This document shows, in pieces, positions 1 to 64,000 of a stretch of 64,000 nt of DNA. The translations under genes were made by a program, and so were the position numbers. The stretch's first letter is position 1. The number at the start of each line of letters is the position of its first letter. The notes below the pieces were generated by a model. It did no database searches and was not told the origin of the DNA. It worked only from the letters and a program-made list of their open reading frames with translations. Origin of the DNA: Methylophaga marina (GTDB taxonomy: Bacteria; Pseudomonadota; Gammaproteobacteria; Nitrosococcales; Methylophagaceae); assembly GCF_030296755.1 (NCBI RefSeq), contig NZ_AP027741.1, positions 1,178,001-1,242,000 on the forward strand. Reading direction: 5' to 3'.

Positions 1-2
1 CA

Positions 3-1037
3 GTGAAACAAAAAACTGCTGAAGCGGAGAGCCTAACGGCAATGCCAACTGTCACCGTTCAGGCTCCAGCCAGGCTTCATCTTGGATTTCTTGATTTAAA
101 TGCTGACATTGGTCGCAAGTTCGGTAGTATCGGACTTGCTATCAACAGCCACCACACAATCATTAATATATCTCCCGCTGAAAACTTCAATATTCAAGGC
201 GCATATGTCACTGACAATATGCGATTGAAGATAAATCAAATATGTACGCTGTTTTATGAAAAGCTCGGGCAACATTTACCCCAAGCCAACCGTAGCGTCG
301 CTATTTCTGTTAATTCAGCTATCCCAGAACATTCAGGGCTAGGCTCGGGAACACAACTCACTCTTACTCTCGGCGTCGCACTTGCGAAGTTTCATGGTTT
401 ATCCATTGATACGCCATTGCTTGCCAAAGAGTTGGGGCGTGGCAAACGTTCAGGAATTGGTATTGCTACTTTTGATCATGGCGGATTTGTGATTGATGGT
501 GGCCTTAAGCCTCAGCAAACTGTCCCACCTGTTCTTGCTCAGCTTAACTTTCCTGAGAAATGGAAAATCGTGTTAGTAATGGATCCAAATCATCAAGGTA
601 TTCATGGCAGCGCTGAATTGCAGGCATTTAAACAACTGCCCGTGTTTCCTCAGGAAAATGCTCGCATCATCAGTCATATGACGCTGATGCAGCTATTACC
701 TGCGCTCATTGAACAATCCTGTGATGAATTTGGTAAAGCCGTAACAGATATTCAAGCGTTAATTGGCGATCATTTTGCCCAAGCACAAGGAGGCCGATAC
801 ACCAGTAAACGTGTCGAAGCCTGTCTATTGCAGGCCCAAAAATGGGGGCATACAGGCATTGCTCAGAGCTCTTGGGGGCCGACAGGATGTATATTCGTCG
901 AAAGTGATGCTCAGGCAGAGCAGCTGATCAAACAGCTTGAGACATTTGCTAAAACGACTTTTTCTGAGGATGAGGCACCTGTTTTTATTCAAACATCTGC
1001 AGATAATCATGGTGCAGTTGTTGAATCCTCTATGTAA
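3..1037 (+). CDS. beta-ribofuranosylaminobenzene 5'-phosphate synthase (beta-RFAP synthase)
   Basis: This enzyme joins PRPP and p-hydroxybenzoate/p-aminobenzoate with loss of CO2 in the first committed step of methanopterin biosynthesis. It is the diagnostic bacterial gene for the H4MPT C1-oxidation pathway. The GHMP-kinase-like fold shows an N-terminal APARLHLGFLDLN strand (about 21-33) and a glycine-rich PEHSGLGSGTQ loop (about 108-118). The glycine-rich C-terminal GIAQSSWGPTGC segment is typical of the family. The open frame begins with GTG at 3, only two bases from the window edge. ATG at 42 (MPTVTVQAPAR) fits the family start better, so the first 13 residues are doubtful. It lies 52 bp before mtdB on the same strand, so the genes probably form one transcription unit. 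Confidence 0.9.
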   Translation: MKQKTAEAESLTAMPTVTVQAPARLHLGFLDLNADIGRKFGSIGLAINSHHTIINISPAENFNIQGAYVTDNMRLKINQICTLFYEKLGQHLPQANRSVAISVNSAIPEHSGLGSGTQLTLTLGVALAKFHGLSIDTPLLAKELGRGKRSGIGIATFDHGGFVIDGGLKPQQTVPPVLAQLNFPEKWKIVLVMDPNHQGIHGSAELQAFKQLPVFPQENARIISHMTLMQLLPALIEQSCDEFGKAVTDIQALIGDHFAQAQGGRYTSKRVEACLLQAQKWGHTGIAQSSWGPTGCIFVESDAQAEQLIKQLETFAKTTFSEDEAPVFIQTSADNHGAVVESSM

Positions 1038-1089
1038 CTGTGGCTATTATCATATTCCAGCCGTAATTTGATTATTATAAGGATTAATT

Positions 1090-1994
1090 ATGTCCAAACG
1101 TTCGATTATTCACATGCTTAACCCAATGAAGCACAACAGTCCCTTTGACATTAACATGGCACTAGATGCGGGTTACGATGTATTGATTCCATATTCACAT
1201 GTTGAGTTAAACGAAGTTGCAGGTCTAACTCAGGATGCTATTTTTTCACGTGGTCCCTCAGGTGTGAAAAAACCGGCATGTTCATCGGTGGACGTGATAT
1301 CGGATTGGCGATGGACATGTTGGAATCAGCTAAAAAATCCATGGTTCCTCCTTTTGAAATTTCAGTTTTTGCTGATCCAAGTGGTGCTTTCACTACAGCT
1401 GCAGCGTTGGTGGCTTGTGTCGAGCGTGAACTGAAAAATAAATTTAAACAAGAATTAAAAGGCGCTAAAGCCGTTGTCTTCGGTGGAACCGGACCAGTGG
1501 GTATTGCTACAGCAGTTATTGCTGCCCTTCAGGGTGCAGAAACGGCCATTGTTGATCACTTCTCTATTGATACTGCACTAGAGTTTGCTGCAGAAGCCAA
1601 AAAACGCTATGACGTTGATTTACGAGGCACGACAGCGGCTTCTGATGCTGATAAAGCCCGTTTATTGTACGACGCAGACATCGTTTTCTGTGCAGCTAAA
1701 GCAGGGGTCCAGGTACTGAATGCATCTGTTTTACGTGATGCGACTAAACTCAAAGTGGCTGGCGATGTTAATGCCGTGTCACCACTGGGTATCGAAGGCG
1801 TTAAATTGATGGACTTTGGCGCACCGTTGACACATGCCACTAATTCACCTGATGCCGTTGGTATTGGTGCATTAGCTATTGGTGATGTTAAATACAAATT
1901 ACAGCAAGCACTGTTAAGAGAGACATTAGAGTCAGAAAAACCTGTTTATCTTGATTTCCGTAATGCCTTCGATGGTGCGCGTAAATTAGTCTAA
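1090..1994 (+). pseudogene. mtdB: methylene-tetrahydromethanopterin dehydrogenase MtdB, interrupted by a -1 frameshift
   Basis: MtdB oxidises methylene-H4MPT to methenyl-H4MPT with NAD(P)+ in formaldehyde oxidation. Codons 1-61 are read in the frame of ATG 1090 (good AAGGA Shine-Dalgarno). The rest (TGMFIGGRDIG onward, to TAA at 1992-1994) is in another frame. The break lies in a run of six A at 1267-1272. A seventh A would give an uninterrupted protein of about 301 aa, the usual family length. The Rossmann motif FGGTGPVGIATA and the substrate region MFIGGRDIGLAMDML are intact. No remnant suggests decay beyond this base. I read it as a probable homopolymer sequencing error; a real lesion or -1 ribosomal slippage are alternatives. 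It sits 12 bp before the ATP-grasp gene. Confidence 0.85.
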
Positions 1995-2006
1995 TCTCAT
2001 ACAACG

Positions 2007-3125
2007 ATGGATGAAGAGCGGTTACCACTTCTCATTTTTGGTCAAACAGCTCGCTTTATTGCACAGTCAGCGGCTCAGCTTGGATACACAACCTGGGTCG
2101 TTGACTGTTTTGCAGATAGAGATACACAAAAAGTTGCTGATCGATGTATCCGTATCCCTCCCCTAGAACTGCTTTCCATAGAATCCATACTCACATCTTT
2201 TGAACTAATTACCCAACAACAGCGCTGCCTGCTGATTTTTTCTACTGGCATTGAACGCTTCTATGAACTCTTAAACTGCTTGCCCACACATATCCAAATT
2301 CTTGGTAATGATTTTCAAGTATTAGATAAATTAAGATCACCACAACGCTTTTTCCCTCTACTTCAACAACTTGACATTCCTTTTCCAGAAACCCATTGGG
2401 TTCAGGCTTTTGATAAAAAGAAAAAACGTTGGATAACAAAAGATCTGATGGGCAGCGGTGGTACACATATTCAACAGCCGAGTATATCTAACTACGTTGA
2501 TCGCCATCTCATTTTTCAGGAATATATCAATGGTCGGTCAGGCTCAGTCAGTTTTCTTGCTGACGGTGAGTCTGTGTTCATCTTTGGGTTTAACGAACAG
2601 ATACACACAGAAACATTTCAGCTACAGCAAATCATTAATCACTTTGATATCAGCCAGTCTTCTAAAGCAACTCTTGCTAAGGCACTAGAAAAGCTTGTAA
2701 CAGCAATCACTTTTCGCGGTTATGGCAGTCTCGACTTTATGATTGACGAGTTAGCTAATATTTATATCCTTGAGCTGAATCCAAGACTTTCCGCTTCAGC
2801 GGAGCTTTACGCCAATAATACGGATATGTTGCGTTGGCATATTCAGGCTTGTATTGGGAAACTACCTGCTGAAATCCAACAGCAAAATAGTGAAATGACG
2901 AACGTTACCAGTCTCTCATACCTTTTTGCAGATAAAGCATTATTCGTAAAGAGCAAGGCAACGTGGCCTGTTGAGACTCGGGATATTCCCCACGCCAGAC
3001 AGAAGATTCAGCCTGGCGAGCCTGTGTGCACAGTACTTGTTGAAGCTCAATCACATCTGGATTGCGATAATAAACGTCATCAAGTGGAAACTGAGATAAG
3101 GAAAAATTGTCTTTTTTCTGCTTGA
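2007..3125 (+). CDS. ATP-grasp protein of the H4MPT gene cluster
   Basis: ATP-grasp enzymes ligate a carboxylate to an amine or thiol through an acyl-phosphate. Features seen: an N-terminal Rossmann-like start (LLIFGQTARFIAQSAAQLGY), a glycine-rich ATP loop (KDLMGSGGTHI, about 148-158), FQEYINGRSGSVSF (about 170-183), and the metal-binding LELNPRLSAS late in the domain. A short C-terminal extension follows. It begins 12 bp after mtdB and follows beta-RFAP synthase. Homologous ATP-grasp genes are common in methylotroph H4MPT clusters and are suspected to act in cofactor side-chain synthesis, by analogy with archaeal glutamate ligases. The substrate cannot be read from this sequence. Translational coupling with mtdB is likely. 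Confidence 0.75.
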   Translation: MDEERLPLLIFGQTARFIAQSAAQLGYTTWVVDCFADRDTQKVADRCIRIPPLELLSIESILTSFELITQQQRCLLIFSTGIERFYELLNCLPTHIQILGNDFQVLDKLRSPQRFFPLLQQLDIPFPETHWVQAFDKKKKRWITKDLMGSGGTHIQQPSISNYVDRHLIFQEYINGRSGSVSFLADGESVFIFGFNEQIHTETFQLQQIINHFDISQSSKATLAKALEKLVTAITFRGYGSLDFMIDELANIYILELNPRLSASAELYANNTDMLRWHIQACIGKLPAEIQQQNSEMTNVTSLSYLFADKALFVKSKATWPVETRDIPHARQKIQPGEPVCTVLVEAQSHLDCDNKRHQVETEIRKNCLFSA

Positions 3126-3181
3126 AAATAGCAGTGTCTCAACCCATATTAACGATGACTTATTAAGACAGGATCACATGC

Positions 3182-4063
3182 ATGAAACGCATACTACTTT
3201 TTCTTGGTACAAATATCGCTGTACTCGCCGTTCTCAGCATTACAATGCGACTGCTTGGCATAGATAGCCTTTTAGACGAACAAGGCGTCGGTCTGGATAT
3301 GAATGCCTTGATTATTTATGCCGCCGTAATCGGCTTCAGTGGCTCGATCATCTCCCTGCTTATTTCAAAATGGACGGCAAAACATCTGACAGGGGCTCAG
3401 GTCATTGAACAACCTAAAAATGAGACTGAACGATGGTTGCTAAGTACCGTTACCCGCCTGGCGCAACAAGCTAATATTGGTATGCCTGATGTGGCTATTT
3501 ATAACTCACCACAACCGAACGCGTTTGCCACTGGTGCCAATAAAAATAATGCACTAGTGGCTGTCAGCACGGGTTTGATGCAGTCCATGACTCAAGATGA
3601 AGTGGAAGCCGTTCTCGCCCATGAGGTCAGCCATATAGCCAATGGGGATATGGTGACTATGGCTTTAATACAGGGTGTAGTGAACACGTTTGTCATTGTT
3701 CTATCACGTGTGATTGGACATCTCGTTGATCGTACAGTCTTTAAAGTAGAACGAGGTCATGGCCCGGCATTCTGGATTACTTCCATCATCGCAGAACTGG
3801 TACTGGGTATTCTGGCTAGCATTATCGTGATGTGGTTTAGTCGTCAACGTGAGTTTCGTGCCGACGCCGGTGCTGCCAGTTTAGTTGGAGCACCAAAAAT
3901 GGTTGCTGCATTGCAACGCTTAGCTGGCACATCCACCGAAGCGTTACCAGATCAACTTCATGCTATGGGTATTTCTGGTGGCAAAGGTGGTGGTCTTTCA
4001 GCATTATTTATGACGCACCCACCATTGGAAGAGAGAATTAACGCTTTACGCGGAAATAGATAA
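3182..4063 (+). CDS. htpX: membrane zinc protease HtpX
   Basis: HtpX is an M48 inner-membrane metalloprotease that degrades misfolded membrane proteins together with FtsH. The length of 293 aa equals E. coli HtpX. The zinc motif HEVSH is at 147-151 and the third ligand is the Glu of REFRAD at about 224. Transmembrane segments are predicted near 4-24, 38-60, 158-178 and 197-220, the family topology. The start at 3182 is preceded by an in-register CATGC, giving an overlapping ATG at 3178 in another frame that I rejected. A strong bidirectional terminator follows the stop. No CpxR-like site was evident upstream. Confidence 0.95.
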
Positions 4064-4067
4064 AAAT

Positions 4068-4096
4068 AAAGCCGGGCTTCTGACCCGGCTTTTTTT
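4068..4096. terminator. bidirectional Rho-independent terminator between htpX and the fimX-like gene
   Basis: A 6-bp GC-only stem (GCCGGG/CCCGGC, extended by AAA/TTT) with a 7-base loop is followed by eight T on the plus strand. The minus strand carries TTTATTTT after the same stem. It lies between convergent genes. Confidence 0.9.
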
Positions 4097-4104
4097 ACTA
4101 AAGC

Positions 4105-6186
4105 TCACAGCTCGTCATCTTCAAAGTTGTAATTCATTTCAGGTGATGGCTCGTGGATATAATAACCTTGGGCATAATCTACACCTAAGCGCCACAACAG
4201 CGCTAAGCTATTCGCATCTGATACAAACTCCGCGATAGAACGCTTGCCCGCTTCTTTTGTCATTTCAATGATGGCTTTGACAGCTGCCTGATTTTCAACA
4301 TCATGTGCCATATTTTCAACAAATGTACCGTTGATTTTTAGATAATCCACATTAAATGCTTTCAGACTATTTGAGAAATCTATACCCGATCCAAAGTGCT
4401 CTAAACCAAATTCACAGCCCAAGCCTTGTAAACGTTCGATCACGTGCCTGACTTGCTCAACATTATCAATCGCCATTGTCTCACTGACTTCAAAAATAAG
4501 GGCGTGTGCATTCAGCTGTTGTGCTGAAAGTGAAGCGGATAACCAATCTACAAACGCTTCTTCATGAAGACTTTGCTCTGATAATTTGATGAAGAAACGT
4601 GTTTTAGGATAACGTTGACGATGAATGGTTAATGCTTTTAAAGCACTACGAATCACCCACTTATCTATCTCTGTCATCATTTTTAACTGAACAGCATGTT
4701 GGATAAAGCTATCCGCTGCAATCAGTTCGCCATTTACCTCAAGGCGCAATAATACTTCGTAAAATTCCTGCTCTTCACCATGCAAACTGACAATCGGTTG
4801 ATAAAATAAAGTGAAGTTATCGTCCTGCAACGCTTTTTGTAGCTGCTGACGCCAGCTTTCGCTGGACTGCTGTCCAGTTTGATTTGTTTGAGCACGGAAC
4901 CGTATGACCTGGTTTCCACCCGCATGCTGAGCTTTCATCGCCGCTCTATCTGCATTTTCTAACACAGCTTCAGCGGTCAACTGACTTTCATTAACGCGAG
5001 CGATACCAACACTGCAGCGTAAATCTATCGTTTTACCTGCAACATGTGACACGTAGTCATCAATGGTTCTTCGGAAAGACTCTGCGCGCTCATCAACATA
5101 CGTATCGTCATGATTCGGTACGATTATGGTAAAGACCTGATCACCGTAATGGCCGATAACTTCCTGTTCAGCCAAGTTATCGTGCAATAAATCAGACACA
5201 CTCTTCAAAATAACTTCGCTGGTAGCCAGTCCCACTTTTTCTTTTATCGAAAAGAAATCATCCAGTACCAAATAGAGTAGTTGCGCATCGCCCTCACCCT
5301 CAGCAGCACGGTGCACAGTTTTTTCCAACTCAGTAATAAAACGACTACGGTTATATAAGCCGGTAAGTTGGTCATGATCATCCAGTACTGGGATAACAGC
5401 CTTAGGTTGTTGATTGATTACCGTATCGTCTCTGATCACAACCTGAGTGCAATCTTCCCCTTCAACACGAGCGTGACTAAATTGAATTTCTGCCTTGAAG
5501 GTTATGCCTTCTGCTGTTAATCCATTGCCAGTCATCGTCACTGGGGGAGCATCCGTTTGCTCAGTAAACTGTCTGAATACCGCCTTAAATTTAGGATGGT
5601 CATCTGCACTGAATAAATCGAGAATCGGCAGCCCAGCAATATCTTCCGCCTCTTCATAACCAAACAAATTCAGGTAAGCCTGGTTTACATAGATATGCAT
5701 CCCTTCATGCATATAAGCAACAGCATCTCTTGAACTATCAAGCAGTGTTTTAGAGCGTTTCTCACTCTCCCTGAGTGCTCGCTCATTACGTCGGGCTAAA
5801 CGTCTGATAAATAGATTATCCAGCTCGCGATTAATCACAAACTGTAATCGTGGTTTATCTTCAAACAAGACAACATCTTTTACGATGCTCGAAAAGTATT
5901 CCGTTTCATGTGATTTATCATCAGCAATGATGATGCAGGGCAGGTCTTTATCTAGATGCTGTATCAGGTTCAAAATATCCATCGGCTGGATATCAGCGAT
6001 ATTTTCTCGACATAAAATTAATTCCCAATTCTGGGCTGATAACAGCTTTTCAATTGCTGCAGGCTTATCTTCCCTTGTTGCTCTGACCGCATGTCCAGCA
6101 CTACGGAGCACGTTGACGATAGCATCTGCATCGGTCAAAGAACTATCGATAATCAGTACTCGTAAAATGCCTTCTGCTCTCGCCAC
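4105..6186 (-). CDS. FimX-like protein: degenerate REC, PAS, degenerate GGDEF and EAL domains
   Basis: At 693 aa it matches Pseudomonas FimX (691 aa) in length and domain order. The REC domain (about 8-120) has Arg60 where the phospho-acceptor Asp is expected (WELILCREN). A PAS domain spans about 145-255. The GGDEF domain (about 268-430) has YGDQV at 347-351 instead of GGDEF and no RxxD I-site. The EAL domain (about 455-690) has EVL at 477-479 and EHFGSG at 596-601 where active enzymes have DDFGTG. All catalytic signatures are therefore altered. In FimX the dead EAL domain binds c-di-GMP and controls type IV pilus assembly. A role as receptor rather than enzyme is inferred; no pilus gene lies nearby. 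Confidence 0.8.
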   Translation of the reverse strand: MARAEGILRVLIIDSSLTDADAIVNVLRSAGHAVRATREDKPAAIEKLLSAQNWELILCRENIADIQPMDILNLIQHLDKDLPCIIIADDKSHETEYFSSIVKDVVLFEDKPRLQFVINRELDNLFIRRLARRNERALRESEKRSKTLLDSSRDAVAYMHEGMHIYVNQAYLNLFGYEEAEDIAGLPILDLFSADDHPKFKAVFRQFTEQTDAPPVTMTGNGLTAEGITFKAEIQFSHARVEGEDCTQVVIRDDTVINQQPKAVIPVLDDHDQLTGLYNRSRFITELEKTVHRAAEGEGDAQLLYLVLDDFFSIKEKVGLATSEVILKSVSDLLHDNLAEQEVIGHYGDQVFTIIVPNHDDTYVDERAESFRRTIDDYVSHVAGKTIDLRCSVGIARVNESQLTAEAVLENADRAAMKAQHAGGNQVIRFRAQTNQTGQQSSESWRQQLQKALQDDNFTLFYQPIVSLHGEEQEFYEVLLRLEVNGELIAADSFIQHAVQLKMMTEIDKWVIRSALKALTIHRQRYPKTRFFIKLSEQSLHEEAFVDWLSASLSAQQLNAHALIFEVSETMAIDNVEQVRHVIERLQGLGCEFGLEHFGSGIDFSNSLKAFNVDYLKINGTFVENMAHDVENQAAVKAIIEMTKEAGKRSIAEFVSDANSLALLWRLGVDYAQGYYIHEPSPEMNYNFEDDEL

Positions 6187-6196
6187 GGTCGTTACC

Positions 6197-6940
6197 TTAT
6201 TGTTCTTTCTTTTTGTCCAGAAGCATCGGTTTCTTACCTTCCAACTTGGTTTGTTGTATTTCCATCCACTCGAACAACTGCTGATTTAATTCAGCTGCAG
6301 ATAGGCTATCGGTAGCTATCTTCTGACCTATAGTCATTTTTATTACACCAGGGTATTTCAAAAAACCATGTTTGGGCCATGATTTACCGGCATCATGACA
6401 GACAGGAATAACCGGATATCCGGTTTCTTTTGCCAGTCTGGCGCCACCAATTCCAAATCGACCAATATAGCCTTTTGCTATTCTGGTACCTTCCGGAAAA
6501 ATCACCACCCAGGCACCCGATGTTAAACGATCTAAGCCTTGCTCTATCACTTGATTCAGGGCTTTTCGGCCTGCTTTACGGTCTATTGCAATAGGGTTTA
6601 GAGATGCTAATCCCCAACCAAAGAACGGAATCCAGAATAATTCACGCTTTAACACCCAGACCTGAGGCGGAAAAACAGCTTGTAATGCCAGGGTTTCCCA
6701 TGAAGATTGATGTTTACATATGATTACGGCAGGTTCATCACCGATATGCTGACGACCCTCAACTTCGAGCTTTACATGACAAATTTTATCTAATAGCCAG
6801 ATATTGGATTTCGCCCACTGGCTGACGACGGCATAACGCCATTTAAATGGTAAAGGCCATAGCAGAACGCCTAAACAGGAAAACAATACTGCCGTCACCG
6901 CATGCAAAATAAAGAAAATAGTGGATCGAATATAGATCAT
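6197..6940 (-). CDS. plsC: 1-acyl-sn-glycerol-3-phosphate acyltransferase (PlsC family)
   Basis: It acylates lysophosphatidate to phosphatidate at the inner membrane for phospholipid synthesis. Motif I reads KHQSSWE: the His is kept, but Glu replaces the canonical Asp of the H-X4-D pair. This variant occurs in a gammaproteobacterial PlsC subgroup usually found beside gmhB. Motif III is FPEGTR. An N-terminal transmembrane helix covers about 8-28. The start overlaps the gmhB stop by 4 bp (ATGA-type), so the two are translationally coupled in the glyQ-glyS-gmhB-plsC order. Confidence 0.88.
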   Translation of the reverse strand: MIYIRSTIFFILHAVTAVLFSCLGVLLWPLPFKWRYAVVSQWAKSNIWLLDKICHVKLEVEGRQHIGDEPAVIICKHQSSWETLALQAVFPPQVWVLKRELFWIPFFGWGLASLNPIAIDRKAGRKALNQVIEQGLDRLTSGAWVVIFPEGTRIAKGYIGRFGIGGARLAKETGYPVIPVCHDAGKSWPKHGFLKYPGVIKMTIGQKIATDSLSAAELNQQLFEWMEIQQTKLEGKKPMLLDKKKEQ

Positions 6941-7479
6941 TGTAGTTTGCGTTCTAATAGGGCTGTAGCGACACTCGCCAGATCATCATAAACCTCTACA
7001 CCGTCAGGAATGCCTGCAGCTAGAGTCTTCTCACCTTTACCTGTTCTGACCAATATAGGCCTGGCCTGAGATAACATCGCCGCCTGAATATCACGAAGAG
7101 AATCACCCACAGCAGGTACATTGTCCAGATTCACACGTAAACGATGGGCTAGATCCACGAAAGAGCCATTCTTTGGCTTGCGACATTGACAATCATCTTC
7201 CGGACCATGAGGACAAAACATGATCGCCTCAATTTTGCCACCAACCTGAGCCAGCATACGACGCATTTTGCTGTGAATACGGTTTAAGGTTTCTACATCA
7301 AACAAACCGCGCGCGATACCAGATTGATTGGTAATCACTACCACCCGGTATCCCGCATAATTTAATCGAGCAATCGCTTCGAGGCTGCCGTCAATCGGCT
7401 CCCACTCTGCCGGATTTTTAATGAAATCATCCGAATCATGATTGATGACGCCATCTCGGTCCAGAATAATCAGCGACAT
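6937..7479 (-). CDS. gmhB: D-glycero-beta-D-manno-heptose 1,7-bisphosphate 7-phosphatase
   Basis: This HAD-family phosphatase removes the C7 phosphate from heptose 1,7-bisphosphate on the way to ADP-heptose for LPS core. The nucleophile motif LDRDGVIN is near residues 6-13. The motif ITNQSGIARG follows. The Cys/His zinc site shows CPHGPEDDCQCRKP. The 180-aa length is normal. The start follows AGGAG with 5 bases between, 11 bp after glyS. Housekeeping HAD phosphatases acting on histidinol phosphate look similar, but the zinc loop and length favour GmhB. Confidence 0.88.
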   Translation of the reverse strand: MSLIILDRDGVINHDSDDFIKNPAEWEPIDGSLEAIARLNYAGYRVVVITNQSGIARGLFDVETLNRIHSKMRRMLAQVGGKIEAIMFCPHGPEDDCQCRKPKNGSFVDLAHRLRVNLDNVPAVGDSLRDIQAAMLSQARPILVRTGKGEKTLAAGIPDGVEVYDDLASVATALLERKLQ

Positions 7480-7490
7480 AATTGCTCCTG

Positions 7491-9569
7491 TTACTCCTGC
7501 AAGCAGGAAATATCGGCAACCCCTAAAAATAAGGCTCGGGTTTGATTGAGTAAGGCTAATCGATTGTTTCTCACTGCCTCATCATCAGACATTACCATGA
7601 CTTGCTCAAAAAAAGCATCGATGGTTTCACGCATGCCGGCAAGATAATTCAGAATGCCCGCATAATCTGATGCAGCATAGAGAGGCTTCAAGGCTTGTTG
7701 TGCCTCCACAACCTGTTCAGCCAGCGCTTTTTCAGCTGGTTCAACTAACAGGCCAGGCTCAACAACCAGGCCTTCTTGCTCAGCCTCATTTTTACGCAAA
7801 ATATTACCAATACGCTTATTACCGGCTGCCAGCGATTCTGCTTGCTCCAATTTTCTAAACTCGGCTACAGCATTCAGTCTTTGCATGAAATCAAGCGGTT
7901 GCGTTGGTGATACTGCCAGCACTGACTCGTATTCATCCGCTTTAGCCCCTTGGTCGATAACATAACCACGCAGACGGTCGTAAAAATACTGCATCACCTG
8001 AGTTCTCACATCATCTTCAGTCAGAATATCAACAAAGTTGTTGACCGCTTCAGAGATAAGCTCGAACAGATCAAGTGACAGTTGACGCTCAATAATAATA
8101 CGCAGCACACCTAATGCCGCACGTCGTAAGGCAAACGGGTCTTTAACACCAGAAGGCGGCTGGCCAATACCAAACAGACCAACAATCGTATCCAGTTTTT
8201 CGGCTAAACTGACGGCAATACCAGTCGCTGTTTGCGGCAGCTCATCACCGGCAAAACGTGGACGATATTGCTCGTCCAGTGCTTCCGCGACATCAGTAGG
8301 CTCACCATCCAATTGAGCATAATAACGGCCCATAATACCCTGTAATTCGGGGAACTCACCGACCATTTCCGTGACAAGATCACATTTTGCTAATAATGCT
8401 GCACGCTCAGCTAACTGAGCCTCACTTCCCATCTGCTGTGCAATAATGGCGGCTAATGCGGCAACACGCTGAGATTTGTCATAAACCGTGCCTAACTTAT
8501 TCTGGAACACAATGGTTTTTAACTGTTCTTGGCGAGCAGCCAAAGGTGACTTGCGATCTGTTTCCCAGAAAAAGGCCGCATCACTCAGTCGTGGCAGAAT
8601 CACACGTTCATTACCGGCAATCACTTGTGCCGGATCCTGACTAGCGATATTACAGATAGTGATGAAATGCGGCAGTAAATCCCCATTCTTTGCTCGTACC
8701 GCGAAATATTTCTGATGACCTTCCATTGATGAAATCAACGCTTCAGGAGGTAATTCTAGAAAACGCTGATCAAAGTTACCTGCTAGGGCCACGGGCCACT
8801 CCACTAAGCCAGTCACTTCCTCAAGTAACTCAGGATTAATCACGGCATCACCACCGAGGCTGGCTGCCAGTTCATTTACCTGCCCATGAATCGCCTGTTT
8901 TCTGGCTTCGTAATCCACCATCACATGGCCTTCTGTTTCCAGTTGTGGTGCATAAGTCATCGGTGTGCTGATACGGATAGGTTGAGGATGGTGGAAACGA
9001 TGACCAACCGTAAAACGGTCTGCGCTCACGCCGAGTAATTCGACAGGAACAATGTCATCCCCTAGTAACACAACCAACCAGTGAACAGGACGAACAAACT
9101 CACCCGGCAAGTCGCCCCAGCGCATACGCTTGGGAATGGGTAAAGCATTTAACGATTGCTGAATGATGTCTGGCAATAAAGTGGCGGTTTCAGCCCCTTT
9201 TTGCTGTTGTCTGAAGATCAACCATGCGCCTTTTTCTGTCTGCATCGTTTCCAAATCATCAACATCCACGCCACAAGAACGAGCGAAGCCTTGTAAGGCT
9301 TTGGTCGGATTACCATCTTCATCAAATGCGGCGGTTACGGCCGGGCCACGTCGTTCTACAGTGAGATCATCTTGTTGCGTTTGTAACTTCGAAATCACTA
9401 AAGCCAAACGTCTTGGTGTAGCGTAAGCACGAAGTGCATCAAAGCTTAGCTCAGCATTTTTTAGGCCTTGTTCAACCCCTTGGTGAAATGCCTGACTCAA
9501 TTTCAACAAAGCCTTCGGCGGTAATTCTTCTGTGCCTATCTCAATAAGCAAATCCTGAGTCTGACTCAT
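7491..9569 (-). CDS. glyS: glycyl-tRNA synthetase beta subunit
   Basis: This is the beta chain of the alpha2-beta2 bacterial glycyl-tRNA synthetase, which carries the tRNA-binding and HD/anticodon-binding regions. The 692-aa length is typical (E. coli 689). The N-terminus reads [15 protein letters not shown], and internal family blocks PKRMRWG and FVRPVHWLV are present. Its ATG overlaps the glyQ stop by 4 bp, so equal synthesis of both subunits is favoured. Confidence 0.96.
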
Positions 9570-10504
9570 GCCTGTGCCTCCTTATTTTCAGACTGAACCA
9601 TTGGAAAACCTAATGATTCACGTCTGTCGTAATAGGCCTGAGCAACGGCTCTGGCTAAGGTACGTACACGGAGGATAAATCGCTGTCTTTCTGTCACGGA
9701 AATGGCTTTTCTTGCATCGAGTAAGTTAAACGTATGTGACGCTTTCAACACCAGCTCATAGGCAGGTAGCGGTAAACCTGCTTCTATCATGCGTTGACTT
9801 TCACGTTCACAGGTATCAAATGTAGTGAATAAACTGTCCACATCGGCATGTTCGAAGTTGTAAGTCGACATTTCGACTTCGTTTTGGTGGAACACGTCAC
9901 CATAAGTGACTTTACCCATAGGACCATCTGCCCAGATTAAGTCATAGACACTGCTCACACCTTGCAGGTACATGGCTATACGTTCCAGACCGTAGGTAAT
10001 TTCACCGGTGACGGGTCGACATTCGAGTCCACCCACCTGTTGGAAATAGGTGAACTGTGTGACTTCCATACCGTTCAACCATACTTCCCAACCAAGACCC
10101 CATGCACCGAGGGTCGGTGATTCCCAGTTATCTTCGACAAAACGCACATCATGAATAGCAGTATCCAGCCCCAGCATTTCCAGAGAGCCTAAATACAGTT
10201 CCTGAATGTTAATTGGTGATGGTTTTAACACAACCTGAAACTGATAATAGTGCTGTAATCGGTTCGGGTTTTCACCATAACGGCCATCAGTCGGGCGACG
10301 TGAAGGCTGAACATAAGCAGCACTCCATGGTTCAGGGCCAATCGCGCGCAAAAATGTCGCTGGATGGAATGTCCCTGCACCGACTTCCATATCGTAAGGT
10401 TGGAGAAGCACGCAGCCCTGCTCAGCCCAGTACTGTTGCAGCCTGAGGATCAGTTCCTGAAAGGTTCTTGGCGTTTCCGCCTTCATCACCGCTGTCTTAG
10501 TCAT
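9566..10504 (-). CDS. glyQ: glycyl-tRNA synthetase alpha subunit
   Basis: The catalytic class II chain activates glycine. The family-specific [16 protein letters not shown] and [17 protein letters not shown] blocks and [16 protein letters not shown] near the C-terminus are intact. The longest open frame begins at 10672, but the first 56 codons have no family similarity and run into the divergent gshB promoter region. I place the start at ATG 10504 ([15 protein letters not shown], 312 aa). ATG 10486 (MKAETPRTF) is a possible alternative close to the E. coli length of 303. Confidence 0.93.
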
Positions 10505-10674
10505 TAGCTCGATTTCACAATCCAAAGTCAAAACATACGGGATTATAGCGAATACAGAGCTGACTGTAGAGGTCGACAGCAGATAAATCTGATACGAGAA
10601 AGCCTGAGCACACATTTTCCTCGCCACTCCATTGTCACCATTCAGGTACAATTCACCATCTGAGTCAGGCAATC

Positions 10675-11631
10675 ATGAGAGTGACTATGCAACGAACCAT
10701 TGGCATCGTTATGGATCCGATCGATCGGATTAATACCAAAAAAGACAGTAGTCTTGCGATGATGCTAGCCGCGCAGCAGCGAGACTGGCAGATTTTATAT
10801 ATGGAACAGCAAGACCTTTTTCTATCTGAGGGAAAAGTTTTTGCTGAAATGCGCAGTCTTCGCGTGTTTGATGACCGGCAGCACTGGTTTGAACTGGGTG
10901 AAAAAGTCACTCGACCCATCACTGATGTAGAAGCCATATTGATGCGTAAAGATCCGCCATTTGATATGGAATATATCTACAGCACTTATTTGCTGGAACA
11001 AGCTCAGGCTAATGGCGTGCTTATTATCAATGATCCACAAAGCCTGCGTGATGCCAATGAAAAACTCTTTACCGCCTGGTTTCCACAATGCTGTCCTCCC
11101 ACTCTGGTGACACGCCAGAAACATCTGATAAAAGATTTCCAGCAGACGCATGGCGATATTATTCTTAAGCCACTTGATGGCATGGGTGGCGCGTCGATAT
11201 TCCGCATCAATCAGGGCGATCCTAATTTCTCAGTTATCGTCGAAACGCTGTCAGAACATGGAAAACGTTCGGTCATGGCGCAAAAGTATTTGCCGGCAAT
11301 CAAAGACGGCGACAAACGTATTCTGTTGATAAATGGTGAGCCGGTGCCTTACGCCCTGGCCCGTATCCCAGCTGAAGGTGAAACGCGCGGCAACCTTGCT
11401 GCAGGTGGGCGAGCCGAAGGTCGGCCACTGACTGACAGGGATCGTTGGATCTGCGAGCAAGTTGGCCCCAAACTACGCGAAAAAGGCTTAATTTTTGTCG
11501 GACTGGACGTCATTGGTGATTATCTGACAGAGATAAATGTCACCAGCCCGACCTGTATCCGTGAACTTGATAGACAATTTGGTATCAATATTGGTGCCGA
11601 CTTAATGACAGCGATAGATAAACTTTTATGA
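10675..11631 (+). CDS. gshB: glutathione synthetase
   Basis: It ligates gamma-glutamylcysteine and glycine with ATP in the cytoplasm. This is an ATP-grasp enzyme of the GshB family with IVMDPIDRINTKKDSS at the N-terminus. DIILKPLDGMGGASIF forms the ATP loop, and LTEINVTSPTCIRELD carries the metal-binding and substrate residues. The 318-aa length matches E. coli (316). ATG 10675 and ATG 10687 (MQRTIGIVMD) are both possible; the second matches the family start more exactly. Glutathione is also the usual formaldehyde-trapping thiol, which fits a methylotroph. Its stop overlaps the apbE start (ATGA). Confidence 0.95.
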   Translation: MRVTMQRTIGIVMDPIDRINTKKDSSLAMMLAAQQRDWQILYMEQQDLFLSEGKVFAEMRSLRVFDDRQHWFELGEKVTRPITDVEAILMRKDPPFDMEYIYSTYLLEQAQANGVLIINDPQSLRDANEKLFTAWFPQCCPPTLVTRQKHLIKDFQQTHGDIILKPLDGMGGASIFRINQGDPNFSVIVETLSEHGKRSVMAQKYLPAIKDGDKRILLINGEPVPYALARIPAEGETRGNLAAGGRAEGRPLTDRDRWICEQVGPKLREKGLIFVGLDVIGDYLTEINVTSPTCIRELDRQFGINIGADLMTAIDKLL

Positions 11632-12662
11632 TGAAACTCTTTCCTCTTTTATTAATTCTAGTAGCCCTACTCACCGCTTGTGGAGAACCACAAGAAAGCG
11701 CCCGCCAGGCGAAGTTCTATGCCTTTGGTACTGAGATTGATGTCAGCCTTTATGGCGTAGATGCTGAAACAGCTGAAAAAACCGTTGATGCTTTGGAAGA
11801 CTCATTCAACGCCATCAACGACACCTGGCATGCCTGGAAACCCAGCACCTTAACTCGAATAAATAAAGCTATCGCGAATGGCGAACCAGTTGAAATCAAA
11901 CCTCAAGTCGCTGCCGTTATCGAAGAAGCGGCCACCTATGCCAAGGAAAGTCATCATTTATTCAACCCGGCCGCTGGTAAATTATTTGAGCTCTGGGGTT
12001 ACCATCGTGATGATTGGTTTGAATCGCGCCCGCCACCCGCTCAAGACAAAATCGACGCCTGGTTAAAAGCCGCCCCCAGTATGGAAAATATTCATATTCA
12101 AGATAATATTCTGACCAGTGATAATCCTATGGTGAAACTGGGCTTTGGTGGTTTTGCCAAAGGCACAGCGGTAGATGCCGCTATTGAGGCACTGAAAAAA
12201 CAAGGTGTGAATAATGCCATCATCAATATCGGTGGCGATTTACGTGCTATTGGTAAGCATGGTCATCGCCCTTGGGTCATTGGTATTCGTCACCCACGCA
12301 AAGAAGCCGCAATGCTGGCTTCCGTAGCCGTTTCGGGTGATGAAAGTGTTTTCACCTCGGGTGACTACGAAAGATTCTTCACCTATGAAGGTAAACGTTA
12401 TCCTCATATATTGGACCCAAGAACAGGTTATCCGGCTCAGGATAATATCTCTGCAACGGTTATTCATCAGCAAGCCGCTCGTGCTGATGCCGCAGCGACC
12501 GCATTAATCGTGGCTGGCAAAGACTGGCCAGAGATTGCCGCATCAATGGGTATTAAGGAAGTGATGATTGTTCGAACTGATGGTCAAGTCGAAATGACCC
12601 CATCCATGCAGAAAAAATTCATTTTACTGACAAATCAACTCAACCGATTTTACGTGAAATAG
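11628..12662 (+). CDS. apbE: FAD:protein FMN transferase, lipoprotein
   Basis: ApbE proteins transfer FMN from FAD to Thr residues of flavoproteins such as NqrB/NqrC and RnfG/RnfD. A lipoprotein signal peptide ends in LLTAC with Cys18, so the mature protein sits in the periplasm. The DAETAEKTVDAL helix region, GFGGFAKGTAVDAA, INIGGDLRAIG and HILDPRTGYP are family blocks. The 344-aa length is normal. It is coupled to gshB by a 4-bp overlap; no Nqr or Rnf genes are visible here, so its target is elsewhere. Confidence 0.92.
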   Translation: MMKLFPLLLILVALLTACGEPQESARQAKFYAFGTEIDVSLYGVDAETAEKTVDALEDSFNAINDTWHAWKPSTLTRINKAIANGEPVEIKPQVAAVIEEAATYAKESHHLFNPAAGKLFELWGYHRDDWFESRPPPAQDKIDAWLKAAPSMENIHIQDNILTSDNPMVKLGFGGFAKGTAVDAAIEALKKQGVNNAIINIGGDLRAIGKHGHRPWVIGIRHPRKEAAMLASVAVSGDESVFTSGDYERFFTYEGKRYPHILDPRTGYPAQDNISATVIHQQAARADAAATALIVAGKDWPEIAASMGIKEVMIVRTDGQVEMTPSMQKKFILLTNQLNRFYVK

Positions 12663-12684
12663 GCACAACAACGACTCCATAATC

Positions 12685-13707
12685 ATGGCTACCAGCGCAT
12701 CATCAGATCGACTTATTTTTACTTTGCTGTTTTCAGTCATCCTGCATCTGGTGATTGTGCTGGGCGTGAGCTTTGATGTGTTTTCAAAACCCACCAATGC
12801 ACCTGCGAATAATCTTGATATCACATTGGTGAAACAACAAGACAAAATCAAACCGGAAGAGGCAGACTTTCTGGCGCAGGCCAATAATGAAGGTGGAGGT
12901 GAGCTTGATACACCGACCCCAGAACCGACAAAAGATAAACCTGTCCCGGTCACCAAAGATGTTCCATCAGCACCGCCGCCAGCACCAAAAACAGACACTG
13001 TCGCCGACACGGAAACAGTTGCGGTACAACCTCCGGCTCCAGAGCCAACACCACCAAAACCCAAAGAAGTAGAACCTAAGCCTGAAGTCAAAAAACCTAA
13101 ACCGCAGCCCAAGGCAAAACCCGTTCCTCAACCTGAAAAGCCCGTTAAAAAGCTCACTCAGGAAAAAGCGGAACGCAAGGTAGAAAAAACCGAGACAGCA
13201 GAAACCGCAGCTAAAACTGAAGCAGAACCTGAAAAGGTCACTAAACCTGACATTTCTGCCCGTGATTTGATGATGCAAGCCAGAAGTGAAATCAGCGAGC
13301 TGCAGGAAAAACTCGATAAAAGCACTAAAGCACTGAGTGAAAGACCAAAAAAACGACGTATTTCAGCCTCTACCAAAGAGTTTGCTGCCGCTGCCTATAT
13401 GAAAGCGTGGGAAATGAAGGTCGAGCGAATAGGTAATATGAACTACCCGCAGGAAGCGAGGCAAAAAGGCCTAAGTGGTAGCCTGATGTTGTCTGTAGAT
13501 ATTAATCCTGACGGCAGTGTGCCAGCGGGTGGCATCGTCGTATCACGTTCATCAGGCCATAAAGTACTGGATGATGCCGCGGTCAAGATCGTCCGACTGG
13601 GGGCGCCTTATGCTGCCATACCGGAAGATGTATTGAAAAATAACGATATGCTGACCGTGATTCGTACCTGGAAGTTTGAAACTGGTCGAGGTCTGTCAAC
13701 AAGATAA
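12685..13707 (+). CDS. TonB-family protein (energy transducer)
   Basis: TonB proteins span the periplasm and pass proton-motive force from ExbBD to outer-membrane transporters. Seen here: one N-terminal transmembrane helix (about 10-30, LIFTLLFSVILHLVIVLG). A long Pro/Lys/Glu-rich stretch of PKP-type repeats (about 65-185) and a short helical stretch follow. The C-terminal domain is TonB-like (MNYPQEARQKGLSG, VDINPDGSV, HKVLDDAAVKIVRLG). The 340-aa length is long for TonB and similar to the TonB-like proteins that follow gshB in pseudomonads. No exbB/exbD lie next to it. It starts 22 bp after apbE. Confidence 0.85.
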   Translation: MATSASSDRLIFTLLFSVILHLVIVLGVSFDVFSKPTNAPANNLDITLVKQQDKIKPEEADFLAQANNEGGGELDTPTPEPTKDKPVPVTKDVPSAPPPAPKTDTVADTETVAVQPPAPEPTPPKPKEVEPKPEVKKPKPQPKAKPVPQPEKPVKKLTQEKAERKVEKTETAETAAKTEAEPEKVTKPDISARDLMMQARSEISELQEKLDKSTKALSERPKKRRISASTKEFAAAAYMKAWEMKVERIGNMNYPQEARQKGLSGSLMLSVDINPDGSVPAGGIVVSRSSGHKVLDDAAVKIVRLGAPYAAIPEDVLKNNDMLTVIRTWKFETGRGLSTR

Positions 13708-13740
13708 AAAAAGCCGGCAACAACGTATTGTTACCGGCTT
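13705..13740 (-). terminator. Rho-independent terminator of the host-attachment-family gene
   Basis: A 13-bp stem with one mismatch (AAGCCGG...CCGGCTT outer arm) surrounds a 4-base loop. Read on the minus strand it is followed by a run of seven T. On the plus strand no T run follows, so tonB is less clearly served by it. Confidence 0.8.
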
Positions 13741-13749
13741 AACTGAATA

Positions 13750-14184
13750 TTACTGAAATAAATACTGGCGAATTTCTTGTTCGCTTTTATTGATAAAGTT
13801 TTTGTTAATGGTCTGACTGATATATTTTTGTGTCACTTCACCCATTTGTTGCTTGAGTGCCCCCAGAAAGCTGGGTGGGGAAATCAACACAAGGTCGTTG
13901 ACATCACCTGTGCGGCGAGCCGTTTCCAAACGCTCACTTAAGTCATGAGCAAACATTTGCATTTCCTGTTTTTTCGGTTCCGTTTTGGACTCCATAGCAT
14001 GACGCCCTCCAGAACCATAACTATCGAAACCTCGCCCCGGCTCGTCAGATACTAAGTCCTGATTATGAGCGCGACTGGCAGTATTGACCATGTCATCGAT
14101 TTCTTTAAGTGGACTAGTCCGACTCTCAACAGAAAAAATCCGAGCCCGACTGCTCTCGGCGACAACGATCCACTTTTTCTTCAT
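13750..14184 (-). CDS. host attachment protein family (Pfam Host_attach)
   Basis: The N-terminus MKKKWIVVAESSRARIFS and the motif SPPSFLGALKQQM identify the family annotated as required for attachment to host cells in Agrobacterium. It is related in fold to the peptide-release-factor-like baeRF proteins. The actual function in free-living bacteria is not established. The longest frame begins at 14244, but ATG 14184 follows a very good AGAAGGAGA site and gives the conserved family start (144 aa). An HNQD segment and a GRGFDSYGSGGRHAME loop are visible. It is monocistronic with its own terminator. Confidence 0.8.
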   Translation of the reverse strand: MKKKWIVVAESSRARIFSVESRTSPLKEIDDMVNTASRAHNQDLVSDEPGRGFDSYGSGGRHAMESKTEPKKQEMQMFAHDLSERLETARRTGDVNDLVLISPPSFLGALKQQMGEVTQKYISQTINKNFINKSEQEIRQYLFQ

Positions 14185-14335
14185 AGTCGATTCTCCTTCT
14201 CGCTTGGGAAAACAAGCAACACAGAGCAATAAGCGGGAAATCACCCTGCATCATCATTAACTTGATAGAAGCAATGGTTCGACTATAACAGACAATATGG
14301 CCTTTGTCTGTCACTTAACATTTCTAAACAATTCT

Positions 14336-14959
14336 TTACTTATCAGTGTCTTGTGACAATTTATATCCCAAGCCCGCCTTACTGATATTGCTGTATTCAA
14401 GTGGCAGAGCGGCCTTAAGCTTGTCGGCTAATTTTTGGCAATGTTCTATATCGCCGTGCTTTAATTCCAGCTCAATTTCATGAATCGCTGTTTGTTTGCC
14501 ACCTGCTCTGACTTCTCCTCGGTCATAAGCCAGTTCAACCACGGTGTCAGCCTCTAACACCAATAACCAGACATCTCGTTCAAACTCGGTGGTAAACACC
14601 GGCTCGATAGCACTCCATACTTGTTCTTGTTCCAGTAATGGTGCAATCGCGGTTTCTGCCAGACGCTCAAGATCAAATACCGGAGCAACTAATTCATGCT
14701 CCCATTCTTGACGTTCATGCAAGCCAGAACTAGCACGACCGCTACATTTCACTGTTTGCAGCCATTGTTCACCTATTTGACGTAATCTCAGCCCTACGCC
14801 AAATGTCATTAAGGCTTTGTCCGGCGTATCAAAATAGGTACTCAACAAATGTTGTTGATATACATCCTGTTTCAACATGGAAGTCAGCCAGCCCAGCGCT
14901 TGCAAGTTAAGCGAGTCAGCCTGCGTTACCTGAAGTTTTATTTCTTGTTCTAGGCTCAT
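14336..14959 (-). CDS. CYTH-domain protein (inorganic triphosphatase/thiamine-triphosphatase family)
   Basis: CYTH tunnel enzymes hydrolyse triphosphates with a divalent metal. The signature ExExK is seen as EQEIK at residues 4-8. Further basic and acidic tunnel strands are visible: [33 protein letters not shown] and [11 protein letters not shown]. It lacks the C-terminal CHAD domain of E. coli YgiF, so only the catalytic domain (207 aa) is present. Its start overlaps the uvrA stop by 4 bp, suggesting coupled translation. The substrate (PPPi or ThTP) cannot be told from sequence. Confidence 0.83.
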
Positions 14960-17802
14960 GAGTTCAATAAAGGCTTTAAATATTTACCGGTGTAAGAAGC
15001 CGGATGTTCGGCCACCTCCTCTGGTGTACCAACGGCCAGCACTTCACCACCACGTGCACCACCTTCAGGGCCCATATCAATGATCCAGTCTGCTGTTTTA
15101 ATCACATCCAGATTATGCTCAATGACCACAATGGTATTGCCACGGTCTCGCAGGCTGTGCAGGACTTTGAGTAACTGTTCGATATCGAAAAAGTGCAGCC
15201 CCGTGGTTGGCTCATCTAAGACATACAGGGTTTTACCTGTATCACGCTTGGATAACTCTTTAGCTAATTTGACCCGCTGCGCCTCACCACCCGATAAGGT
15301 AGTCGCATTCTGGCCAAGCTTGATATAGGTCAGACCAACATCAATCAATGTCTGTAACTTTTTCGCCACGACCGGAATATTTTCAAAAAAAACATTCGCC
15401 TCTTCGATTGTCATATCCAGTACTTCGGTAATGGTTTTACCTTTGTAGCGGATATCCAGTGTTTCGCGGTTATATCGCTGGCCCTTACAGACATCACATG
15501 GCACATAAATGTCGGGCAGGAAATGCATTTCAACTTTAATCAGACCATCGCCCTGACAGGCTTCACAACGTCCGCCTTTCACATTAAAACTAAACCGCCC
15601 CGGACCATAACCACGTGAACGTGCTTCTGGTGTACCCGCAAATAACTCACGTATGGGTGTAAACAACCCCGTATAGGTGGCCGGGTTTGAACGCGGCGTA
15701 CGGCCAATCGGACTTTGATTAATCGCCACCACTTTATCCAGCTGCTCTAAACCAATAATTTCAGAATGTGGTGCGGGTTCTTCTGAATTGCCGTTTAAGT
15801 TTTTTGCGGTCAGCTTTAATAAAGTTTCGTTGATTAGCGTGGACTTCCCAGAACCTGACACACCGGTTACACAGGTCATCAGCCCAATCGGCACATCAAT
15901 ATCCACATTTTTCAGATTATTTCCGCAAGCACCTCTCAAACCAATCACACGGCCTGCATGAGGTGGCTGACGTTTCGCTGGCAGTTCAATTTTTCTACGG
16001 CCTGACAGATATTGCCCGGTCAGTGACTCTTCACTTTTCATGATTTCTTCAGGTGTACCCTGAGCCACAATTTGACCACCATGCACACCGGCACCAGGCC
16101 CAATATCCAGCACAAAGTCTGCCATGCGAATCGCATCTTCATCATGCTCAACCACAATGACCGTGTTACCTAAATCACGTAGTCGGGTTAAGGTTTCCAG
16201 CAGGCGATCATTATCACGTTGGTGCAGCCCTATCGAAGGTTCATCCAGAATGTACATGACCCCTACTAAACCCGCACCGATCTGACTGGCTAAACGAATA
16301 CGCTGCGCTTCACCACCCGATAATGTTTCCGCGCTGCGTGCAAGGTTCAGATAATCAAGACCAACATTCACCAGAAAGCTCAGACGCGCTGAAATTTCGG
16401 TGACAATCTTTTCTGCAATTTCGCCACGTTTACCAGGTAAGGTGAGTGTTTCAAAGAAAGTACTCACTTCACCGATAGGCATTGCTGTGACTTCAGGTAA
16501 GGTAATTTCATTCACAAATACATTACGCGAAGCCAGCGTTAATCTGGCTCCATGACACTCCGGACAAGCACGGATGGAATGAAATTTAGCCAAATCTTCA
16601 CGAACACTGTTTGATTCTGTTTCGTGATAACGACGCTGCATATTCGGAATCACGCCTTCAAACGGATGTTTACGACTGACGCTTTTACCACGGTCGCCCA
16701 TGTAGCTGAAGGCAATCTGCGTTTTACCACTACCATATAAAATGACCTCACGAATCTCATCGGACAAGTCCTGAAAGGGCGTATCCAGATCAAATTTATA
16801 ATGCTCCGCTAGCGATAGCATTAGTTGGTAGTAATACGCATTTCGGCGATCCCACCCCCGAATGGCACCTGCTGCCAGACTTAATTCAGGATGAGTCACT
16901 ACTCGAGCGGGATCAATAAACTGCTTCACCCCAAGCCCGTCACAAGTCGGACAAGCTCCAGCAGGATTATTGAATGAGAACATGCGTGGTTCTAATTCAG
17001 AAATCGAATAACCACACTCTGGACAGGCAAAACGTGCAGAAAATAAAGTCTCATCAGATTCATCATCCATCGACACGACTTTCGCCACACCATCCGCCAT
17101 GGCTAATGCCGTTTCAAAGGATTCAGCCAACCGTTGCTGAATGTCCGGGCGCACTTTAAAACGATCCACCACCGCTTCAATGGTATGTTTTTTACGCAGC
17201 TCCAATTCAGGCGGATCATCGAGCTCAATAACTTGACCATTCACGCGCGCACGAACAAAGCCTTTGATTCGTAATTCTTCCAAGACATCACGATGCTCAC
17301 CTTTACGATCCTGAATCACTGGTGCAATCAGCATCAAGCGTTTACCTTCCGGCATATCCAGCACGGCGTCTACCATTTGACTCACCGTCTGTGCTGCCAA
17401 TGGTTGATGATGTGTCGGACAACGTGGTTCACCCGCACGAGCAAATAACAACCTTAAATAGTCATAAATTTCGGTGATGGTACCGACCGTTGAGCGCGGA
17501 TTATGTGATGTTGATTTTTGTTCAATCGATATCGCAGGAGACAAGCCTTCAATATGATCCACATCCGGCTTTTCCATCATCGATAAGAACTGTCTGGCGT
17601 AGGCTGACAAGGATTCCACATATCGACGCTGCCCTTCTGCGTATAATGTGTCGAAGGCAAGCGAGGATTTTCCCGAACCAGACAGGCCAGTAATTACAAT
17701 CAGAGCATCTCTCGGCAGGTCCAGGTCAATATTTTTAAGATTGTGGGTTCGAGCCCCACGAATGCTTATATTTTTCATCCCGGGAACGCTTATATTTTTC
17801 AT
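14956..17802 (-). CDS. uvrA: excinuclease ABC subunit A
   Basis: UvrA is the damage-scanning ATPase of nucleotide excision repair. Two ABC ATPase halves are present, each with a Walker A (GLSGSGKS near 38-45, GVSGSGKS in the second half) and LSGGEAQR signatures. The zinc modules show CPECGYS...CPTCDG and CEACQGDG...CDVCKG. At 948 aa it is 8 residues longer than E. coli UvrA (940). The extra length comes from an 8-codon in-frame duplication at the very start: MKNISVPG then [13 protein letters not shown]. The second ATG (17778) gives the usual N-terminus. I see no clear LexA box in the 50-bp gap to the divergent MFS gene. Confidence 0.96.
17755..17802 (-). repeat. 24-bp tandem duplication containing the uvrA start codon
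   Basis: Two adjacent 24-base units (17755-17778 and 17779-17802) match at 21 of 24 positions. Each reads ATGAAAAATATAAGC on the coding strand at its 5' end. The copy number of two gives two in-frame ATG codons 24 bases apart. Confidence 0.85.
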
Positions 17803-17852
17803 CAGGATTCCGTAGTAAAATCAAACGGATCAATATACTCTGTCCGACTACC

Positions 17853-19238
17853 ATGACGCAAAAACAAACTACAACAAACTCATTGACCTCGCTGGAAAAG
17901 CGGAGTATTTCAGGGCTTTCGTTGATATTTGCCTTGAGAATGCTGGGCTTATTCATGATTTTGCCGGTTTTTTCGATATCGGCGCATCAATACACGGGCA
18001 GCACGCCAATGCTTATCGGCATTGCTATTGGCGCATACGGATTGACGCAAGCGCTCTTACAAATCCCATTTGGGATGTTATCCGACAAAATCGGTCGTAA
18101 GCGCGTTATCACTATTGGCTTACTATTATTTGCTGCGGGTAGTGTGATTGCGGCGACCGCACAATCGATTGAAATGGTCATCGTCGGTCGTTTGTTACAA
18201 GGAAGTGGTGCCATCGCTGCTGCCATTATGGCTCTCACCGCCGATCTCACCCGAGATGAACAGCGTACAAAAGCCATGGCAAGTATTGGTATCAGTATTG
18301 GTCTGTCATTTTCTGTTGCATTGGCCACAGGCGCTATTCTTGAACACTGGATTGGTTTGTCAGGTATTTTCTGGGCCACCGCGCTGCTGGCATTACTTGG
18401 TATTGGCATTCTGCATCTATGGGTTCCCTCTCCCAAACGACTGGTGACGCACACTGATCTGGGCCCCGTGCCAAAGCAATTTGGCAAAGTGTTTGGCAAT
18501 AAACAAATCATGCGATTAGTGCTCAGCATTATGCTGTTGCATTTGCTACTCACCACCAGCTTTTTCGCATTACCCCACGTCTTACAGGATGTAGCGGGCT
18601 TAGACAAAAGCCAACACGCCATGGCGTATTTACCGGTATTACTTTTAGCTTTTGTCACCATGGTGCCATTCATCATCATCGCTGAGAAAAAACGTAAAAT
18701 GAAATCTGTTTTCATCAGTGCTATCGCGGTGATTGGTTTGGCAGAATTAGGTTGGGCGTTTTTTGCTCACTCGTTAACCACTATACTGATTTGTCTGTGG
18801 TTATTCTTTACCGCATTCAATATTCTTGAAGCCAGTCTGCCATCGATGATGTCAAAGCTTAGCCCATTGGAAAACAAAGGCACGGCGATGGGTGTGTATT
18901 CCAGCGCTCAATTCATCGGTGCCTTCATTGGCGGTGCTATGGGTGGAACACTATATGGCTCGTTTGGACTCGAGGGTATCTTTGTTGCCAGTGTTGTCTT
19001 GGTGGTTATCTGGTTATTACTTGTTTTCCCAATGCAAGCACCTAAACATTACAGCAGTAAGATTATTCATCTGAATGACACATCCATGCAGAATTCTGCT
19101 CAATTCATTCAGGAGTTAAGAGCTATTGCAGGTATCAAAGAAGCAGTAGTGGTGCCTGAAGAACAGGTGGCTTATGTCAAATACTCACCAGATGAAATTA
19201 ATATGGATGAACTAGAGTCATTTGCTTCCCAGCATTAA
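17853..19238 (+). CDS. YajR-like MFS transporter with C-terminal YAM domain
   Basis: A 12-helix major facilitator (residues about 25-395) carries the motif-A loop GMLSDKIGRKR after helix 2. After the last helix a soluble ferredoxin-like tail of about 65 residues (SMQNSAQFIQELRAI...EEQVAYVKYSPDEINMDEL) resembles the YAM domain of E. coli YajR. The substrate is unknown for this family; it acts in the inner membrane, probably as a drug or metabolite efflux pump. It is divergent from uvrA, as in many gammaproteobacteria, where it is usually followed directly by ssb. Here an IclR gene intervenes 16 bp downstream. Confidence 0.85.
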   Translation: MTQKQTTTNSLTSLEKRSISGLSLIFALRMLGLFMILPVFSISAHQYTGSTPMLIGIAIGAYGLTQALLQIPFGMLSDKIGRKRVITIGLLLFAAGSVIAATAQSIEMVIVGRLLQGSGAIAAAIMALTADLTRDEQRTKAMASIGISIGLSFSVALATGAILEHWIGLSGIFWATALLALLGIGILHLWVPSPKRLVTHTDLGPVPKQFGKVFGNKQIMRLVLSIMLLHLLLTTSFFALPHVLQDVAGLDKSQHAMAYLPVLLLAFVTMVPFIIIAEKKRKMKSVFISAIAVIGLAELGWAFFAHSLTTILICLWLFFTAFNILEASLPSMMSKLSPLENKGTAMGVYSSAQFIGAFIGGAMGGTLYGSFGLEGIFVASVVLVVIWLLLVFPMQAPKHYSSKIIHLNDTSMQNSAQFIQELRAIAGIKEAVVVPEEQVAYVKYSPDEINMDELESFASQH

Positions 19239-19254
19239 GGAACATTGAGAAATA

Positions 19255-20004
19255 ATGATCGACAAGTCAAGAGACAATCAGGGTCAGGTTATTTCTAACA
19301 CTGCAGCTATTCTTACTGCTTTAAGACATCACCCTGCTGGGCTAAGTATGGATGAGTTAATACGCCGGACTGAGCTGCCACGATCAACAGTTGAGCCGCT
19401 ACTATCGTCTCTTGAGAGAGAGGCATTTATTATCCACTCTCATAATCATATTTATCTGGGTCCAGCATTATCACAACTGACACGAGTAGCGCATGCTGAG
19501 ATTATCAGTGTCGTAAGAACACACTTAAATACATTGGCTAATAAAACCGGAGAAACGGTTGAACTGTGCATTTTCAGAGGTCAGCATTCGCTGTCTGTTG
19601 ATCACATTATCAGTCAGCAAGAGCTCCGGGTAGCCTCACCGCTTGGAAAAGCTTTTTCTGTATACACTTCAGCTCATGGCAAAGCCGTTCTTGCTTCTTT
19701 AAGTAATGACGAAGTTAAAGCGATTATTGACGATAAGTGGATACAACAAACAGAGGCGAGTCATATATCTTATGACACTCTTTTTCAGGATCTAGACCTC
19801 ATTCGCAAAAATGGCTGGGCTGTCGATATTGAAGAACACGCAGAGGGCATTTGTGCTGTCGGTGTGGCAATTAATGCAGAGATGACCGATCATTATTCTA
19901 TTGCCGTTTCCCTACCGACGATTCGTTTTAATAGAAATATGTCTAAGGTCACTTCAGCATTGCTTGCGTGTAAAGCGGAAGTGGAAGAAAGTATTAAGCC
20001 TTAA
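19255..20004 (+). CDS. IclR-family transcriptional regulator
   Basis: The N-terminal winged helix-turn-helix (about 12-75) includes GLSMDELIRRTELPRSTV. The C-terminal IclR effector domain (about 80-245) contains SAHGKAVLASL and GWAVDIEEHAEGICAVGVAI, a conserved region lining the ligand pocket. The 249-aa length is typical. It begins 16 bp after the MFS gene, so it may be co-transcribed and may control that transporter or a distant catabolic operon. No ligand can be inferred. Confidence 0.9.
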   Translation: MIDKSRDNQGQVISNTAAILTALRHHPAGLSMDELIRRTELPRSTVEPLLSSLEREAFIIHSHNHIYLGPALSQLTRVAHAEIISVVRTHLNTLANKTGETVELCIFRGQHSLSVDHIISQQELRVASPLGKAFSVYTSAHGKAVLASLSNDEVKAIIDDKWIQQTEASHISYDTLFQDLDLIRKNGWAVDIEEHAEGICAVGVAINAEMTDHYSIAVSLPTIRFNRNMSKVTSALLACKAEVEESIKP

Positions 20005-20189
20005 ATTTCTGTGCTCAGTACAGTTGCTCGCAATACGACCCTAGTCATCAACATTCTATTTTGTATTGGGCATGAGCGATTGAGATGATATTATCCCTGC
20101 TCATTAGCAATCCTTTTTCTACCCACCATAGTGTGGTTGACGGTAGAAATGCTTTTAACTGTTTTTTTTACACCGAGACGGTCACTTGA

Positions 20190-20209
20190 CCGATGTTCAG
20201 CAACATCGG
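20190..20209. promoter_or_regulatory. inverted repeat upstream of ssb
   Basis: A perfect 8-bp inverted repeat (CCGATGTT-CAGC-AACATCGG) lies 40 bp before the ssb start, just after a TTGACC that could be a -35 box. It could be an operator or an mRNA hairpin; the -10 element is weak. The rest of the 244-bp gap 20005-20248 shows a CTACC/GGTAG hairpin-like stretch but no gene. Confidence 0.4.
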
Positions 20210-20248
20210 CATAGATTTGACAGTCCCCATTAAACCAAGGAACAAGCC

Positions 20249-20764
20249 ATGTCAGTAAACAAGGTCATTCTGGTCGGACGACTCGGCGCAGAGCCTGAGA
20301 GTCGCGCCTTCCCTAATGGTGGTTCAATTTGTAATTTACGTATTGCCACTTCAGAAAGTTGGAAAGACAGACAAACCGGTGAGCGTCAGGAGCGCACTGA
20401 ATGGCACCGTGTAGTATTACGCAATAAGCTGGGTGAAATTGCTCAGCAGTACCTGCACAAAGGCTCACAAGTCTATATTGAAGGTCGTATTCAGACCCGC
20501 AAATGGCAGAACCAGCAGGGGCAAGATCAATACACCACAGAAATCGTGGGTAACGAAATGACGATGCTGGATAGCCGTGGCGGCGGCGGTGGTAATCAAG
20601 GTGGTGGCAGTAACTACAATGCCGGTGGTGGTGATACTTCGTTTGACCAACGTCCTCAACAACAATCTGGCGGCTATAACGCACCACAACCGGCCTCATC
20701 CTCTGCAGGTCCTGATTATGGTGGCGGTGGTGACGACTATTACGACGATGATATTCCGTTCTAG
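20249..20764 (+). CDS. ssb: single-stranded DNA-binding protein
   Basis: SSB coats ssDNA in replication, recombination and repair. The OB-fold (about 1-110) starts [17 protein letters not shown] and holds [19 protein letters not shown] Gly/Gln/Asn-rich linker (about 112-160) and the acidic tail ending DDDIPF (the partner-recruiting tip) follow. The 171 aa compare with 178 in E. coli. The start follows AAGGAA at proper spacing. It sits near uvrA as usual, but no LexA-type CTGT-N8-ACAG box was found in front. Confidence 0.97.
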
Positions 20765-20781
20765 ACTTGTCTGAGCCAATA

Positions 20782-20810
20782 AAAAAAGCCCTGTTTTTCA
20801 GGGCTTTTTT
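20782..20810. terminator. bidirectional terminator after ssb
   Basis: A 12-bp stem (AAAAAAGCCCTG paired with CAGGGCTTTTTT) around five T is flanked by T runs on both strands. It separates the convergent ssb and deacetylase genes. Confidence 0.92.
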
Positions 20811-20831
20811 GTGTTTTCAGATCAGAAAATT

Positions 20832-21749
20832 TTATAACAAAGCATCAATATGACTGGCCACACTGCGTCCTAATGCTGACATGACATAACCGCCTTCAAG
20901 TGTTGATACTATCCGACCTTGAGCATAGTTATCGGCTATTTTTTTCACTTCACGGGTCACCCAGGCAAAGTCCTCTTCCACTAAGTCCAGATCTGACATA
21001 TCGTCTTCCCGGTGCCCATCAAATCCGGCAGAAATAAAAATCAATTCGGGCTGAAATGTTTCCAGCTCCGGTAACCATTGCTGCTCAACCAACTGACGAA
21101 ACTGTTCACCGCTGGTCCCGGCAGCTAGGCCAATATTAATCATGTTGTCATGCTTGCCGGGCACGCCAGTATCTGGGTAAAACGGATGTTGAAAACTACT
21201 GCATAAAAGGACTTGTTCATTGCCTCGGAAAATATCTTCTGTGCCATTACCATGGTGTGCATCAAAGTCGATAATAGCTACTCGCTTCAGACCGTATTGA
21301 GCTATTGCATGAGCCACACCGACAGCAACATTGTTAAAGATACAAAACCCCATCGCCTTATTATGTTCGGCATGATGACCGGGCGGCCTGACACAACAAA
21401 AGGCGCTATTTGCGTCTTGGCTCATCACTAAGTCAACTGCTTTTACAACAGCACCGGCTCCACGTTGTGCCGCCGTTAATGACGCTGATACCATCAAGGT
21501 ATCGGCATCCAACCAAACACGTTCATTGTCTTGCAACTTCTGAAAGATCTCACTGACATAATCAGCATCATGGACACGGCATAATTGCTCTACAGAGACC
21601 ATCGGCGCGTCATAAAAATGCATAATCATTTCCAGGCCGCTGGCAATTAGGCGATCGTGAATGGCGGCAAGCCTTTCTGCCGTATCTGGGTGATATGATG
21701 TCGTTTCGTGCAATGCACAGTCAGCATGAGAGATAAACGCGATAGTCAT
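20832..21749 (-). CDS. histone-deacetylase-family (AcuC/AphA-like) deacetylase
   Basis: Arginase/deacetylase-fold zinc amidohydrolase of 305 aa. The catalytic motif RPPGHHAE (tandem His) and zinc ligands in DFDAHHGNGTEDIF and SAGFDGHREDDM are present. The GGYVMSALGRSV end holds the Tyr/Gly region near the active site. Bacterial members deacetylate acetylpolyamines, acetoin-related substrates or proteins. The divergent neighbour is a PatZ-like protein acetyltransferase (68 bp between starts), so a paired acetylation/deacetylation role is attractive but only inferred. Confidence 0.88.
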   Translation of the reverse strand: MTIAFISHADCALHETTSYHPDTAERLAAIHDRLIASGLEMIMHFYDAPMVSVEQLCRVHDADYVSEIFQKLQDNERVWLDADTLMVSASLTAAQRGAGAVVKAVDLVMSQDANSAFCCVRPPGHHAEHNKAMGFCIFNNVAVGVAHAIAQYGLKRVAIIDFDAHHGNGTEDIFRGNEQVLLCSSFQHPFYPDTGVPGKHDNMINIGLAAGTSGEQFRQLVEQQWLPELETFQPELIFISAGFDGHREDDMSDLDLVEEDFAWVTREVKKIADNYAQGRIVSTLEGGYVMSALGRSVASHIDALL

Positions 21750-21817
21750 AACGACACCTTAAACAATCGTAATAAAGTTTTTGTAAGCTAATCGTATCAG
21801 GAAACTGGACCAGTGAT

Positions 21818-24496
21818 ATGACCACACATTTTTTAGACCGTCTGTTTTCACCTCGCTCAATTGCTGTATTTGGCGCCAGTCAGACCACAGATGCGGTTGG
21901 CAGACGGGTGTTTGACAACCTGATTGACACTGACTTTAACGGACCCGTCTATGCCGTGAACCCTAAATATGATCGTATTGATGATCATATTTGCTACCCG
22001 AATATCGAAGCCATTAATGAAGCTGTGGACTTGGCTGTTATCGCTACCCCCGCCAGCACCATAGAAGCCATCATGCATCAATGTGGTCATGCCGGAGTGA
22101 AAGCGGCCATCATTATTTCGGCGGGTTTCAGTGAAGGTCAGGGGCAAGGTCTCAAGCTCGAACACGATGTTGTTAAAGCAGCCAAGCAATCCAATATCCG
22201 AATTCTCGGACCTAATTGTCTTGGCCTTATCCGCCCCAGTATTGGCATGAATGCCACCTTTAGTAAAAATACTGCAGCGCCTGGCCAACTAGCTTTAATT
22301 TCACAATCAGGCGCTTTATGTACGGCGATTCTGGACTGGGCGGCCGCCAATGAGGTCGGTTTTTCTGCCATTATTTCATTGGGTAATGCCGCTGATATTG
22401 ATTTTGGTGATCTGCTCGACTTTCTAGCTCAGGATCACAAAACCCAGAGTATTCTGCTGTATGTCGAAGGTATTCGCGATGCCCGCCGTTTTATGAGCGG
22501 GCTACGGATTGCTTCACGCATGAAACCAGTGGTTGTAATCAAAGCAGGCCGCCATCAAGCTGGCTCACAGGCGGCTTTAACGCATACCGGTGCCATGATG
22601 GGTGGTGATGATGTATTTAATGCCGCAATTCAACGAGCTGGTGTGGTCAGAGCCGATACCATTCAGCAGCTTTTTGCCGCCGCTGAGTTATTAGCCACTC
22701 AATGTAGGGTGCATGGCCGGCGTTTGGCGATCGTCACCAATGGCGGAGGCCTTGGGGTGATGGCGACTGACAGAGCGATTGATTTAGGCATTGAGTTAGC
22801 CAGCCTGTCGGAGGCGACTATTACCAACCTGGATAAAGTATTACCTCATCACTGGTCGCGCAGTAATCCGATTGATGTACTTGGCGATGCCTCACCAGAA
22901 CGCTATAAAGCTGCCGTAAATGTCTGTTTGCAGGATGAAAGCATTGATGGGGTATTAGTGATGCTGTCTCCACAAGCCATGACCGATCCTGATGCCTGTG
23001 CACAAGCCGTTATTGATGCACACCAGACAAGCTCAAAACCCGTTCTGGCTTGCTGGATGGGTCAACAGCTTATTGCCAGTGCGGATCGTTTATTTGCCCG
23101 TCATCATGTGCCCTGTTTTTCTGATCCGGAATCCTCAGTAGAAGCCTTTGCCTGCCTCGCGCGCTTTTATGAAAACCAGCAATTATTAATGCAGGTACCA
23201 GGCCCATTATCATCACACAGCGAACCGGATATTGAGGGTGCGCGACTGATTATCGAGAGTGTACTGGCTGAAAACAGGCAAACATTAACCACAGCTGAGT
23301 CGAGAGCCTTATTACATGCTTTTGATATCCCGGTCAGTTTGAGCATTCAGTGCCACAGCGCCAATGAAGCGCTGGTCGCGGCAGAGAGTTTTGGTTATCC
23401 GGTAGCGATGAAAATCAATGATCGTCATATCCAGCATAAAACCGATGTAGGCGGCGTTCGCTTAAATATCAACAATGCGGCCGCCGTCAGATTGGTTTAC
23501 AAAGAACTACAGGAAGCGGTGCGTAAGAAAGTCCCGGATATGAAGGCATTCAGCGTCAGTATCGAACCAATGTATACCGATCCCTTCGGTAGAGAATGTC
23601 TGGTCGGCGTTAACCGTGACCCAGTATTTGGTACCACGATTGTATTTGGGGCCGGAGGTGTCAAAGTCGAAGTCTTGCAAGATACCGCTATTGCTCTGCC
23701 ACCTTTAAACACGTTCCTGGCAGACAAGCTGATTAACCAAACCAAAATTGCCGCTATGCTCGGCGAGTTCCGTGATATGCCTGCCGTGAATCGTGACGCC
23801 TTAATACAAGTGTTGTTACGGGTGTCTGAGATGGTTTGTGAATTACCAGAAATTGAATCACTGGACATCAACCCACTGGTCGTCGATGAACGCGGAGTGC
23901 TCGCTTTAGATGTCAGAATCGTCGTCGCACATCATGTAAAGACCATTCACCGCTATGATCATATGGCCATTCATCCATATCCAACACATTTGACCAGACA
24001 GGAACAGTTAGCCGATGGCACGGATATTATTATCCGTCCTATTCGCCCCGAAGATGCGCTGATTGAGCAGGTCTTTTTCCGAAAACTGTCTACAGAATCT
24101 CGCTACTTCCGCTTTATGCAAGAACTCAACGAATTGTCGCAAGATATGTTGATACGTTTTACACAGCTTGATTACAGCCGCGAATTGGCTTTAATGGCAG
24201 TGACCATGGAAAACAATGAAGAAATTGAAGTCGGTGTCGCCCGTTACAGTATGAACCCGGATGGTAACAGCTGTGAGTTTGCTTTGGTTGTCGCTGATGA
24301 ATGGCAACATAAAGGTATTGGCACACGACTGATGCAGGCCTTGATTTCCAGTGCCCGCCAGCAAGGGTTCAGCCTGATGGAAGGTGAAATTCTCACCAGT
24401 AATCAACCCATGCAACGACTGGTCGAAAGCCTAGGGTTTACCGTGACGGCCAGTCTGGAAGAGCCATCGATAAGACTGGCATCCATGTATTTGTAG
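21818..24496 (+). CDS. PatZ-like protein: NDP-forming acyl-CoA synthetase domains fused to a GNAT acetyltransferase
   Basis: Domain order: CoA-binding (about 8-100, IAVFGASQTTDAVGRRVF), succinyl-CoA-ligase-like (about 150-460), ATP-grasp (about 480-690, GYPVAMKINDRHIQHKTDVGG) and C-terminal GNAT (about 730-885, DEWQHKGIGTRLMQAL). At 892 aa it resembles E. coli PatZ (886 aa), which acetylates Lys of acetyl-CoA synthetase and other proteins. Unlike E. coli PatZ, which has Asn, the ALTHTGAMMGG segment keeps the His used for phospho-transfer in true ADP-forming acetyl-CoA synthetases. Synthetase activity may therefore remain. It is followed 88 bp later by ppnN on the same strand. Confidence 0.88.
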   Translation: MTTHFLDRLFSPRSIAVFGASQTTDAVGRRVFDNLIDTDFNGPVYAVNPKYDRIDDHICYPNIEAINEAVDLAVIATPASTIEAIMHQCGHAGVKAAIIISAGFSEGQGQGLKLEHDVVKAAKQSNIRILGPNCLGLIRPSIGMNATFSKNTAAPGQLALISQSGALCTAILDWAAANEVGFSAIISLGNAADIDFGDLLDFLAQDHKTQSILLYVEGIRDARRFMSGLRIASRMKPVVVIKAGRHQAGSQAALTHTGAMMGGDDVFNAAIQRAGVVRADTIQQLFAAAELLATQCRVHGRRLAIVTNGGGLGVMATDRAIDLGIELASLSEATITNLDKVLPHHWSRSNPIDVLGDASPERYKAAVNVCLQDESIDGVLVMLSPQAMTDPDACAQAVIDAHQTSSKPVLACWMGQQLIASADRLFARHHVPCFSDPESSVEAFACLARFYENQQLLMQVPGPLSSHSEPDIEGARLIIESVLAENRQTLTTAESRALLHAFDIPVSLSIQCHSANEALVAAESFGYPVAMKINDRHIQHKTDVGGVRLNINNAAAVRLVYKELQEAVRKKVPDMKAFSVSIEPMYTDPFGRECLVGVNRDPVFGTTIVFGAGGVKVEVLQDTAIALPPLNTFLADKLINQTKIAAMLGEFRDMPAVNRDALIQVLLRVSEMVCELPEIESLDINPLVVDERGVLALDVRIVVAHHVKTIHRYDHMAIHPYPTHLTRQEQLADGTDIIIRPIRPEDALIEQVFFRKLSTESRYFRFMQELNELSQDMLIRFTQLDYSRELALMAVTMENNEEIEVGVARYSMNPDGNSCEFALVVADEWQHKGIGTRLMQALISSARQQGFSLMEGEILTSNQPMQRLVESLGFTVTASLEEPSIRLASMYL

Positions 24497-24584
24497 AGCT
24501 GCAAGCAAAAATTATCTGAAAACCATTGATTGTTAGTAACAAGAGTGGGAGCATCAAATAGTAACCACCAAAGAAGGCGTGTGA

Positions 24585-25943
24585 ATGAAAAAAATCCCTT
24601 ATACCACTGTTCGTCCGATTCGAAGTCTTAACCTGTTATCACAGGAAGAAATCATCAAACTCAGCTCTCCCAGCGCTGAGCTGCACCAACTATTCAGAGA
24701 ATGCGCTCTGGCGATTCTCAACACTGACAGCCATGAAGATGATGCCGAAGAAATTCAGCAACTCTATGCGGACTTTGATATCCGCCTAAAGTCACAACCC
24801 CGTGGCGTGATGCTGGAAATATTTAATGCGCCAGCCCAATCCTTTGTTGATGGCACGCTGATTCGCGGTATTCAGGAGCATTTATCGTCGGTATTACGCG
24901 ATATTGTCTACACTGACTTTAAAATTCTGGCAGAAGAAACCAATAGTTCGGCGAAAATCACCGATAAAGTGTTCCGTATCTTGCGTAATGCCAATATGGT
25001 CAGGCCCAATGTCTCGCCTAATCTGGTGGTCTGTTGGGGCGGTCACTCTATTCCCCGCGAAGAGTATGACTATGCCAAACATGTCGGTTATGAATTCGGC
25101 TTAAGAGGACTGGACATCATCACCGGATGCGGTATTGGTGCCATGAAAGGTCCCATGAAGGGTGCTGCCGTCGGTCATGCCAAACAGCAAATCACTCATG
25201 GTCGTTATATTGGCATTAGCGAACCAGGCATCATTGCCTCTGAATCACCCAATGCCATCGTCAATGAACTGGTTATCATGCCGGATATTGAAAAGCGACT
25301 GGAAGCCTTTGTACGTCTGGGTCACGTTATCGTGGTCTTTCCCGGCGGCGTTGGCACGGTGGAAGAAATCTTCTATTTACTCAGTATTCTGCTTCATCCG
25401 GAAAATAAATACGGTATCCCATTAATCTTTGCCGGGCCCGAATCATGCCGGGACTATTTCGACACATTGGATGCCTTCCTCAAACAATGTCTGGGTGAAG
25501 ACATTAGCCAATTATATGAGATTGTTATTGGTGAGCCAGAGACCGTCGGCTACAAAGTCAAACAGGCCATAGCTGAAGTCCATGATAATCGTAGAGAAAC
25601 GGAAGAAGCGTATTACTACAACTGGCAGTTACATATTGACCCAATGCTGCAGCAGCCATTTATTCCCACTCATGAAAATATGGCCGCATTAAATTTAGAT
25701 CCATCACTGCCTAAGCACCTGCTTGCCAGCCAAATTCGTTCAGCATTTTCAGGCATTGTAGCCGGCAATGTGAAAAGTTTTGGTATCAAAGAAGTGGCGA
25801 AACACGGGCCCTATTTGCTTAAGGGCGATCCCAGCATCATGCGTGCGATTGATAATCTCCTCCATATTTTCGTTAAACAACAACGAATGAAACTCGGCCA
25901 GGGCGAAGGAGTTTACCAACCTTGTTATAAATTAGTGGGGTAG
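24585..25943 (+). CDS. ppnN: pyrimidine/purine nucleotide 5'-monophosphate nucleosidase PpnN
   Basis: PpnN splits nucleoside monophosphates into base and ribose 5-phosphate and is activated by (p)ppGpp in E. coli. The LOG-type core shows GGHSIPREEYDYAKHVGYE, GCGIGAMKGPMKGA and PGGVGTVEEI (nucleotide and phosphate binding). N- and C-terminal extensions of the PpnN subfamily flank it. The 452-aa length compares with 454 in E. coli. The start (MKKIPYTTVRPIRSL) follows AAGAAGGCG. It stands alone and is convergent with the hypothetical gene at 25947, with only 3 bp between stops. Confidence 0.93.
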   Translation: MKKIPYTTVRPIRSLNLLSQEEIIKLSSPSAELHQLFRECALAILNTDSHEDDAEEIQQLYADFDIRLKSQPRGVMLEIFNAPAQSFVDGTLIRGIQEHLSSVLRDIVYTDFKILAEETNSSAKITDKVFRILRNANMVRPNVSPNLVVCWGGHSIPREEYDYAKHVGYEFGLRGLDIITGCGIGAMKGPMKGAAVGHAKQQITHGRYIGISEPGIIASESPNAIVNELVIMPDIEKRLEAFVRLGHVIVVFPGGVGTVEEIFYLLSILLHPENKYGIPLIFAGPESCRDYFDTLDAFLKQCLGEDISQLYEIVIGEPETVGYKVKQAIAEVHDNRRETEEAYYYNWQLHIDPMLQQPFIPTHENMAALNLDPSLPKHLLASQIRSAFSGIVAGNVKSFGIKEVAKHGPYLLKGDPSIMRAIDNLLHIFVKQQRMKLGQGEGVYQPCYKLVG

Positions 25944-25946
25944 CGT

Positions 25947-26543
25947 TTACTCGACAATAGTAAGGGATGTCACATAGACGACTTCACAGGCGTGAGCACC
26001 GATATCATCTCTGGTCATGGAGCTTTTCCATGACCAGCCATCGGTGGCTCTAGCCTGAATTAACTGGCCTTCCAATGCAATTATCTGTCCTGTTTTTACT
26101 TTCTTTAAGACCGTGGCAACCTGACTATCAGCAGGGATCATATGCATATTGGCACTTTGGGTTTCAATATCACGTCGTGGTATCGGGAACTGCTCCACTT
26201 GCCAGTAATACCATCGCCTGGTCTGAGTGATTTCAATCTTCGCCAAAACGCTCTCATCTGACATTTTCTGCCAGCCTAATGCTAAGTCGGTCGGGGATAA
26301 GTCACTTTCTCTGTCTAAACGATAATCTTCACGCCCCAACACTTTCGCTTGTAGTGAAAAGTGTGCCAGGGGTGTGATTTGATACCCTTCAAAGTTAAAC
26401 GGTATCACTTGACTGAGCGGTGATTGCACTGGCGCCTGAGCCACTTTAACACCCGGCCCTAAACTGACTTCTTCTTTATGCTGACATTGTTTTACAGTAA
26501 CAACGACAAGCACAATCAACAAAAGCCATTTCACTAGCGTCAT
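25947..26543 (-). CDS. conserved protein of unknown function, N-terminal membrane anchor
   Basis: I do not know a function for this 198-aa protein. An N-terminal hydrophobic helix (about 4-18) is followed by KQCQHKEE, either a short cytosolic/periplasmic anchor or a poor lipobox. The mature part has the blocks YRLDRESDLSPTDLALGW, QTRRWYYWQVEQFPIPRR and SANMHMIPAD, which I recall from uncharacterised proteobacterial proteins. The C-terminal half (KTGQIIALEGQLI, DGWSWKSS) looks beta-rich. Its start overlaps the stop of the AmpG-like permease gene by 4 bp, so the two are translationally coupled. Confidence 0.7.
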   Translation of the reverse strand: MTLVKWLLLIVLVVVTVKQCQHKEEVSLGPGVKVAQAPVQSPLSQVIPFNFEGYQITPLAHFSLQAKVLGREDYRLDRESDLSPTDLALGWQKMSDESVLAKIEITQTRRWYYWQVEQFPIPRRDIETQSANMHMIPADSQVATVLKKVKTGQIIALEGQLIQARATDGWSWKSSMTRDDIGAHACEVVYVTSLTIVE

Positions 26544-28084
26544 TGGGGAGTAGTGAGATTAAAGCGTTTGCCAGCAAGCATAATCAGCAATAAGACCGGT
26601 AGCCCCATCAGGGCCGTCATCAAGAAAAAGTTTTCAAAACCGATGGATTCCACCATAGAGCCTGAATAACCGCCCAACACTTTGGGTATTAAGGTCATCA
26701 ATGAGCTAAAAATCGCATACTGTACAGCGGTAAAAGAGATATTGGTCAAACTGGATAAAAAAGCAATAAAGGCGGCATTCGCCAGGCCACCCGATAAATT
26801 ATCAGCGGTAATCACCACATAGAGCATGGTGATATCGTGACCGCTTTGCACCAGCAGCATAAATAGCAGATTGGTAATAGCAGATAACACCGCGCCCAGC
26901 ATCAATATCGGCATCACGCCATAACGCAAAACCAATATACCACCGTAGAAAGCACCGAAGATGGTCATAAACACGCCAAAGGTTTTCACGACAGTGGCGA
27001 TTTCAGTTTTGGTAAACCCCAGGCTTTGATAAAGTGGATTTGCCACCACCCCAAGCACAATATCTGAAATCCGATACAAGCCCACTAGAGCCAATAATAA
27101 CCAAGCTAAAGACCAGCCATAACGGGTAAAGAAGTCCTGAATAGGTGCAACATAACTGTGAGTCACACTTTGTTTATCGATAAACTTTATTTGTGTCATC
27201 AGCATCGCCACCAAGGCTGCAGCAAAACCGGCAAATACCAGCCGGATCAATTCGATAATCACTGACACCAACTGAGGGTTACTGAGCAACATACCCAGCT
27301 TTTGTTTCGCCTGCTCCGTTAAGTCTGCTGTCAGTGAAAAGCTACAGATAAAGGCGCTCACCGCCAGCAAAAAGGTTATAAAAAATCGCACATGATGACG
27401 ACGGTTGATTAAAGCTGATTCCTGTTGTTGCTTGGGCTCATCAATGATCAAGGTGGTCACAATGCCAAACAAAAATAAACTGGCCATGCTCCAGTAGGTT
27501 ATTTGCCAGGCTCCATAATTATAATGGTCCATGCTGGTGCCAAAATAACTGGCCAGGAATAAGGCGCCACCACCCGCCACTAACATGCCAATTCGATAAC
27601 CAGCAATGTAACTGGCCGACATCATCGCTTGCAGTTCAGCATTGGCAGATTCAATACGGTAGGCATCAGTCACAATATCCTGGGTAGCCGAGGAAAAGCC
27701 CAGACACACGGCTGCTACGCCCATCCAAACCAAAGAATCTTGGGCTGGATCCACCATTGCCATAAAAATAATGGAGCCCATCACCATGCATTGGGATAAT
27801 AATAGCCAGGCACGACGACGGCCGAGCAGACGGGTTAATATCGGTAAGGGCATCACATCCACCAGCGGTGCCCAGACGAATTTGAATGAGTAACCCAGGG
27901 CTGCCCAACTGAAATAAGTGATTTCACTTTTTGCGATACCGACTTCGCCAAGCCATAGGCTTAATGTGGAAAAAATCAGTAATAACGGCAGACCTGCCAT
28001 GATGCCAAACACAAGCATTGTGAGCACCCGTGGGTGCATAAATGCTTGTAAACTCTCATGCCATGAACGTAGTCGTGCTATCAA
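26540..28084 (-). CDS. AmpG-like major facilitator permease
   Basis: This is a polytopic MFS protein of 514 aa with about 12-14 membrane helices. The N-terminal region (FGIMAGLPLLLIFSTLSLWL) followed by SWAALGYSFKFVWAPLVD is typical of the AmpG group. AmpG imports GlcNAc-anhydro-muropeptides for peptidoglycan recycling. AmpG paralogues with other substrates exist, so muropeptide specificity is probable rather than certain. It precedes the coupled unknown gene (4-bp overlap). No ampD or nagZ lies nearby. The upstream 164-bp gap also serves the divergent dinB. Confidence 0.82.
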   Translation of the reverse strand: MIARLRSWHESLQAFMHPRVLTMLVFGIMAGLPLLLIFSTLSLWLGEVGIAKSEITYFSWAALGYSFKFVWAPLVDVMPLPILTRLLGRRRAWLLLSQCMVMGSIIFMAMVDPAQDSLVWMGVAAVCLGFSSATQDIVTDAYRIESANAELQAMMSASYIAGYRIGMLVAGGGALFLASYFGTSMDHYNYGAWQITYWSMASLFLFGIVTTLIIDEPKQQQESALINRRHHVRFFITFLLAVSAFICSFSLTADLTEQAKQKLGMLLSNPQLVSVIIELIRLVFAGFAAALVAMLMTQIKFIDKQSVTHSYVAPIQDFFTRYGWSLAWLLLALVGLYRISDIVLGVVANPLYQSLGFTKTEIATVVKTFGVFMTIFGAFYGGILVLRYGVMPILMLGAVLSAITNLLFMLLVQSGHDITMLYVVITADNLSGGLANAAFIAFLSSLTNISFTAVQYAIFSSLMTLIPKVLGGYSGSMVESIGFENFFLMTALMGLPVLLLIMLAGKRFNLTTPQ

Positions 28085-28248
28085 AATCGGTCTCAGATCG
28101 CGTTGAATCAGCTAAAGTAACATTGAAGTATATCTGGTTCCACTTTTGTTGCTTGAGATGCAGATAGCCAGAAAACATTGCTGATCATCATGCAGTCAAC
28201 GATAATGAGAAAATAATGAGAACACACTTCTGATATTCTTGATACCTC

Positions 28249-29337
28249 ATGGCTAAGCAACGCAAAATAATTCACGTTGATATGGATGCTTTTTTTGCTT
28301 CGGTAGAACAGCGTGATTACCCGGAATACAAAGGCAAACCATTGATTGTCGGTGGCCAGCCTAACAGCCGTGGCGTGGTCGCAGCCTGTAGTTATGAAGC
28401 CAGAAAATATGGCATTCACTCGGCTATGCCCTGTTCGCGCGCCTATCGCTTATGCCCCCATGCGCTGTTTGTGCCGCCGCGCTTTGATGCCTATCGTGAA
28501 GTTTCCAACCAAATCCGTGATATTTTCTGGCGCTATGCCAGTGAAGTTGAGCCTTTATCTCTCGATGAAGCCTATTTGGATGTCACCTACACCGAGGCCT
28601 TTAATGGCTCAGCGACATTGATTGCCCAGGCCATTAAACGTGAGATTTTGCAGGAAACTAGACTCACAGCCTCTGCTGGTGTTTCCTACAATAAATTCCT
28701 CGCAAAAATTGCCTCAGATATGGATAAACCCAACGGGCTCTATGTCATCAGACCTGAGCAAGGCGAAGTCTTTGTCGCCGATCTTCCTGTCGGTAAATTT
28801 CATGGCGTTGGCCCTGCCACAGAAACCAAAATGCATAATCTCGGCATTCATACCGGCAAGGACCTGCGTGAGAAATCATTAAGCGAACTGACTGAGCGTT
28901 TCGGCAAGGCGGGTCAGTATTACTACAACATCGCCCGAGCTATCGACGACCGCCCGGTTCGTAGCCAACGTATCCGTAAATCACTCGGTAAAGAAACTAC
29001 CTTTGCAGAAGATATTCACTCGATTCCTGAGTTAACCGCCAAACTGCTCGATTTGGCTGAACGCGTGTTTGAGAGTTTGGATAAACAACACCTGAAAGCA
29101 CGTACCGTCACCGTTAAAGTGAAATATGCTGACTTTCAACAAGTCACCCGGGCACACAGCGCCGAGCACATCATTAAACTGACTGACTTAAAAAAGATTA
29201 TTCCGTTGTTGCTGGAGAAAACAGAGGCGGGTCATAAACCAGTAAGACTGGTCGGATTAAGTATGAGTGGGTTTGATTTGCCTTCTACAGAAACTGTTCA
29301 ACCACAGCTGGACTTTGAACTGCATGATCAGTTTTAA
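28249..29337 (+). CDS. dinB: DNA polymerase IV
   Basis: Y-family translesion polymerase of 362 aa. The catalytic carboxylates lie in HVDMDAFFASVEQRD (about 8-22) and SLDEAYLDVT. The steric-gate and finger region CSYEARKYGIHSAMP, the HhH region (GKFHGVGPATETKMHNLG) and the little-finger domain are complete. The C-terminus ends QPQLDFELHDQF; the QLDFEL segment resembles a beta-clamp-binding motif. A CTG-N9-CAG lies upstream (28181-28195), one base short of LexA spacing, so SOS control is not shown. Confidence 0.95.
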   Translation: MAKQRKIIHVDMDAFFASVEQRDYPEYKGKPLIVGGQPNSRGVVAACSYEARKYGIHSAMPCSRAYRLCPHALFVPPRFDAYREVSNQIRDIFWRYASEVEPLSLDEAYLDVTYTEAFNGSATLIAQAIKREILQETRLTASAGVSYNKFLAKIASDMDKPNGLYVIRPEQGEVFVADLPVGKFHGVGPATETKMHNLGIHTGKDLREKSLSELTERFGKAGQYYYNIARAIDDRPVRSQRIRKSLGKETTFAEDIHSIPELTAKLLDLAERVFESLDKQHLKARTVTVKVKYADFQQVTRAHSAEHIIKLTDLKKIIPLLLEKTEAGHKPVRLVGLSMSGFDLPSTETVQPQLDFELHDQF

Positions 29338-29363
29338 AAACCACGCATCCTAGAGTTGGATTG

Positions 29364-29419
29364 AAGGGGGAACCCCAATGTGAGCTTAATAACGACATTG
29401 AGCTCCTCCCTCCTTTTTT
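29364..29419 (+). terminator. possible terminator after dinB
   Basis: A 6-bp CAATGT/ACATTG stem lies inside an imperfect outer pairing of AAGGGGG with CCCTCCTT, and six T follow. It lies between convergent dinB and the cupin gene. The structure is irregular. Confidence 0.4.
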
Positions 29420-29436
29420 ATGCCAAGCAGTATTTC

Positions 29437-29784
29437 CTAAAAAGCCGATTTAATACGATTTTTCAGGATTTTATAACGGCTAAACGCACATTTCACAAAG
29501 TTGCCATCTCTATGTTTAAAACGTTTCTTTAGTGCTTTTTTCACTTCCCATGTGCCTTTATAACCATTGGGGAAAACCACTAAATCCCCGGCTTTAAATG
29601 TGGTTGCAGGCCCACCATCATTGGGCGTCATTACACACTCACCTTCCACAATGTATGCCACTTCAGTGGTGACAAATGACCAAGGGAATACAGAGACTTC
29701 TTTTTCCCAAGTGGGCCAATGCTCGACGCCCATCTGTTTTAATTGTGCTTCGCTGGGATTGCTGTCCACGGTAATGTTGTTCAT
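29437..29784 (-). CDS. cupin-domain protein (cupin_3/EutQ-like)
   Basis: Small beta-barrel protein of 115 aa. The two cupin motifs are TTEVAYIVEGECVMTPND and FKAGDLVVFPNGYKGTWEV, matching the family formerly called DUF861. The N-terminal part (WPTWEKEVSVFPW) is also conserved. In such short cupins the metal site is often reduced; only Glu and Tyr are seen where His is common, so catalysis is uncertain. It stands alone between convergent dinB and divergent recQ. The C-terminal basic tail (KKALKKRFKHRDGNF) is longer than usual. Confidence 0.82.
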   Translation of the reverse strand: MNNITVDSNPSEAQLKQMGVEHWPTWEKEVSVFPWSFVTTEVAYIVEGECVMTPNDGGPATTFKAGDLVVFPNGYKGTWEVKKALKKRFKHRDGNFVKCAFSRYKILKNRIKSAF

Positions 29785-29960
29785 TTAGATTCCTAGATAT
29801 AAATTTGCTTAAAACCTGCCATGTTTGGCATGAGCTGAAAGTTGAAGATGCTATATTCTGCCTGTATTTCTGTAATAAACCGAATTTGCTGTTCATATTC
29901 GATATCAGAGTGAAGCCATATTTGCCATAATGCCCCTTTGCTTTAATCACTGATTTATCT

Positions 29961-32087
29961 ATGTATACTGAAGGACAACCCGCACTGGACGTGCTACAGA
30001 ACATCTTTGGCTACGATTCCTTTCGACATAATCAACAGGATATCGTTGATCACCTTATCCATGGTGGTGATGCTCTGGTATTAATGCCAACCGGCGGTGG
30101 TAAATCGCTTTGTTATCAGATTCCGGCACTTATCAGAAAAGGCACTGGCATTGTGGTGTCACCGTTAATTGCCCTGATGCAGGATCAGGTGGTGGCGTTA
30201 AACGAATTAGGTGTAAAAGCCGCTTTTCTGAACTCCAGTCTTTCAGCAAATGAAGCCCGTACAGTCGAGCAAGAACTTGAAGCTGGACTGATTGATGTGC
30301 TGTATATCGCCCCAGAGCGTTTATTAAACGAACGCACACTATCTTTGTTGAGTCGTGTCAGTATTGCTTTGTTTGCGATAGACGAAGCGCATTGTGTGTC
30401 GCAATGGGGACATGACTTTCGCCCTGAATACCAACAGCTTCGTTTGCTTCATGAGCTATTTCCTAATGTGCCGCGTGTCGCCCTCACAGCTACAGCCGAT
30501 AAACGTACGCGTCAGGAAATCATTGAACAGCTCAATCTGCAGCAAGCCAATGTTTATCTGAATAGTTTTGACAGGCCCAATATTTTTTATGCGATTACTG
30601 AAGCGACTCAAGCCAAACAACAGCTTTGGCAGTTTATCGAGGAACATCACGCCAACGATGCCGGTATTGTTTATTGCCTGTCTCGCAAAAAAGTAGAAGC
30701 CATTGCCGAGTGGCTTCAGGAACAAGGTCGGGTTGCCCTGCCTTATCATGCCGGCCTATCTAATGACCTCAGGGCTAAACATCAACAGCGCTTTTTACGC
30801 GAAGAAGGTGTGATCATTGTCGCCACCATCGCCTTTGGTATGGGTATTGATAAACCCGATGTGCGATTTGTCGCTCACCTGAATTTGCCGAAAAATATTG
30901 AAGCTTATTATCAGGAAACCGGCCGCGCGGGTCGCGATGGTTTACCGGCCAATGCCTGGATGGCCTATGGCCTGCAGGATGTCATTACCCTGCGGCAGTT
31001 TATGCAAGACTCTAATGCGCCCGATATGATCAAGCGGGTTGAACAGCATAAATTAGATGCCATGCTCGGTTTATGTGAACTCATCACTTGCCGTCGTCAG
31101 GCCATACTGGCCTATTTTGATGAAGAAGCCCCTGAAAAATGCGGCCAATGCGATAACTGCCAAACGCCGCCAGAAAGCTTTGATGCGACAGAAATAGCAC
31201 AGAAAGCCCTATCCTGCGTTTACCGCACTGAGCAGCGTTTTGGGGTGAATTATTTAATCGATGTGTTACTGGGTAGTGACGATGATCGTATCAAACATAA
31301 TCAGCATGATAAGTTGAGCACTTATGGCATCGGCACTGAACTGAATGCGACGCAATGGCGAGGCATTTTCCGGCAGTTAATTGCCACAGGTTATCTCGAT
31401 ATTGATATTCAACGTTATGGCGCATTACGACTGACAGAAAAATGTCGGCCCGTATTACGCGGCGAGCAAACATTAAAATTAAGAAAACAGTCTCCAAAAA
31501 AATCTACGGCTAAAGCCAGTAAAAGACAAACCGCTGTTCGCCCACAAGACGAGCGTCTATGGGAAGCCTTGCGTCAATTACGTTCTGATATAGCCAAACA
31601 GCATGGTGTGCCACCTTATGTTATTTTTCATGATGCGACATTATTGGAAATGTGTCGTTACCGGCCTGCAGATATGGCGGCAATGCAACGGATTTCCGGA
31701 GTGGGCGAGCAGAAACTCAATCATTATGGTCATGCGTTTTTAGAGCTGATTCAACAGCATCCCTTATCAGAATTACTTAATAACGGCTTGAGTGACACCA
31801 TTAATGACACGCTGTTATTACTTGAAAAGGGACATGGCATAGATAACATTGCTAAACAGCGCAATTTGAAACTCAGCACGGTATACAGCCATCTAGCTGA
31901 AGGCATCAACGCCGGCTTGCTGGATGTGAAAGACGTATTAGATCTGGAAGATGCCGAGCTCAACACAATTGTGCTCACCATTGAATCTTTAGGCGATGAG
32001 TCGCAGAGCCTCAAAGCGATTTATCAGGCGCTGGATGAAGCTTATGATTATGGTGTAATTCGTTGCGTGCTTGCCTCAATGTATTAG
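29961..32087 (+). CDS. recQ: ATP-dependent DNA helicase RecQ
   Basis: RecQ is a 3'-5' helicase for recombination and fork repair. Walker [13 protein letters not shown], the DEAH box with the RecQ aromatic loop ([17 protein letters not shown]), helicase motif VI (ETGRAGRDG), the zinc site (CGQCDNC), the RQC winged helix and an HRDC domain (about 530-600) are present. At 708 aa it is about 100 residues longer than E. coli RecQ. The extra C-terminal part ([22 protein letters not shown]) is an HTH_40-type helix-turn-helix found in a subset of RecQ proteins. A single start ATG at 29961 fits. Confidence 0.95.
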
Positions 32088-32105
32088 AGCACACATAGAC
32101 TAAGT

Positions 32106-32282
32106 TCAGGCTTTATCAGACTGCACTTGTTGTAACTGCTTCAATATTGCCTCAGATTCCTGTGTCAGCGAGGCAAACAGTCGTATATCACCGTTACGCT
32201 GAGCAGTTAATGCCTGTTCACGCTTTTGCGCTAGTTGCTTTTTTAACTTTTTCTCTGGATCGGACTTAAATAATGACCACAT
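32106..32282 (-). CDS. 58-aa basic/helical protein of the DUF6435 type
   Basis: This short gene encodes MWSLFKSDPEKKLKKQLA at its start and ends QQVQSDKA. ATG 32280-32282 is preceded by an AGAGAG purine-rich site seven bases upstream. The MW-LFKSDP-KKLKKQ start and the AQRNGDI block match what I recall of the gammaproteobacterial small-protein family DUF6435, of unknown function. The composition (many Lys, Gln, Glu) predicts one or two soluble amphipathic helices. It lies between recQ and exonuclease III, 57 bp upstream of the latter's stop on the same strand. Confidence 0.7.
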   Translation of the reverse strand: MWSLFKSDPEKKLKKQLAQKREQALTAQRNGDIRLFASLTQESEAILKQLQQVQSDKA

Positions 32283-32339
32283 ACATAACTCTCTGATGAA
32301 TAAATAAGTCAGAGAGGTATGTCGCGATAAAGTTCGTTT

Positions 32340-33118
32340 TTATTTTGCCAGCTCGTAGTCGTAATCAATAATAAGTGGTGCATGATCTGAAAATGACTCG
32401 TCTCGATAGATTTCAGTTGCTTTAACTTTGCCTTTCATACTTGGCGTTAAGATATGGTAATCAATGCGCCATCCGACGTTGTTCGCTCTGGCCTGACCAC
32501 GGTTTGACCACCAAGTATATTGGTGTTCTTCCTGAGGTAACTCACGGAAGGCATCAATAAAGCCCATGTCATCAAACAACTTGTCTAGCCAGGCTCGTTC
32601 TTCAGGCAGGAAGCCTGAATTTTTCAAATTGCCTTTCCAGTTACGAATATCTTCATTTTTATGTGCAATATTCCAATCGCCGCAGATTAAGACATCGCGA
32701 CCGGAATCTTTCATTTCCTGCATTTTTATTTCGAAAAAATCCATGCAGCGATACTTAACCAATTGACGCTCTTCTTTTGATGATCCTGAGGGCATATACA
32801 GTGAAATGACGCTCAAATTACCAAAACGCGCTTCGATATAACGACCTTCTGCATCAAACTCCTCATTGCCCATACCAACAATGACTTCATCGGGCTCTGC
32901 TTTGCAATACAATGCCACACCGCTGTAGCCCTTTTTTCAGCATCATGGTAATAACAGTGATATCCTTGCGGCCTGAAAATATCATCTTCGAGTTGATGAA
33001 CTTGGGCTTTGGTTTCCTGAATACAGACAACATCTGCGTTTTGTTTAGGCAACCAGTCAAAAAAACCTTTACGGGCGGCGGCTCGAATACCGTTCACATT
33101 GGCTGTGATTATGCGCAT
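32340..33118 (-). pseudogene. exodeoxyribonuclease III (ExoA/XthA family), interrupted by a -1 frameshift
   Basis: AP endonuclease/3'-5' exonuclease of base-excision repair. The N-terminal part MRIITANVNGIRAAARKG and CIQETK (metal Glu) runs in one frame to HDAEK. The remainder (GVALYCKAEPDEV, SLYMPSG, CGDWNIAH, SDHAPLIIDY with the catalytic Asp-His) is in another frame. The junction is a run of six T at 32932-32937 (A on the coding strand). A seventh would restore 259 aa, with EKKGYSGVALY as the expected join. All catalytic blocks survive, so a sequencing error in a working gene is the likeliest explanation. Confidence 0.87.
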
Positions 33119-33153
33119 GGGTCATCCTATTGAAAAATAATCACATAATACCA

Positions 33154-33182
33154 TTTACAAATCAGATTAAAATCGGGATAAT
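33154..33182 (+). promoter_or_regulatory. sigma-70-type promoter of rpsT
   Basis: TTTACA (33154-33159) and GATAAT (33177-33182) are separated by 17 bp; each hexamer has 5 of 6 consensus bases. The expected start of transcription is near 33189, giving a leader of about 63 nt. Confidence 0.75.
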
Positions 33183-33191
33183 GTCGGGCTC

Positions 33192-33227
33192 ATCTGTAAA
33201 TACAGATAGCTAGGTTTAGCTACAGAT
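33192..33227 (+). promoter_or_regulatory. rpsT leader with two mutually exclusive hairpins
   Basis: ATCTGTA (33192-33198) can pair either with TACAGAT at 33201-33207 or with the identical TACAGAT at 33221-33227, so the leader can form two alternative stems just before the AGGAG site. GCTA/TAGC pairs lie in between. In E. coli rpsT is translationally autoregulated; a switch of that kind here is inference. Confidence 0.45.
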
Positions 33228-33251
33228 AAATGAATTTTTAGGAGAAGCACT

Positions 33252-33512
33252 TTGGCAAATTCGGCACAAGCAAGAAAACGCGCGCGTCAAGCAGAAGTAC
33301 ACCGTCAGCGTAACGCCAGCCAACGTTCAGCGATGCGTACAACGATTAAAGCACTGAGAAAAGCAATCGCAGCTGGTGATAAAGAACAAGCTGTTGCTGC
33401 TTTCAAAGTTGCAGCGCCTGCATTAGATCGTATGGCGGGTAAAGGCATTATTCACAAGAATACTGCTGCTCGTGGTAAAAGCCGCTTGAACAACGCTGTT
33501 CGCGCAATGTAA
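33252..33512 (+). CDS. rpsT: 30S ribosomal protein S20
   Basis: S20 is a small basic three-helix protein binding 16S rRNA. The 86-aa sequence ([20 protein letters not shown], then [17 protein letters not shown]) is complete. The start is TTG at 33252, preceded by TTAGGAG; no in-frame ATG precedes it. E. coli rpsT also uses UUG, which weakens initiation and permits feedback by S20, so the rare start is probably functional and conserved. It is monocistronic between its own promoter and terminator. Confidence 0.97.
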
Positions 33513-33531
33513 TTTAAAGTTTCGACTTTAT

Positions 33532-33560
33532 AAAAAAACCGACTTTACGTCGGTTTTTTT
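33532..33560. terminator. bidirectional terminator between rpsT and proB
   Basis: A 12-bp stem (AAAAAAACCGAC/GTCGGTTTTTTT) with a 5-base loop lies between the convergent stops of rpsT and proB. T runs follow on both strands. Confidence 0.93.
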
Positions 33561-33587
33561 ATGTCTGCAATTTTGTTTTTTTATTGA

Positions 33588-34718
33588 TTAGCTGGTTAAT
33601 ACCAGATTATCACGGTGAATTAATTCTGGTTCGCCAACATAGCCCAGAATAGATTCAATTTCAGTGCTGGGTTTGCCTTTAATCAGACGCGCTTCGTCAG
33701 CATTATAATTGGCTAAGCCTCTGGCGATTTCTTTACCATTCACATCACGACAAATCACCAGTTCACCGCGGGTAAACTGGCCTTCCACATGGGTTACGCC
33801 AACCGGTAACAAGCTTCTTCCCTGCTCTCTTAACACAGCCACAGCACCATCATCGAGTACCAATTGCCCTTTAGCAATTAAGTGTCCCACCAACCACTGT
33901 TGGCGCGCTGTAATCGGTTTATTGTCAGGCCACAGTAATGTGCCTACGCCGTTTCCCGCGGCCAGATGGCGAAGATTGTCAGGATGTTTACCGGATAAGA
34001 TAACGGTGTAAGCACCTGAACGTGCTGCACGACGTGCAGCTAATAGTTTAGTGGTCATACCACCGCGACCAAGCTCACCTTTGCTATCACCGGCCATTTG
34101 ATCAAGTGCCGCATTGCTGGCAGCTGATGCGGCAATCATGCGAGCATTCGGATTTGTGCGGGGGTCAGAATCAAACAAGCCATCTTGATCTGTCAAAATA
34201 ACTAATACATCGGCTTCAACAAGATTGGCCGTCATAGCAGCTAAGGTATCGTTATCTCCGAAGCGGATTTCTTCTGTGGCAATGGTATCGTTCTCATTCA
34301 CCACGGGCAGAATATCGAGTTCGAGCAGCGTTTGCAGTGCACTTCGTGCATTAAGATGGCGACCACGATCTGATAAGTCAGAGTGAGTCAGTAAGATTTG
34401 GGCCGTATGGATACCGTGCTTGCCACATTCTGTGGCATAGGCGTTGACCAACTCCATCTGACCAACACTGGCAGCCGCTTGCAGACGATGAATTTCATGT
34501 GGACGTCTTTTCCAGCCCAACTTCTGCATGCCTGCAGCCACAGAGCCAGATGTGACTAGCACGACTTCTTTACCTTGGCGACGCAATTCGGCTATTTCCG
34601 CGCTTAACCAACGGATACGATCCGTATCCAAACCTTCACCAATACGGGTCAATAAAGCACTGCCAATTTTGATAACCCAGCGCTTAGTGTTCAATAATTG
34701 CTGATGCGGCTCTGTCAC
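33588..34718 (-). CDS. proB: glutamate 5-kinase
   Basis: First enzyme of proline synthesis, phosphorylating glutamate. The amino-acid kinase domain (about 1-260) shows VIKIGSALLT, VTSGSVAAGMQKLG, NENDTIATEEIRFGDNDTLAAM and GRGGMTTKLLAARRA. A C-terminal PUA domain (about 285-365) is present, so it is the long bacterial form (376 aa), normally feedback-inhibited by proline. It begins 6 bp after obgE in the common obgE-proB order. The proA gene is not in the window. Confidence 0.96.
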   Translation of the reverse strand: MTEPHQQLLNTKRWVIKIGSALLTRIGEGLDTDRIRWLSAEIAELRRQGKEVVLVTSGSVAAGMQKLGWKRRPHEIHRLQAAASVGQMELVNAYATECGKHGIHTAQILLTHSDLSDRGRHLNARSALQTLLELDILPVVNENDTIATEEIRFGDNDTLAAMTANLVEADVLVILTDQDGLFDSDPRTNPNARMIAASAASNAALDQMAGDSKGELGRGGMTTKLLAARRAARSGAYTVILSGKHPDNLRHLAAGNGVGTLLWPDNKPITARQQWLVGHLIAKGQLVLDDGAVAVLREQGRSLLPVGVTHVEGQFTRGELVICRDVNGKEIARGLANYNADEARLIKGKPSTEIESILGYVGEPELIHRDNLVLTS

Positions 34719-34724
34719 TGAAGT

Positions 34725-35804
<1,080 letters not shown>

Positions 35805-35849
35805 TTAATCTTATGTTCTTTCTGGTCATAAAACGTATATGCCAGAAAC

Positions 35850-35871
35850 AAAAAACCCCGCATCAGCGGGG
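35850..35871 (-). terminator. intercistronic terminator between rpmA and obgE
   Basis: The 6-bp stem CCCCGC/GCGGGG with an ATCA tetraloop is followed on the minus strand by six T. This lies within a same-strand gene series, so it probably lowers rather than abolishes obgE expression. Confidence 0.8.
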
Positions 35872-35909
35872 CTTTGTGCTGTTTGCCCCATACGGGCTAA
35901 CAAATATTC

Positions 35910-36167
35910 TTAGTCAGCAACAACACTGACGAAAGTACGGTTTTGAGGACCTTTGGTCTCAAATAATACTTTACCTTCAGCTGTTGCAAATAAAGTATGG
36001 TCTTTACCGATACCTACGTTACGACCTGCATGGTAACGCGTACCACGCTGACGTACTAAAATGTTACCACCAGACACTAATTCACCACCGTAGCGTTTTA
36101 CACCAAGGCGTTTAGACTCTGAATCACGTCCGTTACGAGTACTACCACCAGCTTTCTTATGAGCCAT
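35910..36167 (-). CDS. rpmA: 50S ribosomal protein L27
   Basis: L27 reaches the peptidyl-transferase centre with its N-terminus. The sequence [20 protein letters not shown] is the Proteobacterial form without the cleaved prefix of Firmicutes. The 85 aa equal E. coli. It is 23 bp downstream of rplU, the universal rplU-rpmA pair. Confidence 0.98.
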
Positions 36168-36190
36168 TTCTTAAACCTCTTTTCCGATTC

Positions 36191-36502
36191 TTAGGCTGAG
36201 ATGCCTGTGATTTCGATTTCAGTATATGCTTGACGGTGACCCATCTGTTTTTGATGGTGCTTACGACGTTTGAATTTGACGATTTTCACTTTATCGCCAC
36301 GGCCGTTAGCTGCCACTTTTGCAGTCACTTTTGCACCGTCCAGGTAAGGCGCACCAACTTTGATGTCTTCACCTTCGCCAACTAACAGAACTTTATCAAG
36401 CTCAACCGTATCACCGGCTTCAGCAGTCAATTTTTCAATGCGGAGCTTTTCGCCCTCTTTAACTCGGTATTGTTTACCGCCAGTCGCGACAATAGCGTAC
36501 AT
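36191..36502 (-). CDS. rplU: 50S ribosomal protein L21
   Basis: L21 binds 23S rRNA. The start is set at ATG 36502 ([18 protein letters not shown], 103 aa), the same length as E. coli. A GGAG Shine-Dalgarno sits six bases upstream. A longer frame from a TTG at 36514 uses that very Shine-Dalgarno as codons and is rejected. The [19 protein letters not shown] tail is the family's RNA-binding region. Confidence 0.98.
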
Positions 36503-36562
36503 CGCTGTCTCCAAAGTATAATAGTGTTAATGCGGGTTACCCCACAAAAGACCGGCAATTGT

Positions 36563-36583
36563 ATCTCCTTTCTTCAAGGAGAT
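36563..36583 (-). promoter_or_regulatory. hairpin in the rplU leader
   Basis: A perfect 8-bp inverted repeat (ATCTCCTT-TCTTC-AAGGAGAT) lies 60 bp before the L21 start on the transcribed side. It could be a leader stem for ribosomal-protein feedback. No T run follows, so it is not a terminator. Confidence 0.4.
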
Positions 36584-36648
36584 CAAATTCATATTGAAAT
36601 ATTTGCGCAGTATTCTCGCTCATGAGAAAGTACGCGTTTAAATTACAC

Positions 36649-36654
36649 ATTATA
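36649..36654 (-). promoter_or_regulatory. candidate -10 box for rplU-rpmA
   Basis: A perfect TATAAT on the minus strand lies 147 bp before the L21 ATG. No good -35 hexamer stands 16-18 bp upstream (the position reads TATCCA), so the call is tentative. Confidence 0.4.
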
Positions 36655-36670
36655 GGCAGATTACGGTTCC

Positions 36671-37639
36671 GTGGATATCCAATCCATCTATTCTTTAATT
36701 CAAGATGACATGAAAGCTGTAGACGAGTTGATCCAACAACGCTTACAGTCAGATGTTGCTCTCATTAACCAACTTGGCTTTTATATTATCAATAGTGGCG
36801 GTAAAAGGCTTCGCCCCGCCATCGCTATATTATCCGCCAGAGCATGTGGCTATGAAGGTAGCCAACACATTAATCTTGCCACCATTATCGAATTCATTCA
36901 CACCGCCACCTTATTACATGATGACGTCGTGGATAATTCTGATATGCGTCGCGGCCAGGAGACAGCGAACTCTCTGTGGGGAAATGAAGCCAGTGTATTG
37001 GTCGGTGACTTTCTCTACACTCGATCCTTTGAAATGATGGTCGAAATTGAATCAATGCGATTGATGCAAATTCTCTCTCATACGACGAATGTCATTGCTG
37101 AAGGCGAGGTACTGCAACTATTAAATTGTCACGATGCAGATACTACCGAAGCACGGTATCTTGAGGTTATCCATCATAAAACCGCGAAATTATTCGAGGC
37201 TGCTGGCCAGTTAGGTGCAGTCATCTCTGGCTCTGAGCCCCATATTGAAACCGCAATGGCCAATTACGCCATGCACTTGGGCAGCGCCTTCCAATTAGTG
37301 GATGACTTACTGGATTACAGCCAATCCAGCGAGACTATTGGTAAAAATATCGGCGATGATCTTGCAGAAGGCAAACCCACTTTACCACTGATATACGCCA
37401 TGCAGCATGGCAATGCAGAGCAAGCAGCCATTATTCGAGAAGCGATAGAAAATGGGCAACGGGATAGAATCACTGAAATCATCCAGATCATTCAAGAAAC
37501 CGGCGCCATTGACTACACAGCGAAGGCAGCAGAACAGGAAGTTAAGCAAGCTAAAGATTCACTCGACCTGCTTGTAGATAGTGAATATAAACAAGCACTA
37601 TTATCGTTAGCTGACTTTTCAGTACAGCGCGATTACTAA
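36671..37639 (+). CDS. ispB: octaprenyl (long-chain polyprenyl) diphosphate synthase
   Basis: Trans-prenyltransferase making the ubiquinone side chain. The first and second aspartate-rich motifs are DDVVD (in LLHDDVVDNSDMRRG) and DDLLD (in QLVDDLLDYSQ), with GGKRLRP binding the substrate diphosphate. The 322-aa length matches E. coli IspB (323). The start is GTG 36671 (MDIQSIYSLIQDDM); no ATG upstream is in frame. It is divergent from rplU, the conserved gammaproteobacterial arrangement. Confidence 0.95.
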   Translation: MDIQSIYSLIQDDMKAVDELIQQRLQSDVALINQLGFYIINSGGKRLRPAIAILSARACGYEGSQHINLATIIEFIHTATLLHDDVVDNSDMRRGQETANSLWGNEASVLVGDFLYTRSFEMMVEIESMRLMQILSHTTNVIAEGEVLQLLNCHDADTTEARYLEVIHHKTAKLFEAAGQLGAVISGSEPHIETAMANYAMHLGSAFQLVDDLLDYSQSSETIGKNIGDDLAEGKPTLPLIYAMQHGNAEQAAIIREAIENGQRDRITEIIQIIQETGAIDYTAKAAEQEVKQAKDSLDLLVDSEYKQALLSLADFSVQRDY

Positions 37640-37719
37640 ATGCATTTAATGTCATCGATATGCTAACAAGAGCAGACCATAATCCATCCCGCTCGCATAG
37701 CTAGAGGTATTAGCAGCAT

Positions 37720-38804
37720 ATGATCTCAAACAGTGACATTTTAAATGCCAGAATTCTTATTGTTGATGACCAGCTCGTCAACATTAAATTACTGGAGAAG
37801 ATGCTGCATCAGGCTGGTTTCACTTCTCTTTTTTCTACGACACGAGGTGCGGAAGTAGAACAGCGTTATTTTGAATACGAAATCGATCTCATCCTACTGG
37901 ATATTCGCATGCCGGATATGGATGGTTTTCAGGTAATGCAAACACTACAAACAGCGATTCAGAACGATTACCTGCCAGTTCTCGTTATTACTGCAGAACT
38001 TACTCAGGAAATCAGAAAAAATCGCTCTGTTCCGGTGCCAAAGATTTCATCACCAAACCCTTTGATCAAACTGAAGTGATCCAACGTATCAGAAACATGC
38101 TGGAAGTCCGCTTGTTACACAAACAGGTAAAGACGCAGAATGAAACACTTGAACAACAGGTCAGACACAGGACACAACAGCTAGAACAAAGTCGTCTTGA
38201 AATTATTAAACGCTTAGGCAGGGCTGCAGAATATAAAGACAATGAAACCGGCAATCACATATTGCGTATGAGCCATTTTGCGCAAATGCTAGCGCTTGCT
38301 ACAGGTTTAGATGAGAGTTTTGCCGCTGATATACTGACTGCGGCGCCAATGCATGATATTGGAAAAATCGGTATTCCAGACCATATTCTCCTTAAACCTG
38401 GAAAGTTAGATGGTGACGAGTGGGAAGTGATGAAAACACACGTCAGGATTGGGGCTGATCTATTAGCTGATACGAATGTGCCGCTACTCAAACTGGCCAG
38501 CAATATTGCACTGACTCATCATGAAAAATGGGACGGTTCAGGTTACCCACAGGGTTTAAAAGGCAAGGATATTCCCATTGAAGGCCGCATCTGTTCCATA
38601 TCGGATGTTTTTGATGCGTTGACGTCTGAGCGTCCATACAAGAAAGCCTGGCCAATTGAAAAAGCCGTCGATTATCTCATTGAACAAAAAGGTCGACATT
38701 TTGATCCAGAGTTAGTGACACACTTTCTTACGATCATCGAACAAGTCCTTCATTACCGTGCCCGCTTCCCTGATCATGTCGCAGAAACATCCGATATGGC
38801 TTAA
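37720..38804 (+). pseudogene. REC/HD-GYP response regulator (c-di-GMP phosphodiesterase type), interrupted by a -1 frameshift
   Basis: The REC domain (ILIVDDQLVNIKLLEKML, phospho-Asp in LILLDIRMPDMDG) reads to ITAELTQEIRK. The frame then changes, and the rest (SGAKDFITKPFDQ, a coiled linker, then HD in HDIGKIGIPDHIL and GYP in [11 protein letters not shown]) is in the other frame. The break is a run of six A at 38016-38021. A seventh gives an RpfG-like protein of 361 aa with a perfect REC continuation. HD-GYP enzymes hydrolyse c-di-GMP to GMP. A probably intact paralogue lies at 62784. I take this to be a working gene with a sequencing error. Confidence 0.87.
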
Positions 38805-38849
38805 TTTCACTTAAATGCTTTTTAGTTGCTGAAAGGTTCGCTATCCTTA

Positions 38850-39158
38850 ATGACTATGGCTCAAATATATAAATATCACTTATTCTTCTGTACTCATCAG
38901 CGAGACGATGGCAGTGCTAATTGCGGAGAACATGGTTCACAGTCGCTTCGTGATTACGCAAAACAACGTGTGAAAGAACTAAAAATAAAGAAAGTCCGGG
39001 TGAATAATGCAGGATGTCTAAATCGATGCAAGCTGGGACCTATGCTAGTTATCTATCCTGAAGGGACTTGGTATCACTTTGAAACTGAAGCAGATATTGA
39101 TGAAATCATTGAGTCCCACTTGTTAAACAACACGATTGTGGAACGCCTGGTTAAATGA
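38850..39158 (+). CDS. thioredoxin-like [2Fe-2S] ferredoxin
   Basis: A small protein of about 102 aa with the thioredoxin-like 2Fe-2S fold. The four Cys ligands are seen as C-x(n)-C (FFCTHQRDDGSANCGEHGS) and NAGCLNRCKLGP. The open frame can begin at 38826, but MTMAQIYKYHLFFC from ATG 38850 (or 38856) fits the family better. Its stop overlaps the hpnD start by 4 bp, so it is translationally coupled to squalene synthesis genes. A redox role for the reductive step of HpnE or related enzymes is possible but unproven. Confidence 0.85.
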   Translation: MTMAQIYKYHLFFCTHQRDDGSANCGEHGSQSLRDYAKQRVKELKIKKVRVNNAGCLNRCKLGPMLVIYPEGTWYHFETEADIDEIIESHLLNNTIVERLVK

Positions 39159-40060
39159 CGCCGGATCAATACTGTCGCGACAAAGCAGCAAAAAGTGGCT
39201 CAAGCTTTTATTACAGCTTTATGTTCTTACCGCCACAACGACGCCAGGCCATCACTGCGTTATACGCTTTTTGTCGAGAGGTCGATGATGCTGTTGATGA
39301 AATAGCGGATCCAGAAGTCGCGGCACAAACCTTAGCTTGGTGGCGAACGGAAGTAGAGAATATATTCAACAAAACAGCCACACATCCAGTTGGTAAAGCC
39401 TTAGAAGAAGCACTTCAGCATTTCGAGCTGCATCAAGAATATTTCCTTGAAATTATTGATGGCATGGAAATGGACTTATACCAACACAGATATGAGGCAT
39501 TTAAACATCTTGCGTTGTATTGTCATCGTGTTGCCAGTGTTGTCGGGTTACTTGCTGCAGAGATTTTTGGTTATCAACACCGCCAGACGCTTAAATATGC
39601 AGAAAAACTGGGGTTGGCTTTTCAGTTAACCAATATTATTCGTGATGTTCGTGAAGATGCTGAGCGTGGCCGTATCTATTTACCTCAAGAGGATATGGAC
39701 CAATTTGGTGTTAAAGCAGATGACATCCTGGCACTTAAGCAAACACCAGAACTAACCGCTCTTCTGGCCTTTGAAACGGATCGTGCCCGTACTTTTTATC
39801 AAGAAGCAAAAGGCTTGTTACCTCCTGAAGATCGTTACGCTCAGCGCACCGGACTCATTATGTCTGCTATCTATGAAGCGACACTTGATGAAATAGAAAA
39901 AGACCAGTTTCGCGTGATGAAACAGCGCGTCTCTTTAACGCCCTTAAAAAAACTCTGGTTAGCCTGGCGTACATCCAGAGCAGAAAAAAACATCAACAAT
40001 GACCACCATAATTGTTGGCGGCGGCTGGAGTGGACTTGCTGCTGCTGTGCGTTTACTTGA
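39155..40060 (+). CDS. hpnD: presqualene diphosphate synthase HpnD (3' end probably shifted by a missing base)
   Basis: HpnD condenses two farnesyl diphosphates to presqualene diphosphate in the HpnCDE route to squalene. The Asp-rich motifs DDAVDE and DVREDAERGRIYLP are present, together with LGLAFQLTNIIRDV. As sequenced the protein ends with a Cys/Trp-rich tail unlike the family, overlapping hpnE by 62 bp. If one A were added to the seven-A run at 39984-39990, the frame would end AEKKHQQ with TGA at 40000-40002, overlapping the hpnE ATG as ATGA (282 aa). I consider that the true end. Confidence 0.88.
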   Translation: MTPDQYCRDKAAKSGSSFYYSFMFLPPQRRQAITALYAFCREVDDAVDEIADPEVAAQTLAWWRTEVENIFNKTATHPVGKALEEALQHFELHQEYFLEIIDGMEMDLYQHRYEAFKHLALYCHRVASVVGLLAAEIFGYQHRQTLKYAEKLGLAFQLTNIIRDVREDAERGRIYLPQEDMDQFGVKADDILALKQTPELTALLAFETDRARTFYQEAKGLLPPEDRYAQRTGLIMSAIYEATLDEIEKDQFRVMKQRVSLTPLKKLWLAWRTSRAEKNINNDHHNCWRRLEWTCCCCAFT

Positions 40061-41273
40061 ACGAGGTGAGTCGGTCCATCTAATCGAGTCGGCAAAGCAG
40101 TTGGGAGGGCGCGCGCGCAATGTTTCCTGGAATGAGCAAACCATTGATAACGGCCAGCACCTGCTGATTGGTGCCTATCAGCAGACTTTAAAATTATTGC
40201 AGGACATAGGTGCCGAAGAATCTGAGCTGTTTCAACGCCTTCCTTTAAATGTATCAATACGCCACCCTTATTTTGCTGATTTAACCTTGACTGATACCCG
40301 GTATCTCCCCTGGCCACTCTCACTGATAATAAAAACTTGGCAACTCAATGGCTTTCCTGTTTTTGTGCAACTATCTCGGCTTATGTTTAAGGCTCGTTTG
40401 CAAAAGAAACTAGACGATATTCCTGTCTTAACCTGGCTAAAAAAAGAAAAACAAAGCGAGCGACTCATTAAGCAATTATGGGAACCACTATGTCTCGCGA
40501 CCATGAACACACCTGTTTCAGAAGCATCTACTCATCTTTTTGCTAACGTTTTATTAGACACCTTCAAAAAACGTGAATATGCTGACTTTCTCATTCCCAA
40601 AGTCCCTCTTGGAGACAGTTTACCTGCCTATGCTGAACGCTATATTCAGCAAAAAGGCGGAGAAATTTCTTTACAAAAACGTATCAAATCCATTCTGATA
40701 GAAGAGAATAAAGCGATGGGTGTTGTCACAGCCGATGATATGCACCTAAAAGCTGACAATATTATTGTCGCGACAGGATCTCACACGACACAACGTCTGA
40801 TGGGTAAATATTGGTCATCCCCTCAACCAAGATTTTACCCAATTATTACCGTCTATTTGCAATATACGCCTGACACAAAACTGTCCCGTCCACTATTGGG
40901 TTTAAGCGGTACTTTAGGGCAATGGGTATTTGATCGGGGTAATGGTCTACTTGCAATTGTCATCAGTGGGCCAGGCAAGCATCTTGAGTCAACGAATGAT
41001 GAGCTTATCGATCGCTTACACGATGAATTTTGCCAAGCTGACTTAGTCATTACCTCAGCATTGATTGATGGTTATGTTATCCGTGAAAAACGAGCTACCT
41101 TCAGCAGTTACGTTGATGTCAGCTCAGATCGGCCACATACACAATCCTCAGTAAATGGATTGTATTTAGCCGGTGATATTATTCATAACCTGTATCCTGC
41201 TACACTAGAGGGTGCGGTGATTAATGGTGAGAAAGCCGCCGAATTGATAATGACAATCAACACGGTTCGCTAA
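39999..41273 (+). CDS. hpnE: hydroxysqualene dehydroxylase HpnE
   Basis: FAD-dependent enzyme that reduces hydroxysqualene to squalene, the last step of the HpnCDE path. The amine-oxidase/desaturase-like dinucleotide fold begins at residue 3 (IIVGGGWSGLAAAVRLLERG) and continues QLGGRARNVSW. The C-terminal FAD segment reads GLYLAGDIIHNLYPATLEGAV. The length is 424 aa. It is expected to be translationally coupled to hpnD once the missing base is considered. HpnC (hydroxysqualene synthase) is not in the window, nor is squalene-hopene cyclase. Confidence 0.9.
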   Translation: MTTIIVGGGWSGLAAAVRLLERGESVHLIESAKQLGGRARNVSWNEQTIDNGQHLLIGAYQQTLKLLQDIGAEESELFQRLPLNVSIRHPYFADLTLTDTRYLPWPLSLIIKTWQLNGFPVFVQLSRLMFKARLQKKLDDIPVLTWLKKEKQSERLIKQLWEPLCLATMNTPVSEASTHLFANVLLDTFKKREYADFLIPKVPLGDSLPAYAERYIQQKGGEISLQKRIKSILIEENKAMGVVTADDMHLKADNIIVATGSHTTQRLMGKYWSSPQPRFYPIITVYLQYTPDTKLSRPLLGLSGTLGQWVFDRGNGLLAIVISGPGKHLESTNDELIDRLHDEFCQADLVITSALIDGYVIREKRATFSSYVDVSSDRPHTQSSVNGLYLAGDIIHNLYPATLEGAVINGEKAAELIMTINTVR

Positions 41274-41286
41274 GCGATTAATCACT

Positions 41287-41295
41287 TGCTATACT
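41287..41295 (+). promoter_or_regulatory. extended -10 promoter of the small lipoprotein gene
   Basis: TGCTATACT is an extended -10 element (TGn plus a 5-of-6 hexamer) 35 bp upstream of the ATG at 41331. No -35 hexamer is visible, as is common with extended -10 promoters. AAGGGA serves as ribosome-binding site. Confidence 0.5.
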
Positions 41296-41330
41296 TTATG
41301 GCTCAATATTTATAACAATAAGGGAATGCT

Positions 41331-41690
41331 ATGCTGAAACAGATTAAATTACTTTTAATTGCGTTATTTTTAGGTACATTTATCGTTGCTTGCGGCGATG
41401 ACAACACTGCCCAAACAGAATCTAACGATGCCTCTACCCCTTCATCTGCTGAAATGAGCAGTGATGATACAACGGACACAGCCGGTACAGTGACTGATGA
41501 AACTGACACCATTGCTGGTATGACCAAAGAAGAAGCCATTGCAAAATGGGGTGAACCCGATGTTACCCAGACACACAAAATCGACTCATTGACGGTTGAT
41601 CACCTTGAATGGCATAAAAAAGATGGTATTACAGCAGTACAATTCCACAACGATGTTGCACAATTCAGCCAATTCGTACCAGCTGAATAA
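41331..41690 (+). CDS. small lipoprotein of unknown function
   Basis: This protein of 119 aa has a clear lipoprotein signal (LFLGTFIVAC, Cys21). A low-complexity Thr/Ser/Asp-rich linker (about 25-60) and a compact C-terminal domain follow (MTKEEAIAKWGEPDVTQT ... LEWHKKDGITAVQFHNDVAQF). The GEP and following strands recall BamE/SmpA-like small beta-alpha outer-membrane lipoproteins, but I cannot assign it. It is 6 bp upstream of the SDR gene. Confidence 0.75.
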   Translation: MLKQIKLLLIALFLGTFIVACGDDNTAQTESNDASTPSSAEMSSDDTTDTAGTVTDETDTIAGMTKEEAIAKWGEPDVTQTHKIDSLTVDHLEWHKKDGITAVQFHNDVAQFSQFVPAE

Positions 41691-41696
41691 ATCTTA

Positions 41697-42404
41697 ATGC
41701 AATTACATACTGAGGATGGCCAATTGGCTCAGCAAATTATTCTTATCACCGGTGCCGCTCAAGGCATCGGTGCCTCAGTAGCAAAAGCCTGCGCAAACGC
41801 AGGTGCTACAGTCATCCTACTGGACAAACAGGTTCCACAACTTGAGAGTGTTTATGATGAGATTGTGGAACAAACGGGTATCACTCCAGCCATCTACCCT
41901 CTTGATCTCAAGGGAGCAACAGTGGATGACTATAAACAGTTAGCCAAAACTATCTCTGATAACTTTGGCAGATTAGATGCATTAGTGCACTGCGCCGCTA
42001 CCTTGGGACAGTTAGCGCCTGTTATCAATCAAGATGCTAAAACATGGGCTGAAACCCTGCATATCAACCTGACAGCCGCCTATTTACTTACCCAGGCTTG
42101 TCTTCCTCTGCTCAAGCAGCAAAATAGCCAGCTGATTTTCACTACAGATATTCACAAGCATACTGCTTACTGGGGCGCTTACGGTATCAGTAAAGCTGCG
42201 ATAGAAGCCTTTGCGGCTCAACTGCAAGACGAGCTTGAAGCTGAAGGCAAAGTCAGCGTCAGCACCATTGATCCTGGTGAAGTGAGAACGAGCTTATTTG
42301 CACGGGCTTATCCGGCACGCAATCCTGAAGGCTTGAAATCACCTGATGAGATAGTCGATTTATACTTATCCAAACTCATGACAGAAGCAGAACACGCCAG
42401 TTAA
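41697..42404 (+). CDS. YciK-like short-chain dehydrogenase/reductase
   Basis: Rossmann-fold oxidoreductase of 235 aa. The nucleotide motif is ITGAAQGIGASV (about 17-28). The catalytic Tyr-x3-Lys is YGISK. The usual catalytic Ser before it is not obvious (FTTDIHKHTAYWGAY), unlike E. coli YciK where Ser is kept, so activity may differ. The family's NAD(P) substrate is unknown. It follows the lipoprotein gene by 6 bp and probably shares its promoter. Confidence 0.8.
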   Translation: MQLHTEDGQLAQQIILITGAAQGIGASVAKACANAGATVILLDKQVPQLESVYDEIVEQTGITPAIYPLDLKGATVDDYKQLAKTISDNFGRLDALVHCAATLGQLAPVINQDAKTWAETLHINLTAAYLLTQACLPLLKQQNSQLIFTTDIHKHTAYWGAYGISKAAIEAFAAQLQDELEAEGKVSVSTIDPGEVRTSLFARAYPARNPEGLKSPDEIVDLYLSKLMTEAEHAS

Positions 42405-42408
42405 CTTA

Positions 42409-42426
42409 GCGTCAAAGCTTCGACGC
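42409..42426. repeat. imperfect palindrome before the diguanylate cyclase gene
   Basis: GCGTCAAAGCTTCGACGC is an 18-base near-palindrome (one non-paired position each side of the AAGCTT core) 92 bp before the GGDEF gene. No T run follows. It could be an operator or a weak hairpin ending the SDR transcript. Confidence 0.4.
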
Positions 42427-42517
42427 GAATAACGTAACATACTGATTTAATTATATTAATAATTGTTGGCACACTTATAGCTGGTTATATTTATAACTTG
42501 AATAAGGATGTGCTCCC

Positions 42518-43435
42518 ATGGAACACGTATCAACAACAAATCAACAAAGACTAAGCCTTGTTGAAGGCTTAAAGCCAAAACAAGATATAGCACAGACAAA
42601 AACAGCAGAACAAGTTCATCAACAGCTGCCTTATATACTACAAACCAGTCTTATCCTTGAAGATATGCTTGGATTATTTCAACGCGAAGTTGATGCCGTT
42701 TTCCCTGAGTGCAGTTTCCATTATCAAAACAGTAGCATGAAAGTGCAGATTGATTCCGCACAGAAATTTCATCATCGTTGCCACTACAAACTTGAAATGA
42801 ATGGGGATTACCTGGGTGACATCACCTTCACTCAGCGTAAAAAGTTTTCTGATGCTGACATCCATTTCCTGGAAGACTTACTCAGCTTATTGGTTCACCC
42901 TCTCAAAAACTGTTTGCTTTATAAAAAAGCGTTAGCTGCAGCATTGTTAGATGATCTGACAAACTTAGGGAATCGTGCAGCTTATGAGAAAAACTTACAA
43001 CGAGAAGTAGAAAGAACAAAACGCCATGACACGCCTCTGTCACTTATCGTGATCGATATCGATAATTTCAAATCTATCAATGATAAATTTGGTCACTCAT
43101 CTGGTGACAAGGCACTAAAAATACTTGCTGATATGATTAATCATTCACTCCGTAGTAGTGATATGGCATTCAGATTTGGTGGTGAAGAGTTTGTTTTATT
43201 ACTGCCTGAAACCAATATTCATGATGCAGAAATTGTGGCAGAGAGAGTACGTGAATCTGTCTCTCAAATACTGTCACATGATGGAAAAAACAGCTTTAGC
43301 TTTACGGTGAGTTTAGGTGTAGCCCAGCTCCACACGAATGAAGAGGGCTACCACTTGTTTGAGCGCGCTGATATGGCCCTCTATGAAGCCAAACACACGG
43401 GCAAAAATGTGACCGTATGCGCCAGACAACCGTAA
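42518..43435 (+). CDS. diguanylate cyclase (GGDEF)
   Basis: This cytosolic protein of 305 aa has an N-terminal domain of about 140 residues (GAF-like in size; no membrane helix). The GGDEF domain (about 143-302) keeps the active motif GGEEF at 221-225. The inhibitory-site RSSD at 212-215 stands exactly five residues before it, so product feedback by c-di-GMP is expected. DDLTNLGNRAAYE and DIDNFKSINDKFGH are metal/substrate-binding blocks. It stands alone, convergent with rluB (15 bp between stops). Confidence 0.92.
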   Translation: MEHVSTTNQQRLSLVEGLKPKQDIAQTKTAEQVHQQLPYILQTSLILEDMLGLFQREVDAVFPECSFHYQNSSMKVQIDSAQKFHHRCHYKLEMNGDYLGDITFTQRKKFSDADIHFLEDLLSLLVHPLKNCLLYKKALAAALLDDLTNLGNRAAYEKNLQREVERTKRHDTPLSLIVIDIDNFKSINDKFGHSSGDKALKILADMINHSLRSSDMAFRFGGEEFVLLLPETNIHDAEIVAERVRESVSQILSHDGKNSFSFTVSLGVAQLHTNEEGYHLFERADMALYEAKHTGKNVTVCARQP

Positions 43436-43450
43436 GTAACTATAAACTGA

Positions 43451-44350
43451 CTAATGTCCTCTGATACGTGGTCTTCTCTTTGGAGCAGCCTCTTCCGCAT
43501 CACGCTTTTGTTCAGCTTTATTTGTACTAAACTCTTTTCTCGGGCGCGTTTTTTTAGCTCGTTCTTGCTTTGCCGCCGGCTGTTTACGTCCAGAGGTGGC
43601 TTTGCTAACAGGCTTCATCCCTGCTTGCTCATAGAGATAATCTAAATCTGAGCCTTCAAGCTTAGTCCAGTGCCCCATACGCAGGTTATTAGGAATAATG
43701 ATAGGTCCATAACGCACCCGCATCAGACGACTGACTTGTACCCCTTGGCTTTCCCATAAACGACGCACTTCACGGTTACGACCTTCCTGAATAACCACGT
43801 GATACCACTTATTGGCACCTTCGCCACCAGACTCCTGAATATCAGCAAACTTAGCTTCACCGTCCTCAAGCATAACGCCGTCACGCAGCGCCTGCATCAT
43901 GTCTGATGTGACTTCACCCAAGACACGTACCGCATACTCACGATCCATTTCATGGGAAGGATGCATCAAACGATTCGCCAGCTCACCATCAGTGGTCAGA
44001 ATAATTAGGCCGCTGGTATTTAAATCGAGTCGCCCAACACTCACCCAACGACCCTGCTCCGGAATAGGCAGCGACTGAAAGATCGTACGGCGACCTTCAG
44101 GGTCCTTACGCGTGCATACTTCACCAACAGGCTTGTTATAAAGAATGACCTGCTTAGCAGGCTCTTGCCACAAGCGTTTCGGCGAAAGCGGTTTATTATC
44201 GAGTTTTAAACGATCACCTTCACTAATCTGATCACCTAAACTTGCAAGCTCACCATTTCGAGTGACGCGCCCTTCCTTAATCCAGGTTTCAACCTGTCGA
44301 CGAGAGCCATAACCCGCTCTTGCTAATACTTTTTGAATACGTTCAGCCAT
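43451..44350 (-). CDS. rluB: 23S rRNA pseudouridine(2605) synthase RluB
   Basis: An N-terminal S4 RNA-binding domain (about 2-60: RIQKVLARAGYGSRRQVE) is joined to an RsuA-type catalytic domain with the nucleophilic Asp in GRLDLNTSGL. The C-terminal tail of about 45 residues is Lys/Arg-rich and disordered, as in RluB. The protein has 299 aa. It is 20 bp downstream of trpS. In related genera scpA and scpB usually separate trpS from rluB; they are absent here. Confidence 0.92.
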   Translation of the reverse strand: MAERIQKVLARAGYGSRRQVETWIKEGRVTRNGELASLGDQISEGDRLKLDNKPLSPKRLWQEPAKQVILYNKPVGEVCTRKDPEGRRTIFQSLPIPEQGRWVSVGRLDLNTSGLIILTTDGELANRLMHPSHEMDREYAVRVLGEVTSDMMQALRDGVMLEDGEAKFADIQESGGEGANKWYHVVIQEGRNREVRRLWESQGVQVSRLMRVRYGPIIIPNNLRMGHWTKLEGSDLDYLYEQAGMKPVSKATSGRKQPAAKQERAKKTRPRKEFSTNKAEQKRDAEEAAPKRRPRIRGH

Positions 44351-44370
44351 AAAACCGCGTCAGCAACCTT

Positions 44371-45588
44371 TTATTTATAATTTAAACCCATTGATGAACG
44401 GACTTCCGCCAAGGTTTCCTGCGCCACTTCACGGGCAGCAGCATTACCATCATCAATAATACGGCGGACATCCTCTGGGTGTTGACTTAAATCCAACGCC
44501 CGTTCACGGATGGGTCTCAGTTCGGCACTCACAGCATCAATCAGTGGACCTTTACAGTCCAGACACCCGATACTTGCACTGCGACAACCTTCTTGTACCC
44601 ATTGTTTTTGATCTTCTGAAGCGTAAACCTCATGCAGCTGCCATACAGGACAGCGCTCAGGTTCACCGGGATCAGTTCGACGGACACGATTGGTATCCGT
44701 TGGCATACGTTTAATTTTCTCGGCAAGACTATCATCAGGCTCGCGCAGCGAAATCGTATTACCATAGGACTTGGACATTTTCTGTCCATCCAATCCCGGC
44801 ATTTTGGATGCCGGTGTTAATAACGCTTTTGGTTCTGGCAAGATAACTTTACCTGCCCCTTCCAGATAACCAAACAAGCGTTCCATATCACCCAAAGCCA
44901 GGTTTTGCTGATTTTTCAACAACTCACGTGCCGTGGCTAATGCGTCCGCGTCACCCTGTTCTTGATAAGACTTACGCAAGTTATTGTACAACTTTGCGTT
45001 TTTCTTACCCATTTTTTTGATCGCCGCTTCTGCTTTTTCTTCAAAATCTTTTTCACGACCATAAAGATGATTAAAACGACGAGCGACTTCACGTGTTAAC
45101 TCAACATGGGCTACCTGATCTTCACCGACAGGTACTTGTCCTGCACGATAAATGAGAATGTCAGCACTTTGTAATAAGGGATAGCCTAAGAAACCATATG
45201 TTGATAGATCTTTTTCTTTTAACTTTTCTTGTTGATCCTTATAGGTCGGTACACGCTCCAACCATGACAGTGGCGTCATCATCGACAATAACAAGTGTAA
45301 TTCCGCATGCTCGGGGACTTTTGACTGTAAAAAAAGCGATGCTGTTGATGGCTCAATGCCAGCGGCTAACCAGTCGATCACCATTTCCCAGACACTATTT
45401 TCGATAATGCTGCTGTCTTCGTAATGTGTTGTCAGCGCATGCCAGTCTGCAACAAAGAAAAAGCAGTCAAATTCGTGCTGTAATTTAATCCAGTTTTTCA
45501 GAACGCCATGATAGTGCCCTAAATGCAGTTGTCCTGTGGGACGCATGCCTGAAACAATGCGACGGGACTGTATTGCAACCGTATCCAA
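44371..45588 (-). CDS. trpS: tryptophanyl-tRNA synthetase
   Basis: Class I synthetase with the HIGH-like motif HLGHYHG (about 23-29) and KMSKSYGN. The N-terminus RRIVSGMRPTGQLHLGH is family-typical. At 405 aa it is the longer TrpRS type of many gammaproteobacteria (E. coli 334), with an insert around 170-215 (KAEAAIKKMGKKNAKLYNNL). It follows the M50 protease by 31 bp. Confidence 0.95.
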   Translation of the reverse strand: MDTVAIQSRRIVSGMRPTGQLHLGHYHGVLKNWIKLQHEFDCFFFVADWHALTTHYEDSSIIENSVWEMVIDWLAAGIEPSTASLFLQSKVPEHAELHLLLSMMTPLSWLERVPTYKDQQEKLKEKDLSTYGFLGYPLLQSADILIYRAGQVPVGEDQVAHVELTREVARRFNHLYGREKDFEEKAEAAIKKMGKKNAKLYNNLRKSYQEQGDADALATARELLKNQQNLALGDMERLFGYLEGAGKVILPEPKALLTPASKMPGLDGQKMSKSYGNTISLREPDDSLAEKIKRMPTDTNRVRRTDPGEPERCPVWQLHEVYASEDQKQWVQEGCRSASIGCLDCKGPLIDAVSAELRPIRERALDLSQHPEDVRRIIDDGNAAAREVAQETLAEVRSSMGLNYK

Positions 45589-45619
45589 AATGTTCTCCTG
45601 ATAAGCCTTAATTAGCTAA

Positions 45620-47864
<2,245 letters not shown>

Positions 47865-47868
<4 letters not shown>

Positions 47869-48248
47869 AACTGTCTCCCCAAGCTCAATCCTACCCATGT
47901 CGCCATCAGGCAGAGTAAAACGCTAAGAAGTACATTTAGCATCGCCTTGGTCACATCGCCGGCTTCAAGCAGAGCCATGGTTTCCATTGAAAATGTCGAA
48001 AACGTTGTAAAAGCACCAAGTAACCCAATTAAAATGGCAGAACGCCATTCCGTCATGCCTAACTCTCTCTCGATAAAGATAATGAAGAGAAGCCCCATCA
48101 GTAGAGAACCGAGCACATTAACAGCCAACGTGCCATATGGAAAGTCCCGGCCTAAAATACGATAGACACCATTGGAAACAACAAACCTCAGTACGGCACC
48201 CACTGCACCACCTGCGGCAATAGCAATTATTTGATGCACGAACAACAT
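47865..48248 (-). CDS. crcB: fluoride channel CrcB/Fluc
   Basis: Fluc channels export fluoride as antiparallel dimers. Four membrane helices are seen in 127 aa, with the GAVGAVLRFVVSN and GLLGAFTTFSTFSME blocks (pore Asn and Phe/Thr residues). The start can be ATG 48248 (only about one base after AGGG) or GTG 48239, whose spacing from AGGGA is better. A 5-bp hairpin lies just before the start. I saw no fluoride-riboswitch core in the 136-bp leader. Confidence 0.9.
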
Positions 48249-48251
48249 TCC

Positions 48252-48269
48252 CTACCCAAAAACAGGTAG
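48252..48269 (-). promoter_or_regulatory. hairpin overlapping the crcB ribosome-binding site
   Basis: CTACC (48252-48256) pairs with GGTAG (48265-48269) immediately upstream of crcB. On the mRNA the 3' arm includes part of the GTAGGGA Shine-Dalgarno. It could limit translation; the stem is short. Confidence 0.35.
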
Positions 48270-48384
48270 TTTACCGTATTCTGGCCTAAGGCTCGCAACT
48301 GATTGTTTAATGAGGAAAATAGCATTCAATCTTATGCCTGTCATAGCGAATGCAAATCACTGACAAACAAACTGTTATCAAGCA

Positions 48385-49428
48385 TTAGCCGTATCTTTCA
48401 ACCATTTTGCCTAAGGAAACAGGCACAATTTTGCTAGCATGACCTGCGCTGCCAAACGCCTGATAACGCGCTTCACAAATTGTTTGCATAGCTTGAGTAG
48501 CTGCTTTAAAGAATTTTCTTGGATCAAATTCAGCTTTATTGTGTTCATCAGTGAGAAACTGACGAATGGATCCCGTTGATGCCATACGCAAATCGGTATC
48601 GATATTCACCTTACGCACGCCATATTGAATACCTTCAACAATTTCTTCCACTGGCACACCATAGGTTTGGCCAATATCACCACCGTGTGTATTAATGATT
48701 TTCAGCCAATCTTGCGGCACAGAGCTTGAACCATGCATCACAAAATGCGTATCAGGTAATTTTTGTTGCAATGTTTTTAAGTGGCTAATGGCGAGCACGT
48801 CGCCTGTCGGTGGTTGTGTAAATTTATAAGCACCATGACTGGTGCCAATAGCCACAGCTAAAGCATCTACCTGAGTGACTTTGACGAATTCCACTGCCTC
48901 TTCAGGATCCGTCAGTAATTGACTGTGGTCTAAGGCTGAATCAGCACCATGACCATCTTCTTCGCCCATCATGCCTGTTTCCAGCGAGCCTAGACAGCCC
49001 AATTCCCCCTCAACAGACACACCACAAGCGTGGGCAATATCGACCACCGTTTTTGTTACCTGACTGTTGTATTCAAAGTCTGAAGGCGTTTTCATGTCCT
49101 CACGTAAAGAGCCATCCATCATCACAGAGGTAAAACCTGACTGAATCGAGCGAATACAAATATCCGGATTGGCCCCATGATCCTGATGCAGAACGATAGG
49201 AATATGAGGATAGGCTTCAACTGCTGCGAGTACCAAGTGACGTAAAAATGGCTCACCGGCATATTTTCTGGCGCCAGCACTGGCTTGCATGATCACCGGA
49301 CTATCTACCTTGTCAGCCGCTTGCATGATGGCATGTACTTGCTCCATATTACTGACATTAAATGCGGGAACAGCAAAATCATGTTCAGCTGCATAGTCTA
49401 ATAATTGTCGCAACGTAATCAGGGCCAT
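48385..49428 (-). CDS. fba: class II fructose-1,6-bisphosphate aldolase
   Basis: Zinc-dependent aldolase of 347 aa. VLHQDHG holds zinc and catalytic residues; [21 protein letters not shown] and VMHGSSSVP supply the remaining zinc His and the phosphate loop; NIDTDLRMA contacts substrate. The long loop with [10 protein letters not shown] is typical of the Calvin-cycle-type (CbbA-like) class IIB enzyme found in methylotrophs and autotrophs. It is the last gene of pgk-pyk-fba, 38 bp after pyk. It would cleave FBP or run in the aldolase branch of RuMP assimilation. Confidence 0.95.
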
Positions 49429-49466
49429 AAAGCCTCCTGTAAAGAAAAATTTATTTTGAGGTGAGC

Positions 49467-50921
49467 TTAGTCTATCTGTCTGGGTTCAGCCATATCTCCC
49501 ACCCTGACAATTTTCATGGCATTGGTGCTGCCCTGAATTTCAAGATCACCTTTGGTTATGATGACAATATCCCCCTCAGCAACGACACCCCGGCGCACAA
49601 GTTCATTAATCATCTCTTTATTCATCCGTGCATGGTCGTGATGTTCTACATCAAATTCCAACGGATATACACCTCGATATAAGGTGACTTTTCGTGCCGT
49701 TTTTTCGTGAGGCGTCAGGGCAAAGATGGGGATGCCTGAACTAATTCTGGACATCCATAATGTGGTCGCTCCTGAGTCTGTCAACGCCGCGATCGCTTTG
49801 ACATCAAGATGATTTGCAGTATACATCGCAGCCATCGCGATGGCTTCATCCATGCGTTCAAAGTGTGAGTCTATCCGGTGTCGTGATACCCGTATCTCAC
49901 GCTCCAGTTCAGCTTGAAGACAGACACGGTCAACCGCTGCTATGGTTTTGATCGGGTTTTTACCTACAGCGGTTTCTCCGGATAGCATCACGGCATCCGT
50001 GCCATCCAGTACGGCATTAGCCACATCAAAGACTTCTGCCCTGGTCGGAATCGGATTGGTGATCATGGATTCCATCATTTGTGTGGCAGTGATGGTCAGG
50101 CAGTTTTTCTTACGAGCCAGACCGATGATACGTTTCTGAATAGGCGGTAATGCGGCATCGCCCATCTCCACCCCCAGATCACCGCGCGCCACCATAATCG
50201 CATCCGTCGCCGCAATAATTTCGTCAATCGCCTCAACGGCTTCGGCACGTTCGATTTTTGCCACGATGGCACCATAGCCGCCTGCATCACGTAACAATTG
50301 TCTGGCCTGATGAATATCATCAGCTGAGCGAGGGAAAGACACGGCAAGGTAATCCGCCTGCATACTGGCAGCAGTCTTTATGTCTTGTTTATCTTTATCT
50401 GTTAAGGCTTTTGCAGAAAGGCCGCCACCAAGACGGTTGATACCCTTGTTATTGGAGAGAACGCCACCAAAACTCACTGTTGTATGAATTTTATGTGCAT
50501 CGACCGTATCCACTCGTAACACGATTCTACCGTCATCTAACAGCAAGGTATCTTTCGCTTTGACGTCTCGTGGTAGCGCTTTGTAGTCGATACCGACTTG
50601 TTGTTCGTTTCCATCCTCTTTGCCAAGCTGGGCATCCAGAATGAAAGGTGCTCCCTCCTCCAGTACTACCGACCCTTGCTTGAATCGAGAAATACGAATT
50701 TTAGGCCCCTGCAGATCAGCCAGAATACCGACTTGTTTATTCTGCAAACGGGCACGCTCTCTGACAAGCTCAGCAAGTGCAAGGTGTGTGTCAGACTCAC
50801 CATGAGAAAAGTTGAGCCTGACCACATTCATTCCGGCTGCGATCATCGCATCCAGTACTTGAGGGCTTTGTGTGGCCGGCCCTAAAGTCGCAACAATTTT
50901 TGTTCGTCTTATGGCCGTCAC
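49467..50921 (-). CDS. pyk: pyruvate kinase
   Basis: Makes pyruvate and ATP from PEP. The N-terminal motif [14 protein letters not shown], the active-site signature [15 protein letters not shown] (with Lys and Glu), the metal-binding [11 protein letters not shown], and [11 protein letters not shown] are all present. The protein has 484 aa. The K+-dependent Glu/Thr region ([20 protein letters not shown]) is intact. It lies 11 bp downstream of pgk in the same operon. Confidence 0.96.
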
Positions 50922-50932
50922 ATGAAACTCCT

Positions 50933-52120
50933 TTATGATTGTGCGGCGCGCTGCTCCAGAATATCAACAGCAGGTAACTTCTTGCCTTCAAGAAACTCTA
51001 GAAATGCACCGCCACCGGTTGAAATATAAGAAATATCGTCACAAATTTTATATTTAGACACTGCCGCTAATGTATCACCACCACCAGCAATAGAAAATGC
51101 ATCAGACTCAGCGATGGCCATCGCGACTTCTTTTGTACCTTCACCAAACTGATTAAATTCAAATACACCCACAGGACCGTTCCAAACAATGGTACCGGCA
51201 TTTTTTAAAATTTCTGTTAAAGCAGCGGCAGATTTTGGACCAATATCAAAAATCATGTCATCAGCCACAATATCAGCCACTTTTTTGGTTTCAGCTTCTG
51301 CATTCTCAGCAAAGTGCTTTCCACATACGACATCAACAGGGACCGGAATATCCCCGCCACGATTTTGGGCTTCTGCGCGTAATTTTTTACAGGTATCAAT
51401 CAAATCTTCTTCATAAAGTGAATTACCCACTTGATAACCTTCGGCTGCAATAAAGGTGTTGGCTATCCCGCCGCCGACGATAAGCTGATCCACTTTTTTT
51501 GATAATGATTCTAGAACGGTTAATTTTGTTGATACTTTTGAGCCACCCACAATGGCGACAAGTGGTCTTGCTGGATTATCTAATGCCTTAGCCAGTGCCT
51601 CCAATTCTGTTGCCAGTAGTGGACCAGCACAAGCAATGGGCGCATACTTCGCCACACCATGAGTCGAAGCCTGAGCACGATGGGCGGTGCCAAACGCGTC
51701 CATCACAAACACATCACATAACTTCGCCATGCGACGAGATAAGGCTTCATCATTCGCCTTTTCACCCTTATTAAATCGCACATTTTCGCAAAGTACGACT
51801 TCACCCGCTTCAACAGGAATGAACTCGGGTTCCAACCAGTTTTGTTCAAGTCGCACCGGGCGATCTAATAAAGCAGATAAATAATTGGCTACCGGCGCCA
51901 ATGAGTATTGATGTTCGTATTCACCTTCAGTGGGTCTGCCAAGGTGTGACATGATCATGACTTTTGCACCTGCTTTTAATGCCATTTCGATAGTAGGCAA
52001 TGAAGCATGAATTCGGGTGCCATCAGCAACCACACCTTTTTTCAGTGGCACATTGAGATCCTGGCGAATCAGTACACGCTTACCCGCCAAATCCAGATCA
52101 GCCATCTTGATTACAGACAT
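50933..52120 (-). CDS. pgk: phosphoglycerate kinase
   Basis: Two-domain kinase of 395 aa. The N-terminal substrate signature [26 protein letters not shown] and the hinge/nucleotide blocks [13 protein letters not shown] and FNGP-like [10 protein letters not shown] are present, together with [12 protein letters not shown]. Its own promoter lies upstream, after the terminator of gap, so pgk-pyk-fba can be expressed separately from gap. Confidence 0.96.
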
Positions 52121-52165
52121 GATGATTTTCCTCGTGAATAATTAAAATTGTGACTTTCATCACAA

Positions 52166-52193
52166 AGTATAACGTTCTAGAACAGTTTGACCA
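52166..52193 (-). promoter_or_regulatory. promoter of pgk-pyk-fba with an embedded palindrome
   Basis: On the minus strand TGGTCA (4/6 of -35) and TATACT (5/6 of -10) are separated by 16 bp. The spacer contains the perfect 10-bp palindrome GTTCTAGAAC (52174-52183), which would be a good site for a repressor. The operator role is inference. Confidence 0.5.
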
Positions 52194-52199
52194 TAAAAA

Positions 52200-52225
52200 A
52201 AGGCTTTCTGGATTCAGAAAGCCTT
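52200..52225 (-). terminator. terminator after gap
   Basis: An 11-bp stem (AAGGCTTTCTG/CAGAAAGCCTT) with a GATT loop is followed on the minus strand by seven T. The plus strand also has a T run after a short gap. Confidence 0.92.
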
Positions 52226-52251
52226 CGTTTTTTTATTGGAAAAAGAATGAA

Positions 52252-53280
<1,029 letters not shown>

Positions 53281-53341
53281 CTAAGAACTGAAATCTCAGT
53301 TTGAAATTTCACTTATTAGACTTTCGAGCTTTAGAGAGAGA

Positions 53342-53367
53342 AAACCAGTGAGCAGATGCCCACTGGT
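53342..53367 (-). terminator. hairpin between tkt and gap
   Basis: An 8-bp stem (AACCAGTG/CACTGGTT) with a 10-base loop is followed on the minus strand by TTTTCTCTC. It could be a weak terminator or attenuator after tkt. The remaining 85 bases up to gap show no gene. Confidence 0.5.
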
Positions 53368-53402
53368 TCAATCTCTTTACTTCATTTCTAAACCAGTAAT
53401 AA

Positions 53403-55391
53403 TTACAGTACTGATTTAACTGTCTTAACGACATTTTCAACGGTGAAGCCGAAGTGTTTCATCAACACACCACCTGGCGCAGATTCACCAAATGTGTCGA
53501 TACCAACAACACCACCTTCCAGGCCAACATACTTGCGCCAGAAGTCAGTCACACCCGCTTCAACAGATACACGTTTAACACCTGGTGTTAATACGCTGTC
53601 TTTGTAAGCTTGGTCTTGACGATCAAACACGTTAGTTGAAGGCATAGAAACAACGCGTGCTTTCACACCGTCAGCTTTCAGTTCTTCTTGTGCTTTAACC
53701 GCTAAGTCAACTTCAGAACCTGTCGCGATAATGATGACATCCGCTGCGCCGCCTTCTGCTTCAGACAGAACATAAGCACCTTTACGGATACCTTCAAAGT
53801 CAGCTGTGTCGTGTTTACGACCAGGAATACCTTGACGGCTTAATACTAAGCTTGAAGGACCATCTTTACGTTCAACCGCAGCAACCCAAGCAACAGCCAC
53901 TTCAGTTTCATCAGAAGGACGCCATACATCCATGTTAGGAATGTAACGCAGACCTGCTGTGTTTTCGATTGGTTGGTGAGTAGGACCGTCTTCACCCTGA
54001 CCGATAGAGTCATGAGTTAAAATAGCGATTGTGCGTTGTTTCATCAATGCCGCCATACGCAGTGCAGACTTAGCATAGTCAGAGAACATGTGGAACGTAC
54101 CACCGTAAGGCAGTAAACCACCGTGCAGTGCCATACCATTCATGATGGCATACATACCAAACTCACGAACACCGTATGAAATGTAGTTACCTGACTCTTT
54201 ACCAGAAACATGTTTGAAGCTTGAACAGCTTGTCAGATTAGAACCTGTTAAGTCAGCAGAACCACCGATAAATTCTGGTAATTCAGGTGCTAAAGCAGTG
54301 ATAACGTTTTGTGATGCTTTACGTGAAGCAACGCTTTCTGCTTTATCGTTGAAATCAGCGATCATTTTATCTGTGAATTGTTTCCAGTCAGCGGGTAATT
54401 CACCTGCCATGCGGCGTTTAAATTCAGCAGCTAATTCTGGGTATTCAGCAGCATAAGCGTCGAATTTTTTGTTCCATTCAGCTTCCGCAGCATCACCTTT
54501 CGCTTTCGCATCCCAACCCGCATAAACGTCTTCAGGAATAACAAAAGGTTCGTAGTCCCAACCTAACTCTTTACGAGTTAATGCAACTTCTTCTTCACCT
54601 AATGCCGCACCATGACAATCATGGCTAGCAGATTTGTTTGGTGAACCGAAACCAATGATGGTTTTACAGCAAATCAATGACGGTTTGTCAGTCACTTTTT
54701 TCGCTGCTTCAATAGCTGCATTGATTGCATCAGAGTCGTGACCATCTACTGATTGAACGTGCCAGCCGTAAGCTTCGAAACGTTTAACAGTGTCATCTGT
54801 GTACCAGCCATCAATGTGACCGTCGATAGAGATGTTGTTGTCATCCCAGAATGCGATCAGATTACCCAGACCCCATGTACCAGCAAGAGCACATGCTTCA
54901 TGAGAAACACCTTCCATTAAACAACCATCGCCCATGAAGACATAAGTGTGGTGGTTAACGATGTCATGACCTGGCTTGTTGAATTGATCAGCCATCAGTT
55001 TTTCAGCCATCGCAAAACCAACACCGTTGGTGATACCTTGACCTAATGGACCTGTTGTTGTTTCAACACCTGGTGCATAACCATACTCTGGGTGACCTGC
55101 ACATTGTGAATGTAATTGACGGAATGTTTTGAGTGAATCCATTGGCAAGTCATAACCTGACAAATGCAACAATGAATAAATCAACATTGAACCGTGACCA
55201 TTAGATAGGATGAAACGGTCACGATCAGCCCAATTTGGGTTATTTGGGTTGTGTTTTAAATGGTCATTCCATAACACTTCGGCAATATCTGCCATACCCA
55301 TAGGCGCACCGGGGTGACCCGAGTTTGCCTTTTGTACTGCATCCATGCTGAGCGCACGGATTGCATTAGCTAAATGTCTACGTGTAGCCAT
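53403..55391 (-). CDS. tkt: transketolase
   Basis: Thiamine-diphosphate enzyme moving two-carbon units; central to regenerating ribulose 5-phosphate for formaldehyde fixation. The ThDP/Mg blocks [20 protein letters not shown] and DDNNISIDG, the His-rich [19 protein letters not shown] at the N-terminus and the Pyr-domain [10 protein letters not shown] are present. The 662 aa equal the E. coli length. The start ATG follows TAGGAGAA. It is 25 bp after the redoxin gene. Confidence 0.96.
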
Positions 55392-55416
55392 TATCTACAT
55401 TCTCCTATTAAAAAAA

Positions 55417-55971
55417 TTAAGCTGCCCGCCATTTGATCGAGCAACCCATACTAGGTATTTGATTTTCTGGGCCGTGGCCTGTTTCTGCCACTTGTTTCAT
55501 TGCTTCAAACAAATCTCGTCTGACATCAGATGCTGCGGCTTCTTTTCTACTGGCATCCAAACGACCGCGATATTGTAGTTGCAAATCACTGTTATAACCA
55601 AAAAAATCGGGTGTGCAGACTGCACCATAAGCCTGGGCAACCTGTTGTGTTTCGTCGTACAGATATGGAAATGAGAACGCTTGCTGTATCGCAAGCTGTT
55701 TCATATTGTCGAACGCGTCTTCAGGGTACTCGTTCACATCATTAGACATAATCGCGACAGAATTGATACCTAATGCTTTCAACTCATTCGTATCACGTAC
55801 CAATCTATCTATTACCGCTTTTACATAAGGGCAATGGTTACAAATGAACATAACTAACAATCCATTTTCACCACGACAGTCTTCTAATGTCCAGATTTTA
55901 CCGTCTGTTCCTGGCAGAGAAAAATCCACAGCAGGCAAACCAAATTCACAGACTGGTGTCTCTAAAGCCAT
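55417..55971 (-). CDS. thioredoxin-like/AhpC-TSA redoxin
   Basis: Redoxin-fold protein of 184 aa with the N-terminal LPAVDFSLPGTDGKIWTLED strand block and a single-pair site region FICNHCPYVKAV, where NHCPYVKA is typical of the thioredoxin-family proteins often annotated as peroxiredoxin-like. A later block is GVVCTPDFFGY-like (AVCTPDFFGYN). Its reducing partner is unknown. It is the first gene of the tkt group, only 25 bp before tkt, and may be co-transcribed. Confidence 0.85.
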   Translation of the reverse strand: MALETPVCEFGLPAVDFSLPGTDGKIWTLEDCRGENGLLVMFICNHCPYVKAVIDRLVRDTNELKALGINSVAIMSNDVNEYPEDAFDNMKQLAIQQAFSFPYLYDETQQVAQAYGAVCTPDFFGYNSDLQLQYRGRLDASRKEAAASDVRRDLFEAMKQVAETGHGPENQIPSMGCSIKWRAA

Positions 55972-56336
55972 AAACGCTCACTACAGTTATACTTTATGTC
56001 GTTTAAGATGAAAAACGACGCATGAAACTCTTTTGGAGTTCTGCATATTACCAGACAATTTACATAATGCGAAATGAAGCTGTCAGCGATTTTTAGCCTT
56101 GCCCTTTGCGATGATCTGTAAAAAAAGTAATGACTTAGATGAGGCACCGATGAAATTCCTCTCAGCCAATCGCAGCAGAAATAGAACAATTTCTGGCACT
56201 GCGCGGTTTCTTTGATCGCCTCAAGCTGAACATCGCATATTAAGGTGAACTGTTATCACTTCATGCCAACATCATGTTTTAATGTATTTATTGAATTACT
56301 ACCTTTAATCAGGTTCATTTCCTAGCTGAGAATTTC
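55972..56336. other. 365-bp gap with a possible broken mini-ORF
   Basis: This gap separates the divergent redoxin and PBP1B genes. No tRNA, sRNA or clear promoter was recognised. On the plus strand an ATG at 56111 opens a frame through 56161, and a neighbouring frame then reads QPIAAEIEQFLALRGFFDR to a stop at 56241-56243. It could be a decayed 43-aa gene, but the two halves need a one-base change outside a homopolymer. Confidence 0.3.
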
Positions 56337-58690
56337 ATGGCTCAAAAAAAGCGCCCTCTAAAAAGCGTACCCGCTCAAAAAAATCACCACGTAGAAAAAA
56401 ACAAACGGGGTTTATCAGCCGCTCAAGTTTGCTGAAAATTGCTTTTACTCTACTGGTTCTACTTGGATTATTAACCCTATTCCTTGATGTTCAGATTCGT
56501 AGTCAGTTTGAAGGCAAGCGCTGGGCTGTTCCTGCCAAGGTATATGCTCGCCCATTAGAGTTGTATGCTGGGGCTCCGCTCTCACTCTCCGACCTGAAAA
56601 TTGAATTAAAAGGGTTAGGGTATCAATTTCGTTCAAAAGCCGCACAGCCTGGCCAGGCCGCCTTCTCCTCATCGAAGGCCATCATCGCCACTCGTGGCTT
56701 TCGTTTTAGCGATGGCATGGAGCCGGCAAGAAAACTCATTCTCGACTTTAATGCTGAAGGTGTAACACGCCTAAGAGATTATCAAGGTCAGGATGTGCCA
56801 CTGGTTCGCCTTGAACCTGTTCTGATAGGAGGCATCTACCCACTTAATAATGAAGACCGGGATCTTATTCAGTTAAAAGATGCCCCTCCGATGTTGAGCG
56901 AAGCTTTAATCGCTATCGAAGACAGAGATTTTTACCAGCATCATGGCATCTCCCCCAAAGGCATAGCCCGAGCTATGGTTGCCAATATTAAGGCTGGTAG
57001 TTTTGTTCAGGGCGGTAGTACCCTGACTCAACAGCTTATTAAGAACTTCTATCTCACCTCTGACCGTAGTCTGGTTAGAAAGCTACTCGAAATTCCGATG
57101 GCTTTATTGTTAGAGCTGCACTACGACAAAGATGACATTTTGGAAGCCTATCTGAATGAAGTCTATCTGGGACAAGATGGCGCACGAGCCATTCATGGTT
57201 TTGGTTTGGGTGCACATTACTTTTTCGCACAACCGCTACAAGAGTTAAAACTGCATCAGTTAGCATTACTTGCCGGCCTAGTGAAGGGGCCTTCTTATTA
57301 CGACCCAAGACGCCACCCTGAGCGGGCAAAGAATCGACGCAATCTGGTGCTAAAAGTGTTATATGAGCAAGATAAAATTACACAACAACAATATCAGCAA
57401 GCGAGAAACGCCAACCTTGATGTTGTCGAGAAAGGTACACTTTTAAAAGAAGCGTATCCAGCCTTTTTGGACTTAGTGAAAAGACAGTTACGTCGTGATT
57501 ATCGTGATGAAGATCTGAACTCAGAAGGGCTACGGGTCTATACCAGCCTGGATCCGATCACTCAACGTCATGCTGAGTCATCTTTAAAATCCACCATTGC
57601 GAGTCTGCAACAACACCATGGCTCTAAATTAAAATCGCTACAGGGCAGTATGGTAGTGACAGACCCACAAACGGGTGAAGTCCTAGCGGTCATCGGTGAC
57701 AAAAATACACGTTATAAAGGCTTTAATCGCGCATTGGACTCTGTACGCCCCATCGGCTCGTTGGTAAAACCTGCCGTGTATTTAACAGCCTTAGAACAAG
57801 GTAAAACACTGGCCAGTATGGTGGATGATTCAAGCTTCACTCTGACACTTCCCAATGGTCAAACATGGAAACCACAAAACTTCAGCAAACAATCCCATGA
57901 GGATGTTTTACTGATTGATGCCTTAGCCCACTCTTACAACATAGCTACCGTTCGCCTTGGAATGGAAGCAGGTTTGGATGAGGTCATTAATACGTTGAAC
58001 CGATTAGGCATTAAACGTCAGCTCGATGCCTACCCCTCGCTCTTATTAGGTGCTCAGGGCTTATCTCCGCTTGAAGTCGCGACAATGTATCAAACCATTG
58101 CTGCCAATGGTTTTCAGACCCCTGCCCGAGCTATTCGCACGGTCACAGACAGTCAAGGTGAAGCGCTATCCAGCTATCCATTCCAACTGCGTCAGACTAT
58201 CGATGCAGATGATGTTTATCTGATTCAAACAGCCATGCAAGAAGTCACTCACAGTGGCACGGCTGCCAGCATTTACTCCAGCTTACCCAGTCATATCAAT
58301 ACTGCCGGTAAGACGGGCACAACCGATGATCAACGAGATAGCTGGTTTGCGGGTTTCAGCAATAATCGTCTCGCCGTGGTATGGCTTGGTCAGGATGATA
58401 ATTCCCCCTTACCATTCACCGGTTCAGGCGGAGCGTTGCGTGTCTGGAAAAACTTTATGAGGAGTCAGCCTCTGGAATCGTTTGAGGCACCATTGCCTGA
58501 CGATATAAAATGGCTCTGGATAGACACACAAACGGGCTTTTTATCCGCTCAAGAATGTGAACATTCCCGACAACTGCCTTTCATCTCGGGAACAGAGCCT
58601 GTCGAGATGTCTGAATGTGTCACTCAGCCAGGACAGCAATCTAATCCGGTGACTCGGTCACTGGACTGGATTAAAGATTGGTTTCAATAA
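56337..58690 (+). CDS. mrcB: penicillin-binding protein 1B (bifunctional peptidoglycan synthase); N-terminus frameshifted
   Basis: Class A PBP with a short basic cytosolic tail, one membrane helix, the UB2H-like domain (about 60-160), glycosyltransferase domain (EDRDFYQHHGISPKGIARA, GGSTLTQQLIKNF) and transpeptidase domain (RPIGSLVKPAVYLTAL, SYNIA, KTGTTDD). As sequenced, the main frame starts only at TTG 56429. The better start is ATG 56337, whose frame is lost at a seven-A run (56344-56350). One more A gives MAQKKAPSKKRTRSKK joined to the main frame, 784 aa. It polymerises and cross-links peptidoglycan in the periplasm. Confidence 0.92.
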
Positions 58691-58699
58691 GGGTTAACA

Positions 58700-59254
58700 A
58701 TGACAAATTCTGCTTTACGCTTTTTCATGACGGGTTTGATGTTAAGTATGCTTGCGGCATGTTCGACGACACCTTACCAGCCATCTCAACCACCCGTGGA
58801 TGATCGAAGCAGCGAACCGACGCTGCCACAGCCGCCGGAAACACCTACTTACCCGCCAGTAGAGGATGTCACTCCTGAACAGCCAAGATCTGCTCAGCCA
58901 GCACCATCCCCCCAGGTACAAACACCGATAAAACAAAGTCCTGCTGTCGTGGCGTTACTGGATAAAGCGGAACAAGCGAGAGTAAGTGGTGACTTACGGG
59001 GCGCACAAAACAACTTGCAGCGTGCGCAACGTATAGCACCGCGGGATCCTAAAGTGTATTACTCACTCGCTCAGACACATATGAGTCTGGAAGATTATGA
59101 CCTTGCAGAACAGGTCGCGCTTAAAGGTGTCTCCTTATCATCTGGTAATAATGTACTGCTTAAGCGTTTCTGGCAGTTACTGACCGAAATAAGACTCAGA
59201 GCAGGAGATGTCTCGGGTGCCGAAGTGGCGAAACTCAGAGCACAGAAATATTAA
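58700..59254 (+). CDS. TPR-containing outer-membrane lipoprotein, candidate PBP1B activator (LpoP-like)
   Basis: Protein of 184 aa with a lipoprotein signal ending LAAC (Cys21). A long Pro/Gln/Ser-rich linker (about 25-80) and a C-terminal tetratricopeptide-like region (about 85-184: [44 protein letters not shown]) follow. It begins 9 bp after mrcB. In Pseudomonas aeruginosa the TPR lipoprotein LpoP is encoded next to PBP1B and activates it; the same layout here supports that role by analogy. The long linker would let a membrane-anchored TPR domain reach the synthase. Confidence 0.75.
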
Positions 59255-62200
59255 GCAGACTGGCTAAGTTGCTGATAAAGAGAAGGGTAGTCTGTCAACA
59301 GTTCGGTCATGCCCTCAATGTCAAAGACTTCCACTTTTTCTAGAAGCTGTTGCGCGTAATGAGCTAATGGCGTGAATGTTTCTTTCTCTGCGATTTGCTT
59401 CAGATCAGCAGCAAAACGTTTAATTTCACTCATATTGTTGCTTTCATTGACCATTTTCCAAATCGGCATTTTGCTCTCCATAAAGCTAAGGATCACTGGT
59501 AATACGGCCATTTCATGATCGGACAATGTCAGGCCGCGAGTCTCTTCAGATCCGTCAGGTATCGAAGCTTCATGTTCTAAAAATTCTGCCAGCTTGCTGT
59601 AAAGTTCAGACTTTTTGACCGGCTTACGGATATGGTCATCAAAATGCTCTGATTTAAGACGTTCGAAGTCATCTTTCATTACAGATGCTGTCAGGGCGAT
59701 GATCGGGATATTGAATTCCGCTTTAATTTTCTCTGCCGCCTGATACCCATCCATCACAGGCATACGCAGATCCATCAGAATCAAATCAATACCTTGGGCT
59801 TTTACGGCTGCAACGGCCTCTTTACCATTTTCAGCTTCTACAATCTCTAGCGCAGAAGAGGAAAAGCTTTCCGTGACCAAACGACGGTTATCTTCAATAT
59901 CATCCACCACAAGAATAGTTGCAGGTGAAAACACAGGCAGTGAAGATGCCGAGTACTGCTTCAAGCTTGAATCAGCCGCAATTGATGCGACGACAACGTT
60001 ATTCAGATGCACCGTAAAAGTAGACCCCTTACCTACTTCACTTTTCACTGTGAGAGCTCCACCCATTAGTTTAATCAGACGACTACAAATGGATAAACCG
60101 AGACCCGTTCCGCCAAATTTTGCATTGTCCTGGCCAGGCGTTTGATGAAAGTCTTCAAATATTCGATCTAACTGATCCTCAGGTATGCCTAAACCAGTAT
60201 CTTCAATATCAATTCGTAATTTTAGATGACTACCCACAGCGCTCTCGACACTTGCCCGCATCGTTATTCGACCTGACTGAGTAAATTTAACCGCATTTCC
60301 CAGTAAGTTGAGTAATACCTGACGCAGACGAACCACATCCAGCATCAGACTATGAGGAATGTCTGAATCGACTTCCAGAATCAGTTCAACACCTTTATTC
60401 CGTAATGGCACACTGAATATATGCGATAACTCTTCAAACAAGACATGTGGGTTGGTGGCAGCATATTGTATGTCGAGTTTTCCGGCTTCGATTTTGGATA
60501 AATCCAAAATGTCATTAATTAATAACATTAAATCATTGCCAGCCGACTGAATCGTTTTTACATAGGATTTCAACTTATTGTCTTTAACCTGCTCATAGAG
60601 CAACTCAGTAAAGCCAATAATGGCATTCATCGGCGTCCGGATTTCATGGCTCATATTGGCAAGAAACTCAGATTTTGTACGGTTAGCCACTTCCGCTTTT
60701 TCCTTCGCCTCGACGAGTTGAGCCTCCATCTCGATCCGATCCGTCATATCTACAGCGATACCTAATAACGCCTCCTGCCCCTGGTATTTGATGGGCATAA
60801 TAGATACCATCATCGAGCGTTCTTCACCGTCCATTTTTTTGAATTCGACGATCTTTTGATCCACAAACCCTTGGGTTTTTATCTCATTAAGTACTTCTTC
60901 ACGTTGTTTCGGGTTCGAATAAAAACTCAGAATATTAAACTGAGGTAATTCATCCAGCTGCATGTTGTAGTCTAATAATGCCTGAGGGTTAGCGGTGATG
61001 ATCTGACCGTCAAAATGTGTCACGGCAATCTGTAAGGGCATATGATCAATCAAGGTTTTTGTTTGTGCTTCGGCAGCCTCACGTAAGCGGACTTGAGCGG
61101 CTAGTTTTCTATTCCAGAATAAAATCCAAGCCACCACAACTAAAAACAAGATCACAATTTTCAACATCAAACTGTAATCGACAATCGCCGCATATTTATC
61201 TTTCCCCCACTCATCAAGTATGCGTTGCTTATCTGCGAGTGAGATAGCATTAAAGGCCCGGTTAAAAAGGCTAACCATCGGTTGATAAGCCTCGCTAAAA
61301 CCAAATGCCAATGAGGTTTTGAAGCCGGTTTCCCCTACTATGCGTATGTTGTTGATACTCATTTCGGCAATGTGATAACTGGCCTGAGCCAGTGTGGCTA
61401 TTAATGCATCTACTTTTCCAGTAGACACGGCAGTCAAACCCTCTTGAATCGACATGACTTCAATAAAGTTGATATCTGGATACTGACTACGAATATTATC
61501 TACATAGCCATATTCATGAATCACGGCAATTTTTTTCTTTTTTATTGACGAGATATTTTCGACATAAACATTATCATCACGCATGACAATGACTATTGGA
61601 CTGTTTAAATATGGCCTGGTAAAGGTCAGAAACTGACCCAGTGTTGAATCACTGGTTTCTGAAATCATATCGACCTTACCTGCTTTAATAAGCTCAATTG
61701 ACTCTGCCCAAGTGGAAGTAGGCACGTACTCAATAGTGATGCCCAGTTTGTTTTCTATCAGTTGCAAATACTCAGCAACAATACCGATATAATTTCCATC
61801 TTTATCAAAGGCTTCATATGGTAACCAGTTAGGGTCACCGGTTAAGCGAATTGTTTTATGCTCGTTTAACCAGAATTGTTCACTCGGTGACAAAATAATA
61901 TTCTTCGATACGGCCTCATCGGTAATATTTCGTTTAAACCATTTATCATCGATACTACGTTTCTGTACTGCTGATATCGCAAGTAAAGCTTTATCAATAA
62001 TGGATGACAACATCGGCTCTGATTTTTGCGTAGCCATGTAGAGATTCTCACTCCCTAAATAGCGTGTCGACTGTAATGGTTCGATATTCAAAATAGCTTT
62101 GTTATCAAGTTTGTAGCTCAAAACAGCATAAGTGTCGTATAACAGTTCGGCGTCGCCATTCACAACTAAGTGAATAGCCTCATCTGATGAGCCGGTTTCA

Positions 62201-62772
62201 ATGATATTAAGTTTGGGGAAATAGCGTTTGATCGTACTAATCCTGGAGTCATCTTTTGGTAAAGCCACTCGCAATCCATCCAGCGAGTTTTTATTGTCGA
62301 GTTTAATGTCATTACGAATAAAAAAATATTCAACAGCCTCATGATACGGACTGGAGAATGTCATATAAGCCATTTTTTCCTGCGTCATAAATACTGCAGG
62401 TAATAAATCAATCTCTCCATCAACAAACTGTTTTAGATGATCACGCCAAGAGCCTTCCGTTTCATAGGTAAATTTTAAGCCTGTTAATGAAGAAACGATG
62501 TTGAGATAGTCCCTGGCAATACCGATATATTGGTTATTCTCATTCACAAAATCATAAGGTGGCCATTCACTTCCGGCCCCCACAATAATTTCAGGATGGG
62601 TGTCTATCCAGGCAATTTCTTCTTTCGTTAATAGCACAGGTGATTGGTACTGAGCTCGGACTGTTTCCGCGGCGGATTGGACAGTTGGACTATAGAAGAT
62701 GAGGATTGAATTCAGTAACAGAATGAACGTTGTGATTAATGTCATTCTTGTGGTTACTAAAGGATAATTCAT
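59251..62772 (-). CDS. BvgS/EvgS-like hybrid sensor histidine kinase
   Basis: An 1173-aa sensor. An N-terminal signal/membrane segment (about 8-34) precedes two tandem periplasmic solute-binding (SBP_bac_3) domains (about 45-278 and 295-525). A membrane helix (535-553), a PAS domain (about 570-685), HisKA with phospho-His 709 ([11 protein letters not shown]) and an HATPase with GTGLGLSI follow. The REC domain (about 950-1062) has Asp1001 (LILMDLRMP). The last 100 residues form an Hpt-like bundle but read AADLKQ where the phospho-His sequence AHxLKG is expected, so the final relay His appears lost. It lies 11 bp downstream of the REC/HD-GYP gene. Confidence 0.9.
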
Positions 62773-62783
62773 CTTATAAGCAT

Positions 62784-63836
62784 CTATTTAACAATGTCAG
62801 CAAACTGATCGAGGTGGCTTATCATCAAGTCGACTAACTCAGGATCAAAGTGATAACCGCGCTGTTCCTGGATGAAAGCAACCGCATCATCAACTGTCCA
62901 AGCTGTTTTATAGCAACGTTGATGAGTCAAGGCATCAAATACATCCGCCAGAGCAACAATTCGCCCATAGATGTGTATGTCAGATCCTTTTAAACCACGG
63001 GGATAACCGCTCCCATCCCATTTTTCATGATGCTGATAGGCAATAATCGCGGCTGATTTAATTAATTTTCGTTTGGAACCTGATAATAATTTATACGCGT
63101 TTGTCGTATGCGATTTCATCACCTCAAATTCTTCTGGCGTATATTTTCCTGGCTTGTGAAGAATCTCATGAGGGACTGTCATCTTGCCGATATCATGCAT
63201 GGGTGAGGCATGGTAAAGAGTATCGGCATCAGTATCGTTTAATGTGGGATGCAGTTTGGCCAAGAGTGCAGAAATCTCAGCCACTCGCCTAATGTGTTTA
63301 CCTGTTTCATCTGATGTGGATTCCATCAATTCAGTTAGAAACCAGATGAGTTCTTTTTGGCTATTTTCTAACTCAGATAATAAGCGCGCCTGTGCAAAAC
63401 GGGATTTTGTTTCCAGATCAATATTTTGCTGCTCAAGCCATTTTTTTGTCTGATATAACTGGACATGCGTTCTAACACGAGCAAGGAGTTCGGCGGCATG
63501 AAAAGGCTTGGTCACATAATCGACCCCACCGACTTTAAAAGCTCTGGCTATAGAATCCACATCCGCTTTTGCGGTGAGAAAAATTATTGGAATGTCTTTG
63601 AGTTGAGTTTGGCTTTTTATACGCTGACAGGTTTCATAGCCATCTAAGCCAGGCATCATGATGTCGAGCAGAATCAGATCAAACGCAGCATCATCGTTTT
63701 GCAGAATTGACAGTGCTTTTTCACCACTATTGGCAAAGGAAAACTCATAGCTGTCTTCCCTCAGTAAGCTCATAGCGACCTGAATATTGTCAGGGACGTC
63801 GTCAACTATAAGAATCTGAGCATGTGGTGCCATCAA
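62784..63836 (-). CDS. REC/HD-GYP response regulator (c-di-GMP phosphodiesterase type)
   Basis: RpfG-like protein of 350 aa. The REC domain (about 5-125) has acidic pair VDD, phospho-Asp58 ([13 protein letters not shown]) and switch residues Thr/Lys. A coiled linker (about 128-165) and an HD-GYP domain follow, with HD at 214-215 ([14 protein letters not shown]) and GYP in [16 protein letters not shown] (about 269-284). Metal and substrate residues look complete. It is probably the phospho-acceptor output of the hybrid kinase encoded 11 bp downstream, since the two form one operon. A close paralogue lies at 37720. Confidence 0.92.
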
Positions 63837-63890
63837 TCCAACCTATTAAAAAGTTGGTTCGATTATATAAGCAAGTTGAAAGAAAAGTAC

Positions 63891-63915
63891 AATACCCTGC
63901 ATCAAGCAGGGTATT
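63891..63915. repeat. perfect hairpin at the right end
   Basis: A 10-bp perfect inverted repeat (AATACCCTGC/GCAGGGTATT) with a 5-base loop lies upstream of the REC/HD-GYP start. No T run follows on either strand. The remaining sequence to 64000 shows no gene I can support. Confidence 0.55.
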
Positions 63916-64000
63916 AGAAAATAAATTCAGCTACTACATCGGGCAAGTGACAGCAGCATGAATAAGTGATGTTATGACAAGCCCAAGACATCCTGCATAT

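Follow-up and report, generated by a model that had tools for sequence, protein, structure and literature searches.

Homopolymer runs one base short point to systematic consensus error behind apparent frameshifts in a Methylophaga marina genome assembly

Here we present evidence, drawn from the pattern of indels, that the genome assembly of Methylophaga marina almost certainly holds a systematic consensus error in which homopolymer runs are called one base short. The window analysed is a stretch of 64,000 nucleotides (bases 1178001-1242000) of this genome, which is a single contig of 3,106,976 bases listed as 99.74% complete. Under such an error the probability of an undercall would be near zero for A/T runs of five, about 15% at seven and 56% at eight, and for G/C runs it would climb from about 3% at five to 52% at six, with each undercalled run inside a gene breaking its frame. 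A systematic undercall would also mean that five genes previously reported as interrupted, together with about forty others in the compared part of the genome, are most likely intact in the organism. The fault appears to lie in the reads or the consensus and not in the DNA, and we infer a long-read consensus without full correction as its source. A preliminary description of the window had read five missing bases as homopolymer undercalling, and this reading was borne out by the direction of the losses, their dependence on run length, their equal rates in coding and non-coding A/T7 and A/T8 runs, the breaks in gyrB and dnaG, the pN/pS ratios, and the frames that stay open both in another assembly of the species and in nearly all the congeners examined.

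The sole other genome labelled as the same species is a metagenome assembly (G038), of which contig C14 was used. It aligned to the window from end to end at 98.4% identity, with 1,031 mismatches and nine indels, and the window was the shorter at all nine. Eight of these were single-base losses from A/T runs (three were A7 in G038 and A6 in the window, three A8 and A7, one T7 and T6, and one A5 and A4), six of them genic and two intergenic, and the ninth was a three-base, in-frame difference. The nine sites, in window coordinates, are as follows:

1267-1272, plus strand: A6 run in mtdB, one base shorter than in G038
12612-12617, plus strand: A6 run near the end of the apbE-like gene (ORF 11628-12662), A7 in G038
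32932-32937, minus strand: T6 run (plus-strand letters) in the exonuclease III gene, T7 in G038
38016-38021, plus strand: A6 run in the gene of a REC/HD-GYP response regulator, one base shorter than in G038
39984-39990, plus strand: A7 run closing hpnD (ORF 39155-40060), A8 in G038
53341-53344, no strand: intergenic A4 run, A5 in G038
55410-55416, no strand: intergenic A7 run, A8 in G038
56344-56350, plus strand: A7 run at the mrcB start (PBP1b; listed ORF 56429-58690), A8 in G038
56377-56383, plus strand: A7 run in mrcB, where G038 is longer by three bases, in frame

The preliminary description had listed the runs of mtdB (1267-1272, A6), exonuclease III (32932-32937, T6), the response regulator (38016-38021, A6), hpnD (39984-39990, A7) and the mrcB start (56344-56350, A7), with base, length and coordinates all correct, and had proposed a single deletion in each and a comparison with another strain. 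In that comparison all five were full-length in G038, and the window was exactly one base below it at each. As a total, five falls short of the eight single-base losses in the window, and the run at 12612-12617 was absent from the earlier list. The claim that the losses fall in A/T homopolymers holds for these eight; beyond the window it does not, since in the flanking sequence G/C runs lose bases as well, and do so at smaller run lengths. Within the window there is a single G/C run of six. The assertion that no substitutions lie between the flanking blocks was too strong, as base differences from G038 occur in all six genes (mtdB 1, the apbE-like gene 15, exonuclease III 2, the response regulator 11, hpnD 7 and mrcB 71). 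Counted by codon, the six genes carry 90 synonymous and 16 nonsynonymous changes, and no stop is created.

Three of the genes are split between two frames. The product of mtdB belongs to the methylene-tetrahydromethanopterin dehydrogenase family, and its two ORFs (1090-1434 and 1278-1994) both match Pfam Mpt_N, a match that does not discriminate mtdA from mtdB. Exonuclease III is divided into minus-strand ORFs 33118-32813 and 32918-32340, both matching Exo_endo_phos, and the G038 protein matches NCBIfam TIGR00633. The response regulator is divided into ORFs 37720-38079 and 38076-38804, which carry Pfam Response_reg and HD_5, respectively. At hpnD, residues 1-279 of 282 match and the window frame then extends to 301 residues, the end and the stop alone being altered; NCBIfam TIGR03465 (HpnD) was matched on the first 238 residues of the G038 protein. 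The natural stop/start overlap that had been predicted upon restoring this run is present in G038, where by coordinate arithmetic the stop of hpnD shares bases with the following ATG (ATGA, window 39999-40002). The apbE-like gene (Pfam ApbE match) is followed through the final residue of the G038 protein by the three nearest congeners, G012, G014 and G022, but by the window only to residue 331 of 351. Altered at their ends only, hpnD and the apbE-like gene add little alone. In mrcB the window is open from residue 4 onward with the ATG out of frame; ORF 56429-58690 carries transglycosylase and transpeptidase domains, and the G038 protein passes the NCBIfam TIGR02071 PBP_1b cut-off. The three-base, in-frame difference at window 56383, within the lysine-rich N-terminus of mrcB, is likely true strain variation.

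A wider sample came from the rest of contig C14, with 409,100 bases of the M. marina contig (13% of its 3,106,976) set against 412,379 of G038. The alignment spanned 389,348 columns with 8,119 mismatches and 123 indels, the indels being counted in the six alignments of more than 10,000 columns, with nine shorter ones (133 to 441 columns) left out. Among single-base indels in which the longer run was at least six, 59 were shorter in our genome and five in G038 (binomial p 9e-13), while below a run length of five the corresponding numbers were 17 and 13. The rate of loss from A/T runs was 2/1,223 at five, 5/410 at six, 25/172 at seven, 14/25 at eight and 1/2 at nine, and that from G/C runs 4/121 at five, 12/23 at six and 2/5 at seven; the A/T9 and G/C7 classes are too small to extend the length trend. 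G/C runs therefore fail at shorter lengths than A/T runs. A and T behaved equally (A7 13/90, T7 12/82). When the strands were folded together, A7 followed by G was lost in 17 of 52 cases and otherwise in 8 of 120 (p 3e-5), a post hoc comparison of an effect that could in principle stem from a polymerase. Two small predicted genes (G038:C14 327223-327954 and 390027-390215) depart from the general picture in that their frameshifting indels are mostly insertions in our genome, some of two bases; these are likely true strain differences or doubtful ORFs.

Real losses would be purged from genes by selection, and this was not seen at the lengths where losses are common: at A/T7, 20/139 coding and 5/33 non-coding runs were shortened (Fisher p 1.0), and at A/T8, 7/11 and 7/14 (Fisher p 0.69), which argues against real losses. 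At A/T6 the counts were 4/358 coding and 1/52 non-coding. G/C runs of six to seven, nearly all of which are coding, were lost in 14/27 coding cases and 0/1 non-coding. The A/T5 losses depart from this indifference (0/1,090 coding against 2/133 non-coding); since both are non-coding, these two losses, of which one lies at window 53341, may reflect real variation between strains.

Genes were predicted on the whole G038 contig as the longest non-overlapping ORFs of at least 60 residues, so that a handful of the short ORFs may not be real genes, and the total of 395 includes some outside the aligned stretches. With that reservation, 59 of the 395 carry a frameshifting indel, 46 of them through loss from a run of at least five. 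NCBIfam scans of the 46 covered 41 proteins at full length or one residue less, and two in part (hpnD, 238 of 282 residues, and another of which 1,192 of 1,422 were scanned), with three outside the scans; outside the window the limit was a strict E of 1e-50, at which several proteins had no match. The run-loss genes include gyrB, dnaG, plsY, murJ, priA, hisF and pyrB, as well as a PQQ-dependent dehydrogenase of the methanol/ethanol family. Without working gyrB and dnaG a cell is not expected to be viable. The gyrB frame is broken near its middle, and in dnaG the first ~30 residues lie in another frame. A search for second copies of gyrB, dnaG and mtdB found no intact one for gyrB, whose sole other match in the genome, an open frame of 43% identity, is probably parE, no other copy at all of dnaG, and only a 34% identical upstream relative of mtdB. 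We rejected tsaD as a further broken essential gene, its break lying at about 10% of the ORF, just before the TsaD match, which starts at residue 41 of 373. For pN/pS we took genes no shorter than 450 bases in which 80% or more of the codons aligned; the ratio was 0.068 in 44 broken genes and 0.074 in 249 intact ones, giving no indication that selection is relaxed in the broken set, although a very recent break would leave no such trace. Codons reading as stops in our genome numbered none in the 44 and three in the 249.

Congeners offered a control at equal divergence. G014 and G022, at 98.49% identity, differed over 68,909 columns by six multi-base indels and a lone single-base indel, which lies in an A/T run, so that the single-base load was 1 per 68,909 between them against 8 per 64,000 between the window and G038. 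Compared with G012, and again with G014, the window was shorter at four single-base differences in A/T runs of at least six and longer at none, whereas G038 showed no such differences from either, in either direction. Because the window is short against these congeners and G038 is not, and because the control pair is nearly clean, the excess belongs to the window's assembly. The more distant pair G012 and G014 (88.15% identity) has two single-base indels in A/T runs, in addition to 37 others of a single base, and run indels thus do arise between species. Across the genus, 22 of 24 genomes gave a match to exonuclease III; leaving out our own, the frame is uninterrupted across residues 1-253 of 259 or more in 20 of them and across 221 in G003. 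The G038 frames of the regulator, hpnD, the apbE-like gene and mrcB run through in G012, G014 and G022; several of the more distant mrcB loci are truncated at ends or match only from some residues in, and are thus little informative on the mrcB start.

Other explanations start from runs that are truly short. Replication-slippage frameshifts, for example in a mismatch-repair-deficient lineage, would make the interrupted genes true pseudogenes. Slippage likewise increases with run length, true pseudogenes arising from it occur in mutator or decaying genomes, and the compared sequence resembles them in its one-base run changes, which rise with run length, and in a one-sided excess restricted to the longer runs. 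It differs from them in being nearly one-directional (59 of 64 events), in losing bases from A/T7 and A/T8 runs with equal frequency inside and outside coding sequence, in striking gyrB and dnaG, which would be left without an intact second copy, and in the low pN/pS of the broken genes, where neither relaxed selection nor, in 44 of them, a stop was found. We therefore regard true slippage as very unlikely. In some bacteria A and T runs this long are known to be slippery, and the frame of truly short runs could be restored by transcriptional slippage or programmed ribosomal frameshifting. Such restoration would be needed by about 46 genes in 13% of the genome; intergenic and G/C runs are shortened as well, G038 and nearly all congeners examined have the open frame, and the interruption conserved among relatives that programmed frameshifting leads one to expect was not found for mtdB or exonuclease III in the genus genomes. 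We give this explanation next to no chance, and a strain with short runs genome-wide, in gyrB and dnaG among others, that survives through pervasive transcriptional slippage would be hardly believable.

It could also be that the window is correct and that G038, as a metagenome-assembled genome, over-calls its runs. The G038 frames of the six window genes agree with those of G012, G014 and G022, and it is the window, at four A/T runs of at least six, and not G038, at none, that is short against G012 and G014, which makes over-calling extremely unlikely. Homopolymer undercalling in the window's assembly has its own counter-evidence, in that five differences with a longer run of at least six go the opposite way and the reference G038 is itself a metagenome assembly.

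Systematic indel errors in homopolymers have been described for nanopore bacterial assemblies in the Homopolish paper (PMC8011154), and the present assembly resembles those described there and in the Kastor paper (PMC12007338) in its homopolymer-concentrated indels, frameshifts and surplus pseudogenes. In two Homopolish tables raw Flye drafts have mostly insertions and only some polished versions mostly deletions (PMC8011154), so that, on those tables, the deletion-only pattern of the window is unlike such a raw draft. The Kastor paper reports mostly false deletions, most often at A/T runs and about half as often at G/C, with most deletions after runs of four to five (PMC12007338); measured against those run lengths, losses here are common only at seven to eight A/T or six G/C. 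A Methylophaga bin built from Illumina-polished R9.4.1 reads is mentioned in another paper (PMC12614181), with no link to the present genome.

Biologically the finding is ordinary; its use is to warn those who work with this genome. With one letter apt to be lost from long runs, its apparent pseudogenes are not to be trusted, and the apparent frameshifts in 46 of 395 predicted genes include genes of C1 metabolism and replication. Pseudogene counts, pathway reconstructions and protein sets taken from the genome will be in error as long as its run lengths have not been verified against accurate reads.

The mtdB locus is open in 22 of 24 genus genomes, a set that includes our own and G038, and is split in our own and in G009. 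The break in G009 falls at a different run, a T7 that is six bases or fewer in the others aligned; this copy (L108, G009:C1:2194508-2195416) carries an additional T in a run that lies ~20 bases upstream of where the window has its A run. G009 has no intact second mtdB, only a 34% relative, and its split is possibly another sequence error. In our genome the protein 34% identical to MtdB, over residues 4-299 of 301, is encoded at G000:C1:1177146-1177988, ending 13 bases before the window and lying ~1.1 kb upstream of mtdB, and G009 carries such a relative at a similar distance.
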